Position numbers and translations under genes: made by a program
From: Rhizophagus irregularis
Taxonomy: Eukaryota > Glomeromycota > Glomeromycetes > Glomerales > Glomeraceae
NCBI RefSeq assembly: GCF_026210795.1
Contig: NC_089434.1
Span: 3,410,001-3,474,000 of the forward strand
Length of the DNA: 64,000 nucleotides
Direction: 5' to 3'
Notes under the pieces: model-generated
The model's input: the letters and a program-made list of their open reading frames with translations, nothing else
What the model was told of the DNA's origin: nothing
The model's database searches: none
In this document: positions 1 to 64,000 of the stretch, one piece after another
Position numbering within the stretch: position 1 is the first letter of the stretch
How the letters are laid out: every line of letters starts with the position of its first letter

Positions 1-1379
1 CTAAAGATCCTAGGAATTTTAAGAAAATCATTGAGGAATATGGTCAATTCATTCCAACAGAAATTACGTTGGGTGGAAGAGCTTATTTTAAGAGGTCAAA
101 TATTTCAAGGCATTTTTCTGAAGAAAACCCTAAAAAACTTAATATAAGTACAGGTAGTCAAGGCTCAAATATCAAAATAGAAAGTAATACTGAAAATTTA
201 ATCAATAATATTAATAATTCCAAACGTGAATGTTTTAAATTAGTTGGAGGGCAAAATCTTAATATTAATAATTTTGATGAAAAAGTTTGGGCAGAATCTC
301 TAAAGGATTTCAGGTATTGGAGTTGCATAAAATTTAAGAATCCAATTAGCATTTTTCAACCTCTATCTGAAAATTTGCGTAAACAGATCTTATTATCAAT
401 CGGAAAAAAAATACTTTATACTAATACTGAAGATCATAAGTATTTTTTAGTTGAATATGCAAAACCAAGAGTATTTGGATTAGACATACCAGAAAATATT
501 TTAAAAATTATACAAAATAAAGATGCTGGTTGTAGCATCTTTGCAACGGTAATTGACAAAAAGGAAAAAGATATTTTTAATTGTCAAGTCATTTGGTCAC
601 AAAATGAAGACCCAAGACTTGTAATTCACTGTATTCAAAAAAAATTTAAGCAACGTAAATGCAAATTGAGAATTAGTTGGATGGTTATTGGCTACGACTT
701 AAATTTTGATCTTAGTCATTCAGAATTTAATATTCAATTAAAAGTTCAAAATGAATATTTTAAAGCAACAGGTCATCAAACCATAATTAAATCATTAGAT
801 TTGGAAGATAATTCATCAGTTCTTTGTCTTGGAATCCCTGTACTAAGCAAGTTAAATTCTTCAAATGATTCTCTTGTCATTAATCATCATTTTTTTAATG
901 ATCAAAATAATGAAAAAATTGGATTGCATGCATTTTCTTATTGTTTAGAAAAAAATCATTATGTAAATTTACCTGATTTTACTTTTACTATACTCATTAT
1001 TTCATCTTATCCTAATTCTGATGATTATGGAATATTACCCATTAAAAATAATAATAAGATAAGAAATCTTATTAATTCTATTAAACATAATCCATTAAAA
1101 CAGCAGAGACCAAAATTTATAAGTTTATATTCTATGGGAGAAAATTGTGGTTTAAATTTTCTAAAACAAAAAATTAATCAAATTAAAATAAAATCTATTG
1201 ATACTAATTGTGATCAAGAAGATTGTGTTTGTAAAAGTAAAAAAAAGAAATCGGAGATTAATCTGAAATACGCATTCTTAAATCCAATTGAGGTATTTTG
1301 TAATTTCTTTTATTATTCAATTCAATTGTTTGATATGATAACCTTGAAATTAAACCAAATATTTTATCCTCTCCTTTAG
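1..1379 (+). CDS. MACPF-like lineage protein, 5'-truncated by the window
   Basis: The reading frame is open from base 3, so the gene begins upstream of the window; 458 residues are visible before the TAG at 1377-1379. The first visible residues carry a YG...FIP...LGG pattern that resembles the end of the MACPF/perforin signature (YGTHF...LGG), followed by RAYFKR. Then come low-complexity Asn/Ser-rich sequence, a globular region containing WRYW-like aromatic residues and a LRKQILLSIG helix, and a C-terminal part with a Cys cluster (CDQEDCVC) followed by a Lys run. Proteins of this layout are a lineage-expanded set in Rhizophagus; their cellular role is not established. I see no intron and no break in the visible part. 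The MACPF assignment rests mainly on the signature-like start and on family memory; the missing N-terminus would decide it. Confidence 0.6.
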   Translation, partial: KDPRNFKKIIEEYGQFIPTEITLGGRAYFKRSNISRHFSEENPKKLNISTGSQGSNIKIESNTENLINNINNSKRECFKLVGGQNLNINNFDEKVWAESLKDFRYWSCIKFKNPISIFQPLSENLRKQILLSIGKKILYTNTEDHKYFLVEYAKPRVFGLDIPENILKIIQNKDAGCSIFATVIDKKEKDIFNCQVIWSQNEDPRLVIHCIQKKFKQRKCKLRISWMVIGYDLNFDLSHSEFNIQLKVQNEYFKATGHQTIIKSLDLEDNSSVLCLGIPVLSKLNSSNDSLVINHHFFNDQNNEKIGLHAFSYCLEKNHYVNLPDFTFTILIISSYPNSDDYGILPIKNNNKIRNLINSIKHNPLKQQRPKFISLYSMGENCGLNFLKQKINQIKIKSIDTNCDQEDCVCKSKKKKSEINLKYAFLNPIEVFCNFFYYSIQLFDMITLKLNQIFYPLL

Positions 1380-2706
1380 ATTAAGACTGTGAAAAGAGAA
1401 TCACCTTGGCTACTAAGAAATTAAAATCTTTTTAATATTTAAAGTTTTATTATAATTAAGAAATTAATTTTATATAAACGAACCTAGAAGTAATTTAAAC
1501 CTAATCCCCTTTACATCTTGTATAAGTTATTTTACATATAAGGTTTTATTATGAAATTTTAGATTTACTTTATGACAAAAGAAATTAAGGAATTTATAAG
1601 GTTGTATTTAAAATTAAGGTTTTATACGTTTAAAATTTGATTGTTCGTTAAATATGTATTATACTGTACAGTATATATGTGTTATAGATTTATCATGTAA
1701 TGCTATTATGATATGTATGTCAATAAAATAATAATTACCGTTGAAACTTAAATATAAAATTAACGTTCATATCGGCGGATGATTCAACGTGTAATTTTGA
1801 TATTTTTGTTACACAAAGCATTTCATAAGGCGTAGTAAGATTGGGGATACAATAATTTGATAAATACTTCTTCTAAGCCAAAAATATAATAAATATGATT
1901 CTGTTAATATTGATAATATCCATTATGGGATCTCATTTTACACAATAATTTCTGGGATTTTTTTTTTTGTAAAATTAAAAGCGTATACGTTTTTACAATC
2001 AGTTTGAGTGTAAAGTTTCTATAATGTGTACAATAAAATAAATGTGAATTAGTTATATGACTTGAAAAATATGAAAAATAGACAATTTTATAAAATTATC
2101 ATAAAACAGATTTTTTAAACAATATTCATTGAGTTTTAAATATTTTTAAAATGCTCATAGCTATTGTGACTATATAAATTTTCTATTTTACACTTTGTTT
2201 TATTAAAGCATACTTACTTTCTAATAATACACACTAAGATTACTATGACTTTATGTTGTACTCAACTTATTATTTAGTCAAATAATAGTTTATCAGGTGA
2301 TTTTTTGTATTACAAACACAATTTTGGGCAACTGGAATTATGAAAATCTTTCAGATTTAGCATTTAACACAAAGTAACCAAATCCGCCGAAATGTTTTTT
2401 GCATCACGTGATTTGATAATAAAGCGAATAAATTCAAAATTTCAATAATTTTTGTTGTAAAGTGTAAGCGTTACACTCCATCCCAAATCCCATCTATAAA
2501 CTCAGCAAAATTTTTCTCAAGACCGCCGCAGAATTAAATTGTCTGTATGATCGGCAAAAAAAATCCTTTTTTTATAACCAAAATATTTCTGTGAAACGAA
2601 ATTTCCTTTTTTGAATTTATGTAACATCACGTTTATGATGATTCGCATTAATTAATTAGCCTAATTAAATAATACCGACTTGTATTGTCCATAAAGGAAA
2701 TTCACA
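1380..2706. other. AT-rich intergenic DNA, no gene seen
   Basis: Both strands are closed by frequent stops and I recognise no coding remnant. One perfect small palindrome occurs at 2461-2477 (AGTGTAA-gcg-TTACACT). Confidence 0.6.
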
Positions 2707-2708
2707 TA

Positions 2709-3149
2709 CAGTCAAACTCCGATATAACGATATGTTGAGATCCATATGAAATCTTTGTGAAAAATATTGTTATATCAAGTTATACCGATATTTATATGTT
2801 CTCTCATATAGTGGTAAAATGAAATTTTATCATTACAATCACCACTGGTTATAACTGTTTGTACCGAAATCTAACCGGAATTTCCGGAACCGATTTTTTA
2901 TAAATAATTTCACTGGATATAATGAACTTTTATAATAAAACACTATTTAACGCAACCGAACTGAACTTCAACCAGCCCCATATATTAGCTATATACATTT
3001 TCTATAACGAACAGTCATGTGAATCCAGGCTAAATTTATAGTGCCGGTCAGGATTATTGGTAATTTTTCTTATAATTCTGGCCGGCACCACAAATTTGTC
3101 CTAATTATCGGTATATTACCTCAGAGTTCGTTATATCCAGTGGCAACTG
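2709..3149. mobile_element. pogo/Tc1-mariner-like MITE, TA target site
   Basis: The element starts CAGTCAAACTCCGATATAAC. Its far end, read on the other strand, is CAGTTGCCACTGGATATAAC, giving an imperfect terminal inverted repeat. It is flanked by TA on both sides (2707-2708 and 3150-3151). TIRs of the CAGT...GATATAACGA type with TA duplication are typical of pogo/Tigger-like elements. At 441 bp, with no ORF, it is non-autonomous. Confidence 0.65.
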
Positions 3150-3151
3150 TA

Positions 3152-5339
3152 TAATATATCGAATTTTTAATATATATACGGTATCGAATATTGGTATATC
3201 GAGATCTTCAGTAACAATCGCACGTGCTTTATTTTACCCCCTTAAAAATCGCCGCAGCTCTCTATCTTGTGAATTACTTAGGCTTTGAATCCGAAGCTGT
3301 AGGACACTTCAAGTACAGGCATGCAGTCATGCAATGTCTGTCCGCAACTTCGCATTGCATAAACCAATCGAAATGTGCAACAAATAAAACACGTAACTAT
3401 TAACACGTGTATTTTTTTAATGCGGTCATTTCAATGGTATGATTACCTGGTATAATAAAAATCGACCATTTAATGAATTTTTTTTTTTAAAAAAAAATTG
3501 AATTTTAATTTTTTGATAACCTTTTAAAATATTTTTTGTTTGATTTGTTTATTGATTTTATTGTTATATTAAATAAAATTTGAGCTTATTTAATCGAATT
3601 AAAATTAAATTTTTGCTTAATCAAAAAAAAAAAATGCAAAATCATTCGTTAATCTTTTCGTTTTTTTATCACAGAATCAATTTGCTAAATAAAGTAAGTC
3701 TAAAAATACATATTTCCTTAAAATCGCAAAAAAATCTTTTATTCATATTTGGAAATTGTACGACGTTTCTTTAACACCATTTCACGTTGAAGAACTTGAT
3801 AACTGCACATTAATTATTCTCACGCATTTGGATTACATCTTTGTTTATATACAATAGTTTAAATTAATTATTAATTTAAATAATGCAAAATAATAAAAGA
3901 TTTTTTAGATTTTTTTTTTTGATGCACATGTTAATTCTATGTCATTATCATATTCGGATAAACTTGAAAAAACCGGTACTAAACTTAATCCAGTTAATTT
4001 ATAGTTATATTCTTTTGAACATTAAACCTTATTTCGATAAAAAACTTTTTATTCCCTATATTTGGAATTATTATTATTTCTTGTTCAGTAATTAATTTAA
4101 TTAATTGGTCCCAATTATTTATTAATGCTTTATTCGGAAATTATATTATTGTTAATGGTCCATTGTCTTCTACAGAAGGAAAAAATTTCTTAATATATTT
4201 TAAAATACTTTGCATATTAAAACTATATAAAAAAAGTATATACCTTATTATTTTTCTCTTTTTGAAGTTATTCATTTGAATATTAGATAGATAAAGTTTT
4301 AATTAAATAATTAATTATAATTAAATAAAAAAAAAATACAACGTCTGTGTGAGTTTTGCGCAGTATCACGAGACAAAATCTAATTTACACAAAATGTGTA
4401 CGACAGTCAATTTCAATAAAAAAAGAAGAAAAAATTTTTTTCTCCTTTCCATATTTGTTTGTTGTGACATTCTCATGATTTCATGTACGCATGAAAATTT
4501 TTTTTCCAATTAGAAAGAAATAGTTCCTTGATAAAGTTATCAAGGATGAAATTCTGAATAACTGTTCCCACAAAAATAAAACCCTTACACTTCAAGACGA
4601 TTAGAATAATAATTTAGTGAAGGATATAAAAGATGAGAAATATGCAGAAAATTATAAACTTACTGACCTGTAAATTGAACACCGCATGAAAGATACATTT
4701 GTATTATTATTAAACTACCAGATAGCTTCTTAAAATAATAGAGAGAGGGAATATTTGAGAAATTTGATTTTCATGAGAAAAAAATATTTTATGTAGAAAT
4801 AAAGTTTTTGACATTCAATGAAAATATCATCATGTGTAATTGTGTAGAAAAAGGAATCTTAAAAGCTTGTTTTTCGTATGAATTTGGAAAAATTATTGCG
4901 TTGGTAATACGGTTACCAGTTTAGTCGATTAAAAAATATTGATAGTTTACTCTAGTTCCATTGGCGGTCTTTATCACATATTCTGATGGTTCATTAATGG
5001 GACTTCATCATAGTTGTTGTCATTATACTGACAGTAGCTCCACTATAACTGCTACTCCTGATTGTTAATTTCACATTTAGCGGCGGTAGTAGGGGTTAAG
5101 TTCATAAAGAACTTTCTTATACCTCCTCTTCAGAGCATCCATTACAAAAACTTGATTAAGAACTAAAAATATAGAATTTTGAAGTATGAGAATTTAAAAA
5201 TCAGGTATTAATCAACTTTTATACAGTACTTTCTTATTGGACATTAAATTATTAATTTGTAACTCATACGGTACCTTGAGAAAGACTAAAATTTTGATAC
5301 CCGTCTTTAATCAAAAAGTATTCTGCATATCACTGAAAA
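3152..5339. other. AT-rich intergenic DNA, no gene supported
   Basis: Two short ORFs (3580-3774 and 3883-4095) fall in poly-T/poly-A-rich sequence, have no recognisable similarity and look like chance frames. Around 4960-5100 the base composition is less extreme, which may reflect decayed coding sequence, but no family is recognisable. Confidence 0.5.
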
Positions 5340-6730
5340 TCCAGGTGTTAGGAACCAAAAAGACGTTGGCAATAAAATAGTCTTGGTCTACATATACGAA
5401 AATTGTTATAATTAATGTGCACGATACCTTTTAGAGACAGGATGTACATACCACTAAAGCTTGTTCCCATATCGATCATCCCAATACGGATGTTTGTGCA
5501 TGTATTTCCAAAATAAAGAAAATATTAATGCAAGAAACCTGTCAAATGTATAGATATTACGCATAAAACGATCACTAAATAAATACGTATATATTTTTGC
5601 ATTAGCATAATTTTTTTCTAAAAAAGATATTTAAGGCAAAAAAAAAAAATTATATAATTAAATATTTGAAATAAAGTATATGTTGAATTATTTTTTTTGA
5701 AACCGGATTATTGAACCGGTTATAAGAACATGATGGTAATAAGGAATCGTTGAAATAGTACAAATTTCAGCTCGTCTTGCAGAGGATTAAAGGTCCAACT
5801 TACCAAGAAATACTCAAAAATGCTATGTTTGTACCGCTGTTAAATGTTAAAATGAATAGGAATATAAAATTAGTCTATTTAAAAAATTCGGCAGAATCTC
5901 GGATATAATTTCGGTAACACTAAAAATTAAATTTTGAAACTATTTACCCTTCACATTAAATTATACAAGTTCAATACATTCGGTAAACCTGGTAAAGTTC
6001 AGAGAATATATCTCTGAGCACAGTGGCGTAATTTTTATTTTATCCTGATATATCGAATTTTACCGAGTTTCCCTCAAATCAAAAATCTGCTGTAGATGAA
6101 GAGTTTGAACATGATTAATATTATTTTTCGAGGAAGATATTTTAAATATTATTAAAGAAATAAATGACATACTGCGGCGAAAATATTCAAAAAAAGAGTT
6201 TTTTCTGATGATCCATAATAATATACAGTAACAAACGTTAAAATGTTAAAATATATATTATAACTTTTTAAACAGTGTAAAATCGAAAGACACTTGTTAA
6301 AATGTACCTTATTTTTGTTGTTTATTTGCTCTCTCAATAATTTTATTAAATAAAAAAGAATACTTTTTTTTTCCTCAAAACGGGAACGGAATCAAAAATT
6401 TTTGTGGTTTCTTCTTTTTTGCATATACTGGTATATGTATCTTTTTCTTTGTAAGCGAAACTAATAGAATTGTAAGGAGAAAAAATGAGAAAGATAACCG
6501 CAGTAACCGAAATTTCAAAAAGAAAGGGGAGGGGGAAGAATGGGAAAAAATATTTTTTTTTTATTTTTTGTTACCAAAAAGTATATATTTATTTATTTGT
6601 ATTTACAATATAACCTACAAGGGTTAGATCTACTAATCATAATTTTAGTTTATAATATATACATATATTTAATTATGTGATTATTCGTATTTATTATTCG
6701 TGCTCCCATCACCTTTTAATTTTTTATCAC

Positions 6731-6816
6731 CTATTTTTAATTGTATTAAATTTATTAAGTTAAATTCCCTTAGCTATTTTTAATTGTATTAAATTTATTA
6801 AGTTAAATTCCCTTAG
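6731..6816 (+). repeat. 43-bp perfect tandem duplication
   Basis: Two adjacent identical 43-bp copies begin CTATTTTTAATTG and end AATTCCCTTAG. Units B and D carry a single diverged version at the matching place, so the duplication is local and recent. Confidence 0.8.
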
Positions 6817-7956
6817 ATCATTCTTCAAATCTATTTTTTTTTTCTTGCATAATTTTTACTTTTTCAGTTAATAAAAGTTTTCAGAATAGAATAAATTTGT
6901 GATAAACTTTAATACCCTGATGTTCACGAATCAATAATTATCACTGTTATACAGCATTTATAGTAATCGGGGTATGAGGCGATCTACGTATCTGCGGATT
7001 GCTAAGCCCATTTTTTTTACAGCATTTGGTTTAAGAGAGGTTTTTCGTTTCTTTTATTTTTTAAAGAATATTTTAAAAAAAGAGTCCTTCTCGCATATAT
7101 AATTAATATTTAAGCTAATCTTACTGTTATTAAATTAAAACTAGATCGATATGGATGCCTTTTTAAACTAAGACAATAAGGAACTTCAAATTATTAGATA
7201 AAAAAAAAACGCGAAATCTTAGGAAACAACCCTTCTATAATTTTTTATTATAAAAATATTATATACAATTCTTTTTTTTTTCTGAAAAAAAAATATCGAA
7301 ATAAATGCGTATTTGACGATGATGTAACTTTTTTTCTTCTTTTTCTTTGTATATACTACTCGTTATGTAAAATATAAATTAATACTAAATAATAAATTAA
7401 TAATAGTATATAAAATGTCTCCTTATTACGAGTTACTTAATTTATATAAGAAAGGTATCATTGTAATAATAATATTAAAAAAGAACATGAATTATTTTAT
7501 TTATTTATTTATTTATTTCATTTTTTTGCCAAAAGACCAAATAGGGAAGGAAAAAAAAAAATTTGAAACATTTTTTTCGACCGGGAAATAATAAGGAGGG
7601 ATAAATAATAAATAAGTTGATTGCCGATCATTGCAACAACTATAGCGCAGTAAAAAGGATTCGACATGGAATATCTATGTAGTATGTATTTATTTATATC
7701 TATTTATTTATTTAATAAATTTATTATAGCAAAAGTCATAAAATTAATAAATTGTTCGTTTATGAAGAAATTACGAAAATTTTTGAAATTGTGTTTGTTG
7801 ACGATGTATATCTATTTTAGTTGAATTTAAAGAATTTTCCGAAAATTAGTTTTGCCGAGTTTGAATATAATCAGATTTTGCACACTATCTAGTTAACGAT
7901 GGATGTTTCGGTTATAAAGCGAAGAAAGATCGAAAGTAAAGATTGAATAATGATGT

Positions 7957-8184
7957 CTAGAAGAAATTAGGCGTCCCGTTCAAAATTTGATCGGTAAATG
8001 GATCGGTAGTGACCTGTACGGGTAATTGCAAATATCTAAACGGATCTAATACTTGCATTCTACGTCTTCTGTTTCTACGTCTGCGAATATATTTTGATAA
8101 ATAAGATCGAGATGAAGTAGTTGAAGTATTAAGTTGGTCGTTCATAGAAGAGTTAGAGAAGTTAGATTCTGTACGATGTTCCAT
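7957..8184 (-). CDS. small basic protein with DPF..QI.NG..FF tail (unit A copy)
   Basis: Single-exon ORF of 75 residues, ATG at 8184-8182, stop TAG at 7959-7957. The N-terminus is Ser/Thr/Asn-rich (MEHRTESNFSN...). The middle is strongly basic (YIRRRRNRRRRMQ), followed by VLDPFRYLQLP and a tail DPFTDQILNGTPNFF. The basic patch plus tail is shared with the ORFs at 18532-18768, 34111-34374, 48474-48648 and 53285-53486. Compared with the unit B copy it lacks 9 bp in frame (RRELKRR becomes RRRR) and has about nine synonymous and seven amino-acid-changing codon differences by my hand count. The function is unknown; the basic patch could bind nucleic acid or act as a nuclear localisation signal, which is inference only. 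There is no signal peptide or membrane segment. Confidence 0.6.
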   Translation of the reverse strand: MEHRTESNFSNSSMNDQLNTSTTSSRSYLSKYIRRRRNRRRRMQVLDPFRYLQLPVQVTTDPFTDQILNGTPNFF

Positions 8185-10710
8185 TATGTATAGTTTTTTA
8201 TTAATAAAATGCTACTATAGTACCGTATATGCAGTATATAGTCATAAATATAATTTTAGAGAGAATCTATATCTTTAATATAGAATCTTTAGTAGAGAGA
8301 ACAAATGGAAATAGTAAAAAAACAAAATAAAATATCGATTTTAGTTAAAGAGCGATGCCAAGATTTCAGTTAAGGAGCGAAAAAAAATCTGTCAAAGCAA
8401 AAAAAAAAAAAAAATTTTAAATTTTTTAAATTTTTTTATTTTTTTATTTTTTTATTTTTTTTTTCGTTTTTTAGAGGGAATGGAAAGATTATTTATAATA
8501 AAAATTTTTTGATCTTCAATAAATGTAATAAATGTACATTTTATATTTTTAATACATGTTTACAATATTTACAATATAAATATAAAATTATAAAATGAAA
8601 ATATATATATATATATATTGTAATTTTTTTTTTTTTTATATATTCGATTTTTTTGTATGTTGATACTTTTATATGTATTTTTTTTATATATATGTATTTT
8701 TTATATAGTATTCCGAAAAAGGTTAAAATATTAACTGTTGATCTGATATCAGATGTCATTTTTAAACTACAAATAAAAACCGGAGATTATATGAATTATA
8801 TCAGAATGATAAAATAAAAAAAAAAAAAATAATTAATAATAAATTTTTTTTATTTTACCTTATTTTTATATTTTTATTTTAAAAAAAAACCGTGTGAAAT
8901 TAGTCCAATAAAAGTTAAATAAAATAAAGCAAAAAAAAAAAATTTTTATTTATTTTTTTTACTTTATTTTTATTTTTTTATTTTAAAAAAACTGATGAAA
9001 GAATTTATATGAATTATATTAGAATGTGAAATAAAATAAAGCAAATAAATAAATAAATAAATAAACAAATAATAAATTTTATTTATTTATTTATTTTTTA
9101 CTTTATTTTTATTTTTTTTTTATTTTAAATATTCCAAAATCGAAAATATTTTTGTTGTTTGGAAATTTCGGTTTATCTCTTCTTTTAATTAAATAATTTA
9201 TATAATTCCCTTTTTAAGTTTAGCATGAATATTTATTTACATTAATAATAAGTATATGTATAAAAAAAAAAGTGGTTTTTTTTATGGAAAAAAAATCGGT
9301 TTAATTTTTTAAATTTTTTTTTTGAATTAAAAATGTACGAACCAAAATACTTTCTCTCCTTTTTTATTGTAAAAAAAAAAGATAGGGGGTGAATATCTAA
9401 AAGGAATAGGTTCTTTTGTTTTTGTTTATATAATTTCCACAATTGTTGCACTTTCATATGCTTTATGTTATACAATCCATTACTAGTGTCTGTTCCTTCT
9501 TCTCCTTATTAATCTTTTTATTTTTTGTCATTTTTTCCTAAAATTAAAATTTATTTCTTATGTGACATCAAAGTTCTTAATTTTCACAAGCAAATTCTTT
9601 TCTCCTCACTAAAAAAAAATAATCAATTTAATTCAATTTATTCTTATTATTATTATCAGTTATTGTTATTATATATTCATTTTAGCGTAATTATTAAATA
9701 ACACAATGCATAACAAATTTTAGTATCACAATTGTGAATGAGTACTTATATGGTATACTCACAAAGAAAGTAAAATAGGGGTACTCTAGAAGAAATAATT
9801 ATTATTGTGACAAAAAAAAAAATAAATAATATTCTTTTTCTTTTTCTTCGTAAAAAAATTAAAAAAAATTTACTGGCATTCATATTACATTTACTTCTTA
9901 CTTTTTGCATATTCTTCTCCTATCTTATTAAGCGTTTTTGATTTAGAAAAAATTTACTTTATTTTATTATACTAAGAAAAAACGCGCAATCTTTTAAAAA
10001 AGAGAAACCTTTTAAACTTTTAATTTACTTTAAAAAGAAAAAATACAACAAACCCAAGCCAAAAAAAAAACCACTTTTTTTTATAAAAAATGAATCAAAT
10101 CTTCTTGATTGAACATCACAAATAAATCCTTATACAAAATGTTTCTATATAAAATAAAGGAATGTACGTGAAGAATTATGTGAAAGAAATTATTAGGAAA
10201 ATAAAAAAAAAAGAGAAAAAAATAGAATATATCAGAATTAATTAATAAGAGTATTTTCTCTAACCGCAATAAATAATCGTGTCGCACAGTTATATTTAAA
10301 AAGAAAGGATTGCTGCATATAAGTGATTAATTCAAACTTCGAAAAAAAAAGGAAAAAAAGGATTTATAAAACGTATGAATAGATAAATGAATCAAAAAGA
10401 ATGCTTCACAAAATTTACCGTATTCTCTTAAAAAAGAATAGAACGTAAATATGTGTACCTGAGTTAAAAAAAAATGATATACGAATGATGTGTGATCTAC
10501 TTGTATATCATTATGTGAATTATGTAAAAGAAAAAAGTATTATATAATGGAGCAACATCGTACAAATAATTTTTAAAATGGAAAAAATCGGTAAATACGA
10601 AAAAAGATTGTCAAGATATATCCAGATTTGACATATTAACGGATTCACGAAATTAGAAATATCGATTTCGAATTATTTGAATTACGTATAAGCATTGGCA
10701 TGTCTTAGTT

Positions 10711-10911
10711 GTCCAAAGATTTTAAAAATGGTATGTTTTAAATGTTTTAAGAAGAGAAGAAAAAAAATTTTTCTTTTATTTCCCTTTAATTTCGTCATTA
10801 TCTTCTATTTTTTTTTTCACTAGTCCTCTGTACCAAAGAAAAAATATAGATTTTAGCAGATCCTATCGTCCTATATTAATCGAATTCTTAGTAAACAAAG
10901 AAATCGTTGGG
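10711..10911 (+). pseudogene. remnant of the two-exon small-gene family (unit A)
   Basis: The sequence CCAAAGATTTTAAAAATGG followed by GTATGT matches the exon 1 end and donor of the gene at 47965. After an intron-like stretch, ACTAGTCCTCTGTACCAAAG matches its acceptor region. The downstream bases TTAATCGAATTCTTAGTAAA match the RNRILSK coding part of exon 2 at 53330. The frame is shifted and contains stops, and most of exon 1 is absent. It is therefore a decayed plus-strand relative lying in the same unit as the minus-strand gene. Confidence 0.6.
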
Positions 10912-11240
10912 TAACTTGTGAATCTAAATCGTTCTTTATATAAATTATTCTGCGCGTAAGGTATATTCTTGTTACTAATGCTTCCAATAATTACTGTTAA
11001 GATTGTTTAAAATAGTTGTTTGGAATACGATGAACTTTTCTGAGTCTCTTTTGTTTATATTTATTGACAGATATCAAGTTGTTTACAAACCGAGATAATA
11101 TCAGTATCATCAAAAGTTTAGGTAGCAGAATAAATGACTATTCCGTATTTCGTTACTTATCTTTGAAGTTAACATTGACGTTGTTGACGGTAGAGTTGCT
11201 TAGGGCTAGATAAGCACTGGAATGATTAGTTAGTATAGCA

Positions 11241-11576
11241 AGGCCAGGCCAATAGGATTTTCTGTTTAACAAGAATTTTTGTTGAAAAAAGAGGGAGGGG
11301 GGGACCAGGGAGTGGGCCAAAAATAATTTACAAAAAAATTTTTTAAATTAATTTTTACTATTAAAATTTTGAGGGGAAGGGGGAGGAAAAAGTAAAAAAA
11401 ATAATCTAAAAATTAGATTTTTGGGGGAATATTATAAAAAATTTTTTTTTTAATATCTAAAGAAATCAAAATTTTGAGGGGGGTGAGAGGGAGGATTTAA
11501 AAAAATTGATTTTTGGTGTCTTTAAATTTAAAATTTTTTGGGATTTGTTAAACAGAAAATCAAATTGGTCCGGCCT
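11241..11576. mobile_element. MITE with about 30-bp TIR (unit A)
   Basis: The left end AGGCCAGGCCAATAGGATTT continues to TTCTGTTTAAC. The right end, read on the other strand, is AGGCCGGACCAATTTGATTT continuing to TCTGTTTAAC. The interior is G-run rich (GGGAGGGGGGG) with no ORF. The unit B copy is at 23621-24160 and carries a further insertion. Confidence 0.7.
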
Positions 11577-12043
11577 AACTACTAGTAAGTTTTTTTTTAA
11601 AAAAATTTCGTTAAATCTGTTTTCATAAATTTATATCTTAAGCGTATCTTGTTTTTATTATCAAAACATAAAAACTTACTACTAAAAAAATTCATCGTCA
11701 GAAAAAAAGTAAGTTTTTTTTTATTGCTAAAAAAAAATATCTCCTGGAAGGTTGTCTATATTTATTTTATTTTATTTATTTATTTATTTATTTATTTTTT
11801 AGAAAATTAAGTTTTATATTAAAAATTACTTGTTATATAATGTATGGACTTAATTAATTGTTTATGATGTGGCTGTGACATTGCTTGCATTAATGAGATA
11901 TGCAGTACTTTTATTTTTATTTGCATTTTGTCAACATATTAGAATAATTCTATTTTTTTTACTTCTGTCATTAAATTTATTAACTTGTGTTTATACGGAA
12001 CCTTAATAATAATATATAAGAAAAAAATTCACTATCGTATATA

Positions 12044-12207
12044 CAGTCAGAACTCGACATAACGAACCTTCCGGTTCACTAAAAAAATTCGTAACGATAC
12101 TAAGTTTGATATAACGAATTGTATATGCTTATGTATAAAGATAAAATCTTAAAAAATCTCTTTATCGTGAAATTCATTATATCGCATAATCGTCATATCA
12201 AGTACTG
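12044..12207. mobile_element. pogo-like MITE (unit A)
   Basis: It begins CAGTCAGAACTCGACATAAC after a TA and ends with the complement of CAGTACTTGATATGACGA. It is 164 bp and non-coding. The same insertion is present in unit B at 24667-24856, so it predates the duplication. Confidence 0.6.
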
Positions 12208-12415
12208 AATGTATAAAATACATATAGCAAGTGGGAATCTGACGCACATACAATGCAAAGTCATTTTTTTCTCAATAGTAAAGTTATAATTATTTTAACA
12301 TATTATTTTTTTCCTTGACATATATCATATGATTTTTATTAAAAATATTTGAGTTATCGCAGTTTTAGTATTTATGAATTTATTGTCACCTATACAATTT
12401 TCGTTAAGTTTCGTC

Positions 12416-13019
12416 CCGAAAAACATAATAATGCTTAAAAAAGTAAAAATTGCGCCAATCTTAAAATTAAATAATTAATAAATAAGATTTTAGATACATA
12501 CAAATACATAATACAAGATTTTTAAGATTTTTGAAAAAGGAAACCATTTTTATAGATAATAATAAATAAATGTATTCCAAGTATTATATAAATAAAAAAT
12601 CTCTGATTAAAAAGGGAATCCGTTGAAAAATTGAGTAATTAATAAAACACTTGTACTTTGCTGCGGAAGGTTCGCGATAAGCCTCAATGTGTTACCATTA
12701 TTAATAAGTATGTTAGGTCGAAAATGTCTTCTTATAATTCTTTGTCTTCTTAGTTGTTTCTGTCTTTTTTGAAAGGGCATTTTCGTTTGTATAACGTATA
12801 TTAAAGAGGAGATAAGATAATATGCGTATATTTAAAGAGATAAAAAAAAGATACAAAAAAATTGACGTATTTATAACATTTAAATATTTGACATTGCACA
12901 AAACTATGTATAGATAATGACAGATAATCGATACAATAAACACTCATCTATCCATATTAGTGTATATAAAATTATTTTTTATATATTACAGTACTTATAG
13001 TGTATCTGTTCACATATAT
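12416..13019. other. AT-rich spacer, no gene seen
   Basis: Only a low-complexity minus-strand ORF (12713-12943) is present, with no recognisable domain. I regard it as a chance frame. Confidence 0.5.
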
Positions 13020-14060
13020 TTTAAAACAGAAACGTGAATGCTTGGACGCGTTAAAATCGGGGCATTGCTTAATTGGCTTTGCGCCCATGATTTATTATTA
13101 GTACAAAAATGATTATTAAAATTTTTTGTAAAAGGAGAAATAATCTGTTTGATTCTGTTGGCGTTTTAGTATTTTAAAATGGAAGAGACGTGAATGGACA
13201 CGTTAAGATCGAGGCATTGCTTAATTGTTTTTGTGTCTATAATAATTTATTATTACATAAACGATTATTAAAATTTTTGTAAAAGAAATAATCTAACTCT
13301 GTTGACGTTTTAGTATTTTAAAACATGAATGGACACGTTAAGATCGGGGCCTTGCTTAATTGTTTTTGTGTCTATAATAATTTATTATTACATAAACGAT
13401 TATTAAAATTTTTGTTAAAGGAAATAATCTAACTCTGTTAGCGTTTAGTATTTGAAAAAAAAACCATGAATGGCGTTAGAGTCGGGGCATTGTTAATTTT
13501 TGTGCCTATGATATAAAAGAAATAATCTAATTCTGTTGGCGTTTTAGTATTTAAAATGGAAGAGACGTGAATGGACACGTTAAGATCGAGGCATTGCTTA
13601 ATTGTTTTTGTGTCTATAATAATTTATTATTACATAAACGATTATTAAAATTTTTGTTAAAGGAAATAATCTAACTCTGTTAGCGTTTAGTATTTGAAAA
13701 AAAACCATGAATGGCGTTAGAGTCGGGGCATTGTTTAATTTTTGTGCCTATGTAAAAGAATAATCTAACTCTGTTGGCGTTTTAGTATTTAAAACAGAGA
13801 TGTGAATGGACACGTTAAGATCGGGGCATCCCTATAAAAAATTTTATCCGTTATTTCTGTAAAAATGAGCCTTTCACGGATCCATTCACGGAAAATGTAA
13901 ATAATTCGATAAATTCCGCGATATAAGGTTATTAATTCCGGAAATATGAGCCTTTTACGGAAAAAAGATGGAATATAAAAAACGGATTGACTTTTTCTAC
14001 AGAGCATTGCTTAATATAAAAGACTATTAAAATTTTTGTAAAAAAAAATAATTTTGTTTG
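13020..14060 (+). repeat. minisatellite, about 7 degenerate units
   Basis: The phrase (G)TGAATGGACACGTTAAGATCG with following GGGGCATTGCTTAATT recurs near 13031, 13188, 13322, 13464, 13564, 13704 and 13799. Each unit also carries a TAATCTAACTCTGTTGGCG segment and a TTATTATTACATAAACGATT segment, with deletions. Unit length varies from about 95 to 157 bp. The last unit is split by the MITE at 13830-14004. Confidence 0.85.
13830..14004. mobile_element. MITE, CCCTATAAAA ends, 3-bp target duplication
   Basis: The left end is CCCTATAAAAAATTTTATCC; the right end on the other strand is CTCTGTAGAAAAAGTCAATC. It interrupts a minisatellite unit: intact units read GGGGCATTGC, whereas here the sequence is GGGGCAT, element, CATTGC, so CAT is duplicated. 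A relative lies at 39311-39509. Confidence 0.75.
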
Positions 14061-14884
14061 AAAGTATTTCATTTCATGAGAATAAAACTTGTCACAGTTA
14101 CACAAAATTATGCAAGATTTACCAACCAATATGAATACCATCATTGTTATCTTTGTTTATATTTTACGAAACAAATCGCGCCTTTGCCTTTCTTTTTCCA
14201 AAATATATGAAAATTTCTCTATAGAAAGCTAAGTTAGTAATTAACGTTAACCAACGTAATTTGGTTAATTATAAATTGACCAACCAAAGAAGCAGATTTA
14301 AATCATGTGATCGAACTTCCGATTTATTTGATTTTTCATCTTTTTTTTTTAATTTCAGTTAACAATAACTAAAAAAAAGGTGTTATTACACAAAATCGGG
14401 TAGAAAATAGTAAAAATAATTTACATCCTTCTGTGCAATCCAAAATTTTTGACCAGGCCGTTCCTTCACGAATGCAAGTACACTTTGATAAAGAATGTTC
14501 TGGGCACCAAATAACGCAAAGTCTACTAAACAAAATGTAGGTTTACAAGATTTTAATTAAATCTTTTTCAGTGATTGATTGACCTTCAGTTCAATACACC
14601 GATGGAATGTTCAAAACGGATTTACCCTTCGCCCTGAGCAAATCCACAAATTACTTCAGCTACACTTCATCTTCTATTAACCTGACGTCGATCAATTTTC
14701 CTATATATTATATTGATTTTTTTTAAAAAATAATAATTTTGTAAATATATTTAATATAATATTTTATTTCTTTATTTAATAATAATAAAAAATTGAAGGA
14801 AAAAGAAAAAAAAATAAAAAAAGGCACCACATAATAGCATTAGTGATATTGTGGATTGTTCCAAAAAGTGTTTCTAACCGAACT
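14061..14884. other. intergenic DNA, no gene seen
   Basis: AT-rich sequence with no ORF of note. It leads into the kinase remnant at 14885 and may hold further unrecognisable parts of that pseudogene. Confidence 0.4.
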
Positions 14885-15003
14885 TTACCACCACCAATTT
14901 ATTCTGCAGTTTGGATGGAAGGCCCGATGTGGAATTTCGATGAAGAAGCCTATTGAAACGTTTGGATGATTCTCAAAACATGAGCCTTGAATTTATAAAT
15001 CAA
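14885..15003 (+). pseudogene. fragment of a lineage protein-kinase gene
   Basis: Frame 1 reads LPPPIYSAVWMEGPMWNFDE then EAY and a stop. After the stop a second frame reads KRLDDSQNMSLEFINQ, followed by a splice-donor-like GTAAGT at 15004. The two halves match the consecutive N-lobe segments seen in Rhizophagus-type kinases (IYSAVWMEGP... and ...ALKRLDNSQN). The linking segment that would hold the first part of the VALK strand is missing, so this copy is broken. The rest of the kinase is not recognisable downstream. Known from the family: this region covers the glycine loop to the lysine strand of the kinase N-lobe. Confidence 0.55.
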
Positions 15004-16844
15004 GTAAGTGCATAAAACAAAAGTATCTTATCGAATTTTGAAATTGATCTGCTGTCAATCTCGGAATTAGTTATATATTCAAATGTTCAGATAAATTATA
15101 AATTATACGAGATCATTATAACAAACTCGAGGCTTTTAGATTTGATGATATTTCACATTTACAACAATATTTAAAGGAGCTAATTGATATAAGGAAACAA
15201 TTACGAATTTAAAATTGAATTAAATATAATGGAGCAAAAACAATTATTTCTAGTATCCGTAAAAGATGTATAAATTACAAAGACGATCGAAGAAATTGAT
15301 CAAATTCAATCCATTCGAGGTGGTCCATATTTTCATTAGCATATAATTGAGTATCCCTTATAAATTTATCAATTATAGAAATTCCGCTGGTCCAGCTACA
15401 AAAATTTCTTTAAAAATTGCTATATCGCAATTTTTACACCATGTTACTGCAGTTCGTTTTTTGTTTACATTCTGAACGATTACCATAAGATTGAGATATC
15501 TTGAGACCCAGAAGGGCTCAGTGAACGAAACGAAGATTCATTATTATAATCCAGTTTTTTGATTTTTTTTTAAAAAAAATAATGTAGTTCTCTTTATAAA
15601 AAAAACACATTTCTTGGCGATCACATTATGTAATTGCTTAATAATAGGGTAAGAAACAAATCCCTATATTTTAGGGGGGTCGGAAAAATTATCCGATCAA
15701 CAAGCAAATAAGCAAATATACAGGTTTTTTTTAAAAAAACCAAGGAGTAATGCAAAATAATAAATAATTTGTTGCACGTGATAAGGAATAGTTGCCAATT
15801 TTTTTCTAAAAAAAATGATCAATATGTAAATAAAACTTCAAACGAATATTAAATAATATTCGCGTCAAAGTATTTAAAAAATAGGAATACAGTATATATA
15901 ATCAATTTTAATGTTACATATAAGTAGTTTCGATAAAAGTAATAATAACGGTAAGTGAAAAATAATTTTTCCATACAAACATGAACGACGAGAAAACGAA
16001 AATTAATTTAAGTATAAACAAATATATAATAAATATTAAAGGAAAGTTTAGCGTTGATTGTGAACAAAATAATTGTACATATTAACCCAAATCATTAAAA
16101 TCTCTACAATATTCGTAAATTCGTCAAGATACGAATATAAATTCATATCTCAACGAATAATTATACTTGTTTTATGTTTTAAAATTAAAAAAGCTATAGT
16201 TCAGAAAGTGTTCAGCATAATTCTAATCTACTGCGGAGTAAAACCACGTGACCACGATAGGTCGCCCCAAATTTTCTAAAGATTTGTATTTACCAAATTA
16301 TTTTCCTTTTTTTTTTTGAAAAACAAGTTTTAAATAAAAAAAATTGCTTCAAACATAATTATAATCTAAGAGAATTCTGATAAATCAACAAGTCATATTA
16401 TTTTCAGGTATAAATAAAGAATTATTATGTAACTAACATTATTAATATTATTATATCAGGATTAACAATTAATAATTGATGCCGTAATTTGTTATATAAC
16501 AATAAATTTGTTGGTATATTCGAGTAAAATTTTGATTCGTTATAATTTTCCTTTTACAGAATTTTACTGCCAAATACTCATGCGCAGAATTTCAACCATT
16601 GCTTTAAATTAATTATAATAGATTTATTTTATTTAATAGCAGAAATAACATTTTAGGTAAAAGCTCATTCTTATATCGCAGTAATATTAGTTTCATTTAC
16701 ATTTATGTAAGACTTATTTTAAATACCACTTATGAAGTTTAAACTAAAAGTAGTTTGACATTGAAATTATTAAAATCAAGTAATTTTCCGTAAGAATATG
16801 AAAAAATCGAGATCGTATTTAATGATCGGCCGAAATCTGGGCTT
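15004..16844. other. intergenic DNA, possible decayed kinase remainder
   Basis: No intact ORF. The ORF at 16073-16279 has no recognisable features and is probably chance. Parts around 15050-15480 are less AT-rich and may be eroded coding sequence from the kinase remnant upstream. Confidence 0.4.
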
Positions 16845-18531
16845 CTTAAATGTACCTCATTTTGTTGTTTATTTGCTCTCTCAAAAATTTTATCAATTCA
16901 AATTTTATCAAATGAATATTTTTTTTTTAAGCGAAACTGATTAGAAATTGTAAGGAGAAAAAATAAGTAAACCCGCAGTAACAGTATTTTAAAAATGGAC
17001 AAAGAAAGTGGGAGTGGAAAATAATTTTTTTTTATTATTTTTGTTGTTAATATAAACGCCGAAAGTATATTTATTTATAGAATATTTATTATTTATTATT
17101 ATTTACTTATAAAATATGATAACCTACAAGGGGTAGATCTAAACCTATTTTTTAAGTTTTTAATTTAAAAAAAAAAATTATAATTTTAGTTTATAAGTAT
17201 GTGATATATAAACTATATGTGATTTATTCGATATATACCTTTTGTCTTTTTTTTAGTTACCAATTTTAGTTATATTAAATTAAAATTCCCTTTAATTATT
17301 TCTTAAGTCATTTATACTTTTCCAGCCAATGAAAGATTTTTAGGTTAGAATAAATTGTGATGAACCTGAACTATGATATTTAAATAATTCATCACTTTCT
17401 AAATCTATATAATTAAAAAAATTTGTAACGTTTAGATTACCTGTATAAATAAATTCTAAATTGTGAAACCTTGACTTACTACCATTGGCCAGTTTCTTAT
17501 GTGACGTTAAACAAATTCAAAAAAGCGAAATTTATATGACGATCATATAATTCCAGCCAGCATTACAATCTTGGTGCGAAGCAACAGGAACGTATTATAT
17601 TAAAAGGTTATCATTTCATGTTGCGTCATCATTTTTGTTCCATGTACAGTAACTAATTGTTGAATTAACAACTGGACTGATATTATATTATTTTATTTTA
17701 AACTATAACTATATAAATAAATAAATAAAAAAAAACGCGAGGATTTTTTTTTTCTTAAAAGAAAAATTTTTTATTTTGGCACGCTTTTCTTTATTCTTTA
17801 TAAAGTGACGCAGTATTTGTAAATAATTTTGTTATTTATTTTATACAATTAAATTTGATGTTGATTGACGCAAAAAAAAAACGAAAAACGTTATAATGAA
17901 AATAAAGTGGTAATATGAAAAAGAACTCAGATTTGATTTTTTTTTTTTTATTTAATCTTTTGCCAAATTTTATTGCTCAAAAACTATGGTTTAAAACAAT
18001 CAAACATTGACGATATACTATTCTATTAATAGTAGATAAAAAAGGTTCTATATAACGAATTATTTAATTTATAATAAAAAGGGGGTAATATGGAAAAGAA
18101 CACAGATTTTTTTTATTTAATCTTTTGACAAATCTTTTTTGCCAAATCTTTTGAACAATCAAAATTTAGCCGCCATTGAAGCTGATTGACATACCGATAC
18201 GTAAATATATATGTAGTACGTATTTATTTACTATATCTATTTATTTATTTAATAAATTTTATTGTATTATAGCAAAAGTTATAAAATTAAATAAATTGTT
18301 CGTTTATGAAGAAATTTCGAAAATTTTGGAAATTGTGTTTGCTGACGATGTATATCTATTTTAATTGAATTTTAAGAATTTTCCGAAAATTAGTTTTGCC
18401 GGGTTTGAGTATAATCAGATTTTGCACACTATCAAGTTAACGATGGATGTTTCGGTTATAAAAGCGAAGAAAGATCGAAAGAATTAAATATTTGAATATC
18501 ATAAACATCTTAATATTTATTATAATGATGT

Positions 18532-18768
18532 CTAAAAGAAATTAAGCGTCCCGTTAAAAATTTGATCGGTAAATGAATCGGTAGTGACTTGTACGGGTAA
18601 TTGTAAATATCTAAATGGATCTAATACTTGCATTCTACGTTTCAATTCTCGTCTGTTTCGACGTCCACGAATATATTTTGATAAATAAGATCGAGATGAA
18701 GTAGTTGAAGCACCAAGTTGGTCGTTCATAGAGGAGTTAGAGAAATTAGATTCTGTACGATGTTCCAT
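18532..18768 (-). CDS. small basic protein with DPF-type QIFNG..FF tail (unit B copy)
   Basis: Single-exon ORF of 78 residues, ATG at 18768-18766, stop TAG at 18534-18532. It is nearly identical to the unit A protein: MEHRTESNFSN start, SSRSYLSKYIRGRRNRRELK basic patch, VLDPFRYLQLP and a tail with QIFNGTLNFF. The patch RRNRRELKRR is closer to the RRNRRQLRH of the two-exon genes than the A copy is, so B keeps the more ancestral form. The flanking 5' sequence, with an ATACATAATGG start context, is conserved between A and B. Function unknown; no signal peptide or membrane segment. The conservation pattern against A (mostly synonymous change, in-frame indel) supports a real gene. Confidence 0.62.
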   Translation of the reverse strand: MEHRTESNFSNSSMNDQLGASTTSSRSYLSKYIRGRRNRRELKRRMQVLDPFRYLQLPVQVTTDSFTDQIFNGTLNFF

Positions 18769-19018
18769 TATGTATAGTTTTTTATTAATAAAAGGCTATA
18801 GTACCGTATATACAGTAAATAGTCATAAATATAATTTTAGAGAGAATCTATATCTTTAATATAAAATATTGAAATTTCAGTTTACTTAAAGAACGAAAAA
18901 AAATCTGTCAAAGCCAAAAAAAAAAAATTTTTTTTTTTCATTTTTTAGGAAATGGAGAGACTATTTATAATAAAATTTTTGGTACATTTTATATTTTTAA
19001 TATATAAATATAAAATTA

Positions 19019-19581
19019 CATCACTAAATTTCCAGGCAGGTCGGCAACCATTATTGGACATATGTCCACTAACTGTCCATTGACGGACCCTCCGTAGGTT
19101 GGACGTTATATTATGTACGTCCATAAACCGTCAATTTCAGGTATATGGACGTTCGATCTGTTGAAAAAATTATTTAATATTAAATAGTTAATTTAATATT
19201 AAATATTTTAATAATATTTAATATATATAAACTTATACTTACCTTAGGAATCGAACCTAGGACCTGAGGTACTTGTTTTTCGTGATCTAATCACCTAGAC
19301 TATTTAAACTTTTAATTTATAATATATATGTTTTTGACTTATTTAAGTTGAAACCATTAAGCTACTAATACTAATAAAAATGACGACCCTTTAAAATTTC
19401 GGTTATAAGACAGTATTGTCTGGTTACCGTCCGAAATCATGATAATTATACTGATTAATAAGTTAATAGTCCATTAACAGTTATTGGACACATTTTTCGT
19501 TAATTTTACGTAAAAATCTTAACGTAAAATTTACGATTTTGACCGGGGATAGTCACCGGACTACCTAATAATTTAGTGATG
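19019..19581. mobile_element. 563-bp MITE with CATCACTAAATT ends, TA duplication
   Basis: Left end CATCACTAAATTTCCAGGCA; right end on the other strand CATCACTAAATTATTAGGTA. TA flanks at 19017-19018 and 19582-19583. Unit A has the empty site (AAATTATAAAATG near 8586), so excision of element plus one TA restores the A sequence. It contains a tRNA-like segment and TGGACGTTATA-type internal palindromic motifs. A truncated reverse copy is at about 55072-55145. Confidence 0.85.
19240..19312 (-). other. tRNA-like segment inside the MITE
   Basis: On the minus strand GTCTAGGTGATTAGATCACG resembles a tRNA D-arm (A box) and GGTCCTAGGTTCGATTCC resembles a T-arm (B box), followed by TAAGG. The spacing is near that of a tRNA, but the anticodon stem and a closing acceptor stem are not convincing. 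It is therefore more likely a tRNA-derived relic carried by the element than a functional tRNA. Confidence 0.4.
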
Positions 19582-19631
19582 TATAAAATGAAAATATATA
19601 TATTCGATATTTTTGTATTTTTTATTTTATA

Positions 19632-21425
19632 TATTACTAATGAATACTATTAACCACGTGCATTATTATTAGAGTAACACTAATATAACTTTAAAGATTT
19701 AGAATTTATAATATTTAATAAACCTTTTTTAAGTAAAAAGAGATGATATCGAGAGAATCCATTTTTTTTTTTGATTATCTTAATTGTTGAATAAAAAGAT
19801 TATAAAGTTAATAACTTTCTTATTTTAATAAACAAAGAAAAAAAGAAAAAAAAATGTCACCAGCCACATATTCATATTTAATATACATAAAAAATATATA
19901 TCAGATATATTTTTTATATATCACACATATATATTTTATTTTTTACATAACATTCTAATTTAGTGAATAATTGTGAATAGTTGTGAATAGATGTGATAAG
20001 GTTAAATTAACTTTACTGATTTAGTGATTACAACGCGTTCATTTTAAAATAATCAATTGTTACTAATTCGAAGCTCATTCTCTTTACTTATATTAATTCG
20101 TAAGTCGGAGTCTTTAAATTGTCTCGCGTTTATACATGAAAAGTATAACATATTATTTTAATAATAGATTACGCGCTTTTAACAAAAATAACATTAACTT
20201 TATTGAAGTTAGTTTAAAAAAATTTCTTTTTTTTTAAAAAGACTACAAAGAACTCGAGGTCAATCAAACCTTTTGAAACTAATACTTTTCCTAATTAGTT
20301 TGTTAATTATAATACTCAAAAGATTTGTGCTTTGCGTTGATAAATACGATAAGTATTAGTTATTTACTGATCTAGTAGTATATAAATGGGTCATCCGAAT
20401 TATTAACCAATGATAGCAGATGATTGGTCCACGTATGATACGTATGATAAATGTCGTTGTATCTAAATTAGGTTAAGTAGGAAATTTACCGAAAATGGTA
20501 AATTGAAACCTGTTTACCCTTGGTTTAATAATAACATTTAAAGAAAGTGTTATTTGTTAACCAGTAAAAAAAAAAGTTATTGATATATATTTCTTGTCTT
20601 TTTTTCACGTTATATTTACTCATTGATAAAGCTAAGAGAACGGTCCATTCCGATAATGAAATACTAAAAAAGAAAATCTTTTTATTGTCCCTTTTATATC
20701 TTTTCACATGTATTATAATCTTTATATCTTCTAAAGGGTTTATTATAAATCCGTACTGATATAATGTGAGTTGGATTCGGTATAATCAAATATCCGGAAC
20801 TAATCAATTCAAGTGGCTGTAGCAGTGTAGCCTCGTCATATCACGTGATTCAATTGCGAAATTATTCCAGAGAGAATTGTGATTTTGTTTTTTTTTGTTT
20901 CGTAATTTTCGTGATATTATTGACTCCTTGATTGATGATATTGATTGTCAATTACTTTTTTATTTGTAAATCTTTGAATTATACCATTTTTGTGGATAAA
21001 GAAGAAAACAAAAATGTGAAGTAACATTATAAACATGTGAGTGGTTAATTTATAATCCCGACCCAAGCCTTCGTACCAAAAATGAATGAATTATTAATAT
21101 ATATGTTTTTTAGATTGTCTTATTTTCTCTCTCTCTTCTTTAAATTTTTTTTTTTATTTCTTTTTCTTTTTTGATAATCATTTTTTCTCATCACTTTTTT
21201 ACTAAAAAAAAACTAATTTTTACTAACCTTTAAAGGTTCGCATAATAAAAAAAAAATTATATATATTAATAATACCTTTTAAAATGTAACGCAGTATTAC
21301 GCAATTTTTTTTTTATGCGTGTTATTTCCTTTTTTATTACGGAACAAAAATATGATAATTTGGTTAAATTTTTATTTTCGGAAATTTTTGATTGTTCATA
21401 ATTAATCAAATAAAAATTATTAGAT
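19632..21425. other. segment present in unit B but not in unit A
   Basis: Alignment by eye is lost after ATTTTTGTATTTTTTA and resumes at TTATATTCCGAAAAGGGTTA. About 1.8 kb is therefore extra in B or deleted from A. No ORF of note (20525-20707 is low complexity). I see no clear terminal repeats. Confidence 0.5.
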
Positions 21426-23364
21426 ATTTTTTTATATTCCGAAAAGGGTTAAGCATAATATAAATAAAAATTTTTTTAATTTAATTGATGATCTGGTGTC
21501 ATTTTTTGGCAAATAAAAACCGGAGATGAAAAAATTTAATCGGAATGTAAAAAGTTAAATAAAATAAAGCAAAGAAAAAAAAAAAATTTTTATTTATTTT
21601 TTTTTACTTTATTTTTATTTTTTTATTTTAAAAAAAAAACCCGACAAAAGAATTTATATGAATTATATCGGAATGTGAAATAAAATAAAGCAAAATAAAT
21701 AAATAAATTAATAATATTTTTATTTTTATTTTTTTTTTTATTTTAAATATTCCAAAATCGAAAATATTTTTGTTGTTTGATAATTTCCTGTATATTTATC
21801 TCTTCTTTTTAATAATTAAAATAATTTATATAATTACTTTTTTAAATTTAGCACGAATATTTATTAACATTAATATTAAATATATGTATATAAAAAAAAA
21901 AGTGGTTTTTTTATGGAAAAAAAATCGGTTTAGTTCTTTTTGAATGTAAAAAAGTATGAACCAAAATACTTTCTCTCCTTTTTTTATTGTAAAAAAAAAG
22001 ATAGGAGTGAATATCTAAAAGGAATGAGGTTTCTTTATTTTTGTTTATATAATTTCCACAATTGTTACACTTTCATATGCTTTATGTTATACAATCCATT
22101 ACCCTAGTGTCTGTTTCCTTCTTCTCCTTATTTGTTATTATTAATCTTTTTATTATTTATCATTTTTCCTAAAATTAAAATTTATTTCCTATTTGACAAC
22201 AAAGTTCTTAATTTTTCACAAGCAAATTCTTTTCTCCTCACTAAAAAAAAATAATCAATTTAATTCAATTTATTATTATTATTATTATTTTTATTATCAG
22301 TTATTGTTATTATATATTCATTTTAGCGTAATTATTAAATAACACAATGCATAACAAATTTTAGTATCACAATTGTGAATGAGTACTTATATGGTATACT
22401 CACAAAGAAAGTAAAATAGGGGTACTCTAGAAGAAATAATTATTATTGTGACAAAAAAAAAAAATAAATAATATTCTTTTTCTTTTTTATCGTAAAAAAA
22501 CTAAAAAAAATTTACTGGCATTCATATTACATTTACTTCTTACTTTTTGCATATTCTTCTCCTATCTTATTAAGCGGTTTTGATTTAGAAAAATTTACTT
22601 TATTTTATTATACTAAGAAAAAACGCGCAACCTTTTAAAAAAGAGAAACCTTTAAACTTTTAATTCACTTGAAAGGAAAAAAAAATACAACAAACCCAAG
22701 CCAAAAAAAACCATTTTTTTTTAAAAAAAAAGAATCAAACCTTCACAATAAATCCTTGTACAGATGCTTCTATATAAAATAAAGGAATGTATATTTTACG
22801 TGAAGAATTATGTGAAAGAAATTATTAGGAAATAAAAAAAAAGAGAAAAAAATAGAATATATCAGAATTAATTAAATAAGAGCATGTTCTCTAACCGCAG
22901 TAAATAATAGTTATATTTAAAAAGAAAGGATCGCTGCATATAAGGATGAATTTTTTATTATAAGTGATTAATTCAAACTTCGAAAAAAAAGGAAAAAATG
23001 GTTTTATAAAACGCAAGAATAGAAAATGAATGAATACTACACAAAAAAGAATGCTTCACAAAATTTACCGTATTCTCTTAAAAAGAAATAGAACGTAAAT
23101 GTGTGTACCCGAGTTAAAAAAAAAATGATATACGAATGATGTGTGATCTACTTGTTAATCTTTGTATATCATGTTGAATTATGTAAAAGAAAAAAGTATT
23201 ATATAATGGAGCAACATCGTACAAATAATTTTTAAATGGAAAAAATCGGTAAATACGAAAAAGATTGTCAACAATATTTGAGATATCCAGATTTGACATA
23301 TTAACGGATTCACGAAATTAAAAATATCGATTTCAAATTGTATAAGTATTGGCATGTCTTAGTT

Positions 23365-23515
23365 GTCCAAAGATTTTAAAAATGGTATGTTTTAAGAAGA
23401 GAAGAAAAAAAAAAATTTTTTTTTATTTCCCTTTAATTTTCGTCATTATCTTCTATTTTTTTTTTCACTAGTTCTCTGTACTAAAGAAATATAGATTTTA
23501 GCAGAAGCATTGGAT
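23365..23515 (+). pseudogene. remnant of the two-exon small-gene family (unit B)
   Basis: Sister of the remnant at 10711: TCCAAAGATTTTAAAAATGG, then GTATGT, then CACTAGTTCTCTGTACTAAAG, then AAATATAGATTTTAGCAGA. The exon 2 coding part present in A is missing here. Confidence 0.5.
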
Positions 23516-23620
23516 TAGGTAAGGATTAGGAAGGTTAATTTAGGCTGAAAGATCACCTTTAACGTTAACATTGACACTGGAGCTGCTTAGCAGTTAGGGT
23601 TAGATAAGCACTGGAATGTA

Positions 23621-24160
23621 AGGCCAGGCAATAGGATTTTCTGTTTAACAAGAATTTTTGTTGAAAAAAGGAGGGGGCAAAAATAATTTACAAAGTTTTT
23701 AAATTACTTTTTACTATTAAGATTTTGAGGGGAGAGAAGGAAAAAGTAAAAAAAGAAATCCAAAAATTAGATTTCCATGGGGAAATATTATATAAATTTT
23801 TTTTTAATATCTATAAGAACCAAATTTTGAGGGGAAGGAGAGGGGGAATTTAAAAAAAATTGATAAATTTTTGCTTTTTTCGGTGCCTATCTAAATTTAA
23901 ATTTTTGAGGGTATACATGGAGACGTAATTATTTCAGATAATTCGGCATTAAGGTGGCGTAGTAATGGTGAAATATATTACACCAAATTTTTGTTCGAAG
24001 ATTCATTTGATGATATGAAAATAGTATTACATCAGTATTACACCGGTATAATGCCGAAATTAGTGTAATGTGTCGTAATATTTCAGCATGGCTTGAACCT
24101 AATTCACCTCCATGTATGGGGGAGGATTTTGTTAAACAGAATATCAAATTGGTTCGGCCT
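23621..24160. mobile_element. MITE with about 30-bp TIR (unit B), interrupted
   Basis: Ends match the unit A copy (AGGCCAGGCAATAGGATTTT on the left; ...GGTTCGGCCT on the right). It is longer than the A copy because a second element (23912-24117) lies inside it. Confidence 0.7.
23912..24117. mobile_element. nested 206-bp MITE, ATACATGGAG ends
   Basis: Left TATACATGGAGACGTAATTA; right end on the other strand ATACATGGAGGTGAATTAG. It is flanked by GG/GGG runs and absent at the matching place in unit A (near 11545), so the insertion postdates the A/B duplication. Confidence 0.75.
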
Positions 24161-24378
24161 AACTAGTAGTAAGTTTTTTAAAAAATTTTCGTTAAATCTG
24201 TTTTCGTAAATTTATATCGATAATTTTTTTAAGCGTATCTTGTTTTATTATCAAAACATAAAGCCTTACTACTAAAAAAATTCATCGTAAAAAAAAGGTA
24301 AGTTTTTTTTTCATTGCTTAAAAAAAATCTCCTGGAAGGTTATTATATATAAAATTATTTTTTCTATATTTATTTATT

Positions 24379-24409
<31 letters not shown>

Positions 24410-24666
24410 TTTTTTAGAAAATTAAGTTTTATATTAAAAATTACCTGTTATATAATGTATGGACTTAATTAATTGTTTCTAGTGTGGCTGTGACATTGCT
24501 TGCATTAATGAGATATGCAGTACTTTTATTTTTATTTGCATTTTGTTAACATTCTAGAATAATTCTACTTTTTATTTCTGTCATTAAATTTATTAACTTG
24601 CGTTTATACGGAACTTTATATTACCTTAGTAATATTATATAAGAAAAAAATTTACTATCATATATA

Positions 24667-24856
24667 CAGTCAGAACTCGACATAACGAACCCTCCAGTTC
24701 ACTAAAAAAAAATTGGTATGTCGAAATTTATATATAAGTTTGTTACAACGAATTTTATATGTTTATATACTATAACATATATAAAGATAAAATCTTAAAA
24801 AATCTCTTTATCGTGAAATTCATTATATTGCATAATCGTTATATCAAGTTCTGCTG
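24667..24856. mobile_element. pogo-like MITE (unit B)
   Basis: Begins CAGTCAGAACTCGACATAAC, as in unit A at 12044. Internal sequence is about 26 bp longer than the A copy. The right end (AGTTCTGCTGAATG) is slightly diverged. Confidence 0.55.
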
Positions 24857-25055
24857 AATGTATAAAATACATATAGCAAGTGGGAATCTGTCGCACGTAC
24901 AATTTTTTTCAATAGTAAGTTATAATTATTTTAACATATTATTTTTCCTTGGGATTTTTTTACATATATCATATGATTTTTATTTAAAAATATTTAAGTT
25001 ATCGCAATTTTAGTATTCATGAATTTATTGTCACCTATGCAATTTTCGTTACAAT

Positions 25056-25734
25056 TAATAGCTAATAAATACTTTTTTTTATCAACCATACCTAGTTTGT
25101 GAAGAAAGACGAGGGATATGGAAGGTTTAATTTCGACTGCAAAATTGGCTTCTTTTAGAAATTAATAAAATTTTAGATCCTATTAATCATATTACTCTCG
25201 AACATGTTAAAAATATTAATGATATTTGAAAGCATAACTTTCATAGATTTAATTAAAGGTTTCTTTCCTTGTTCGTTAATTAGTTTTTTCAAACAATTAA
25301 AATTTTGGATAAATCTATGATTTTTTGGAAAATGAGGTGTAATAAGCTTAATGAAATAGATAGAGGTTTGGGAAATTGATAAAAATGTTAAAAAAAAACA
25401 TTTTTGTAAAGAGCAGTTTATTGACAAAATGCGCATATCAAAAAATAAGAAAATATTTTAATCTACAAAGTCTTCAAAGTCATATTTATTTTGAGTAGTA
25501 CAGTAGATTACTATAATATTATTTGATTACGGCAGTGTTTCGTAGTTTTTATTTTTATTATTTTTTATGGTTGTAGTACTAGTAGTTAAAGGTATTGTGG
25601 AGAGTTTTTATATAACATTACCGAAGTCCATACGAATAGTAGTAATTATACGGATAGTCTAGTGAACCTATTTGGGTATGCAGGATGGTAGATAGTTCCT
25701 TTGAACATAAAATCTTAAGTCCCTAATAATATTA
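25056..25734. other. spacer between units B and C with a minus-strand ORF
   Basis: Contains an 87-residue minus-strand ORF (25173-25436, MRILSINCSLQ...) without recognisable domain. Its composition is less low-complexity than most chance frames, so a decayed gene is possible, but nothing supports a product. Confidence 0.35.
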
Positions 25735-27660
25735 TTTTTCGCTTTACTAAATGTTATATAATGTAGATCTTTTCTTTTTTTGTAATTTTTCTTATTTCCT
25801 AATAAAGTAATAAATTGACTTCGTTAAAAAAAAATAAAAAATAAAAACTTTTTTTTTAGTACATAATTTGAATTTTGTTGATTATTACTATAAATCATTT
25901 GAAATATAATAAAAAATTATCAAAATTCGCATATAAAAGTGGAAATTTGTTTTTTTTTAATAATTAAGGTATAGTTATTTTAGCATACTATTTTTCTTGG
26001 GTTTCTTTATATATATATATGATTTTTATAATACAAGGAGTTATTCCTTTGTCTAGTATTATGTAGTTTTCTCAAAATAACCGTTAATTAACAACCCTGC
26101 CGGATCACCAATTAAAAATTCCAACATTTTCTGACCTAACAGTAATGAAAAGCATATATCATTAGAATCCGAACCAAAAGATGTTGGCGTTGAAATAATC
26201 CTAATTTATTCATGTTAAAAATACAGTAATAATAGTATAATATGCAAGCTCTACATACCATTGAAGCTCGTTCTCGTATCGATATGCATGCAAATTCCAA
26301 AATAAAGAAATTATTGATGCAAGAAACCTGTCAAATGTACGCATAAAACAAAGTAGAAGGGTCACTAAATAAATAAAACATATTTTTGCATTAGCAGAAT
26401 TTTTTAAAAAGATATTCAAGACAAATATATATATATATAAGTTTAATATATGTTGAAGAATTTTTTGAACCCGGATTATTAATCAAACTATCATCGAGAA
26501 GTTTGATAAATTTCGTTCGTTTTGCAAAGGACTAAAGGTTCCAGCTCACCAAGAAATATTCAAAAATGCTATTAAACAAAAAATGCGAAAACAAATTTTT
26601 AAATGTGAAAATGTATGGAAAATATAAATTTCGGTAACTTTTAAAATTAAAATTTGACCTTTTACAGCAAATTTCATAATTCGGTACGTTCGGTAAATCC
26701 GGTAAAATTCAGAAACTACATATATCCCTGAGCACAGTGTTGTATTAACTGAAATTTAAGAGTTTGAACATGAATAAAGTTAATTTTTGAACAGGTTTAC
26801 TGTGGCGAAAATATGATCCATAATTGTAAACGTTAAAACATTAAAATATTATTATAAATTTTCAAACAGTGTAAAATAGAAAGATGCTTCTTAAATGTAC
26901 TTCATTTTGTTGTTTATTTGCTCTCTCAAAAATTTTATCGATTCAAACTTTATCAAATGAATATTTTTTTTTAAGCGAAACTGATTAGAAATTGTAAGGA
27001 GAAAAAATAAGTAAAACCGCAGTAACAGTATTTTAAAAATGGACAAAGAAAGTGGGAGTGAAAAATAATTTTTTTTTATTATTTTTGTTGTTAATATAAA
27101 CGCTGAAAGTATATTTATTTATAGAATGTTTATTATTTATTATTATTTACTTATTATTATTTACAAAATATAATCTAGTACAAGGGGTAGATCTGAACCT
27201 ACATATGGGCCGATTCAACACATAAAATGGATTTGGCCAATATTATCGGATATTTTAAGGGAAATTTGGCTAAAATTACGGTATTTTCGGCCAAAATTAC
27301 GGCATGTCTAACAGGTGGACAACCAGTTTTTGAGGAGACGTTAGATGATTATTATTATAACTTTATACTATCTTGCCAAAAATGATAATTTTGTAACTAA
27401 AGTAAATTTGTTACTCTTTACCATTATTGTTATATAGAAAAAAATACTTCATTGAAATTTTTAACAAAAATTTTAATAAATAACAAATTTACTACTTAAT
27501 GCATCAAATCAGCCCATATGTTTTTTTTATTTTAAAAAAAAAACCTTATAATTTTAGTTTATATGTAAATATGTGATATATATACACTTTAGTTTACAAA
27601 GTATAATCTACAAGGGGTAGATCTAAACCTATTTTTTTAAAGTTTTTTAATTTTTTTTAC
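25735..27660. repeat. segmental-duplication unit C (partial)
   Basis: It shares GCTTTACTAAATGTTATATA with the start of unit D (31257), then ATTCCTTTGTCTAGTATTAT, GATGTTGGCGTT, AAATTCCAAAATAAAGAAAT, TGTTTATTTGCTCTCTC and GGGGTAGATCT. The small-gene part is absent. The unit breaks off into the foldback element region. Confidence 0.75.
27202..27520. mobile_element. MITE with CATATGGGCYGATT ends
   Basis: Left CATATGGGCCGATTCAACAC; right end on the other strand CATATGGGCTGATTTGATGC. It separates two copies of the GGGGTAGATCT motif in unit C and contains GGCCAAAATTACGG repeats. No ORF. Confidence 0.65.
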
Positions 27661-27717
27661 AATTTTAGTTTATATGTAAATACACATTTTTAAATGGCAT
27701 CAGTTTACAAAGGGTTC

Positions 27718-27747
27718 ATTGCTCAACACCAAAAAGTGTTGAGCAAT
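27718..27747. repeat. 12-bp perfect hairpin
   Basis: ATTGCTCAACAC, six-base loop, GTGTTGAGCAAT. It lies just outside the foldback element. Confidence 0.7.
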
Positions 27748-27764
27748 ACATGGCATTGTTTAAT

Positions 27765-28682
27765 CCTTATAAAAAAAAAATTCTTTAAAATGTACTTAAA
27801 ATATACTTATGTATTTTTTTAAAATATACTTAAAATATACTTATATATTTTTAAAATATACCTAAAATATACTTAACATTTTTTAAAATATACTTAAAAT
27901 ATACTTAAAATTGCAATTTTAAGTATATTTAAAGTATAAAATTTTGCAATTAAATTATACTTAAATTATATTTAAATTGCAATTAAGTATATTTTAAATG
28001 TAATTTAAGTATAAAATTTTATACTTTAAATATACTTAAAGGACCCCGGATATCTAATATAAAAGGACCCCGAAATATACATAAAAGGGTCAGTTCAGAG
28101 TTTGCGTATAATGAGTCAAAAAAATCATGTAGATCATTCCTTTTATGGATAATCCCAGCCAAAATAATATTTCCTAATTTAGATAATGGCTGAAATTATC
28201 GTAATTCCGGCCCTGAAAGAATGCGTATTTTGGACCACTTCTGGACCTGACCTCTACATATATATTTCGGGGTCCTAATATAAAGGTCATAATGGACTTT
28301 TGGCCAAAAACACACCTTTTTGCTGAAACTCAAAAAATCGTTTTTTGTAAATATCTCAGCATCCAGTAATTCAATTTTAATGAACTTTTTTTTATTTTGT
28401 AGCCCTCATTTAGCTCTACAATTTAAAAAAATGTTCATCAAAATTGGACCACTGGATGCCGAGATATTTACAAAAAACGATTTTTTGAGCCCCTGAAAAA
28501 TGGGCCAATCTGCCGAAAGTGTGACTTATGACCTGTTTTGGAGATATCCGGGGTCCTATACTTAAAATTGCAATTTTAAGTATATTATAAGTACATTTAA
28601 AAATTTTAAGTACATTTTAGATATATTTTAAAATATATAAGTACATTTTAAGTATATTTTAAAGAAATTTTTTTTCATAGGG
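27765..28682. mobile_element. foldback MITE with CCYTATRAAAA ends, AAT duplication
   Basis: Long AT-rich inverted arms are made of repeated AAAATATACTTA / TAAGTATATTTT phrases. Outer ends are CCTTATAAAA and, on the other strand, CCCTATGAAAA. AAT flanks at 27762-27764 and 28683-28685. The terminal CCCTAT and the 3-bp duplication match the elements at 13830 and 39311. It is interrupted by the element at 28041-28556. Confidence 0.7.
28041..28556. mobile_element. nested element, GGACCCCGGATATC ends, 10-bp direct flanks
   Basis: Ends GGACCCCGGATATCT and AGATATCCGGGGTCC. Both sides are flanked by TATACTTAAA (28031-28040 and 28557-28566), a 10-bp repeat that fits a Mutator-like target duplication, although the host element is itself made of this phrase. 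Inside, a 39-bp near-perfect inverted pair (28329-28367 with 28451-28489) starts CTCAAAAAATCG. Confidence 0.7.
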
Positions 28683-28859
28683 AATACATTATACACCTGC
28701 CCAAAACTTTCTGATGCATGTAGTATTCCTCACGAGTTGAGTCAAGTCAAGTTTTGAATCAATTTTTTATATGATAAAATTTGGCCTATGCTAATTTTTA
28801 CTATATTCTTTATGTTATGCGAGTCTATGTGAGTCATTTTGATTCACATATGCAGGACA

Positions 28860-29890
28860 CTAGATGCATGTAATAAACACATGGAAAATCAAAATTTTAA
28901 AAAGAAGAAACTGTGAACAACAAAGAGAAGAAAATAATTGAAAAAACTATAAAAAGAGAATATTACAAAGAAAATAACAAAGAAAATACAACAATTTTTG
29001 AAAAGAAAATTTAAAAAGGAGATAAAACTACTGAATTATATTGATCAACAAAAAGATCAACAAAAGCGCAGAAAATAAACCAATGAAAATTCAGATATGG
29101 AAAATCAACAATTTAGAAAAATATTTTGAAAAAGATGTAAGAAAAATCATATACCTATTATAGGAAGAGGATAAAATATCAAAACCAAGTAATTAATTAA
29201 AGAATTACCAAATAAGGAAGGAAAGTAGGTCATTAATAAATAAGGAAATTTTGAGAATACAAGGTGATACAAAGAGGTATAGTAAATTATGTGACATGGC
29301 ATAGCTGTAGCCACAGCAAAAGAATACCTGATGAAGTATAATGGAAAATATTTAACAAAGTGCAGCAAGTCAAGTAATAACACATGCTTGATTTAGTGGA
29401 TCAAGACCCAAATTTGATTCTTATTGAAGTATATAGAAATATATAGATATAGACTAGATAAATAATAGATAATAGTATTTTCATTAATTTATTTAAAATT
29501 GTGAGGTCACAATTTGTTGAAGGGGGAAAATATGTAATCAGCAGAAACCAAGCATAAATTAATGAAAACAAAAGTTGTAGGTAAAGCAGGAATTAGGAAA
29601 TTAAAGAAATGGAACTAAGGAATTAGACAGTAATGCAGATCACTCCAGGTCATGAGTATAAACTGATTCCAATATAGGATACACAAGGATATAATTGGGA
29701 AATAAGGATATGATATATAGATGATGGATACTACTCCTATGCTATTATATAAGTATAAACTGGGTATATGATGTCACTTATTACATTATAGTTCTTGAAT
29801 AGAATATTTTGTATTACCTTATTTCTGTATAAATAGGTGATCAATTTATTTTAATAAAATCAAGCTATGTTTTGAAGATGTATTCATTTT
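28860..29890 (+). mobile_element. possible degenerate LTR-retroelement end
   Basis: TTGTTGAAGGGGGAAAATAT at about 29513 looks like a polypurine tract or LTR start. It is followed by about 370 bp ending near TTAATTACAACTAA, with a TATAAATAGG box and AATAAAAT near 29830-29860. The purine-rich sequence before it (28900-29400) looks like eroded coding DNA with many stops. I found no second LTR, so this is tentative. Confidence 0.3.
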
Positions 29891-29951
29891 TGTTAATTAC
29901 AACTAACCTTATTTGATTTATTAACTTTCATTTCATAAAGCATGATTTGAT

Positions 29952-30388
29952 ATGGCAACTCTTATGAGAAAATCAGGCGTTTCATTGTCATCAAGACCTA
30001 GGTCCACCTTTCTAAGTAAGAAATCTCTGATTACTGATATTTCACTCACTAATTCATTATCTAATTACACAATTAGTACATTGAAATATCTAATTATGTA
30101 ACTACAAGTTAAATTAGTCATTTTTGATATGATGAAATACAATATATAATATCAGCTATATAGTTAAACTATTTTTAAGATCTGATTTGATATTTAATGT
30201 ACTAATTTGATTTGATTTATGATTTCTCATCCAACCATTTTTTTCTTTATGATAAAAGGTCAAAGTTAACAACAAAATCATCAACAACAAATTCAAGATC
30301 AACAACAACCTTGATACGCAAGATTGTGAAGACTGTGGGCAGTTGTGAAAAAACTTACGGTAAAGTGTTTCTGCACTATTTCTTTGCT
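29952..30388 (+). pseudogene. possible spliced Ser/Thr-rich gene remnant
   Basis: ATG at 29952 opens MATLMRKSGVSLSSRPRS, ending at a donor-like GTAAGA (30016). About 240 bp later, an acceptor-like TGATAAAAG precedes a frame reading SKLTTKSSTTNSRSTTTLIR then KIVKTVGSCEKTY and another donor-like GGTAAAG. The phases of the two exon candidates do not join with these sites, so either the gene is broken or the sites are wrong. No family recognised. Confidence 0.3.
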
Positions 30389-30672
30389 AGTTAACATATC
30401 AATAAATCTGTAGTCTTTAGATTACACATGCACTTTCTTTAAAGTCATATCAGTTATTGGATCAATAACAACCATTATATCCACAATAATTTACTTGATT
30501 ACTAGATAAATGACGTATGTACAGTAACCTTAAACGGTGTCACCTGTTTCATGTAATAACATCTTTGACTTTTTTAGGAAATTAGAATGATGAATAAAAA
30601 TATGGATTCAGGTACAATAATCTTAAAGAATGAATGGAGTTGTGATACACAAATATAAATGAAAGAATAGAG

Positions 30673-30915
30673 TTGGGATTCGGGTTGATTGCCAAAAAAT
30701 TTGATCTTCTCTATAACAAGATTTCTGTTAAAGATAAAGAAATTGCCGTTATTAATAGAGAGATCACTGTCATCAATAGAAAGAATTCTGCTATTAAAGG
30801 TAACATTGGTGAAAAAATTCAAATGCTTAAAGTCAAGATAGACTTGTTCTACTTGACAAACAGTAAAAAAGAAGGTGGTGGAGTAATATGGAACAGAAAT
30901 AGATTTCACCACTAA
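30673..30915 (+). CDS. short coiled-coil-like ORF, unknown
   Basis: The frame opens at TTG (30673), with no upstream ATG seen in frame nearby. It reads GFGLIAKKFDLLYNKI, then a heptad-like stretch KDKEIAVINREITVINRK, then KVKIDLFYLTNSKKEGGGV and ends NRNRFHH. The isoleucine/charged pattern suggests a coiled coil. A decoding exon may precede it, because TTTTTTAG at about 30578 could be an acceptor. It may be the last exon of the remnant at 29952-30388, but that is not shown. Function unknown. Confidence 0.35.
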   Translation: MGFGLIAKKFDLLYNKISVKDKEIAVINREITVINRKNSAIKGNIGEKIQMLKVKIDLFYLTNSKKEGGGVIWNRNRFHH

Positions 30916-31097
30916 GCTATGTATTATATTTTTAAAATATTCATTATATTCTTGCTAGAATGCAAATTTAATTTTATCTAGCTAACAAGATAAGAGAATT
31001 ATACTGCATGTGTTATTACTATTAATGTAAAGTAATATACTGTATGATAGGTTAAGTAAAAATGAAGAATCATTTGTATTAAAACATAATGTATTTA

Positions 31098-31257
31098 GCG
31101 GGCCTGGTATGAAATCTCGACAGGTACGAAATCCCGAACTCTAATGCTGGTCGAACACATCGCGTGACTCTGCATAATTCTGCATAACGCGGGCCATTTG
31201 TCGGGATTTCGTACCATTCGGGATTTTGGACCGTCGAGATTTTGTACGGATCCCCGC
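31098..31257. mobile_element. 160-bp MITE, GCGGG ends, at the edge of unit D
   Basis: Left GCGGGCCTGGTATGAAATCT; right on the other strand GCGGGGATCCGTACAAAATC. Internal subrepeats AAATCTCGAC and AAATCCCGA occur on both arms. TTTA lies on both sides (31094-31097 and 31258-31261). Homology with unit C begins at the right flank. Confidence 0.75.
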
Positions 31258-32639
31258 TTTACTAAATGTTATATAATGTAGATCTTTTCTTTTTTGTAAT
31301 TTTTCTTATTTCCTAATAAAGTAATAAAATGACTTCGTTATAAAAAATAAATAAATTTTGTTGATTATTACTATCATAAGTCATTTGAAATATAATAAAA
31401 AGTTAACAAAATTCGCATATAAAAGTGGAAATTTGTGTTTTTTTTAATAATTAAGGTATCATACCATTTTTTCTTGGATTTTTTTTACATATACTGTATA
31501 TATGATTTTTATAATACAAGGAGTTATTCCTTTGTCTAGTATTATGTAGTTTTCTCAAAATAACCGTTAATTAACAACCCTGCCAGATCGGCAATTAAAA
31601 ATTCCTACATTTTCTGACCTAACAGTAATGAAAAGCAAGGTAAACTTGTATATCATTAGAATCCGAACCAAAAGATGTTGGCGTTAAAATAATCCTAATT
31701 TATTCATGTTAAAAAAATACAGTAATAATAGTATAATATGCAAGATGTACATACCATTGAAGCTCGTTCCCGTATTGATATGCATGCAAATTCCAAAATA
31801 AAGAAATTATTAATGCAAGAAACCTGTCAAATGTACGCATAAAACAAAGTAGAAATAAATAAAACATATTTTTGCATTAGCGGAATTTTTTAAAAGATAT
31901 TCAAGACAAAAATATATAAATATATATATAATATATGTTGAAGAATTTTTTGAACTCGGATTATTAATCAAACTATCGAGAAGTTTGATAAATTTCGTTC
32001 GTTTTGCAAAGGACTAAAGGTTCCAGCTCACCAAGAAATATTCAAAAATGCTATTAAACAAAAAATGAGAAAACAAATTTTTAAATGTGAAAATGTATGG
32101 AAAATATAAAATTAGTTTATTTAAAAATTTATTTCAGTAACTTTTAAAATTAAAATTTTACCTTTTGCAGCAAATGTCATAACTCGGTACGTTCAGTAAA
32201 CCCGGTAAAATTCAGAAACTACATATATCCCTGAGCACAGTGTTGTAATTTTTATTTCCCTTAACTGAAATTTAAGAGTTTTGAACATGAACAAAGTTAA
32301 TTTTTGAACAGGTTTACTGCGGCAAAAATATGATCAACGTTAAACCATTATAAATTTTAAACAGTGTAAAATAGAAAGATGCTTCTTAAATGTACCTCAT
32401 TTTTGTTGTTATTTGCTCTCTCAAAAATTTTATCGATTCAAACTTTATCAAATGAATATTTTTTTTTTTAAGCGAAACTGATTAGAAATTGTAAGGAGAA
32501 AAAATAAGTAAAACTGCAGTAACAGTATTTTAAAAATGGACAAAAAAAGTGGGAGTGGAAAATAATTTTTTTTTATTATTTTTGTTGTTAATATAAACGC
32601 CGAAAGTATATTTATTTATAGAATATTTATTATTTATTA

Positions 32640-33020
32640 TTATTTACTTATTATTATTTACTTACAAAATATAATCTACAAGGGGCAGATCTAAACCTAT
32701 ATTTTTTAAGTTTTTAATTTAAAAAAAAAAAACCTTATAATTTTTGTTTATATGTAAATATGTGATATATACACTGAGTAATTATTTACTTACAAAATAT
32801 AATCTACAAGGGGGGTAGATCTAAACCTATTTTTTTAAGTTTTTTAATTTTTAAAAAAAAAAACCTTATAATTTTTGTTTATTAGTTATATATAAATATA
32901 CACTTTAGTTAATTATTTACTTACAAAATATAATCTACAAGGGGTAGATCTAAACCTATTTTTTTTTTGTTTTTAATTTAAAAAAAAAAAAACTTATAAT
33001 TTTTAGTTTATATGTAAATA
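32640..33020 (+). repeat. three tandem copies of a roughly 125-bp motif
   Basis: Each copy contains TTATTTACTTACAAAATATA, ATCTACAAGGGG.AGATCTAA and a poly-A then CTTATAATTTTTGTTTA. Copies begin near 32640, 32780 and 32915. Units A and B have one copy (about 6590, about 17100); C has two, separated by a MITE. Confidence 0.8.
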
Positions 33021-34110
33021 TGTGATATATACATTATATGTGATATATAAACTATAATGTGATTTATTCGATTTTTCTTTTTTCAGTTACCAATTCTAGT
33101 TGCATTAAATTAAAATTCCTTTGAATTATTTTTCAAGCCATTTATACTTTTCCGGCACATGAAAGGATTTTTAGGTTAGAATAAATGTGATAAACATGAA
33201 CTATGATGTTTAAATATTTCATCACTTTCTAATAACGTATCATATCTAAAGGGATCGCCATTTAGCATGTCATGTTGCGTCATCATACATCCTGTACAAA
33301 ACAAATATTTCGTTTTTTTTTTTCAATGATTCAAAAGAGATCTTTTTTGTTCCATGTATAGTATAGTAACTGGACTGATATTGATATTATTTTAAACTAT
33401 AATTATAAAGTACTTTAGATTAATAAATAAATAAAAAAAAAACGCGAGAATTTTTTTTTTAAAAAAAGAATTTTTTTAAATGGAAAAAACTTTTTTATTT
33501 TTGCACACTTTTCTTTCATTCTTTATAAAATGACGTAGTCTTTGTAAATAATTTTATTTATTTTATACAATTAAATTTGTTAATGATCGACGCAGAAAAA
33601 AAAAAACGAAAAAACGTTATTCCATATAATGAATTATTAACTTATAATAAAAAGAGGTAATATGAAAAAGAACTCGGTTTTGATTTTTTTTTTTTATTAT
33701 TTAATCTTTTGCCAATTTTTTTTTGCTCAAAAACTATGGTTTAAAACAATCAAACATTAACGACAATAGTCTATTAATAGAAGATAAAAAACGTTCTATA
33801 TAACGAATTATTTATATTTAATTTATAATAAAAAGGGGTAATACGGAAAAGAACACAGATTTTTTTTTTTTATTTAATCTTTTGCCAAATATTTTTGCCA
33901 ATCTCTTTCAAAAATTCAAAAATTAGCCGCCATTGAAGTTTATTGATGATCATTGCGCAGGAAAATTTATTATGTATCGATTGTAAGTTATTAAAATAAA
34001 TATCGTAAATTTGTTGTTCGTTTTATACGTTTGTCATAATCAGATTTTCAGATTTTGTATTCTATTTAATTGATAACGAAATTCGAGTTATAGAAACGAA
34101 AGGGAATTAA

Positions 34111-34374
34111 TCAGAAGGTCGATCCATTGAAAATTTGACACGTAAGTAAATTATTCGAAATTTGTGTTGGGTATTGTGTTGGATTTAATGCATACGGTTT
34201 ATGCCTCAATTCTCGTCTACTCCTACGAGCACGAATATAATGTGATTTGTGAGATTTAGCTGAAACATCAAGTCGATTATTCTCTTCGAAATTATTGAGT
34301 GTGTTAGATGTATCTAAAATTTCACAACATTCTGCTGTTTGAGTATCGGATTTACGGTGATCTTGTTGATCCAT
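34111..34374 (-). CDS. small basic protein with QIFNGSTF tail (unit D copy)
   Basis: Single-exon ORF of 87 residues, ATG at 34374-34372. The N-terminus (MDQQDHRKSDTQTAECCEIL...) differs from the A and B copies and is acidic/polar with a CC pair. The second half keeps the family pattern: HYIRARRSRRELRHKPYALN, then P..YPTQ, and a shortened tail CQIFNGSTF. The motif DPF is replaced by NLL, and one of the two final Phe residues is lost, so the tail is diverged. It occupies the same position and strand within the unit as the A and B genes. Function unknown. The open frame despite strong divergence from A/B argues for a maintained protein, though a slow-decaying copy is possible. Confidence 0.55.
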   Translation of the reverse strand: MDQQDHRKSDTQTAECCEILDTSNTLNNFEENNRLDVSAKSHKSHYIRARRSRRELRHKPYALNPTQYPTQISNNLLTCQIFNGSTF

Positions 34375-36630
34375 TTAAAATGTACTGTATATGTTATATT
34401 GTTTCGATAATATATAGTATCTAACTATATATCTTTTCTTTGATATAGAAACTTTATTATTAGAGAAGAACTAATAAAAATAGTAAAAGTATAAATAAAA
34501 ATATATACTTTTACTAAAGAAAAAAATTAAGGAAAGAAAAAAAAGCAGAAAAAAAAAGCAGAAAAAAAAATTTTTTTTTGTTTTTTTTTTGTTTTTTTTT
34601 TAGTTGTTTAGAGGAAAAATGTGAAGGGGGGAGGGGATTTTGCTGTATTTTTATAATCCTTGATCGAATTTTTTTTTTCATTTAAACTGGAATGTATATA
34701 TATATATATATTTCATTTAAACTGGAAAGTATATAATCGAATATAATTTATAAAATAAAACAAATCTCTCTCTTTTTTTTTTTTTAATTGCATAATTTTA
34801 ATTTTTATTCATTCAATAATACTTTAATAAATAAAAAATTTTTTATATTGAATATATATTGGGATTTCAATATTTATTCATTCTTTAGTAGAACTGTAAA
34901 AGATTTTTTTTTAATATTTTTTTTTTTTTTTAACATAAACAAAAAAAAAAATCTTTTTTCCCCTTTTCGTTAACAAACTTGCAAAATGACTTGAACCCGA
35001 GTATATAAAAAATTGGTTACAAAAAGGAATTTCTTTTTCAATTACTTTTTAACCGAGTATATAAAAAATTGTTTACAAAAAGGGTTAAATACGGTTTATT
35101 ACTTTAACAGGGTTAGCACTTTTAAGCAGGGTTTAATGATTTTCCACAAAACAACAAAACAAGTTAATAAGTGAATACAAAATAAATTTTTTTACAGATT
35201 TATTTATTTTATTTATTTTAAAAGATTTCTTTCTATATGGAATATTTTGGGTGAGGAAAAAAAAAAAATTTTTTTTTTTAAAGTTTTATAACGGATATTT
35301 ATTTAATTCATTATTAATATTATATTTTTTTATATATTATTATTGTATATTTCATATTAATTGTATTCTTTATATATTATTTATTATATTGTATATTAAC
35401 ATTATATTGTTACAGTATATTTTAGTATATTTTATGAATTACTATAAAAATACTTGTAAGGGGGTAACCGGTAATTAACGAAACGGGTTACTTAACTGTA
35501 TTTGTTTACATCCATTCCATAATGGTTAATTTTCATATGTTAATAAAACTTTACTTACTATTATTCATTTTTAACGTTTTTTATTTTATTTTTTTTTTTA
35601 ATGTGATATTGGGTAAAATATTCTTTCATTTTTTATAAGTGAATCCTTTTTCTATTCTCTAAAATAAAATGGATAATAAAATAATTTATTATTTTGTATT
35701 CATTGAGCGTGGGTTTTTAGTATTGACTTTAATACTGAGCACACATTATGCAATGACATACTTTAAGTATCACAATATAATATAAAAGGATCTTTCAACA
35801 AAGCCAAGTAAATTAAGAAGTATGCCCATAATTCGAATATTTATTATGATGAAAAAAAAAAATTTTAATTTTTTTTTTTTTTTTTTTTAATCATGAAACT
35901 AAATTATTAATATTACTTCTATTATTTCCTACATTTGGCGTCATTCTTCCCAAACAACCGTTTTCGTTATAGAACATTCTACAATACTTTATTATAAAAA
36001 AACGCGCAAAAACTTTATTTATTTTATTTTTTTTTTAGAAAGCTTTTAAACCTTTGATTTACTTTAAAAGAAAAAATAAAATCAAGCAAGATAAAGTTAG
36101 ACTTTTTTTTTAAAAAAAAAAAAAGAAAATATTCTTTATCGAATATTACAAATAAATGTTCCTTGTGCAAATGTTTTTATTTTTAATAAAGTTTATGTAT
36201 ATTTTACGTGAAGAATTCCGTGAAAGAAGTTATTAGAAAAATAAAAAAAAAACCGGGAAATGATATATTATGATTATTATAGTACTTCGAAGTCTTTCAA
36301 GTTCAAATAAATATTAACCGCAGTTAAAAACGTTACATTTAAAAAGATTTAAAAAGGAAAAAGGTCACACTAATTTTGTGTATAAAAAAAGGTGATAATA
36401 ACAATAACTTAAATTAAAATATACAAAGGAATATTTATTAACTTCCCAAAATTTTATCACGCCCTTAAAAAAAACCAGTGGTGATCTACTTGTTAATCCC
36501 TTGTATAAATTAGGTAATAAAGATAAAGTGAAAATAACAATATACTTCATATATTATTATTATTATTATTAATTGTTTTTATCATTATTATATATATTGA
36601 TATTATATAATTTACATAAAAATTTTTTAA

Positions 36631-37330
36631 TGTATCATACAAAAAAAAAAATTTTTTATCATTATATAAGATTTTGCTAACTTGCCCCTGGGTTAAAAAT
36701 AACCTGGGTTAAAGCACCCCCTAAAATTTATAATATTTTTTTTTTTTAAACAATTATTTGTGTTATTATTCATTTCACTTTATATAGATTTTTATTTGTT
36801 TGGATATTATAGAGCATGATGACCAAGTTTTCTTTACATTTTTGACAATGTCTCTCATAATCATAATTTACATTTTTTTTTTGAAAATTTGGGCAAAATT
36901 ATATAATTATATAAAATTTACTAATAGGTTAAATCACCCACCCTGGGTTAAAATTAGTCTTATACTATATAGAACACCTTTTTAATGTGTATCGTATAAA
37001 AAAAATTTTTTTAAACCATAATTTGATTGACAAATTTACCCCAAAAAAATTTCACCCACGTGATTTTGTGGTGTTCGGACATGAAAAATTGAAAAAGTCG
37101 AAAAAAAAGAAAAACTGATATTTTCCTTTAACATATTAATCATTTTATTACTTTTACAATAAATACACTTGAAAATAAACCCATTTCACTTTATTAAATT
37201 TAATTTTAATAAATAAATCATTTATATTCTTACTTTTAGAATAATATAATATTATTGATATTTATACTATTTTAAAAAATGCTAATTATCCCATAAATAT
37301 TACAGATAATTTAATAACTAAGTAATCCCA
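36631..37330. other. AT-rich spacer, no gene
   Basis: Contains CCCTGGGTTAAAA twice (about 36685 and 36937), suggesting a small repeated segment, and a hydrophobic chance ORF (36800-36985). Confidence 0.4.
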
Positions 37331-37765
37331 CACCTGCTAACAACTTTACTTAATCTCCAAAGGCTTGTTTCATTTAACAAAAGTACCAAAATTACGCTGT
37401 AAAGTGAAAAAATCAACCGCGCACGGCACAATAATTTCCATACAAAATATTCATACTTTGTGCTTTTGTGTGTCTAGAACTACGCCTTACTGTGCCTTAA
37501 GTTCTCAAGATATTTAATAAAAATTTAATATTTGAGTGGTTTCATATCTGCTAAACAACTTTGTCTAAGCTACCTAAACCAATTACATTTAGCTAAAGTC
37601 CTGACATTACACTACAACAAACAAATGCGACTCAATAATTTTTTTTAAAAACGGCAATATTTTCACAAAAATAATATACATGCTTGTTAAATAACTTTCT
37701 TCAAGCGCTCAAACCCTTGTTTCATTTAGCTAAAACATCCAAATTAATATTACAAAATCTATAAA
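37331..37765 (+). repeat. three degenerate tandem segments
   Basis: The phrases CTGCTAACAACTTTACTTAA, CTGCTAAACAACTTTGTCTA and CTTGTTAAATAACTTTCTTC each continue with a (C)CAAA/AACC.., GTTTCATTTAGC-like and TACNNAATCT-like string. Spacing is about 215 and 133 bp. Old and non-coding. Confidence 0.5.
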
Positions 37766-39169
37766 AAAGCGCGTTTATTGTAAATAAAAATTAATCATAC
37801 TAGCTTTATAACAATATTCTACACTTAAACTTTTCAAAAATATTTAATTTATTTTATTGTTTGAAGGATTTTTATTTTAACGTGAAAAAAGTGGAGAGGA
37901 GAGAAATAGTGAAAGTCACGTGAGAGTGGAATACAACGATGATCTCGTGCTGCTATATCTTAGGTTTCAAATATCACTTTATATGCACTTTTTACCATTT
38001 CAGTTTTAATACGATATAGTTTAGAATTTAGGTCACGCCTCTAAATTTTTAATAACAGGCAGGACGACTCCGCTAAGGGGATTGGGTTTTATAACGTTAT
38101 GTATATTTTAGCTTACCATTTGTAATGGTAATAACTAACAGGGGTTTCCCCCAGTCTATGTCTATATCATAAAATAAATAAAAAAAATATGCACTTTTTA
38201 TCTTTTAACAATTTTAAAATCTGCAAAAAAAAATGCATGATAAGGTACGGTCATCATAATCACCAGTTTATAAAATGGTAACAGCATATTTAAATTAGCC
38301 TGCCTTGCTTGATTGTTTATCATAATAATTATGCAGGTCCCCTTTGCTAATATACTAAATATGTCTTTCAAAGAGAAATTTAAAATATATATTTTATGTG
38401 TAGTTAATAAATAGAACAATATTAGTGTTCAGTCATTCAGGAATTTCTCCGTCAAGGCGTCAACTCTGCATTCGAAAGTTAAAATGAGAGGCACAGACCG
38501 CTACACAAACAATGTCCATTATATCTTACCAAAAAAAAAAATATTTTACGTTAACACTAGTACTACATTTTGGTACAAAAAATATTTGATAATGTTCGAT
38601 CAAAATACGAAAAACTTTAATAAACAAAATTACAAACAACCTTTCTTCTTTTTCTTATCTTTATTTTATTTTATCTATTTTAATTTATTTTATTTTATTC
38701 TATTCTACTTTGTTCTTTCCTAGTATTCTAAAACTTCTGCTGGGAAAGTAAAAGGTGAAATTTAGGGATATTTTTATTATCATTTTTGTTGTCAAAGGTT
38801 ATTATTAGAAAATTCTAGGTTTATTTTTTAATCCAATTAGATTTAAGAATTCTGAGTCAGTGGGAATTTGGTTAATTATTTAGTAATCGTGTGAATGAAT
38901 GTAGCATAGCCTCTAATCTGCTTACGTTATTAATTGAGCATAAATAGAAAACAAGGAAAATCCCCATTTATCTTCATTTGCCGCAGTTTGTTATCATAAA
39001 TAACAATAGTACATACAATATATATATATACACACATATACCGAAACATTATTATTATTATTTTATGCTACACTTTCATTTTTATGCGGATACTGTATAA
39101 GTATTTATATTTATATATACAAGTATTTATACTATTGACACAAGGCACAACGTCATCAGCATACAAATG
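37766..39169. other. intergenic DNA, no gene supported
   Basis: Short ORFs at 38198-38419 (minus) and 38484-38723 (plus) are low-complexity. No recognised family, TIR or RNA. Confidence 0.45.
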
Positions 39170-39640
39170 TACATACAGTACACATACATATATGCCCTAT
39201 TCGTTTTTTAAGGGTGTACTATTTTTAGTTTACGTTATCTATTGTTCTTATTATATACTTGATTTTATAAAAATCAAAGTTTTTTTTTTCCCTTTCTTTT
39301 AAAATTTAAGCCCTATAAAAAATTTTTATCCGAATATTTCCATTATTTCTCCGTGTCTTCCGTAAAAATTCCGTGAAAATGATACATTCACGGATATCCG
39401 TGTTAGCGAGATGAAAATTTCCATGATTTAAGGCTATAAATTCCATTAAAATGATACATTCACGGAAAAAACATGGAAAGATAAAACACGGATCAGATTT
39501 TTTACAGGGAAGTAATCACTTGCTATTATAGTTAATAAAGAAAAATTCGCCCCTAAAATCAAATTTCATAAAAATTCTATTAAAGCGTTATCATATTACT
39601 TTGTCAATTGTTAAAGATAATAGGCAGAATTTCATTCATG
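39170..39640 (+). repeat. dispersed repeat shared with about 48900-49110
   Basis: ATTCGTTTTTTAAGGGTG, TTTTTAGTTTACGTTAT and GCAGAATTTCATTCAT occur in the same order here and in the 3' flank of the small gene at 47965-48648. This copy is split by the MITE at 39311-39509, so it may be the displaced 3' flank of a lost family member. Confidence 0.6.
39311..39509. mobile_element. MITE, CCCTATAAAA ends, AAG duplication
   Basis: Left CCCTATAAAAAATTTTTATC; right on the other strand CCCTGTAAAAAATCTGATCC. AAG lies on both sides. Internal ATGATACATTCACGG occurs twice. Same family as 13830-14004. Confidence 0.8.
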
Positions 39641-40131
39641 CGCGAATTCCTTGTCTTTGTTCATTCTGTGTAATAATATTACCAATTAAATAATACAAAA
39701 TGGGGGATATCTAAAAAAAAATTTAAAATCATCACAAAGTATCAAACTAATTTTTTTTTTTTAAAAAAAATAGTTTATACTTTATATAGTAATTGAACAA
39801 GTGTATTTTTTTTTATTAAATATTCATTGAGACGCAGTTTGTCATACATAATAATAACTGTTAATAATAATCAATCAATCAATTAAATTAATTAAATTAT
39901 ATCTATATTACTGTATATCATAATTTTTTATTGTCCGGAAGCGAAAGCGGAGGACTATATACTGTATGTTTATGAAATGTAAACCCGATAATATCACTTA
40001 CGAGGTAGTATAAAATTTTTTGTTCCAGACTTACAACGGTTTCCGTTTCCTAGTATATATTATAAAGATTAAATTAATATTATTAAGATTAAATTAAATT
40101 AATTTTCAATAGGTCTTAATAATATTTAATA
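39510..40131. other. AT-rich spacer
   Basis: No gene or RNA recognised. Contains TCAATCAATCAATTAAATTA low-complexity sequence near 39870. Confidence 0.4.
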
Positions 40132-40295
40132 GTTATTCGGCACGAAGTGCCGAATAACTGTTATATTGGGTAAATCAAGTTTGATTGGTTGATCCGGGCT
40201 CCGCAGGAGCCCGAGATCAACTGATCAAACTTGATTCCCAATATAACAAGCTACCTTTAGGTAGCGTTAGTTATTCGGTTCGAAGTGCCGAATAA
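40132..40295. repeat. cluster of GC-rich hairpins and one larger palindrome
   Basis: Four compact hairpins: 40132-40158 (TTATTCGGCAC-gaa-GTGCCGAATAA core), 40195-40213 (CGGGCTCC-gca-GGAGCCCG), 40250-40265 (GCTACC-TTTA-GGTAGC) and 40271-40295. The second sits at the tip of a long palindrome (TGTTATATTGGG at 40159-40170 pairs with 40237-40248; TTTGAT/ATCAAA arms inside). Some stems sit in otherwise AT-only DNA. Confidence 0.85.
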
Positions 40296-40302
40296 GTGAT
40301 TT

Positions 40303-40430
40303 ATCCGGTATCCCGTGATTTGATATTGCCTGATACACGAATTTTTTTGCCTGATACACGAATTTTGCCTGATACACGATTTATTATAACCATTTTTAAT
40401 TATAAAAAATCACGTGATACCGGATATCTT
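40303..40430. repeat. inverted repeat enclosing a 3x CCTGATACACGA tandem
   Basis: Arms ATCCGGTATCCCGTGATTT and, on the other strand, ATCCGGTATCACGTGATTTT. Between them TGCCTGATACACGA occurs three times. The short ORF across it (40296-40508) is a by-product of the repeat. Confidence 0.7.
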
Positions 40431-40844
40431 ATTTTAGGTCTTGCTAATAAGATATTTTTATGTGAAAAGCCCGGTGATATTTTGCCATTTTATCACATTC
40501 AGATTTAATTTTTGCACGTGGTTATTAATAATCAAGAATAGAATAAGTTTATTTACTATTTTTTTTTCGCGTATTTAAAAATGTCTTGAAAAAAAATTTT
40601 TTTTTCTTTTTAAATATGTCGTTTATTTGAAAATTTCCCTTATTTCCCCTGGTGGTTTCTGAGTTGTGCCATATGCGATGTGTCAAGATTCATTATATGC
40701 ATCATGCTGTGAAACTTATTATTCAATAACGGACGGACGGATGAAATATATGAAAAGCGTTAAATTCACAAAAGTTTAAATACTACTTCTCATCTTCAAA
40801 AATTTTCTAATTAATTCCTTTTTATGTGATATATTTAAATATAT

Positions 40845-40979
40845 ATGTTGTGCGTCAGATGCCGATTTGACAGCTGATGTGAGTCTGGCCTAGTAATGCT
40901 GGCCAACCCACTTAAGGCATTATAATATTGGGCAATATTGGGCCGATAATGTAGGCCGGAGGCATCTGACGCACAACAT
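40845..40979. mobile_element. 135-bp MITE, perfect 19-bp TIR
   Basis: ATGTTGTGCGTCAGATGCC at 40845-40863 is perfectly inverted at 40961-40979. Non-coding. Internal GGCC-containing short palindromes. Confidence 0.85.
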
Positions 40980-41228
40980 ACAGTATATATGAGAATTTTT
41001 ATCGAAAAAAAAATAATAATTTTTTAACAGCAAAAAAAATATGTTTTTTTTCTGATTTAACGATTTTTTTTTTAGAAAAATTTCTTTTTCATTATTTGAA
41101 AGTACGGTAGAGAAGTTTTAAAATAATTCGATTCACGAAAAAAATTAAAAAAAAAAAATTTTTATTTAACGAGATTTTTATTAAAAATTTCTTTGTACAA
41201 AATATAATTCCTTTTTTTTTAAAAAAAA

Positions 41229-41516
41229 AGGAGCAACCGATCAATTACAATCTGTTAACTACCTCGATACTATCATTTCCTCTCATAACGATGTATGCAA
41301 ATAACCTTATATTTGTCAAGAGAAATTACATGAAGAACACGAACAAAAGGGACAAGAGAAACTCAGTAAAAGCTCTCCACATTCCAAACAACTATTTCAA
41401 GAAGTTGCCCAACAATCATAGCAATTTCAACGTAGAAGAAATTATAATGTTGCTACGATAATAAATATTGGAAAAATTACTTGTATTAGAAAAGGAAACA
41501 CTCCAAAGACTTTGAC
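41229..41516 (+). pseudogene. exon 1 pseudogene of the two-exon small family
   Basis: Nearly collinear with exon 1 of the gene at 47965: GGGACAAGAGAAACTCAGTA, ATAATAAATATTGGAAAAAT and CACTCCAAAGACTTT are shared. The start ATG is lost (GGAGCAACCGATCAA...), and in-frame TAA (after TGCAAA) and TAG (after CAATCA) interrupt it. No donor follows; instead the sequence turns into an inverted piece (41571-41650). The upstream GAAAGTACGGTAGA...AGTTTTAA is shared with the flank of 52843, so the promoter region was copied too. Confidence 0.8.
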
Positions 41517-41570
41517 AATAAAAAAAAATATATCTGCGAAAAGGAAAAAAAAATATTTTTTTTCCTCTTT

Positions 41571-41650
41571 CTTAAAACTTACCATTTTAAAGTCGAACGA
41601 ACATCCTGTTGATATTGATATGGATCAGTTACCTTATAAAACTAATCGAG
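41571..41650 (-). pseudogene. inverted exon 1 end of a second family member
   Basis: Read on the minus strand, ACTTTAAAATGGTAAGTTTT is the exon 1 end plus donor as in 48262-48276, preceded by a frame KVTDPYQYQQDVRSTLKW. That tail differs from the neighbouring sense pseudogene, so it comes from another member. Head-to-head pairing with 41229-41516 makes an inverted junction. Confidence 0.6.
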
Positions 41651-41708
41651 TTTCAGGGCTTAGCATTTTTAATTCAGGATCGAGATCACATAATCAAACT
41701 ATATTAAA

Positions 41709-42105
41709 ACTCCGTACGAGCCGGCTTGAGCCGAGCCGAGCCGAGTTTTAAGGTGGCTTGGCTCGAGCTTTTCGCAAATTCTATATTTTATTTGCATTTT
41801 TTAAATTTTGGCTGGAATTAAGTAATTGACATAGAAAATTCCTTTTTTGAACAATTGAGTAACGTGACATAATCATAAAAGGCAATTTTGTTGGAAATGC
41901 GTTACACACGATTCCAAAAGGAAATTTACACGTCGATCACTTAATTCTGGCCAAAATTAAAATCACGTGACACAGGCGCTGCGATAAATTTATTGATATT
42001 TTTTTTAAAAAATAAATATTTTAATATAACAGATAAACAATAAAATAAAGTTAATCCTATATTTTATTTGCGTAATGCTTAACAAATAAATAAATAAAAA
42101 ATAGA

Positions 42106-42137
<32 letters not shown>

Positions 42138-42241
42138 GAAAAAAAGTTCTAGAGCTTGCGAGCCAGCTCATAGCTCGCGAGCCAGCTCGAACGAGCTGTA
42201 TCAAAGCTCGGCTCGAGCTGGGACTGGCTCGTGCGGAGCAC
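41709..42241. mobile_element. MITE with GCTCCGCACGAGCC-type ends
   Basis: Left ACTCCGTACGAGCCGGCTTG followed by repeated AGCCG; right on the other strand GTGCTCCGCACGAGCCAGTC followed by repeated GAGCTGGCTCG. Interior AT-rich. TAAA-like flanks; exact ends uncertain. Confidence 0.75.
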
Positions 42242-42683
42242 TAAACTATATCCACTATCATATCCATCGCCTTATTTCTTGGCAACTGCGCACATGAAGT
42301 ACAAGATTTGCGGTAACATTTTTCCGCAGCAATTAAAAAATTAGAAAAATATGCAATGAACAAAAATGTACCTATAATTTATTATTGTTCCCTTTATGGA
42401 AAGGAATTTAATTATGAATTTTGATTAGTACAGGGTGTACCCAATACGCCATCTAATTTATCATTTGTGGGTAATTTGTTATCATCATAAAGGAGTTGTA
42501 CGAGATTCCAACAAAAAAAATCATACGACGTTAACGGAATTTTAATCGTTAAATATTCCTTTATATTTTATTTTAATACACTAACTATTTTAAGAATGTG
42601 GTATATAGGAGTTTAAAAAGGGTGTGGATTTGCGAAATTACACGTATGTAAAAAAATCACGCAAAGGTTTACCGGCTAGAATT
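42242..42683. other. 3' flank of the kelch gene
   Basis: On the minus strand an AATAAA lies at 42572-42567, about 110 bases past the kelch stop, a plausible polyadenylation signal. No other gene. Confidence 0.45.
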
Positions 42684-44402
42684 TTATTGGAAAAAATTAT
42701 TCCAAGATTTTTTTTCAACCACTGCAGATCTTTCTTTCAGAGTTTCTTCGGGGTATTTATTAGTTATTTCATCTCCAGGGGTTGGCATTACTTCACTTCG
42801 ATTTTTATACTGTTTGTATAAAAAGAAACTTCCGATTGTCAATGCAATACCACAAATTATACCTATTAAAGTTCCTATAGCTATGCCGGTTGTATTAATA
42901 TTAGAATGTGATAATGATTGAGGAGTAGGTAGTTGGGGAGTAGAAATTAATGATTGAGGTTCAAATTTTGTTGTCCAAACATATTCATCGTTATTACTGA
43001 TATCAAGTAATAATATATCATTCTCAGATTCTCGTGTGTATCCATACCCTTTAATATCAAATATACTTTAGTAAATTCAAATAATTTATAAAATATTAAA
43101 ATACTAAATAATTATTATATTTACCAAAAGTCACAACCATATATTTTCCAATTGTTAATGATCTATGAAAAGCACGGCTTGATGGAGGTTTTCCAGAGGT
43201 TGGCGGAGAATGCCATTTAATAGTATTTAAATTTAAAACATAAAGTGCATTTTCAGAGTACAGAACGTTCTTTGACGTAGAATTAGTGTCCCCTCCAAAA
43301 ATAATCACCCTTTGTGCATCCGGTCCTGTTGATTGTAGATTAAATTAAATATAAATTAAATATATAATATACTATTATTATATTATTTGAAATATTTACC
43401 AAGAACCGCTGAAAATGCAGCTCTTGGTGCGGGTATCGTTCCATCAACTTTCTAACATAAAACAAGAAGGTTACACGCTATTAAACTAAATTAATAATAA
43501 AAAACCAATCACTACCTTTGCCTCCCATGAACTGTTGATTGTATCATATAAGTATACCTTAAAATAATATCAAAATCATGAGTTATTGCTTAATTTATTT
43601 ATTTGATTCTATAATAATTACCTCATCTAATGGTAACCAGCTAATCGGACCAGACCCATTCGGACCACTCGGACCAAACCCACCTAGTTATAATAATAAT
43701 ATCATGAATTATGAAAAAATTCGTAATCTTTTTTAAAATCATATATTCATATTACATACCTAAATAGACAATAGTTTTGTTTGGCAAGAATACGGCACTA
43801 TAACCATCTCTTCTCCTAGGTGGATTAATTGCGCTGGATTTATTCCAGTTAAAATATATTGTATCCAAGATAAACATATCATTCACATAACCTACGGGAC
43901 TATTTCCACCAAACATATATAATAACCCATTATCATCAATTATAGGAAACATAAAATCCTTTCCGACAGGAGGGTCACCAGCTGGTTTTGGAACATACCA
44001 TGCGCTATGTTGGGCATCAAACGCATAAACTAATTCCATTGTTTGATTGCCAAAAGTTGTACCGCCATATAAGAATAACGTACTATTGTTTGCACCACCT
44101 TTAATAGCTATAGAATATCGATGCGATGGAACGACATTGCTGTTTGAGAGGTCAGTATATTTTACTTCATTAGTGCTAAAAGGAGTAGAGACATCGAAAT
44201 AAAAAAACGTTTCTTTTGGTTGGTTCCCGCTATTACGAGGAGGGATTTCTCCGCCTAATATATATAATTTATCATCAATTAATGTAGCAGTATGAGCGAG
44301 ACGTAAATCCGGTTTAGTTATTTGAGACTTTACTTCAACTAACAATTGAAGCAAAGCACCAAACGTAATAATATATATCAATGAATTGTTTAAAAAAATC
44401 AT
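42684..44402 (-). CDS. secreted kelch-repeat, single-pass membrane protein (6 exons)
   Basis: Exons, in order of reading: 44402-43760, 43683-43622, 43557-43516, 43451-43400, 43325-43125, 43048-42684. All five introns are GT-AG, 58-76 bp, and phases agree, giving 454 residues and a TAA stop. The N-terminus (MIFLNNSLIYIITFGALLQL) is a signal peptide ending near residue 26. Kelch blades follow to about residue 360, with the hallmarks LYILGGE, LFLYGGT, LYMFGGN, IVYLGG, VIIFGGD and VVTFG, and W/R residues near blade ends. A Ser/Pro linker leads to a membrane helix at about 387-411 (TGIAIGTLIGIICGIALTIG...) and a short charged cytoplasmic tail. Such proteins are probably cell-surface interaction modules; ligand unknown. 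No break seen. Confidence 0.88.
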
Positions 44403-45880
44403 TTTGTTTGAGAAAAAATATATATATACTGTATGTGTATATATATATATATAAAGACGCTCGATAAAAGAAGGAGAGTGAATAGAAGGATTTTTAAATG
44501 TATGAAATACTTTTTTTTTTTTTATCAGGTAAATTTAAAACAATAATACAAATATTCAAAACCAGCCCTGAAGGCTGTACACTTTGGTGAGTTAATTACA
44601 AAACCTTATCTCATTTCGATCATGTTAGTTAGGTTGTATCAGGTATAATGCCGATCATTACCGATTTATATTCATTAGGTATGCAATATGCACTATCGGA
44701 AATCAATATCCGATTGATCCCCTTAATTAGGTAGTTTATTAATTCTAGTCCACTACGAATTTTGTTTGGTGCTGTATCAATTTTATCAATTTTATCATAT
44801 AAAAAAATTCTTGTTATACCGAAGATTACTAGTAAAATGCAGTATACCAGTGTAAAATATATATAAAATAACTTATTATAACGAATTTTTGTTCATGACG
44901 AAGATATTTTGTGTGACATGCGTTATCCATTATATCGCCTTGCCGATCATTTGCTCCTAATCCTCTTACCCTAGCCTTATCCTAACCCTTATCCTAACTA
45001 TCAATTAATTTTTTGTTTTCTCGTCCTTACGCCAGTTTCGCATCAAAATCTGTGCTCATGAAAAAAATAGAACCCGTGTTACATTAAATTTATTCGCCGT
45101 CCAGGAGATCGATAATCGAGAAATGGTCGAAAAAGGTAAATGGATTTTTAATTAAAAGGTGATAATATAAAGGGCGTAACACATGTGACAAAATTTCCTA
45201 AACACTGATGTTAATTTAAAATTCCCGCGCATTTAAGATTACAAATTAAAAAATGGCGGGCGCACTGATTATATGCCATATATCCTGCATAATTTATAAA
45301 CTGTTATAGTTTAAATTTAATAATGATATCTGCTCTCATAAATAAATAAAAAACTTCCTCTTGGCGTTGACAAAAAAAAAAAATAAATTGTTTTTTCCTA
45401 TTCCTCAATCTTCTTTTGAACGTTCGGTTACTACGGTTATTTCTCTCTCTTTCGACCATTTTTTCCTTACAATTTTACTAGTTTTTTATTGAAGAAAATA
45501 ATCTAAATATGCATACGAAAAAAATAACAAAATTTTTACATTAGTCGCACTTTTACTTACCTCTTGCTTTAGCTATATTTATGGTATGTTTTGCTTAACT
45601 TTATAATCTTCGGTCAAGATTAAAAGCAGGTAATTTACATTTATCATTTGTCACAGATTTTCGCCGCAGTACATTGTTCTTCGATGATAAAATGTTTAAA
45701 TGTTCAAATCCTTCACTTACAACTGATGTCATATTGAAACATCACTTCTTACAAATTACGTCATTGTGTTCTCCGAATATAACTATAGAGTTAAGCTCTC
45801 GACATGTGCCCATTTTCACAGCATCCGAAATTTAATTATGGAATTTGCCTAAATTGTATTCATTAATTTATTTTGTCAGA
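44403..45880. other. kelch promoter side and intergenic DNA
   Basis: (TA)n tracts at 44416-44453 lie just upstream of the kelch ATG. The remainder has no ORF. CCTTATCCTAACCC near 44975 only loosely resembles telomere repeats. Confidence 0.4.
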
Positions 45881-46015
45881 CTAATTTTTTTTAAACAATT
45901 TACTTTCATATTTAATTTCATTTATATTATTTCTTAAACCATTATTTGCATTTTTCTCTTGGTAAGTTGGATCTTTACGTAAGAATTTTTTAATCTCTTT
46001 CCAATTCTGAGACAT
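45881..46015 (-). CDS. short ORF, FF-domain-like sequence, probable gene fragment
   Basis: ATG at 46015-46013, TAG at 45883-45881, 44 residues: MSQNWKEIKKFLRKDPTYQE then KNANNGLRNNINEIKYESKL. The W+E(I/V)KK....DP.Y pattern resembles the C-terminal FF domains of transcription-elongation regulators. The sequence before it on the same strand reads MIVQKLREEMAEYDDNMDFL then a stop in another frame. Likely a decayed fragment rather than a complete gene. Confidence 0.3.
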   Translation of the reverse strand: MSQNWKEIKKFLRKDPTYQEKNANNGLRNNINEIKYESKLFKKN

Positions 46016-47964
46016 ACTATTTCAAAAAGTCCATATTATCATCATATTCGGCCATCTCTTCTCTCAGTTTTTGAACGATCATATCAACCGATATCTCAAA
46101 AGGGAACAATCAAATAACTGGGCTCAATACAATTTTAATTTTTAATCGTTTCAAAAGAGTCCTTCGATCGACAAATTACCTTTTTTGACTCTAATTTTTT
46201 TTTTACACTAATTTCTTCTTTTTTCATTTTGACCCTATTTATCATAGTTGTAGCAGACACTGGCTATTTATTATTATTTATTATTATTCATATACAAATA
46301 AGGATATAAAAATATTGTGAAAATTGATTTTGTAATACGAATCATCAATAAATGTTTAAAATAATGTTTAGTAATATTGTGAAACCTTTCTAAAGCGAAA
46401 AGACAAATTAGGAATTAGTATGTAACACGCATTCGATTGATTACCTGTTTATAGAAAAATAACAATAAATATTTAGGGTAGAAAGTAGAAACTATGTCGG
46501 TCACGGACACACAGGACCGAATGATTGGATGAAAGTAGTGACCATTTTCACCATTTTCATCAGGGTCCTAAGGGCCTTGTGACCGATAAGGTGATAATGA
46601 TGATAATATTTATGAACGGGGTAACATTTTATGCAGGTCACGTGGTGTGAAAAATCTTGGGGAAGATTGATGCCAATCCAAGCATATGATCAAATTATAA
46701 TTAATCACTGATCGCAAAATTTTCCAATTAACATGTTCGTTTTTTTCGTTTTTGCTTATTTTAAATTGCGATCAATACGACCAAGAAATTCCACTTTTTT
46801 GTAGAACGCAAAAATCGAATCATTGATCGGGTAACACATTTCCGTCAGCCAATATTTATCAACTCAAAACGGCCTAATTATATAGCATTTTGATCATGCA
46901 TTTCCGCTTTATAAGCTTTTTTAAACTTTTCCTATAAAAATTTTCATTTACACAATCATTTTTACTTTATCTGTTATTATATCAATTATATATAATCATG
47001 CATGATCCTATTGGGCTGAACGATAACCAAAAATATTTCTTTTTTTTTATTCCTCATAACAGTATTAAGTTTTTTGGGTAGATATAAAATGTAACGTTGT
47101 TGTGTAGCCAGCCAAATGGTGCGACAAAAGTGGTGTTTTTGTTTCGTTTAATTACGATACTTCGTGAAAAATGTAAGTTTAGTTTTGTTTACACGTCTAG
47201 GAAGGATAACGCCAGGATTTTTCCTTGAATTTCCGAATTTCTCAGATAATAATTTTTTTTTCTTTTTGAGACGCGAAAAAAAGAATAAACCTTTTTTTTT
47301 TTTGGCGGTAAATTTGTTAATTTATAAACATCTTTTCGTTCATGTCTTTTTTTTAAAAAAAAATAATAAAATGATTCTAATAATCATCCAAAGTAATGAT
47401 TAGACGCGAAAAAAATTTACTTCACATTATTACGTCGTAAAAAATTTTATTTATTTATTTTTTTACCAGCCCTTGAATGTCCGATTCCCGGTGGTTGCCG
47501 CTGCCAATATTAACCTTTTTTATAATTTTATGAATTATAAGCAAAAGGAAAAATCAGATAGAAAAATAAAATAGTGAAATTTGATGATACATGTTTAATA
47601 AAGTTGAATAAAAAAAATTTTTAATATAAATACATAATCTATATACAGTAGTTTTTTTTAACAAAATTTTTTTCCTTTTGTCTTATGAATTTTTTTTTAA
47701 AAAATACAATAGAAGTTTTATAATACTTTTTTCAAATTTTTCAAAGACCTCTATCGAAAAAGTTCTCATTTTGAAGAAAAAATATATATATTCGAATATT
47801 TTTTTAGTATTTCGAGAAAAACAAACAACAAACAAGATACACTTAAAAAAACTTCTCATTATTATTTTTTTTTATAAAAAAAAAACAAATTTTTATTAAA
47901 AGCGAAAATTTGAAAAATTTCTTATACAGAAATATAATTCTTTTTTTAAAAAAATTAAAAAAAA
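46016..47964. other. intergenic DNA with one possible small MITE
   Basis: At about 46497-46601, TCGGTCAC...AGGACC is inverted as GGTCC..GTGACCGA, a possible MITE. ORFs at 47164-47403 and 47678-47899 are poly-T/poly-A driven. The last 300 bp resemble the upstream region of 52843 (AGAAGTTTTA.TACTT.TTTCAAA), so they are likely the promoter side of the next gene. Confidence 0.4.
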
Positions 47965-48648
47965 ATGGAACAGCAATCAGTCACTTACTCTGCAATCCAA
48001 ATTTTTAACTACCCCGGCCAAACTCAAAAATGGGCAAACACTAATGTTATTTCTTCTAATTATAAAGAGGTATGCAAACAACCTTGTGAAAAGAAATTAC
48101 GTGAAGAACGCGAACAAAAGGGACAAGAGAAACTCAGTAAAAGTTCTCTGCATTCCAAACAACTATCTCAGCAATCTCAACGTGGAAGAAATAACAATGT
48201 TGCTATGATAATAAATATTGGAAAAATTACTTGTGTTAGAAAAGGAAACACTCCAAAGACTTTAAAATGGTAAGTTCTAAGAAAGGAAAGGAAAAAAAAT
48301 ATTTTTTTTCGCTTCACTCTATTTTTTGGGTTATCTGTATGTAGAAATGGGGATGTGGAGAGTGAAACACACGGCAAAAAGTTAATTGGTTATTAATTAA
48401 CCTTCTTAACTACTAAGATTCAGTTTTAATTTTTGACATTTTCTATTACCTCTACTAGTTCTTTGTATCAAAGAAAAGTTATCAGCCCATCGGCTTATGT
48501 CAATCGTATCCTTCGTAAACGTAGAAATCACCGACAGCTAAGACATGTCAATAATTATACATTATTGAATCCTATCAGGCAATTATCAAGACAAAACACA
48601 AACGATCCATTTGCGAACCAAATTTTTAATGGATCCAATTTCTTCTGA
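47965..48648 (+). CDS. two-exon small basic protein, QIFNGSNFF tail
   Basis: Exon 1 47965-48269 (ATG in AAAAATGG) encodes MEQQSVTYSAIQIFNYPGQT, a charged helix KKLREEREQKGQEKL, a Ser/Gln stretch and NTPKTLK; the donor is GTAAGT at 48270. Exon 2 ends at TGA 48648 and encodes YVNRILRKRRNHRQLRH, LLNPIRQL and NDPFANQIFNGSNFF. The acceptor aligned with the 52843 gene (CAAAG, exon from 48474) would create TG-A, a stop at the junction. A phase-compatible alternative acceptor CTAG (exon from 48459) keeps the frame, giving SLYQRKVISPS before YVNR. Without splicing the frame ends TLKW-stop. So the gene is either intact through the shifted acceptor or newly truncated. Basic patch and tail are shared with the single-exon family; function unknown. 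Confidence 0.6.
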
Positions 48649-49890
48649 TTCCCTTCTGATTCCATTCTATTATTCAAATATCGTCTCTTCGCTTATGTTT
48701 AAATAATTTAAAGTAATTCGCTCGAAATCGTTATTCTAATTTCGTAATCAGTTAAACGTGCAAAATCTGTCAATATCGTCACACTTCATTTTCCATATTT
48801 AAAAATTATTTTATATGATACTATACTATATAAAAAAAATAAAAAAAATTATTTTCATGTATTTATGAAATTTTTGGAGGAATACAAAGTCGTACTCACA
48901 TTTACGTTCAATTCGTTTTTTTTAAGGGTGCAATAAAATTTTTTGTTTTTATGTAATTATATTTTTAGTTTACGTTATTGTTATTTTTCTTATTATTTAT
49001 GGTTTTATAAAAGAAATAAATGATATTATTGTTAAAAATAATGGACAGAATTTCATTCATCCTTGCCTTTTTTCATAATTACGTTACAAATTTTGGGAAG
49101 CGTGCAACACAAAAGCGAGAGAGATGTATGATAAAGAGATCATCCCACAAATCCCACAAAGAAAAAAAAGAAAAAAGAAAAATAAAGAGAATGTTACAGA
49201 TAAGGCCATGCCCTTATTTTCTATTTATGCTTAGTTAATAATGGACCCATAACGTAAGCAACGATATATACCGAACCCGTTGTTACCCAATACTTTCTCC
49301 CCCAAAAAAATTCTTAAATCTAATTGGATTAAAAAAGGGCGCCCAATAATCTTTAACAATAATAACAACAAAATAAATTTAAATAATAATGAAAACATCC
49401 CCAAATTTTCAACTTTCGGTTTTTTTCTGTGCAACTTGCTGGTTATGTTTAAAGATTTTTGTACTTCGATCGAATATTATATTTTTTTTTTGTGTACCTA
49501 CTAGCATTGATGCAAAAGGTGATATCTAAAAGCATTTTTTTTTTGGATATTATTATTTGTACAGCGGTCTTACCGCAATCCTCCAAACATGAACGCTATA
49601 AAAAGTAAAGACTGTTTCACAACTAGTCATTATTAATCATTGATATACTGCCCTATTAGGACCATCGTACATGTCGTACAGATATTTAGCACATCATGCT
49701 TATAATATAATGTTTGAATTTATTATAATTGCGTATAAAAATTTTACACTAAATTTATTGACACATGATTCTATATTACATAGTGTTAAAATTAATTAGT
49801 TGATATTAAAAACTGAATTTGATATTAGATCTAATATAAAGCTTATGAAAAGTATAATTAAAAACTAATCAAATGATGATCATTATCATT
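48649..49890. other. 3' flank and intergenic DNA
   Basis: 48900-49110 is a second copy of the dispersed repeat at 39170-39640. ORFs at 49020-49238, 49231-49434 (minus) and 49280-49504 have no recognisable domain. Confidence 0.45.
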
Positions 49891-50181
49891 CTTCGATCCG
49901 AGTCCGGTTTATCCGGATTTTATCCGGATAAAACCGATTATCCGCGGTTAAATCCGTGTTTTATCCGGATTGTAAGTTTTGGATAATTTAAAGTATTTCG
50001 GGAACTAATGATCAGAACTCTATGATTCATAGCTTGTTTGAAAGCTCTTAATGCTACGAATGTGATCATAGTACTGAAATTTAAAAATAAACAGTTCTAA
50101 CCCGAATTTTATTTTAATAACTATTTTCATTCGGATAAAATAATTATTTTATCCGGATAACGGTTTTTATCCGGATCGAAG
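49891..50181. mobile_element. MITE, CTTCGATCCG ends with TATCCGGAT subrepeats
   Basis: Left CTTCGATCCGAGTCCGGTTT; right on the other strand CTTCGATCCGGATAAAAACC. TTATCCGG occurs many times in both arms. Non-coding, 291 bp. Confidence 0.75.
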
Positions 50182-50213
50182 CACTAATTCTGGCATTGTG
50201 CTTGATAAATGGA

Positions 50214-50267
50214 ATGATGTAGCACGAAGTGCCACATCATACCATTAACAAGCACGCCCGTGCAATA
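50214..50267. repeat. two GC-rich mini-hairpins
   Basis: GATGT-a-GCAC-gaa-GTGC-c-ACATC, then GCACG-cc-CGTGC. Same style as the cluster at 40132 and the hairpin at 57073. Confidence 0.75.
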
Positions 50268-52842
50268 ACATATAATTAATATGAAAACTTGACAATGGTA
50301 TTAATGGTATTAATAAAATTTGTACAGCTTCTAAATACGTCAAAAAATTTTTTTTTTTCTAGTTCTGACTAAAATAACGATTCTAGGACAATATTTTTAC
50401 ATTAAATTTTATTCAGCAAACGATGATTTATGGTAAAAAATGGGTATATATTTATGGAAGATAATGTTGAAATAAAAATGCTTTAAATTTAATTCGTGAT
50501 CCGCAAAGGATCTGCAGAAAATGGGAATCTGGCGTGGCGTCAAATAAAAGTAAAAAATTATGTGAGAAATTTATTTAAAAAACAAATTATTTGAAACTTT
50601 GGGAATTGGGATAAATATTATGTATTAAAATATGTCATTTAAATGGGTTTACATAAAGAGCATTACTTAAGGAGTGAAAACAGGGTATCAAAAAAAGATT
50701 ACTAAATGATCGACATTAATTTACACCGAAATCATATATGAATTTTTGCAGTTGACTCACGTTAAGCAAGTTAGTTTCATATTAATAATAAAACTCAACT
50801 TGAGCTGAAAACAATAAATAATTGAACGAACCAAAAATTTTTATAAAGCTTTCCTTTTTTCTTTCATTTACAGTCAACTACTCCATATCCGTGATCACGA
50901 TACCATAACAGATAAAGGTAGTCAAAATAATCGTTGTCAAATGCTTGATCCGCAGTTCATTTCTTTTGGTATGCGCTTTCAAGTTGTGCCAGGTTCTGGG
51001 TATACCCAATCTTAATATTACGTGGCTTTTCTTCAGTGATGCAAAGAAGGTCTTAACTCTGGATATAACGAACTTGTTTATACCGAAATTTGTTATACCA
51101 AACCGTGTATTGCAGAACAGATTTTCTTACAATTAATAACGAATTTATATAATAAAATGCATCTGAGCATGTTCATGCGGTATTAAACTTAATAATTTAT
51201 TTAACGTCATATGTTTAGCTATATTAAACTACAACCGAATTACTACACGGCTTAAAATTTAGCATTGTAACTTTTTTACATTATTAGGACATGGATAATC
51301 TATTTTGCTAAAACGTATATAATCTTTAATTGTGATTTGTGCGAGATTATCACATGTCTATATTTTTATTGGTCGATTTTATAAACTGAGCGGTTTATTT
51401 ATGAAGGATACTAAAAATCCCAATTGTCAAAATTTTAGCCTAAAATGCATTAGGATATAATCAACAATTTGTTACAAAAATTCTCTCGGATAATTTAATG
51501 ATATGATATGATTAACACGTTGAATGATGTACAAACATTCTACATGCAGTATATGACATCAACGTAACCAAAATGTTGCACAAACATCATACATTATGAT
51601 GCAACTTTTTTTCAGGGGGTGGCTTTTAAAGGTATCATATGTAAAAATAATTCTTATTTTGTATACAATAATAGTAAAAAAATTATTTATATCTACGTTT
51701 GCGTTACATTTATCTATTGTCGGATTTTTTGATTCAAAACGTTTGATCTGAATACAATAACCACATCAAGAAAAAACAATAATTATGTTTTAAATAAAAA
51801 ATTGCTCATTTCTAAAATGTCTTAGATTAATTAGAAAATTATTATGTAAAATTTATAAGTTATGTAAAAAAGGTTTTTATTAATTACTATTTTATTTTTC
51901 GTTACACTTTAATATTTTTATCTATAATCATGATTTTTTGGATAGAAAATTTTTTTTTCCTAATAGTGAATTAAATACGTCAAATTGATATTTTTTTCTT
52001 ACTGTGTAGGCCGAAATTTTAATTTCCGTAAAGTCCGGAATATAAACAAAGAATGGTTGATCGACAAAACAAATATCTGCGGTTACGTCATTACTTAACC
52101 GATCTTTTCCTTTTAATGATTGGAAAGAAAGAAGATTGGATAAAAAAAATTACGATAAGATGACACCATACACTGCCATTTCCTCTTTAAGAGAATCAAT
52201 CATTTTTTTATTTTTGAATTGCAATTGGACAATAAATTAAAAATAGAATATATTTTTATAACTTTGTTTTTTTTAAAAAAAAAAAACTAAGTTCAATAAT
52301 TTGGTTTTAACTTCCACAAAGTCCGATACCTAAATACTAGGAAATTCGGCTATGACGCTATGTTCTTCCTTTATATAACTCAAAAAAACAAAAAATACTT
52401 TTACTCAATTGATTGAAACTTTCTAATAATAGAACAACTGAATTAAAAAAAAAGTCAAAGAATTGAGTCGTTCTTTTCATAGTCCCCGCATTTAAAAAAT
52501 GAGAAAATATGAATAATTAGGAAAAAAGAATTTTTTTTTTTACATAAATACACTAGACGATTTAACCCAAATATTTTTTTTAACAACGAAAAAAATTTTT
52601 TTTTTTTTCCTTTTCCTTGTTTGTCGAATTTTTTTTAAATTATTCTCTCATTTTTATTGAAAGTACGGTAGAAGTTTTAATACTTCTTTTCAAAATTTTT
52701 AAAAATTCCTTACAATGGTCCTTTCTTTTATGTGATATATAATTTATATATTTGCAAAAAAGAAAAAGAAATCGCAAAGTTTTTTAATTCATCTCTCACT
52801 TTGAATTCGAATCTTTCTTTTTAACATATTTTGAAAAAAAAA
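50268..52842. other. intergenic DNA; promoter side of 52843 gene at the end
   Basis: No gene recognised; the ORF at 50945-51136 has no recognisable domain. CTCTGGATATAACGAACTTG near 51057 resembles half of a pogo-like TIR. From about 52640 the sequence GAAAGTACGGTAGAAGTTTT is shared with upstream DNA of the 41229 pseudogene. Confidence 0.45.
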
Positions 52843-53486
52843 ATGGAACAACTATCAACCATTTATTCTACCACCCAATCCGTTAATTATCCCAGTCAAA
52901 ATCATAACTGGACCAATACTGATGTTATCTCCTCTTATAAAGAGGTATGCGAACAACTTTATATCCGTAAAGAGGAATTACGTGAAGAACGCGAACAAGA
53001 AGGACAAAAGAAACTCAGAAAAAGTTCATCGCATTCCAAACTATCTCAAAAAGCTGCAGAAAGAAGTAACAATGTTGATACTGGAGTAAACATTGAAAAC
53101 ATTAGCATCCAACTCAAACAACAGGAAGGAAAACCTACTTTATCAGTTAGTTATGTAGGAAATGGAAACGAACTTGTTTTACCAATGACTTTAAGATGGT
53201 AAGTTAAAAATTTTTTGGTGTATTATTTTTCTTTTTAATATTCGTCATCAACTTCTACTATTCCATTAATTCTCTGTATCAAAGGAAAGACATGGATTCT
53301 GCTGAGCATACTCCTATGGTCAACCCATCGTCATATGTTAATCGTATTCTTAGTAAACGAAGAAATCGTCGACAATTAAGACATGGCAATACTTATGCAC
53401 TAATGAATCTTATTAGGCAATTACCAAGACAAAACGTAAACGATCCATTTGCGAACCAAATTTTTAATGGATCCAACTTCTTCTGA
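52843..53486 (+). CDS. two-exon small basic protein, QIFNGSNFF tail (intact)
   Basis: Exon 1 52843-53198, intron 53199-53284 (GTAAGT...CAAAG, 86 bp), exon 2 53285-53486; 185 residues. I chose the ATG at 52843 over the upstream TTG because it matches the MEQ start of the gene at 47965. Exon 1: MEQLSTIYSTTQSVNYPSQN, then W.NTDVISSYKEVCEQ, a charged helix KEELREEREQEGQKKLRK, a Ser-rich stretch and a beta-like segment KPTLSVSYVGNGNELVLPM. The junction codon TG-G gives Trp. Exon 2: NPSSYVNRILSKRRNRRQLR then HGNTYALM, IRQLPRQN and NDPFANQIFNGSNFF. No signal peptide or membrane helix; basic patch suggests a nuclear or nucleic-acid role (inference). Unspliced RNA would stop right after the Trp. Best reference copy of the family here. 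Confidence 0.75.
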
Positions 53487-54837
53487 ATATGATTATCGAT
53501 TCGTTCTGTTATTCAAATATAGTTTCTCTGCTTATTTTTTAATTCAAATAAAATACAGTATATAGCTCCATTGTATAATACTGTATAAAAAAATTATTTT
53601 ATCATGTATTTTATAATGTTACTTTCGAAAGAATACTAAGATTAACGTTATATATATATTATATATATATTTTTTTAAGCTATAAAATCATGTGGAGTAA
53701 TTATTTTTGTAATATTCATTAGGTTTTATTCCATCTTTTTTCTTTCATTTTAATACAAATAAATCACTTTCTACAATTTAAGAAAAAATTATTTTAAAGT
53801 AACAATCCACGTGAAGTCAAAATGTCCATCACGTTACTCTGAAATTTATTAAAAAAAATTCATTTATTATACTGTATAACAAAGTTTGCGGTATTTAATA
53901 CTGTAACCATAAGTGATGCTATTCATCAGGCAGTCCAATGACTATCACTGATCAAAATTGTGTTCATTAACCGTCATTCATTAATCAGACAATACCGTTA
54001 TAACAGTTATATGTCGTCAAAATTTCCAAACAGACTACTAATTATAAAGTAAATGATTTCTATATTTTTATTAATATCATTATAGAAAATATGGTGTGGA
54101 AATGTCCATGTGTTGAGGTGGGATGGGAATTGAGAAGAAAATAATTCGTTAGCTCTGGATATATTGCACTAATTGCAGATCGCCGGTTATTAAATTTAAA
54201 ATAAATTATTGTAAATAATGAGTGCTATCAGTATGCCCCTTCCATGTTAATGACATGGTTCACTTATTTTGATAATGTTCAACGTCTTTACCTAATTTAT
54301 TAATAGGACTATATGACTTCCTTGCTATTTTATAATACAGACTAGTTTTGCTCTTTTAGAAGAGAAGGTAGCATTAATTAGGCTGTCTGGTATTATTGCT
54401 TACTTGGTATTTCTACAGGTTTCATATTTTCTGCGAGTTTTGTTTTAAAAGATTTGTATCTATTGTAAAGAAAATAAGCCAACTTTTTATTTTAAAAAAA
54501 ATTTGTATTCTTGGTATTTGGTAATGTAGACGTGAAAAGAAAGCTTAAATTATAGCTTAAATAATACGCGATAAATATTTAAATAGATCAGTTGCCACAA
54601 ACTGCGCCGTATGTAACAAAATCACATGCTCAAAAATCACATGCCCGAGCTTTTTTTGATGGTGTTACTGGGGAAGATATTGTCATAAGTTGAATATAAT
54701 GTGTATGATGAGTATATAACATAAATAATATAAATATGTCTCCAATACCTTCAGTTTTTTTCTTTAATTAGGTCTTCTTATTCTTGATTTTTTCTTTGGA
54801 ACAAGAATATTTGCACCTGATAGGTCTTCTCTTTATT
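53487..54837. other. intergenic DNA, no gene seen
   Basis: AT-rich; GTCTTCTTATTC/AGGTCTTCT phrases repeat near 54770-54850. No ORF of interest. Confidence 0.45.
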
Positions 54838-54960
54838 TTAGGTCTTCTTTTGTTTTTCGATTAAATAATCTTGAACATGGAAATAATCTTGAACATAGTT
54901 GAATTTTTCTTTGATAAGTAATAAACCAAGAATATCTTCACCATTATTTAATAAAATTTT
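54838..54960 (-). pseudogene. BTB/BACK-type gene fragment
   Basis: Minus-strand frame ILLNNGEDILGLLLIKEKFN then YVQDYF.HVQDYLIEKQKKT and a stop. The pattern GEDILGLL...(V)QDYLIEKQ resembles the BTB-BACK boundary of the very large Rhizophagus BTB family (…ILGLLVASDEL…VQDYLIE…). The VQDY phrase is duplicated in tandem, and no further domain is visible, so it is a fragment. Confidence 0.45.
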
Positions 54961-55071
54961 TAAAATTTTTAAATATTTCAAACGGCTAATCAGATTTTTT
55001 AACGTGGAATTTTGACAAAAATTTATTATTCATATAGTCTTATAACTTATACGGTATATTTTTAATGTAAA

Positions 55072-55145
55072 TCTGGACGTTCATATTACCTAAAACTGAC
55101 AGTTTGTGAACGTATAATAATATAACGTCCAACCTGCGGGGGGGG
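55072..55145 (-). mobile_element. truncated reverse copy of the CATCACTAAATT MITE
   Basis: TGGACGTTCATATTACCT and TAATATAACGTCCAACCTGC match the reverse complement of about 19079-19160. No terminal repeats remain. It runs into a G10 run at about 55138. Confidence 0.6.
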
Positions 55146-57351
55146 GGAAATGATCCTCAGATTTTATCCTCAGATTATAGTACTAACGGATATTCGTATG
55201 ACTATCCGCACTATCTTCGGATGGCGGATTTGTAACACCACATGCAACGATTGTAGCGTAAATGCAACTTAAAAAAATTTAATAACTAAATGATTTTTAA
55301 TGAAATTTTTTTAAAAAAAAAAAATGATGAAAACAATAGAATATATAAATTTGAAATGATACATTAACGAATAAATTTTATTTCTAAATAGTATCATCAT
55401 GGTTACTTTTTATCATCAATTGCTGCTGTAATTATTCGTTCAGTTCATGTAAAATGAGGAGAGATGATAATTATGCAGTCTTTATAAATATTGAAAGAAC
55501 ATGTACATGAAAATTCTTTTAAACAAAAACGAAAATGTATTAATGTGAAAATTAAAAAATCAATTGAAGTTTTTAAATGAATAAAAAAAAACTAGTATTT
55601 TTTTTTTCAAAATAAAATATAAATTAATAATTAAAAAAATGATGTATGAAAATAATTACTTTTAAGTTTTAACTAATAAAATTTATTGTTTACTAAAAGG
55701 ATTTATTTAAATTAAAATTAAAATGACTGAATTTTTTTATTGAAAAATTTTGGAACAAAAGAACCAGCAATGCTGAATCAAAGTTGAAAGAACCAAGGGA
55801 AAAATCCGTCTAAAGAAAGTAGTAAAAAAAAAAGATTATCATTCGGCATACAAACCATAATTGACTGGTCTGATCAGCCGAGTTTCCTGTAAAAATAGAC
55901 ATGTAATAGAGCTCAACAAATTGATTTTGATTTGGTGATAATCGGTTTTAATTGAAGAAAAATTGTAAGTTACATAATTTGACATGAGAAAATTAAAAAA
56001 AAAGAATAATTTAATAAAAAAACTTCTTACATTAATTAAAATAAAGTTTTTGATTTATTTTTTTAATAAAGGAGTTTGATCGCTGGAAAAAAACCTATTT
56101 CGGGAATTTTTTTTAGAAGTACGAGTAATTTATGTAATATGTAATTATTTAAGCCACATCATCCAAATTTGTCCTTTTTTATATTGATAATAAATAAAAA
56201 TTTACATATTTGGAAATAATTTATATTTTTGATTAATGTAATATTTGTATTATAGCCACATCATCTGATACCTTTATCTGTTATGGAAATTGGAACAGCC
56301 AAATAAAAGTTGCAAAAAAAAAAAATTTTTTTGATTTTTTTTTGTAAATATTGCATAATATGTTTATTTTTTTTTGATTTGTTGATTTGAATAAATTAAG
56401 TGTAAATAAAGTAATATTGATTATTTTGAGTAATACATAAAAACTTTTTTTTTTGCGTAATTTGTGTAAGTAAATAGTAAATATTGCGTAATATGTAGAG
56501 TAACACGTAATTTATTTCTTTATTTTTTTTTTTGAATGAAAAAAAAAATGAAGAAAAAAATATATATAGCCCATGATTTATAAGAAGGGAGAGTGGGTGT
56601 TATACTCTTATCTTATTACTAAATCTATAATCTAAAATCTAAGATATTAAATTCGCAGGCAAATTTTTCGTGTAGATCACAACCAAAAAAGAGTATACTT
56701 TGATGATCGTTTAACCGGGTGGGGCACTTTATTTTAAAAAATATAAAAAAAATTGTAACACTATATTTCAGAGAGTACGACAGATTACCGAATAGGAAAA
56801 GGCTATTGTCTGTTTTTTACTCTAGTGATAATTTGGTCACTAATTTATTACTCATACCACACTGTCGATTGTCTTTTTCTACAGATCTAATTGGTTCGGA
56901 GCTCGTCTAACAATATCGATTTTTTTTAAAAAAAAATGAGAGCAAAACTCGTTTGAAATAAATTACGGTATATAAATAAAGGATAATTCTGTGAATTTTT
57001 TTTTATTTGTGCTTGAATATATATGATTTACTTTCTATAAATTAATTATTGTGTAGGTAAAAATCATAACTGGTGGCGACGCAGTCGCCACATATCAACC
57101 TTCTCTAGTTATTAAATAATAATAAAATACGAAAAAAAAAGAAAAAAATACAAGGAAGAGATGAAAGAAAGTTGAAAAAGTTTAAAAAGTAAAAAAAAAA
57201 AATTTAAAAGATCAGAACTGCGGCTGTGCTGCGGTTATCAATATATCTTTTTATTTGTAATAAAGTTTATTATTATAAAAAATAAATGTATTCAGTTGGA
57301 TGCGATATCATACTATCATACACACGTACAAATGCGTACACAATTTTTTAA
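55146..57351. other. AT-rich intergenic DNA with one hairpin
   Basis: GTGGCGAC-gca-GTCGCCAC at 57073-57091 is a GC-rich mini-hairpin. The ORF at 56719-56910 has no recognisable domain. TGCGTAATATGT-like phrases recur near 56345-56505. Confidence 0.5.
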
Positions 57352-57501
57352 GCCCCTGAATATGATGATTGGAACCTCGTCGGGATAATTGATGTATGTT
57401 TACAAGTATCAATTGTACATGGTTACACTTATGTTACTTAGAGGAATTATTCCAAAGTGTACGAAACAGTTATCTTAATGATATCTTCGTATTCAGGGGC
57501 C
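57352..57501. mobile_element. 150-bp MITE, GCCCCTGAATA ends
   Basis: Left GCCCCTGAATATGATGATTG; right on the other strand GGCCCCTGAATACGAAGATA. It sits about 190 bp upstream of the Sel1-kinase ATG, so within its likely promoter region. Confidence 0.65.
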
Positions 57502-57692
57502 GTGGCGTAGATCGTAAATTTGTGTAAATTTGCAGGTATCACAAATATTATTAAATTTACACATAATTTAATCTCCTGATGAACTTAATAATTTATTCCC
57601 CTTTAGTAAACTTGCTGAATTTATTATAAAAGATCAATAAAACAAAGTAAAATAAAAATTTTTTCAGTGAAATAAATTTCTAAAATAACAAA

Positions 57693-60429
57693 ATGGAAAC
57701 TGAATTTAGTGAACTAAGTATTTTAAACAAAGATACTGATACAGTAAATACTAAAAATTGTTCATATTGCAATAAACCTTTTACTGAAAAAGTATGGTGT
57801 AAAGAATGTATTAATTCTTTAGCAAAATTAGCAGAAAATGGTGATGAAAAAGCAATGTTTAATTTAGCTACATGTTATCACAATGAAGAAGGAACAGAAA
57901 ACAATTTAGAAAAAGCCTTTCATTGGTATCATAAAGCAGCAGAAAATAATTTTAAAGAAGCAATGTTTAAATTAGCCAAATGCTATGATAATGGAGAAGG
58001 GGCAGAAAAGAATTTAGAAAAAGCCTTTTACTGGTATCAAAAAGCAGCACAAAATGGGCATGAAGATGCTATGTTTAATTTAGCCAAATGTTATGAGAAT
58101 GGAGAAGGGACAGAAAAGAATTTAGAAGAAGCCTTTTATTGGTATCAAAAATTAGCGGAATATGGTGATATAGAAGCAATAATAAGTTTAGCCATGTGTT
58201 ATGATAATGGAGAAGGAACAGAAAAAAATTTAGAAAAAGCCTTGTATTGGTATCAAAAAGCAGCAGAAAATGGTGATGTAGTTGCAATGTATAATGTAGC
58301 CATATATTATGATAATGGAGAAGGAACAGAAAAGAATTTAGAAAATGCCTTTTATTGGTATCAAAAAGCAGCAGAAAATGGTGATGTAATTTCAATGTTT
58401 AATTTAGCCTTATGTTATGAAAGTGGAAAAGGAACAAAAAAGAATTTAGAAAAAGCCTTTTATTGGTATCAAAAAGCAGCAGAAAATGGTGATAAAGAAG
58501 CAATGTTTAATTTAGCTTATAATTATGAAAATAGAGAAGGAACAGAAAAGAGTTTGGAAAAAGCCTTTTATTGGTACCAAAAAGCAGCAGAAAATGGCTA
58601 TAGAGAAGCAATGGCTATTTTAGCTGATTTTTATAACAAAGGAATAGGAACAGAAAAGAATTTAGAAAAAGCATTTTATTGGGATCAAAAAGCAGCAGAA
58701 GATGGTCATGTAGAAGCAATGTTTAATTTAGCTTATAATTACTATGAAAGTGGAGAAGGGACAGAAATAAATTTAGAAAAAGCTTTTTATTGGTATCAAA
58801 AAGCAGCAGTAAATGATCATGTAGAAGCAATGTTTAACTTAGCAATATATTATGAAGATGAAATAAGAACAGAAGAAAAAAATTTAGAAAAAGCCTTTTA
58901 TTGGTATCAAAAAGCAGCAGAAAGTGGTTATAAAGAAGCAATGTTTAGTTTAAGTGTACTTTATGAAGATGGAAAAGGAACAGAAAAAAATTTAGAAAAA
59001 GCCTTTTATTGGTATCAAAAAGCAAAAGAAAGTAATAAAATACTAAGTTCTGAAATTGAAGTTGAATTATGTAATGAATGTAAACAACCATATATTGATG
59101 ATGATTACCAGTGGTGTCAACAATGTAATATTAAACGATTGCAACAAGATTTTTCAAAGTGGACTTGTAAAAATGAATTTATTAATAAATTCATTGAAGA
59201 AGCACAACTAAAAGCCAGAAATAGTTATGAAATTTTAGAGTGGATACCATATAATAAATTATCAAATATTAATTATTATGATAAAGGAGGATTTAGTGAA
59301 ATTCACAAGGCTATCTGGTCAGATGGACCTATTTATAGTTGGAATTTTGACAAACAACAATGGAATAGGCAAGCAGATTATGAAATCATTCTTAAAATTC
59401 TTAATAATTCATCAAGTTTAGACAATAAATTTCTGGATGAGGTATATAAATAGTTGTTTATTTTTGTATTTTTCAGTTGCAAAAAATTAATAATTTTTTA
59501 TTATTATATAGTGGAAATATCATTATAATTGTCAGAAAAAATCATTTTCAAAACTTACACAAATCTTTGGATTTACCCAAGATCCAGTTAGTTTAAATTA
59601 TATAATTGTAATGAGTTATGCAAAAAAAGGAAGTTTGAGAAAATGTTTATCTGATATAAATAAATTTAAGTGGCAAGATAAGTTACAATTATTAAAAAAT
59701 ATTATATTAGGATTAAAAGTAATTCATGAATCAGGTTTAACTCATGGTGATTTTCATGATAAAAATATTTTGATGTCAGATAATTCCAATGAGATATTTA
59801 TTATTGATTTAGGATTATGTAAACCTATAAATGATGATAATGGAATTAATGAAATTTATGGAGTTTTGCCTTACATGGCGCCTGAAATATTAAGAAATAA
59901 TCCCTATACTCAAGCAAGTGATATTTATAGTTTTTCAATGATAATGTGGGAATTTACATCAGGTATTCCTCCATTTAAATATGAAGCACATGATCATAAT
60001 CTTGTTTTAAGTATTTGTGAAGGAGAACGTCCTGAAATTATAGAAAATACTCCAAAATGTTATATAGATTTAATGAAAAGATGTTGGGATTCAAATCCTT
60101 CCAATAGACCAACTATAATAATGCTTGAAAATATTATATCTGAATGGATTAGATGTATTAATAAACATTATAATTTAAACAGGGATGAAAATTCTAACTT
60201 TGAAGTACTTGATATTGATAGTCAATTAGAAGATGATATGTTGGAATTTATAAATGCAAATGAAGCTTTAGTACAAAAACAAGCGCATACTTCTATTATA
60301 CAATCTCATCCACAAGCATGTTATAAAAGTCGCAAACTTTCTGAAATTATAGATAGTGATAGGTCTGAATATTTAATATGTACTGATATTTCAGATAATA
60401 AATCTGAATATTTGGAACTTATGATTTAA
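57693..60429 (+). CDS. Sel1-repeat protein kinase fusion
   Basis: Two exons: 57693-59441 and 59512-60429; intron 59442-59511 (GTATAT...ATATAG, 70 bp), phase 0; 888 residues. Residues 23-39 form a zinc-ribbon-like CSYC...CKEC. Eleven Sel1 repeats of about 36 residues (AENGD.EAMFNLA..Y.NGEG, TEKNLEKAFYWYQKA) span about 45-440. A second ribbon CNEC...CQQC precedes the kinase domain (from about 517): GGFSEI loop, ILKIL lysine, DE helix-C glutamate, HGDFHDKN catalytic loop (661-668; Asp present, Arg of HRD replaced by Gly), DLG (682) in place of DFG, APE (706-708). All catalytic residues are therefore present. Sel1 repeats are a protein-protein scaffold; the kinase is of the tyrosine-kinase-like lineage expansion, likely Ser/Thr. 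Repeats 9 and 10 have one-residue insertions. ATG context ACAAAATGG. Confidence 0.92.
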
Positions 60430-60530
60430 AATTAATAATTCTGTTGTTATTTAATTTTTATTTGTTAAATTATTTATCAGTTACTATTATGTGGGAAATA
60501 TTTATATTTATGTATTTTTATAGTTTTTAC

Positions 60531-60536
60531 AATAAA
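60531..60536 (+). terminator. polyadenylation signal AATAAA
   Basis: AATAAA about 100 bases past the stop codon of the Sel1-kinase gene, in a suitable position for 3' processing. Confidence 0.45.
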
Positions 60537-61446
60537 GTAAAAAGAATTAAATATTATAAGATGATGGCTAAATTTAATGTAACATGATAGTGCCACAGGA
60601 AATTCTAAATTGCAATTTTTCCCCCCGGACACTTGTACTGTTCTGAATTGAACCGAACTGAACTGCACTGTTCTAGTACTATAAAACTTTCGGAAAAAAA
60701 TTGAAGATCATGCCCATATTTTGATCGGTAACCTTGGCCGATCAATTTTTTAGGTAAAAAATAAGGATGGGCAAAATTATATTCCAAAATACATCGAACA
60801 ACAAAATTATTTTCTAGTGGTGTCAAATAAATAATTATTAATTCGATTAATTGTGTCAAAATTTACCGATCTAAGAGAATTCGGAGACTATGATGTATTT
60901 AATTGCATGCATATGGCGTTTCCTATTTGGTGATACATATTACCGCATCTATTATGTTCACTATTTAGGAATAACGAATTTATTTTTTATACAATAATTA
61001 GTCCAAAGTGTAACGAAGGAACTATATTATTGTGCATAATAATAAGATCACGCACATATTTGCACAACATAGTAAACATTTGTTTTCCTTTTCCGAATTG
61101 TTTGTTATTATATATAGAGCACAATTATCTGTTATGACCTTAAACTACTTTACGTGCTCTTGTTATCCAAATTTTCAAATAGTCCATCCTATGTCATCCG
61201 TCGAATTAAAATCTTTAGTTGTTGAAGTAATTTCAAATCCTTGTTTACACTCATGATTGATCCTTTCTATCATAATGCAAATACAGTATTTCTATCTCTT
61301 ATAACAATTCGTCATTTTATTAAAATGCATATATGCACGCATTAAAAATAAATTTTGCTTAACTCCTTAACAACAAAAAATAGAGAGCATTTACTTTGCT
61401 GGACATGCATAGCAGATAGCTGACTTATTATACGGTTATTAGCTTT
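60537..61446. other. intergenic DNA, no gene seen
   Basis: ACTGTTCTGAATTGAACCGA and AACTGCACTGTTCTAGTAC near 60640-60680 form a short degenerate repeat. Minus-strand ORFs here (60477-60668, 60605-60859) and 61032-61256 lack recognisable domains. Confidence 0.4.
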
Positions 61447-61992
61447 TTACTACAACTACAACGTGCTTCTGATTACGAGTACATGTAACTACTTTACCAT
61501 TACGTACTACCTAACTACGTAATCATAATTTTTTTACATGACTACATGACTACGTGAGCACAAAAATATAATCGACTACATTACCTATCACGTACTTACG
61601 TAGCTATGTAATCATAGACTACCCAGCGTACCCTACAAAAATGTCACGAAATGGCCGGCATTAAGAGATTAAGAAATTAAACTATGTGACAAATAATGTG
61701 TGACAAATAGGATTTCACACCTCGAAAAAATTCAAGTCCCTCAGATACTTATGAAAAATGGAAACAAGGAAGGGTGTGGCGTATGTGACAAAAACGGTCA
61801 CATGATTTTTCGTGACATTTTTGTAGGTAAAAATAAATTTATGTAATTGTAAAATTTACTGTTTGTACTGTATAATGTAGTCGCTTTGCAGTATTGTGCT
61901 TACATGAGTCTATGACTACGTGATATCTATGACTACGTGAGAGTACGTGATATCATGTACTCGTAGTCACAACTGCATTGTAGTTGTAGTAA
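61447..61992. mobile_element. MITE with TTACTACAACTACAA ends, containing a nested element
   Basis: Left TTACTACAACTACAACGTGC; right on the other strand TTACTACAACTACAATGCAG. Arms are full of (T)GACTACGTGA phrases, which also fold. The element at 61632-61827 lies inside. Confidence 0.65.
61632..61827. mobile_element. nested 196-bp MITE, perfect 20-bp TIR
   Basis: CCTACAAAAATGTCACGAAA is perfectly inverted at 61808-61827. Non-coding. No clear target duplication. Confidence 0.8.
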
Positions 61993-62399
61993 TTAAATAT
62001 ATAATCCTTATTATACTGTATCACAATGTCGATCATTTTGTCGATCATTTATATTTTGATAACTTTGAATTACGCATTTTATTGGCTAGTTTTGAAATGA
62101 CTTTAATTTAGCCGTATCACAGTATTTTAGCCACATTATTTACTTTTCAGATTGTTGTTAAACGGTTCGCAAAATAATTTAATAATTTAGAAGTTATAAG
62201 TATACCAAAATTCTTAGTAGAAAAACAAAATATAGTGATTTTAATATTGCTTTATTCATTTTTAATACAGAAACTTATTTGACTGAAAGTTTAGATTTTA
62301 AGAAATTAATTCAAAGGTATTTAAATGTATATTTTATTAAAATTTTTGTTTTTTTTTATATATTATTTAACATTAATTAACATTTAAAAATACATAGAA

Positions 62400-63485
62400 A
62401 TGTCTAAAACTAGCAAATGTTCGTTGAGAAGTATTACAGCTTCTGTTTGTGATGACGTTACCAATGGTACAGTTCTTGTTACAGATAGAGTCAAGATTCC
62501 AGAGACTAATCTTGATATGAATTTGGTTGGGAAAGAATTATGCCGTCGTCACTATAACAAGCTAATAGTGAATGAAAAACATCGCTTAATGAAAGCACAA
62601 CGATGTGCTTATCCAAAACATGAGGACACAAAAAATAGTAAAAGAGGAAGACCACGAAAAAATTTTCTTAGAAAAATTCCACGGCGACTTTTACCTATTT
62701 TAAATCTCTCTCCCGATTCTCTTATTTGTAATCCGTGTCTTAATAATATAGATCGTGATGAAGAAATTCAACAATCTCTTAATTATCGACCACCAATTCG
62801 AAAGATCTCAAATTCAAATACAAACCCTGAATATTCATATATTTTCCGTAATGATCTTTTGTATTCACTCAAAGAATTTAAGGAATTAGAGACTGCATAT
62901 AATGAAGTATGTGAAGAACTTGATCTAACTAAATTAAGTATGTAATGAATTTTTTACATTTTGTTTGATTTTGTTTGTTTTTTCAATAATAACAACAAAT
63001 GACCTTATTTTATTTTATATTTTAATGAAATTTATTTTATTTTAGCTTCTATTGTATCTTTTAGTGAAAAAATTCATTTGATGTCTAATGTTTTGTATAA
63101 GAAACAACGCAAAGATGAAGAAAAGCCAATTTATGATCCTGACGAATTCAAAAAAATTCTGGAAGAAGAGGAGCCAAAATTGCAAGGATTTTTTGATGAA
63201 CTTGTTGCTAGCACAAATCCTGAGAAGAAAAGTCCTATAACTAATCAAACAAATAGAAAAAAACTTGTTGCGATGTGTCACTTTTTGGCCAGTATTAATA
63301 ACAAATTTATTAATGGTGTAAAAACAGAAGTAGGATTTTTATTGAGTGCATCAGGGACTTCTGCGTCAGCAATAGAAATTTTAGCAAATGCTGGACTTAC
63401 AATTAGAAGGGAAACTATTCAAAGACCAGAGCATCAATTAGCTAGATCACATGAAAGAACTGTCAAAGATTATATTATTGAAAAT
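62400..63485 (+). CDS. zinc-finger/AT-hook-like lineage protein, 5' part (first two exons)
   Basis: Exon 1 62400-62937, intron 62938-63045 (GTATGT...TTTTAG), exon 2 63046-63485 with donor GTAATT; phases agree (1 then 0). Cys and His residues at CDDV, ELCRRHYN, RCAYPKH and LICNPCL could bind zinc. KRGRPRK is an AT-hook core. Exon 2 encodes SFSEKIHLMSNVLYKKQRKD, an acidic helix KKILEEEEPKLQGFFDEL and SASGTSASAIEILANAGLTI with RRETIQR. This layout belongs to a large repetitive family in Rhizophagus-type genomes, probably derived from or carried by a transposable element; biochemical function unknown. The gene continues to the window edge, where it looks damaged. Confidence 0.65.
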
Positions 63486-63590
63486 GTAATTTTTGTATAT
63501 ATTTTATAAATATATAGAAAATTTTACGTTGTAGTAAACAATGTTTTTTTTCGTATACTGTTTATATATTATTAGATATATTAAAAAAAT

Positions 63591-64000
63591 TTTTTAATTG
63601 TCTTTAATATTGACGATTATCATAATATATATACTATACGATATCATTTTATTACAATACTTATGAAAGCATCTACTCAAGTCTCTGCAATTCTATTTAA
63701 TATTAACGATCATCTTATAGTTTAAAATCCAAAAGTGTTGATTCTAGCAATATAATTATTCAACTTGAATGCGATATTGTACATTGTATGATTAATGAAG
63801 AATAATCTGGATCTTGCATTTAGGTGGTGGCTTTAATTAAAGAATCTATTCAAGGTCTTTTTAATAATTATAAAGATCTTGCGGCACGTATGTTTATTGA
63901 CCTTTTGGACAATACAGTTCCATTGGTTTTGGATTTCTATTCAATAATTTTTGTAGTGGATGTTGGGAAGCATCTGAAGAAGCAATGTTGCGTATATGGT
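63591..64000 (+). pseudogene. damaged downstream exons of the 62400 gene
   Basis: A frame FNIDDYHNIYTIR (63600s) fits the expected continuation, but no acceptor joins it to exon 2. From 63824 (after CATTTAG) the frame VVALIKESIQ...MFIDLLDNTVPLVLDFY is open, but the expected next words (CSGCWEASEEAMLRIW) lie in a different frame, indicating a one-base frameshift near 63941-63957. The copy is thus probably a pseudogene, or the sequence has an error there; it runs off the window. Confidence 0.5.

What the first reader, a model, noticed from the sequence alone, without database searches (positions are those of the whole stretch)
7957..53486. A multicopy small-protein family with a conserved basic patch and DPF..QIFNG..FF tail
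Five ORFs on both strands (7957-8184, 18532-18768, 34111-34374, exon 2 at 48474-48648, exon 2 at 53285-53486) share a basic R.RRNRR(E/Q)L segment, a L(D/N)P..YL/IRQL segment and a QIFNG tail. Remnants at 10711, 23365, 41229 and 41571 belong to it too. I know of no named domain with this tail. Such repeated, short, rapidly changing genes with a fixed C-terminus deserve description.
Basis: partly seen in the sequence, partly recalled or inferred. Interest (0 to 1): 0.85.

Follow-up and report, generated by a model that had tools for sequence, protein, structure and literature searches.

The report
Portable protein tail in mycorrhizal fungus
A plant-root symbiotic fungus carries over a hundred copies of a gene for small, basic, fast-changing proteins that share nearly the same short tail, and that tail also occurs near the end of a protein-cutting enzyme, which suggests a reusable docking piece.

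Summary
The window lies in a 146.7-Mb, 32-contig genome, taken to be Rhizophagus irregularis DAOM197198. Own-genome searches merge into 126 places on 20 contigs, 100 within 50 kb of another. They behave as genes: in 17 close pairs 25 of 29 indels inside the frame are multiples of three, against 57 of 191 outside (p = 8e-9); dN/dS is 0.31 in the tail, 0.42 in the basic patch, 0.76 in the N-terminus. Thirteen loci examined fit a two-exon structure; 27 of 29 other places have their own ATG. A sixth window copy was missed (12607-12780, minus). No Pfam, NCBIfam or PDB family matches convincingly. New: patch and tail also follow the catalytic domain in an astacin (M12A) gene on C3 and a broken one on C6 (profile E 2e-12, 1e-11), and the exon-1 module precedes astacin sequences on C17, several degenerate. 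No row examined has a signal-peptide-like start. Best reading: intracellular microProtein-like relatives of a protease that keep docking ends without the catalytic middle. Family: near certain. Mechanism: inferred.

The parts
7957..8184 (-). Copy 1, single open frame, 75 aa, basic patch RRRRNRRRR and tail DPFTDQILNGTPNFF
   Evidence: profile E 1.8e-15
12607..12780 (-). Sixth copy, not in the finding: minimal 57-aa ORF ending TQFFNGFPF
   Evidence: profile E 6.6e-5, frame read
18532..18768 (-). Copy 2, single open frame, 78 aa, 92% identical in protein to copy 1
   Evidence: profile E 2.4e-19
34111..34374 (-). Copy 3, single open frame, 87 aa, tail QIFNGSTF
   Evidence: profile E 6.3e-19
47965..48269 (+). 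Copy 4 exon 1 (N-module MEQQSVTYSAIQ...)
   Evidence: 47% identical to the exon 1 of L010; donor TG|GTAAGT
48270..48458 (+). Copy 4 intron, GT...TAG, phase 2
   Evidence: inferred from the same donor and acceptor context at other loci, no transcript
48459..48648 (+). Copy 4 exon 2: basic patch and tail NDPFANQIFNGSNFF, stop included
   Evidence: profile E 9.3e-26
52843..53198 (+). Copy 5 exon 1 (N-module)
   Evidence: 52% identical to L010 exon 1; 19 own-genome matches
53199..53284 (+). Copy 5 intron; the TAG acceptor of other loci reads TAA, next in-phase AG (CAAAG) used
   Evidence: inferred, no transcript
53285..53486 (+). Copy 5 exon 2: basic patch and tail NDPFANQIFNGSNFF, stop included
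   Evidence: profile E 5.1e-26
10734..10907 (+). Degenerate copy: exon-1 end, intron and start of exon 2 (SSYINRILSKQRNR), tail lost
   Evidence: blastn to 53175-53369, E 8e-15; tblastn 2.9e-4
41248..41553 (+). Exon-1 fragment with stops, no tail exon found
   Evidence: tblastn E 1.9e-19; blastn 41147-41564 to 47878-48310
23330..23365 (-). Very weak 12-residue trace of the basic patch in a duplicated segment; no tail
   Evidence: tblastn E 0.12; duplication 8910-10860 / 21550-23505

Best explanation
SHOWN: the window copies belong to a large family that behaves as protein-coding (126 places found; the tool calls such counts lower bounds; three of the 126 are ends of longer ORFs and a few are fragments). 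Stand-alone rows examined are short (median 85 aa), basic (median pI 10.75), rich in S/T/N/Q, without a signal-peptide-like segment. They share an arginine-rich patch and a ~20-residue tail (LPxQxTNDPFxNQFFNGSxF) whose last F is at or one residue before the stop. The same patch and tail follow the catalytic domain of an astacin metalloprotease gene, and the N-module of the two-exon members precedes other astacin sequences. INFERRED: the stand-alone proteins are protease-related microProtein-like regulators. They keep the parts with which the enzyme is placed (arginine-rich helix for nuclear or nucleic-acid contact, tail as a docking peptide) but lack the catalytic domain. They would act in trans in the fungal cell, occupying or sharing the partner that the tail binds, so competing with or guiding the tailed protease. 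Tandem duplication and N-terminal change would make many variants with one fixed docking end.
For: Family size and clustering: merged. Coding: frame-keeping indels 25 of 29 inside against 57 of 191 outside, p 8e-9, in 17 pairs chosen by me, each locus used once; dN/dS tail 0.31, basic 0.42, N-terminus 0.76, linker 1.08. In blastn among 55 rows the similarity is mostly deepest over the tail exon and, where present, exon 1, with closely related copies alike over longer stretches. Two-exon structure: the exact donor GGTAAGT at the end of exon-1-type sequence in 11 of 16 oriented loci; an acceptor ending in TAG (11) or CAG (1) in 12 of 13 loci; L101 is one uninterrupted frame joining exon-1-type sequence to the tail, so both can be read as one protein. 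Astacin link: L091 has PF01400 at 8.7e-12 and 2.7e-19 in two pieces; its next piece holds, in one open frame, what by eye is the end of the domain and then the patch and tail, profile E 2.1e-12; L092 1.4e-11. N-module before astacin sequence on the same strand at five C17 loci: L011, L016, L026, L027 and L071; PF01400 1.1e-13 for the L011 piece. No hydrophobic N-terminus: 30 rows (one place twice), median best 12-residue Kyte-Doolittle mean 0.08, highest 1.24. AlphaFold: helix over residues 25-49, block pLDDT up to 83.
Against: No gene with N-module, catalytic domain and tail together was found. Of 12 astacin loci, 2 carry the tail; 8 others, held 0.6 to 1.7 kb past the domain, do not show it, and 2 were not held past the domain. 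L092 has two in-frame stops just before its tail, so L091 is the only intact example, and there 14 residues follow the tail, so it is not at the very C-terminus. The last-exon pieces of L091 and L092 do not match PF01400 by themselves. Several C17 N-module or astacin copies are degenerate: a stop in the L011 exon 1, stops in L016 and L026. The astacin last exon seems to start in phase 1 and the tail genes' exon 2 in phase 2 (read by eye), so exon 2 is not simply the old last exon. The direction (protease lost its middle, or tail added to a protease) is not resolved. The tail is poorly modelled (block pLDDT 54-55). No expression, interaction or localisation data.
Confidence: 0.37

Rival explanations
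1. Nucleic-acid-binding regulators: the arginine-rich helix binds RNA or DNA and the tail recruits a co-factor; the astacin link is a secondary fusion that borrowed the tail, not the origin of the family.
For: The basic patch is conserved (R at three columns in 40-41 of 41 rows) and modelled as a helix. The tail alone, without the basic patch, ends an unrelated-looking ORF on C31 (L099), so it can occur on other proteins. 2 of the 126 places lie on astacin genes and 1 on L099.
Against: No DNA- or RNA-binding family matches convincingly. It does not explain why the N-module also precedes astacin sequences.
Confidence: 0.32
2. Host-directed symbiosis effectors that leave the fungus by an unconventional route and act in plant nuclei, as SP7-like effectors do after classical secretion.
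For: Fast change, clustering, basic nuclear-type patch. The searches of viral and prokaryote contigs were empty, which says little, as other fungi could not be searched.
Against: No signal-peptide-like segment in 30 rows; no SP7 repeat motif in 41 rows; here the N-terminus varies and the tail is fixed, whereas effector families usually keep the targeting end at the N-terminus (recalled).
Confidence: 0.12
3. Secreted precursors whose C-terminal peptide is cut out after dibasic sites, like pheromone or hormone precursors.
For: A dibasic pair lies within three residues before LPxQ in 17 of 41 rows; the C-terminus is fixed.
Against: No signal peptide; that dibasic pattern is missing in 24 of 41 rows.
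Confidence: 0.04
4. Not genes: chance ORFs or decaying mobile-element pieces spread with tandem duplications.
For: AT-rich, gene-poor surroundings with many local duplications; some degenerate copies.
Against: Frame-keeping indels and dN/dS below 1 in patch and tail; all 128 matches lack internal stops; no recurring block ends like those of an element were seen.
Confidence: 0.03

Closest known systems
Astacin family metalloproteases (peptidase family M12A, PF01400)
   Same: L091 (C3) carries the basic patch and tail after its catalytic domain; C17 astacin sequences are preceded by the exon-1 N-module of the two-exon members
   Different: Stand-alone copies have no catalytic domain; the tail-bearing piece does not match PF01400; the L091/L092 genes show no signal peptide by eye, unlike typical secreted astacins (recalled)
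MicroProteins (small single-domain proteins that engage targets into other complexes; PMC5381583, start of abstract seen in a search listing)
   Same: Small, one conserved region shared with a larger multidomain protein, catalytic part absent
   Different: No partner or effect on a protease shown; over a hundred places with differing N-termini is unusual (recalled); shared segment is a short patch and tail rather than a known folded domain
SP7-like effectors of R. irregularis (PMC11333574, passages read)
   Same: R. irregularis family; in several SP7 members a nuclear localisation domain; a conserved intron in SP7-like genes; low sequence similarity
   Different: SP7-like proteins have a signal peptide and repeats with a Y[KR]Rx[AP]x[AP] motif; neither was found here
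Companion S/T/N-rich family with an IPGFKIIVIP-like segment (L080, L081, L084-L090)
   Same: Shares an N-terminal stretch (NYEESSLMDN region) with some tail genes (E 5e-5 to C22:2183922) and sits beside the C6 cluster
   Different: Different C-terminal part, no basic patch, no FNG tail

Membership tests
Astacin (M12A) | Zinc-binding HExxHxxGxxH and Met-turn SxMHY catalytic domain (motifs recalled; domain scored by PF01400) | tested here: not met
   No stand-alone member scanned matches PF01400; L091, L092 and a C17 piece do
Astacin (M12A) | Signal peptide and propeptide (recalled) | tested here: not met
   No strongly hydrophobic N-terminus in 30 stand-alone or spliced rows; L091/L092 first pieces show none by eye; propeptide not tested
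MicroProtein | Small protein sharing a region with a larger multidomain protein and lacking its catalytic part | tested here: met
   Patch and tail shared with the L091 astacin gene, profile E 2.1e-12; median length 85 aa
MicroProtein | Acts by binding the larger protein or its partner | not testable with these tools
   Needs interaction data
SP7-like effectors | Signal peptide | tested here: not met
   Hydrophobicity of the first 40 residues, 30 rows; no signal-peptide predictor was available
SP7-like effectors | Imperfect repeats with Y[KR]Rx[AP]x[AP] | tested here: not met
   0 of 41 rows
Any described Pfam, NCBIfam or PDB family | Significant profile match | tested here: not met
   39 members against Pfam: 9 families, each hit by 1 of 39, best E 0.0029; NCBIfam 3 families, best 0.022; PDB best 0.33

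The most novel reading that the evidence does not exclude
The ~20-residue tail is a portable C-terminal docking tag of this fungus, attached to unlike proteins (stand-alone basic miniproteins, an astacin protease, an unidentified C31 ORF) so that they enter the same intracellular complex. The hundred or more N-terminally variable miniproteins form a diversifying set of decoys or adaptors around an intracellular protease, an undescribed regulatory or self-recognition arrangement.
Probability: 0.17. Interest if true: 0.82.

Novelty: new variant of a known kind. Interest (0 to 1): 0.57.

Why it matters
The R. [quoted passage not shown] This points to one large expanded family, shows that it is under selection, gives its gene structure and a fixed C-terminal signature, and ties it to a protease domain of known chemistry. 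That turns a set of anonymous short ORFs into a testable system: one tail, one candidate parent enzyme, many natural variants.

Tried and rejected
Signal-peptide effectors and Kex2-type precursors: no hydrophobic N-terminus in 30 rows. SP7 family: motif absent in 41 rows. A giant-virus origin: the 1.5-Mb endogenous viral region of R. irregularis is reported only from strain 4401 and at 36.58% GC (PMC10640383, passages); this window is 19-30% GC. Shorter viral regions reported in all strains were not compared. Mobile element: no recurring element ends seen. RNA genes: none at Rfam gathering thresholds and no tRNA in the window. Relatives elsewhere: none confirmed among the 34 viral and 263 GTDB stretches that matched a pattern from the fifth copy; other fungi could not be searched, so restriction to this lineage is untested. 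An HMG-box reading of L099 was made by eye only; Pfam and PDB gave nothing and a search with its main part found two weak relatives on the same contig, so it is left unidentified. Structure: the 5-sequence AlphaFold model is weak (pLDDT 60.8, pTM 0.25), so no fold search was made. Exon homology between the astacin last exon and exon 2 of the tail genes: by eye the phases differ, not supported. Literature: ten searches showed no title or abstract start that describes this family; several lists were cut (for example 8 of 213 papers); Rhizophagus with astacin gave 0 papers. The held library lacks most subscription papers, and supplementary files could not be looked at. Rows dropped: one low-complexity C11 match with four stops; two off-frame ORFs (L036, L038) left out of alignment A1; L047, the same place as L062, from the profile and counts but not; L003, L043 and L018, which my filter missed; L033 and L037, which have no in-frame ATG giving 58 aa; two N-terminus-only matches; matches with E above 0.01.
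Full report
What the window is. It is C6:3410001-3474000 of a genome of 146,748,485 bases in 32 contigs. I take the genome to be that one, or very near it.

The observation. All five ORFs exist at or near the stated coordinates and share the stated segments. With a 51-position profile built from 41 members, these five included, they score E 5e-26 to 2e-15. A sixth copy at 12607-12780 on the minus strand was missed (E 7e-5). Of the four remnants, the one at 10711 is a degenerate copy, those at 41229/41571 are exon 1 only, and the one at 23365 lies in the duplicate of the 10711 region with only a trace of the patch.

Family size. Seven own-genome protein searches with tail-bearing queries (from only E up to 0.01) merge into 126 distinct places on 20 of 32 contigs. 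Three of these are the ends of longer ORFs (C3:4328996, C6:5381, C31:1944422), a few are fragments, and the sixth window copy is not among them. 100 of 126 lie within 50 kb of another, against a mean of 10.5 and a maximum of 25 in 1000 random placements; 59 of 78 neighbours within 50 kb share a strand; their median spacing is 14.4 kb. The tool states that such counts are lower bounds. Matches without internal stops: 13 of 13, 41 of 41, 95 of 96, 78 of 80, 63 of 66, 65 of 67, 128 of 128. The largest sets are on C6, C17, C22, C20 and C15.

They behave as genes. In 17 close pairs, chosen by me with each locus used once, 25 of 29 indels inside the reading frame are multiples of three, against 57 of 191 in the flanks (Fisher p = 8e-9). 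dN/dS summed over the pairs is 0.31 in the tail, 0.42 in the basic patch, 0.76 in the N-terminal part and 1.08 in the linker. Single pairs range widely, some above 1. Over 42 rows (one place counted twice), column conservation picks out the patch (R at three columns in 40-41 of 41 rows), L, Q and the F-N-G-x-F end; the last F is in 42 of 42 and is followed by none (13) or one (28) residue in 41 places. In blastn among 55 fetched rows (a few of them the same place), similarity is mostly deepest over the tail exon and, where present, exon 1; the C17 copies, and a few pairs elsewhere, are alike over longer stretches.

Gene structure. The eight-copy C17 group reads as single-exon genes with the start codon in the same exon and homologous DNA from roughly -400 to +300. 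Of 29 places held outside the two-exon group, 27 have an in-frame ATG giving at least 58 aa and 2 (L033, L037) do not. A second group has two exons. Exon 1 begins MEQPSVTYSATQSVDYLGQTHKW or similar and ends near SPKTLKM; 11 of 16 oriented loci examined have the exact donor GGTAAGT there, and in one of the 11 (L050) exon 1 itself was not resolved. In 12 of 13 loci a pyrimidine-rich stretch ends in TAG (11) or CAG (1) just before exon 2, the exception being the window's fifth copy. The intron is phase 2. One locus on C2 (L101) carries exon-1-type sequence and tail in a single uninterrupted frame, independent support that both are translated together. N-termini are, by eye, of at least two kinds: the exon-1 module, and an S/T/N-rich segment with an NYEESSxMDN-like motif.

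What it is not. No Pfam, NCBIfam or PDB sequence match of weight. No signal-peptide-like segment in 30 rows (one place twice, two rows spliced by me; median length 85, median pI 10.75). No SP7 motif in 41 rows. No relative confirmed in viral or prokaryote contigs for the fifth copy. A five-sequence AlphaFold model gives a basic helix (residues 25-49) and an uncertain tail.

The protease link. Two of 12 astacin loci found with PF01400 carry the patch and tail after the catalytic domain. L091 on C3 has two PF01400 pieces (8.7e-12, 2.7e-19) and a third piece whose single open frame runs from what by eye is the end of the domain into the patch and tail (E 2.1e-12), followed by 14 further residues; by itself this piece matches no Pfam family. 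L092, 5 kb from the start of C6, has the same arrangement (E 1.4e-11) but two in-frame stops just before it, so it is probably a broken gene. Independently, the exon-1 N-module precedes astacin sequence on the same strand at five C17 loci (L011, L016, L026, L027, L071; PF01400 1.1e-13 for a piece of L011); several of these are degenerate. Eight other astacin loci, held 0.6 to 1.7 kb past the domain, showed no tail, and two were not held past it. The tail without the patch also ends a 142-residue ORF on C31 (L099) whose main part I could not identify.

Interpretation. Both ends of the two-exon genes have relatives next to astacin domains, while the catalytic middle is absent. The simplest reading is repeated exchange between astacin-type protease genes and short stand-alone genes that keep non-catalytic ends. 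A protein that keeps the docking parts of an enzyme without its active site is expected to compete with it or to guide it; that is the microProtein principle. What is shown: family, coding status, structure, conserved ends, sharing with astacins. What is inferred: intracellular location, docking by the tail, nuclear or nucleic-acid contact by the patch, regulation of the protease. Against it stand the lack of a gene with all three parts, a single intact tailed astacin, the degenerate C17 copies, the differing exon phases, and the absence of any expression or binding data. On checking the calls I found eight (not seven) untailed astacin loci and took the C17 decay into account; I therefore lowered the leading mechanism from 0.40 to 0.37 and raised the nucleic-acid rival from 0.30 to 0.32.

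Verdict. A real, large and, as far as ten literature searches show (listed under Tried and rejected), undescribed gene family, a new variant of the known kind 'lineage-specific expanded small-protein family', made more interesting by the portable tail and the protease link.

Noticed in passing
L080, L081, L089 (C6:3.286-3.352 Mb) and L084-L088, L090: A second uncharacterised family beside the C6 cluster: roughly 150-205 aa, S/T/N-rich, with an IPGFKIIVIP-like segment near the C-terminus; its N-terminal stretch is shared with some tail genes (25 own-genome matches; no convincing Pfam match for L080/L081).
   Followed up: partly
L091, L092, L093, L094, C17 loci: Astacin (M12A) genes, L091 and L092 without a signal peptide by eye, hence possibly intracellular; 16 PF01400 matches at 12 loci.
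   Followed up: partly
L099:55-480 (C31:1944104-1944529): 142-residue open frame ending in the tail without the basic patch; main part looks HMG-box-like by eye but no tool confirms it.
   Followed up: partly
L101 (C2:1850875-1851294): Intronless copy joining exon-1-type sequence and tail in one frame.
   Followed up: partly
8910-10860 / 21550-23505, 11544-12406 / 24128-25051, 25740-27204 / 31255-32702: Old tandem duplications at 84-87% identity across the left half of the window.
   Followed up: no
57693-59453 and 59611-60429: Sel1-repeat ORF followed by a protein-kinase ORF, perhaps exons of one gene.
   Followed up: no
3-1379: Frame open from the window edge; its part 681-1379 matches DUF7431 (PF24209, E 5e-60).
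   Followed up: no
L079 (C20:1196-1198 kb): Pieces of what looks by eye like a Tigger/pogo-type DDE transposase inside the C20 tail-gene array.
   Followed up: no
13043-13829: Tandem repeats with 135- and 242-base units about 260 bases upstream of the sixth copy.
   Followed up: no
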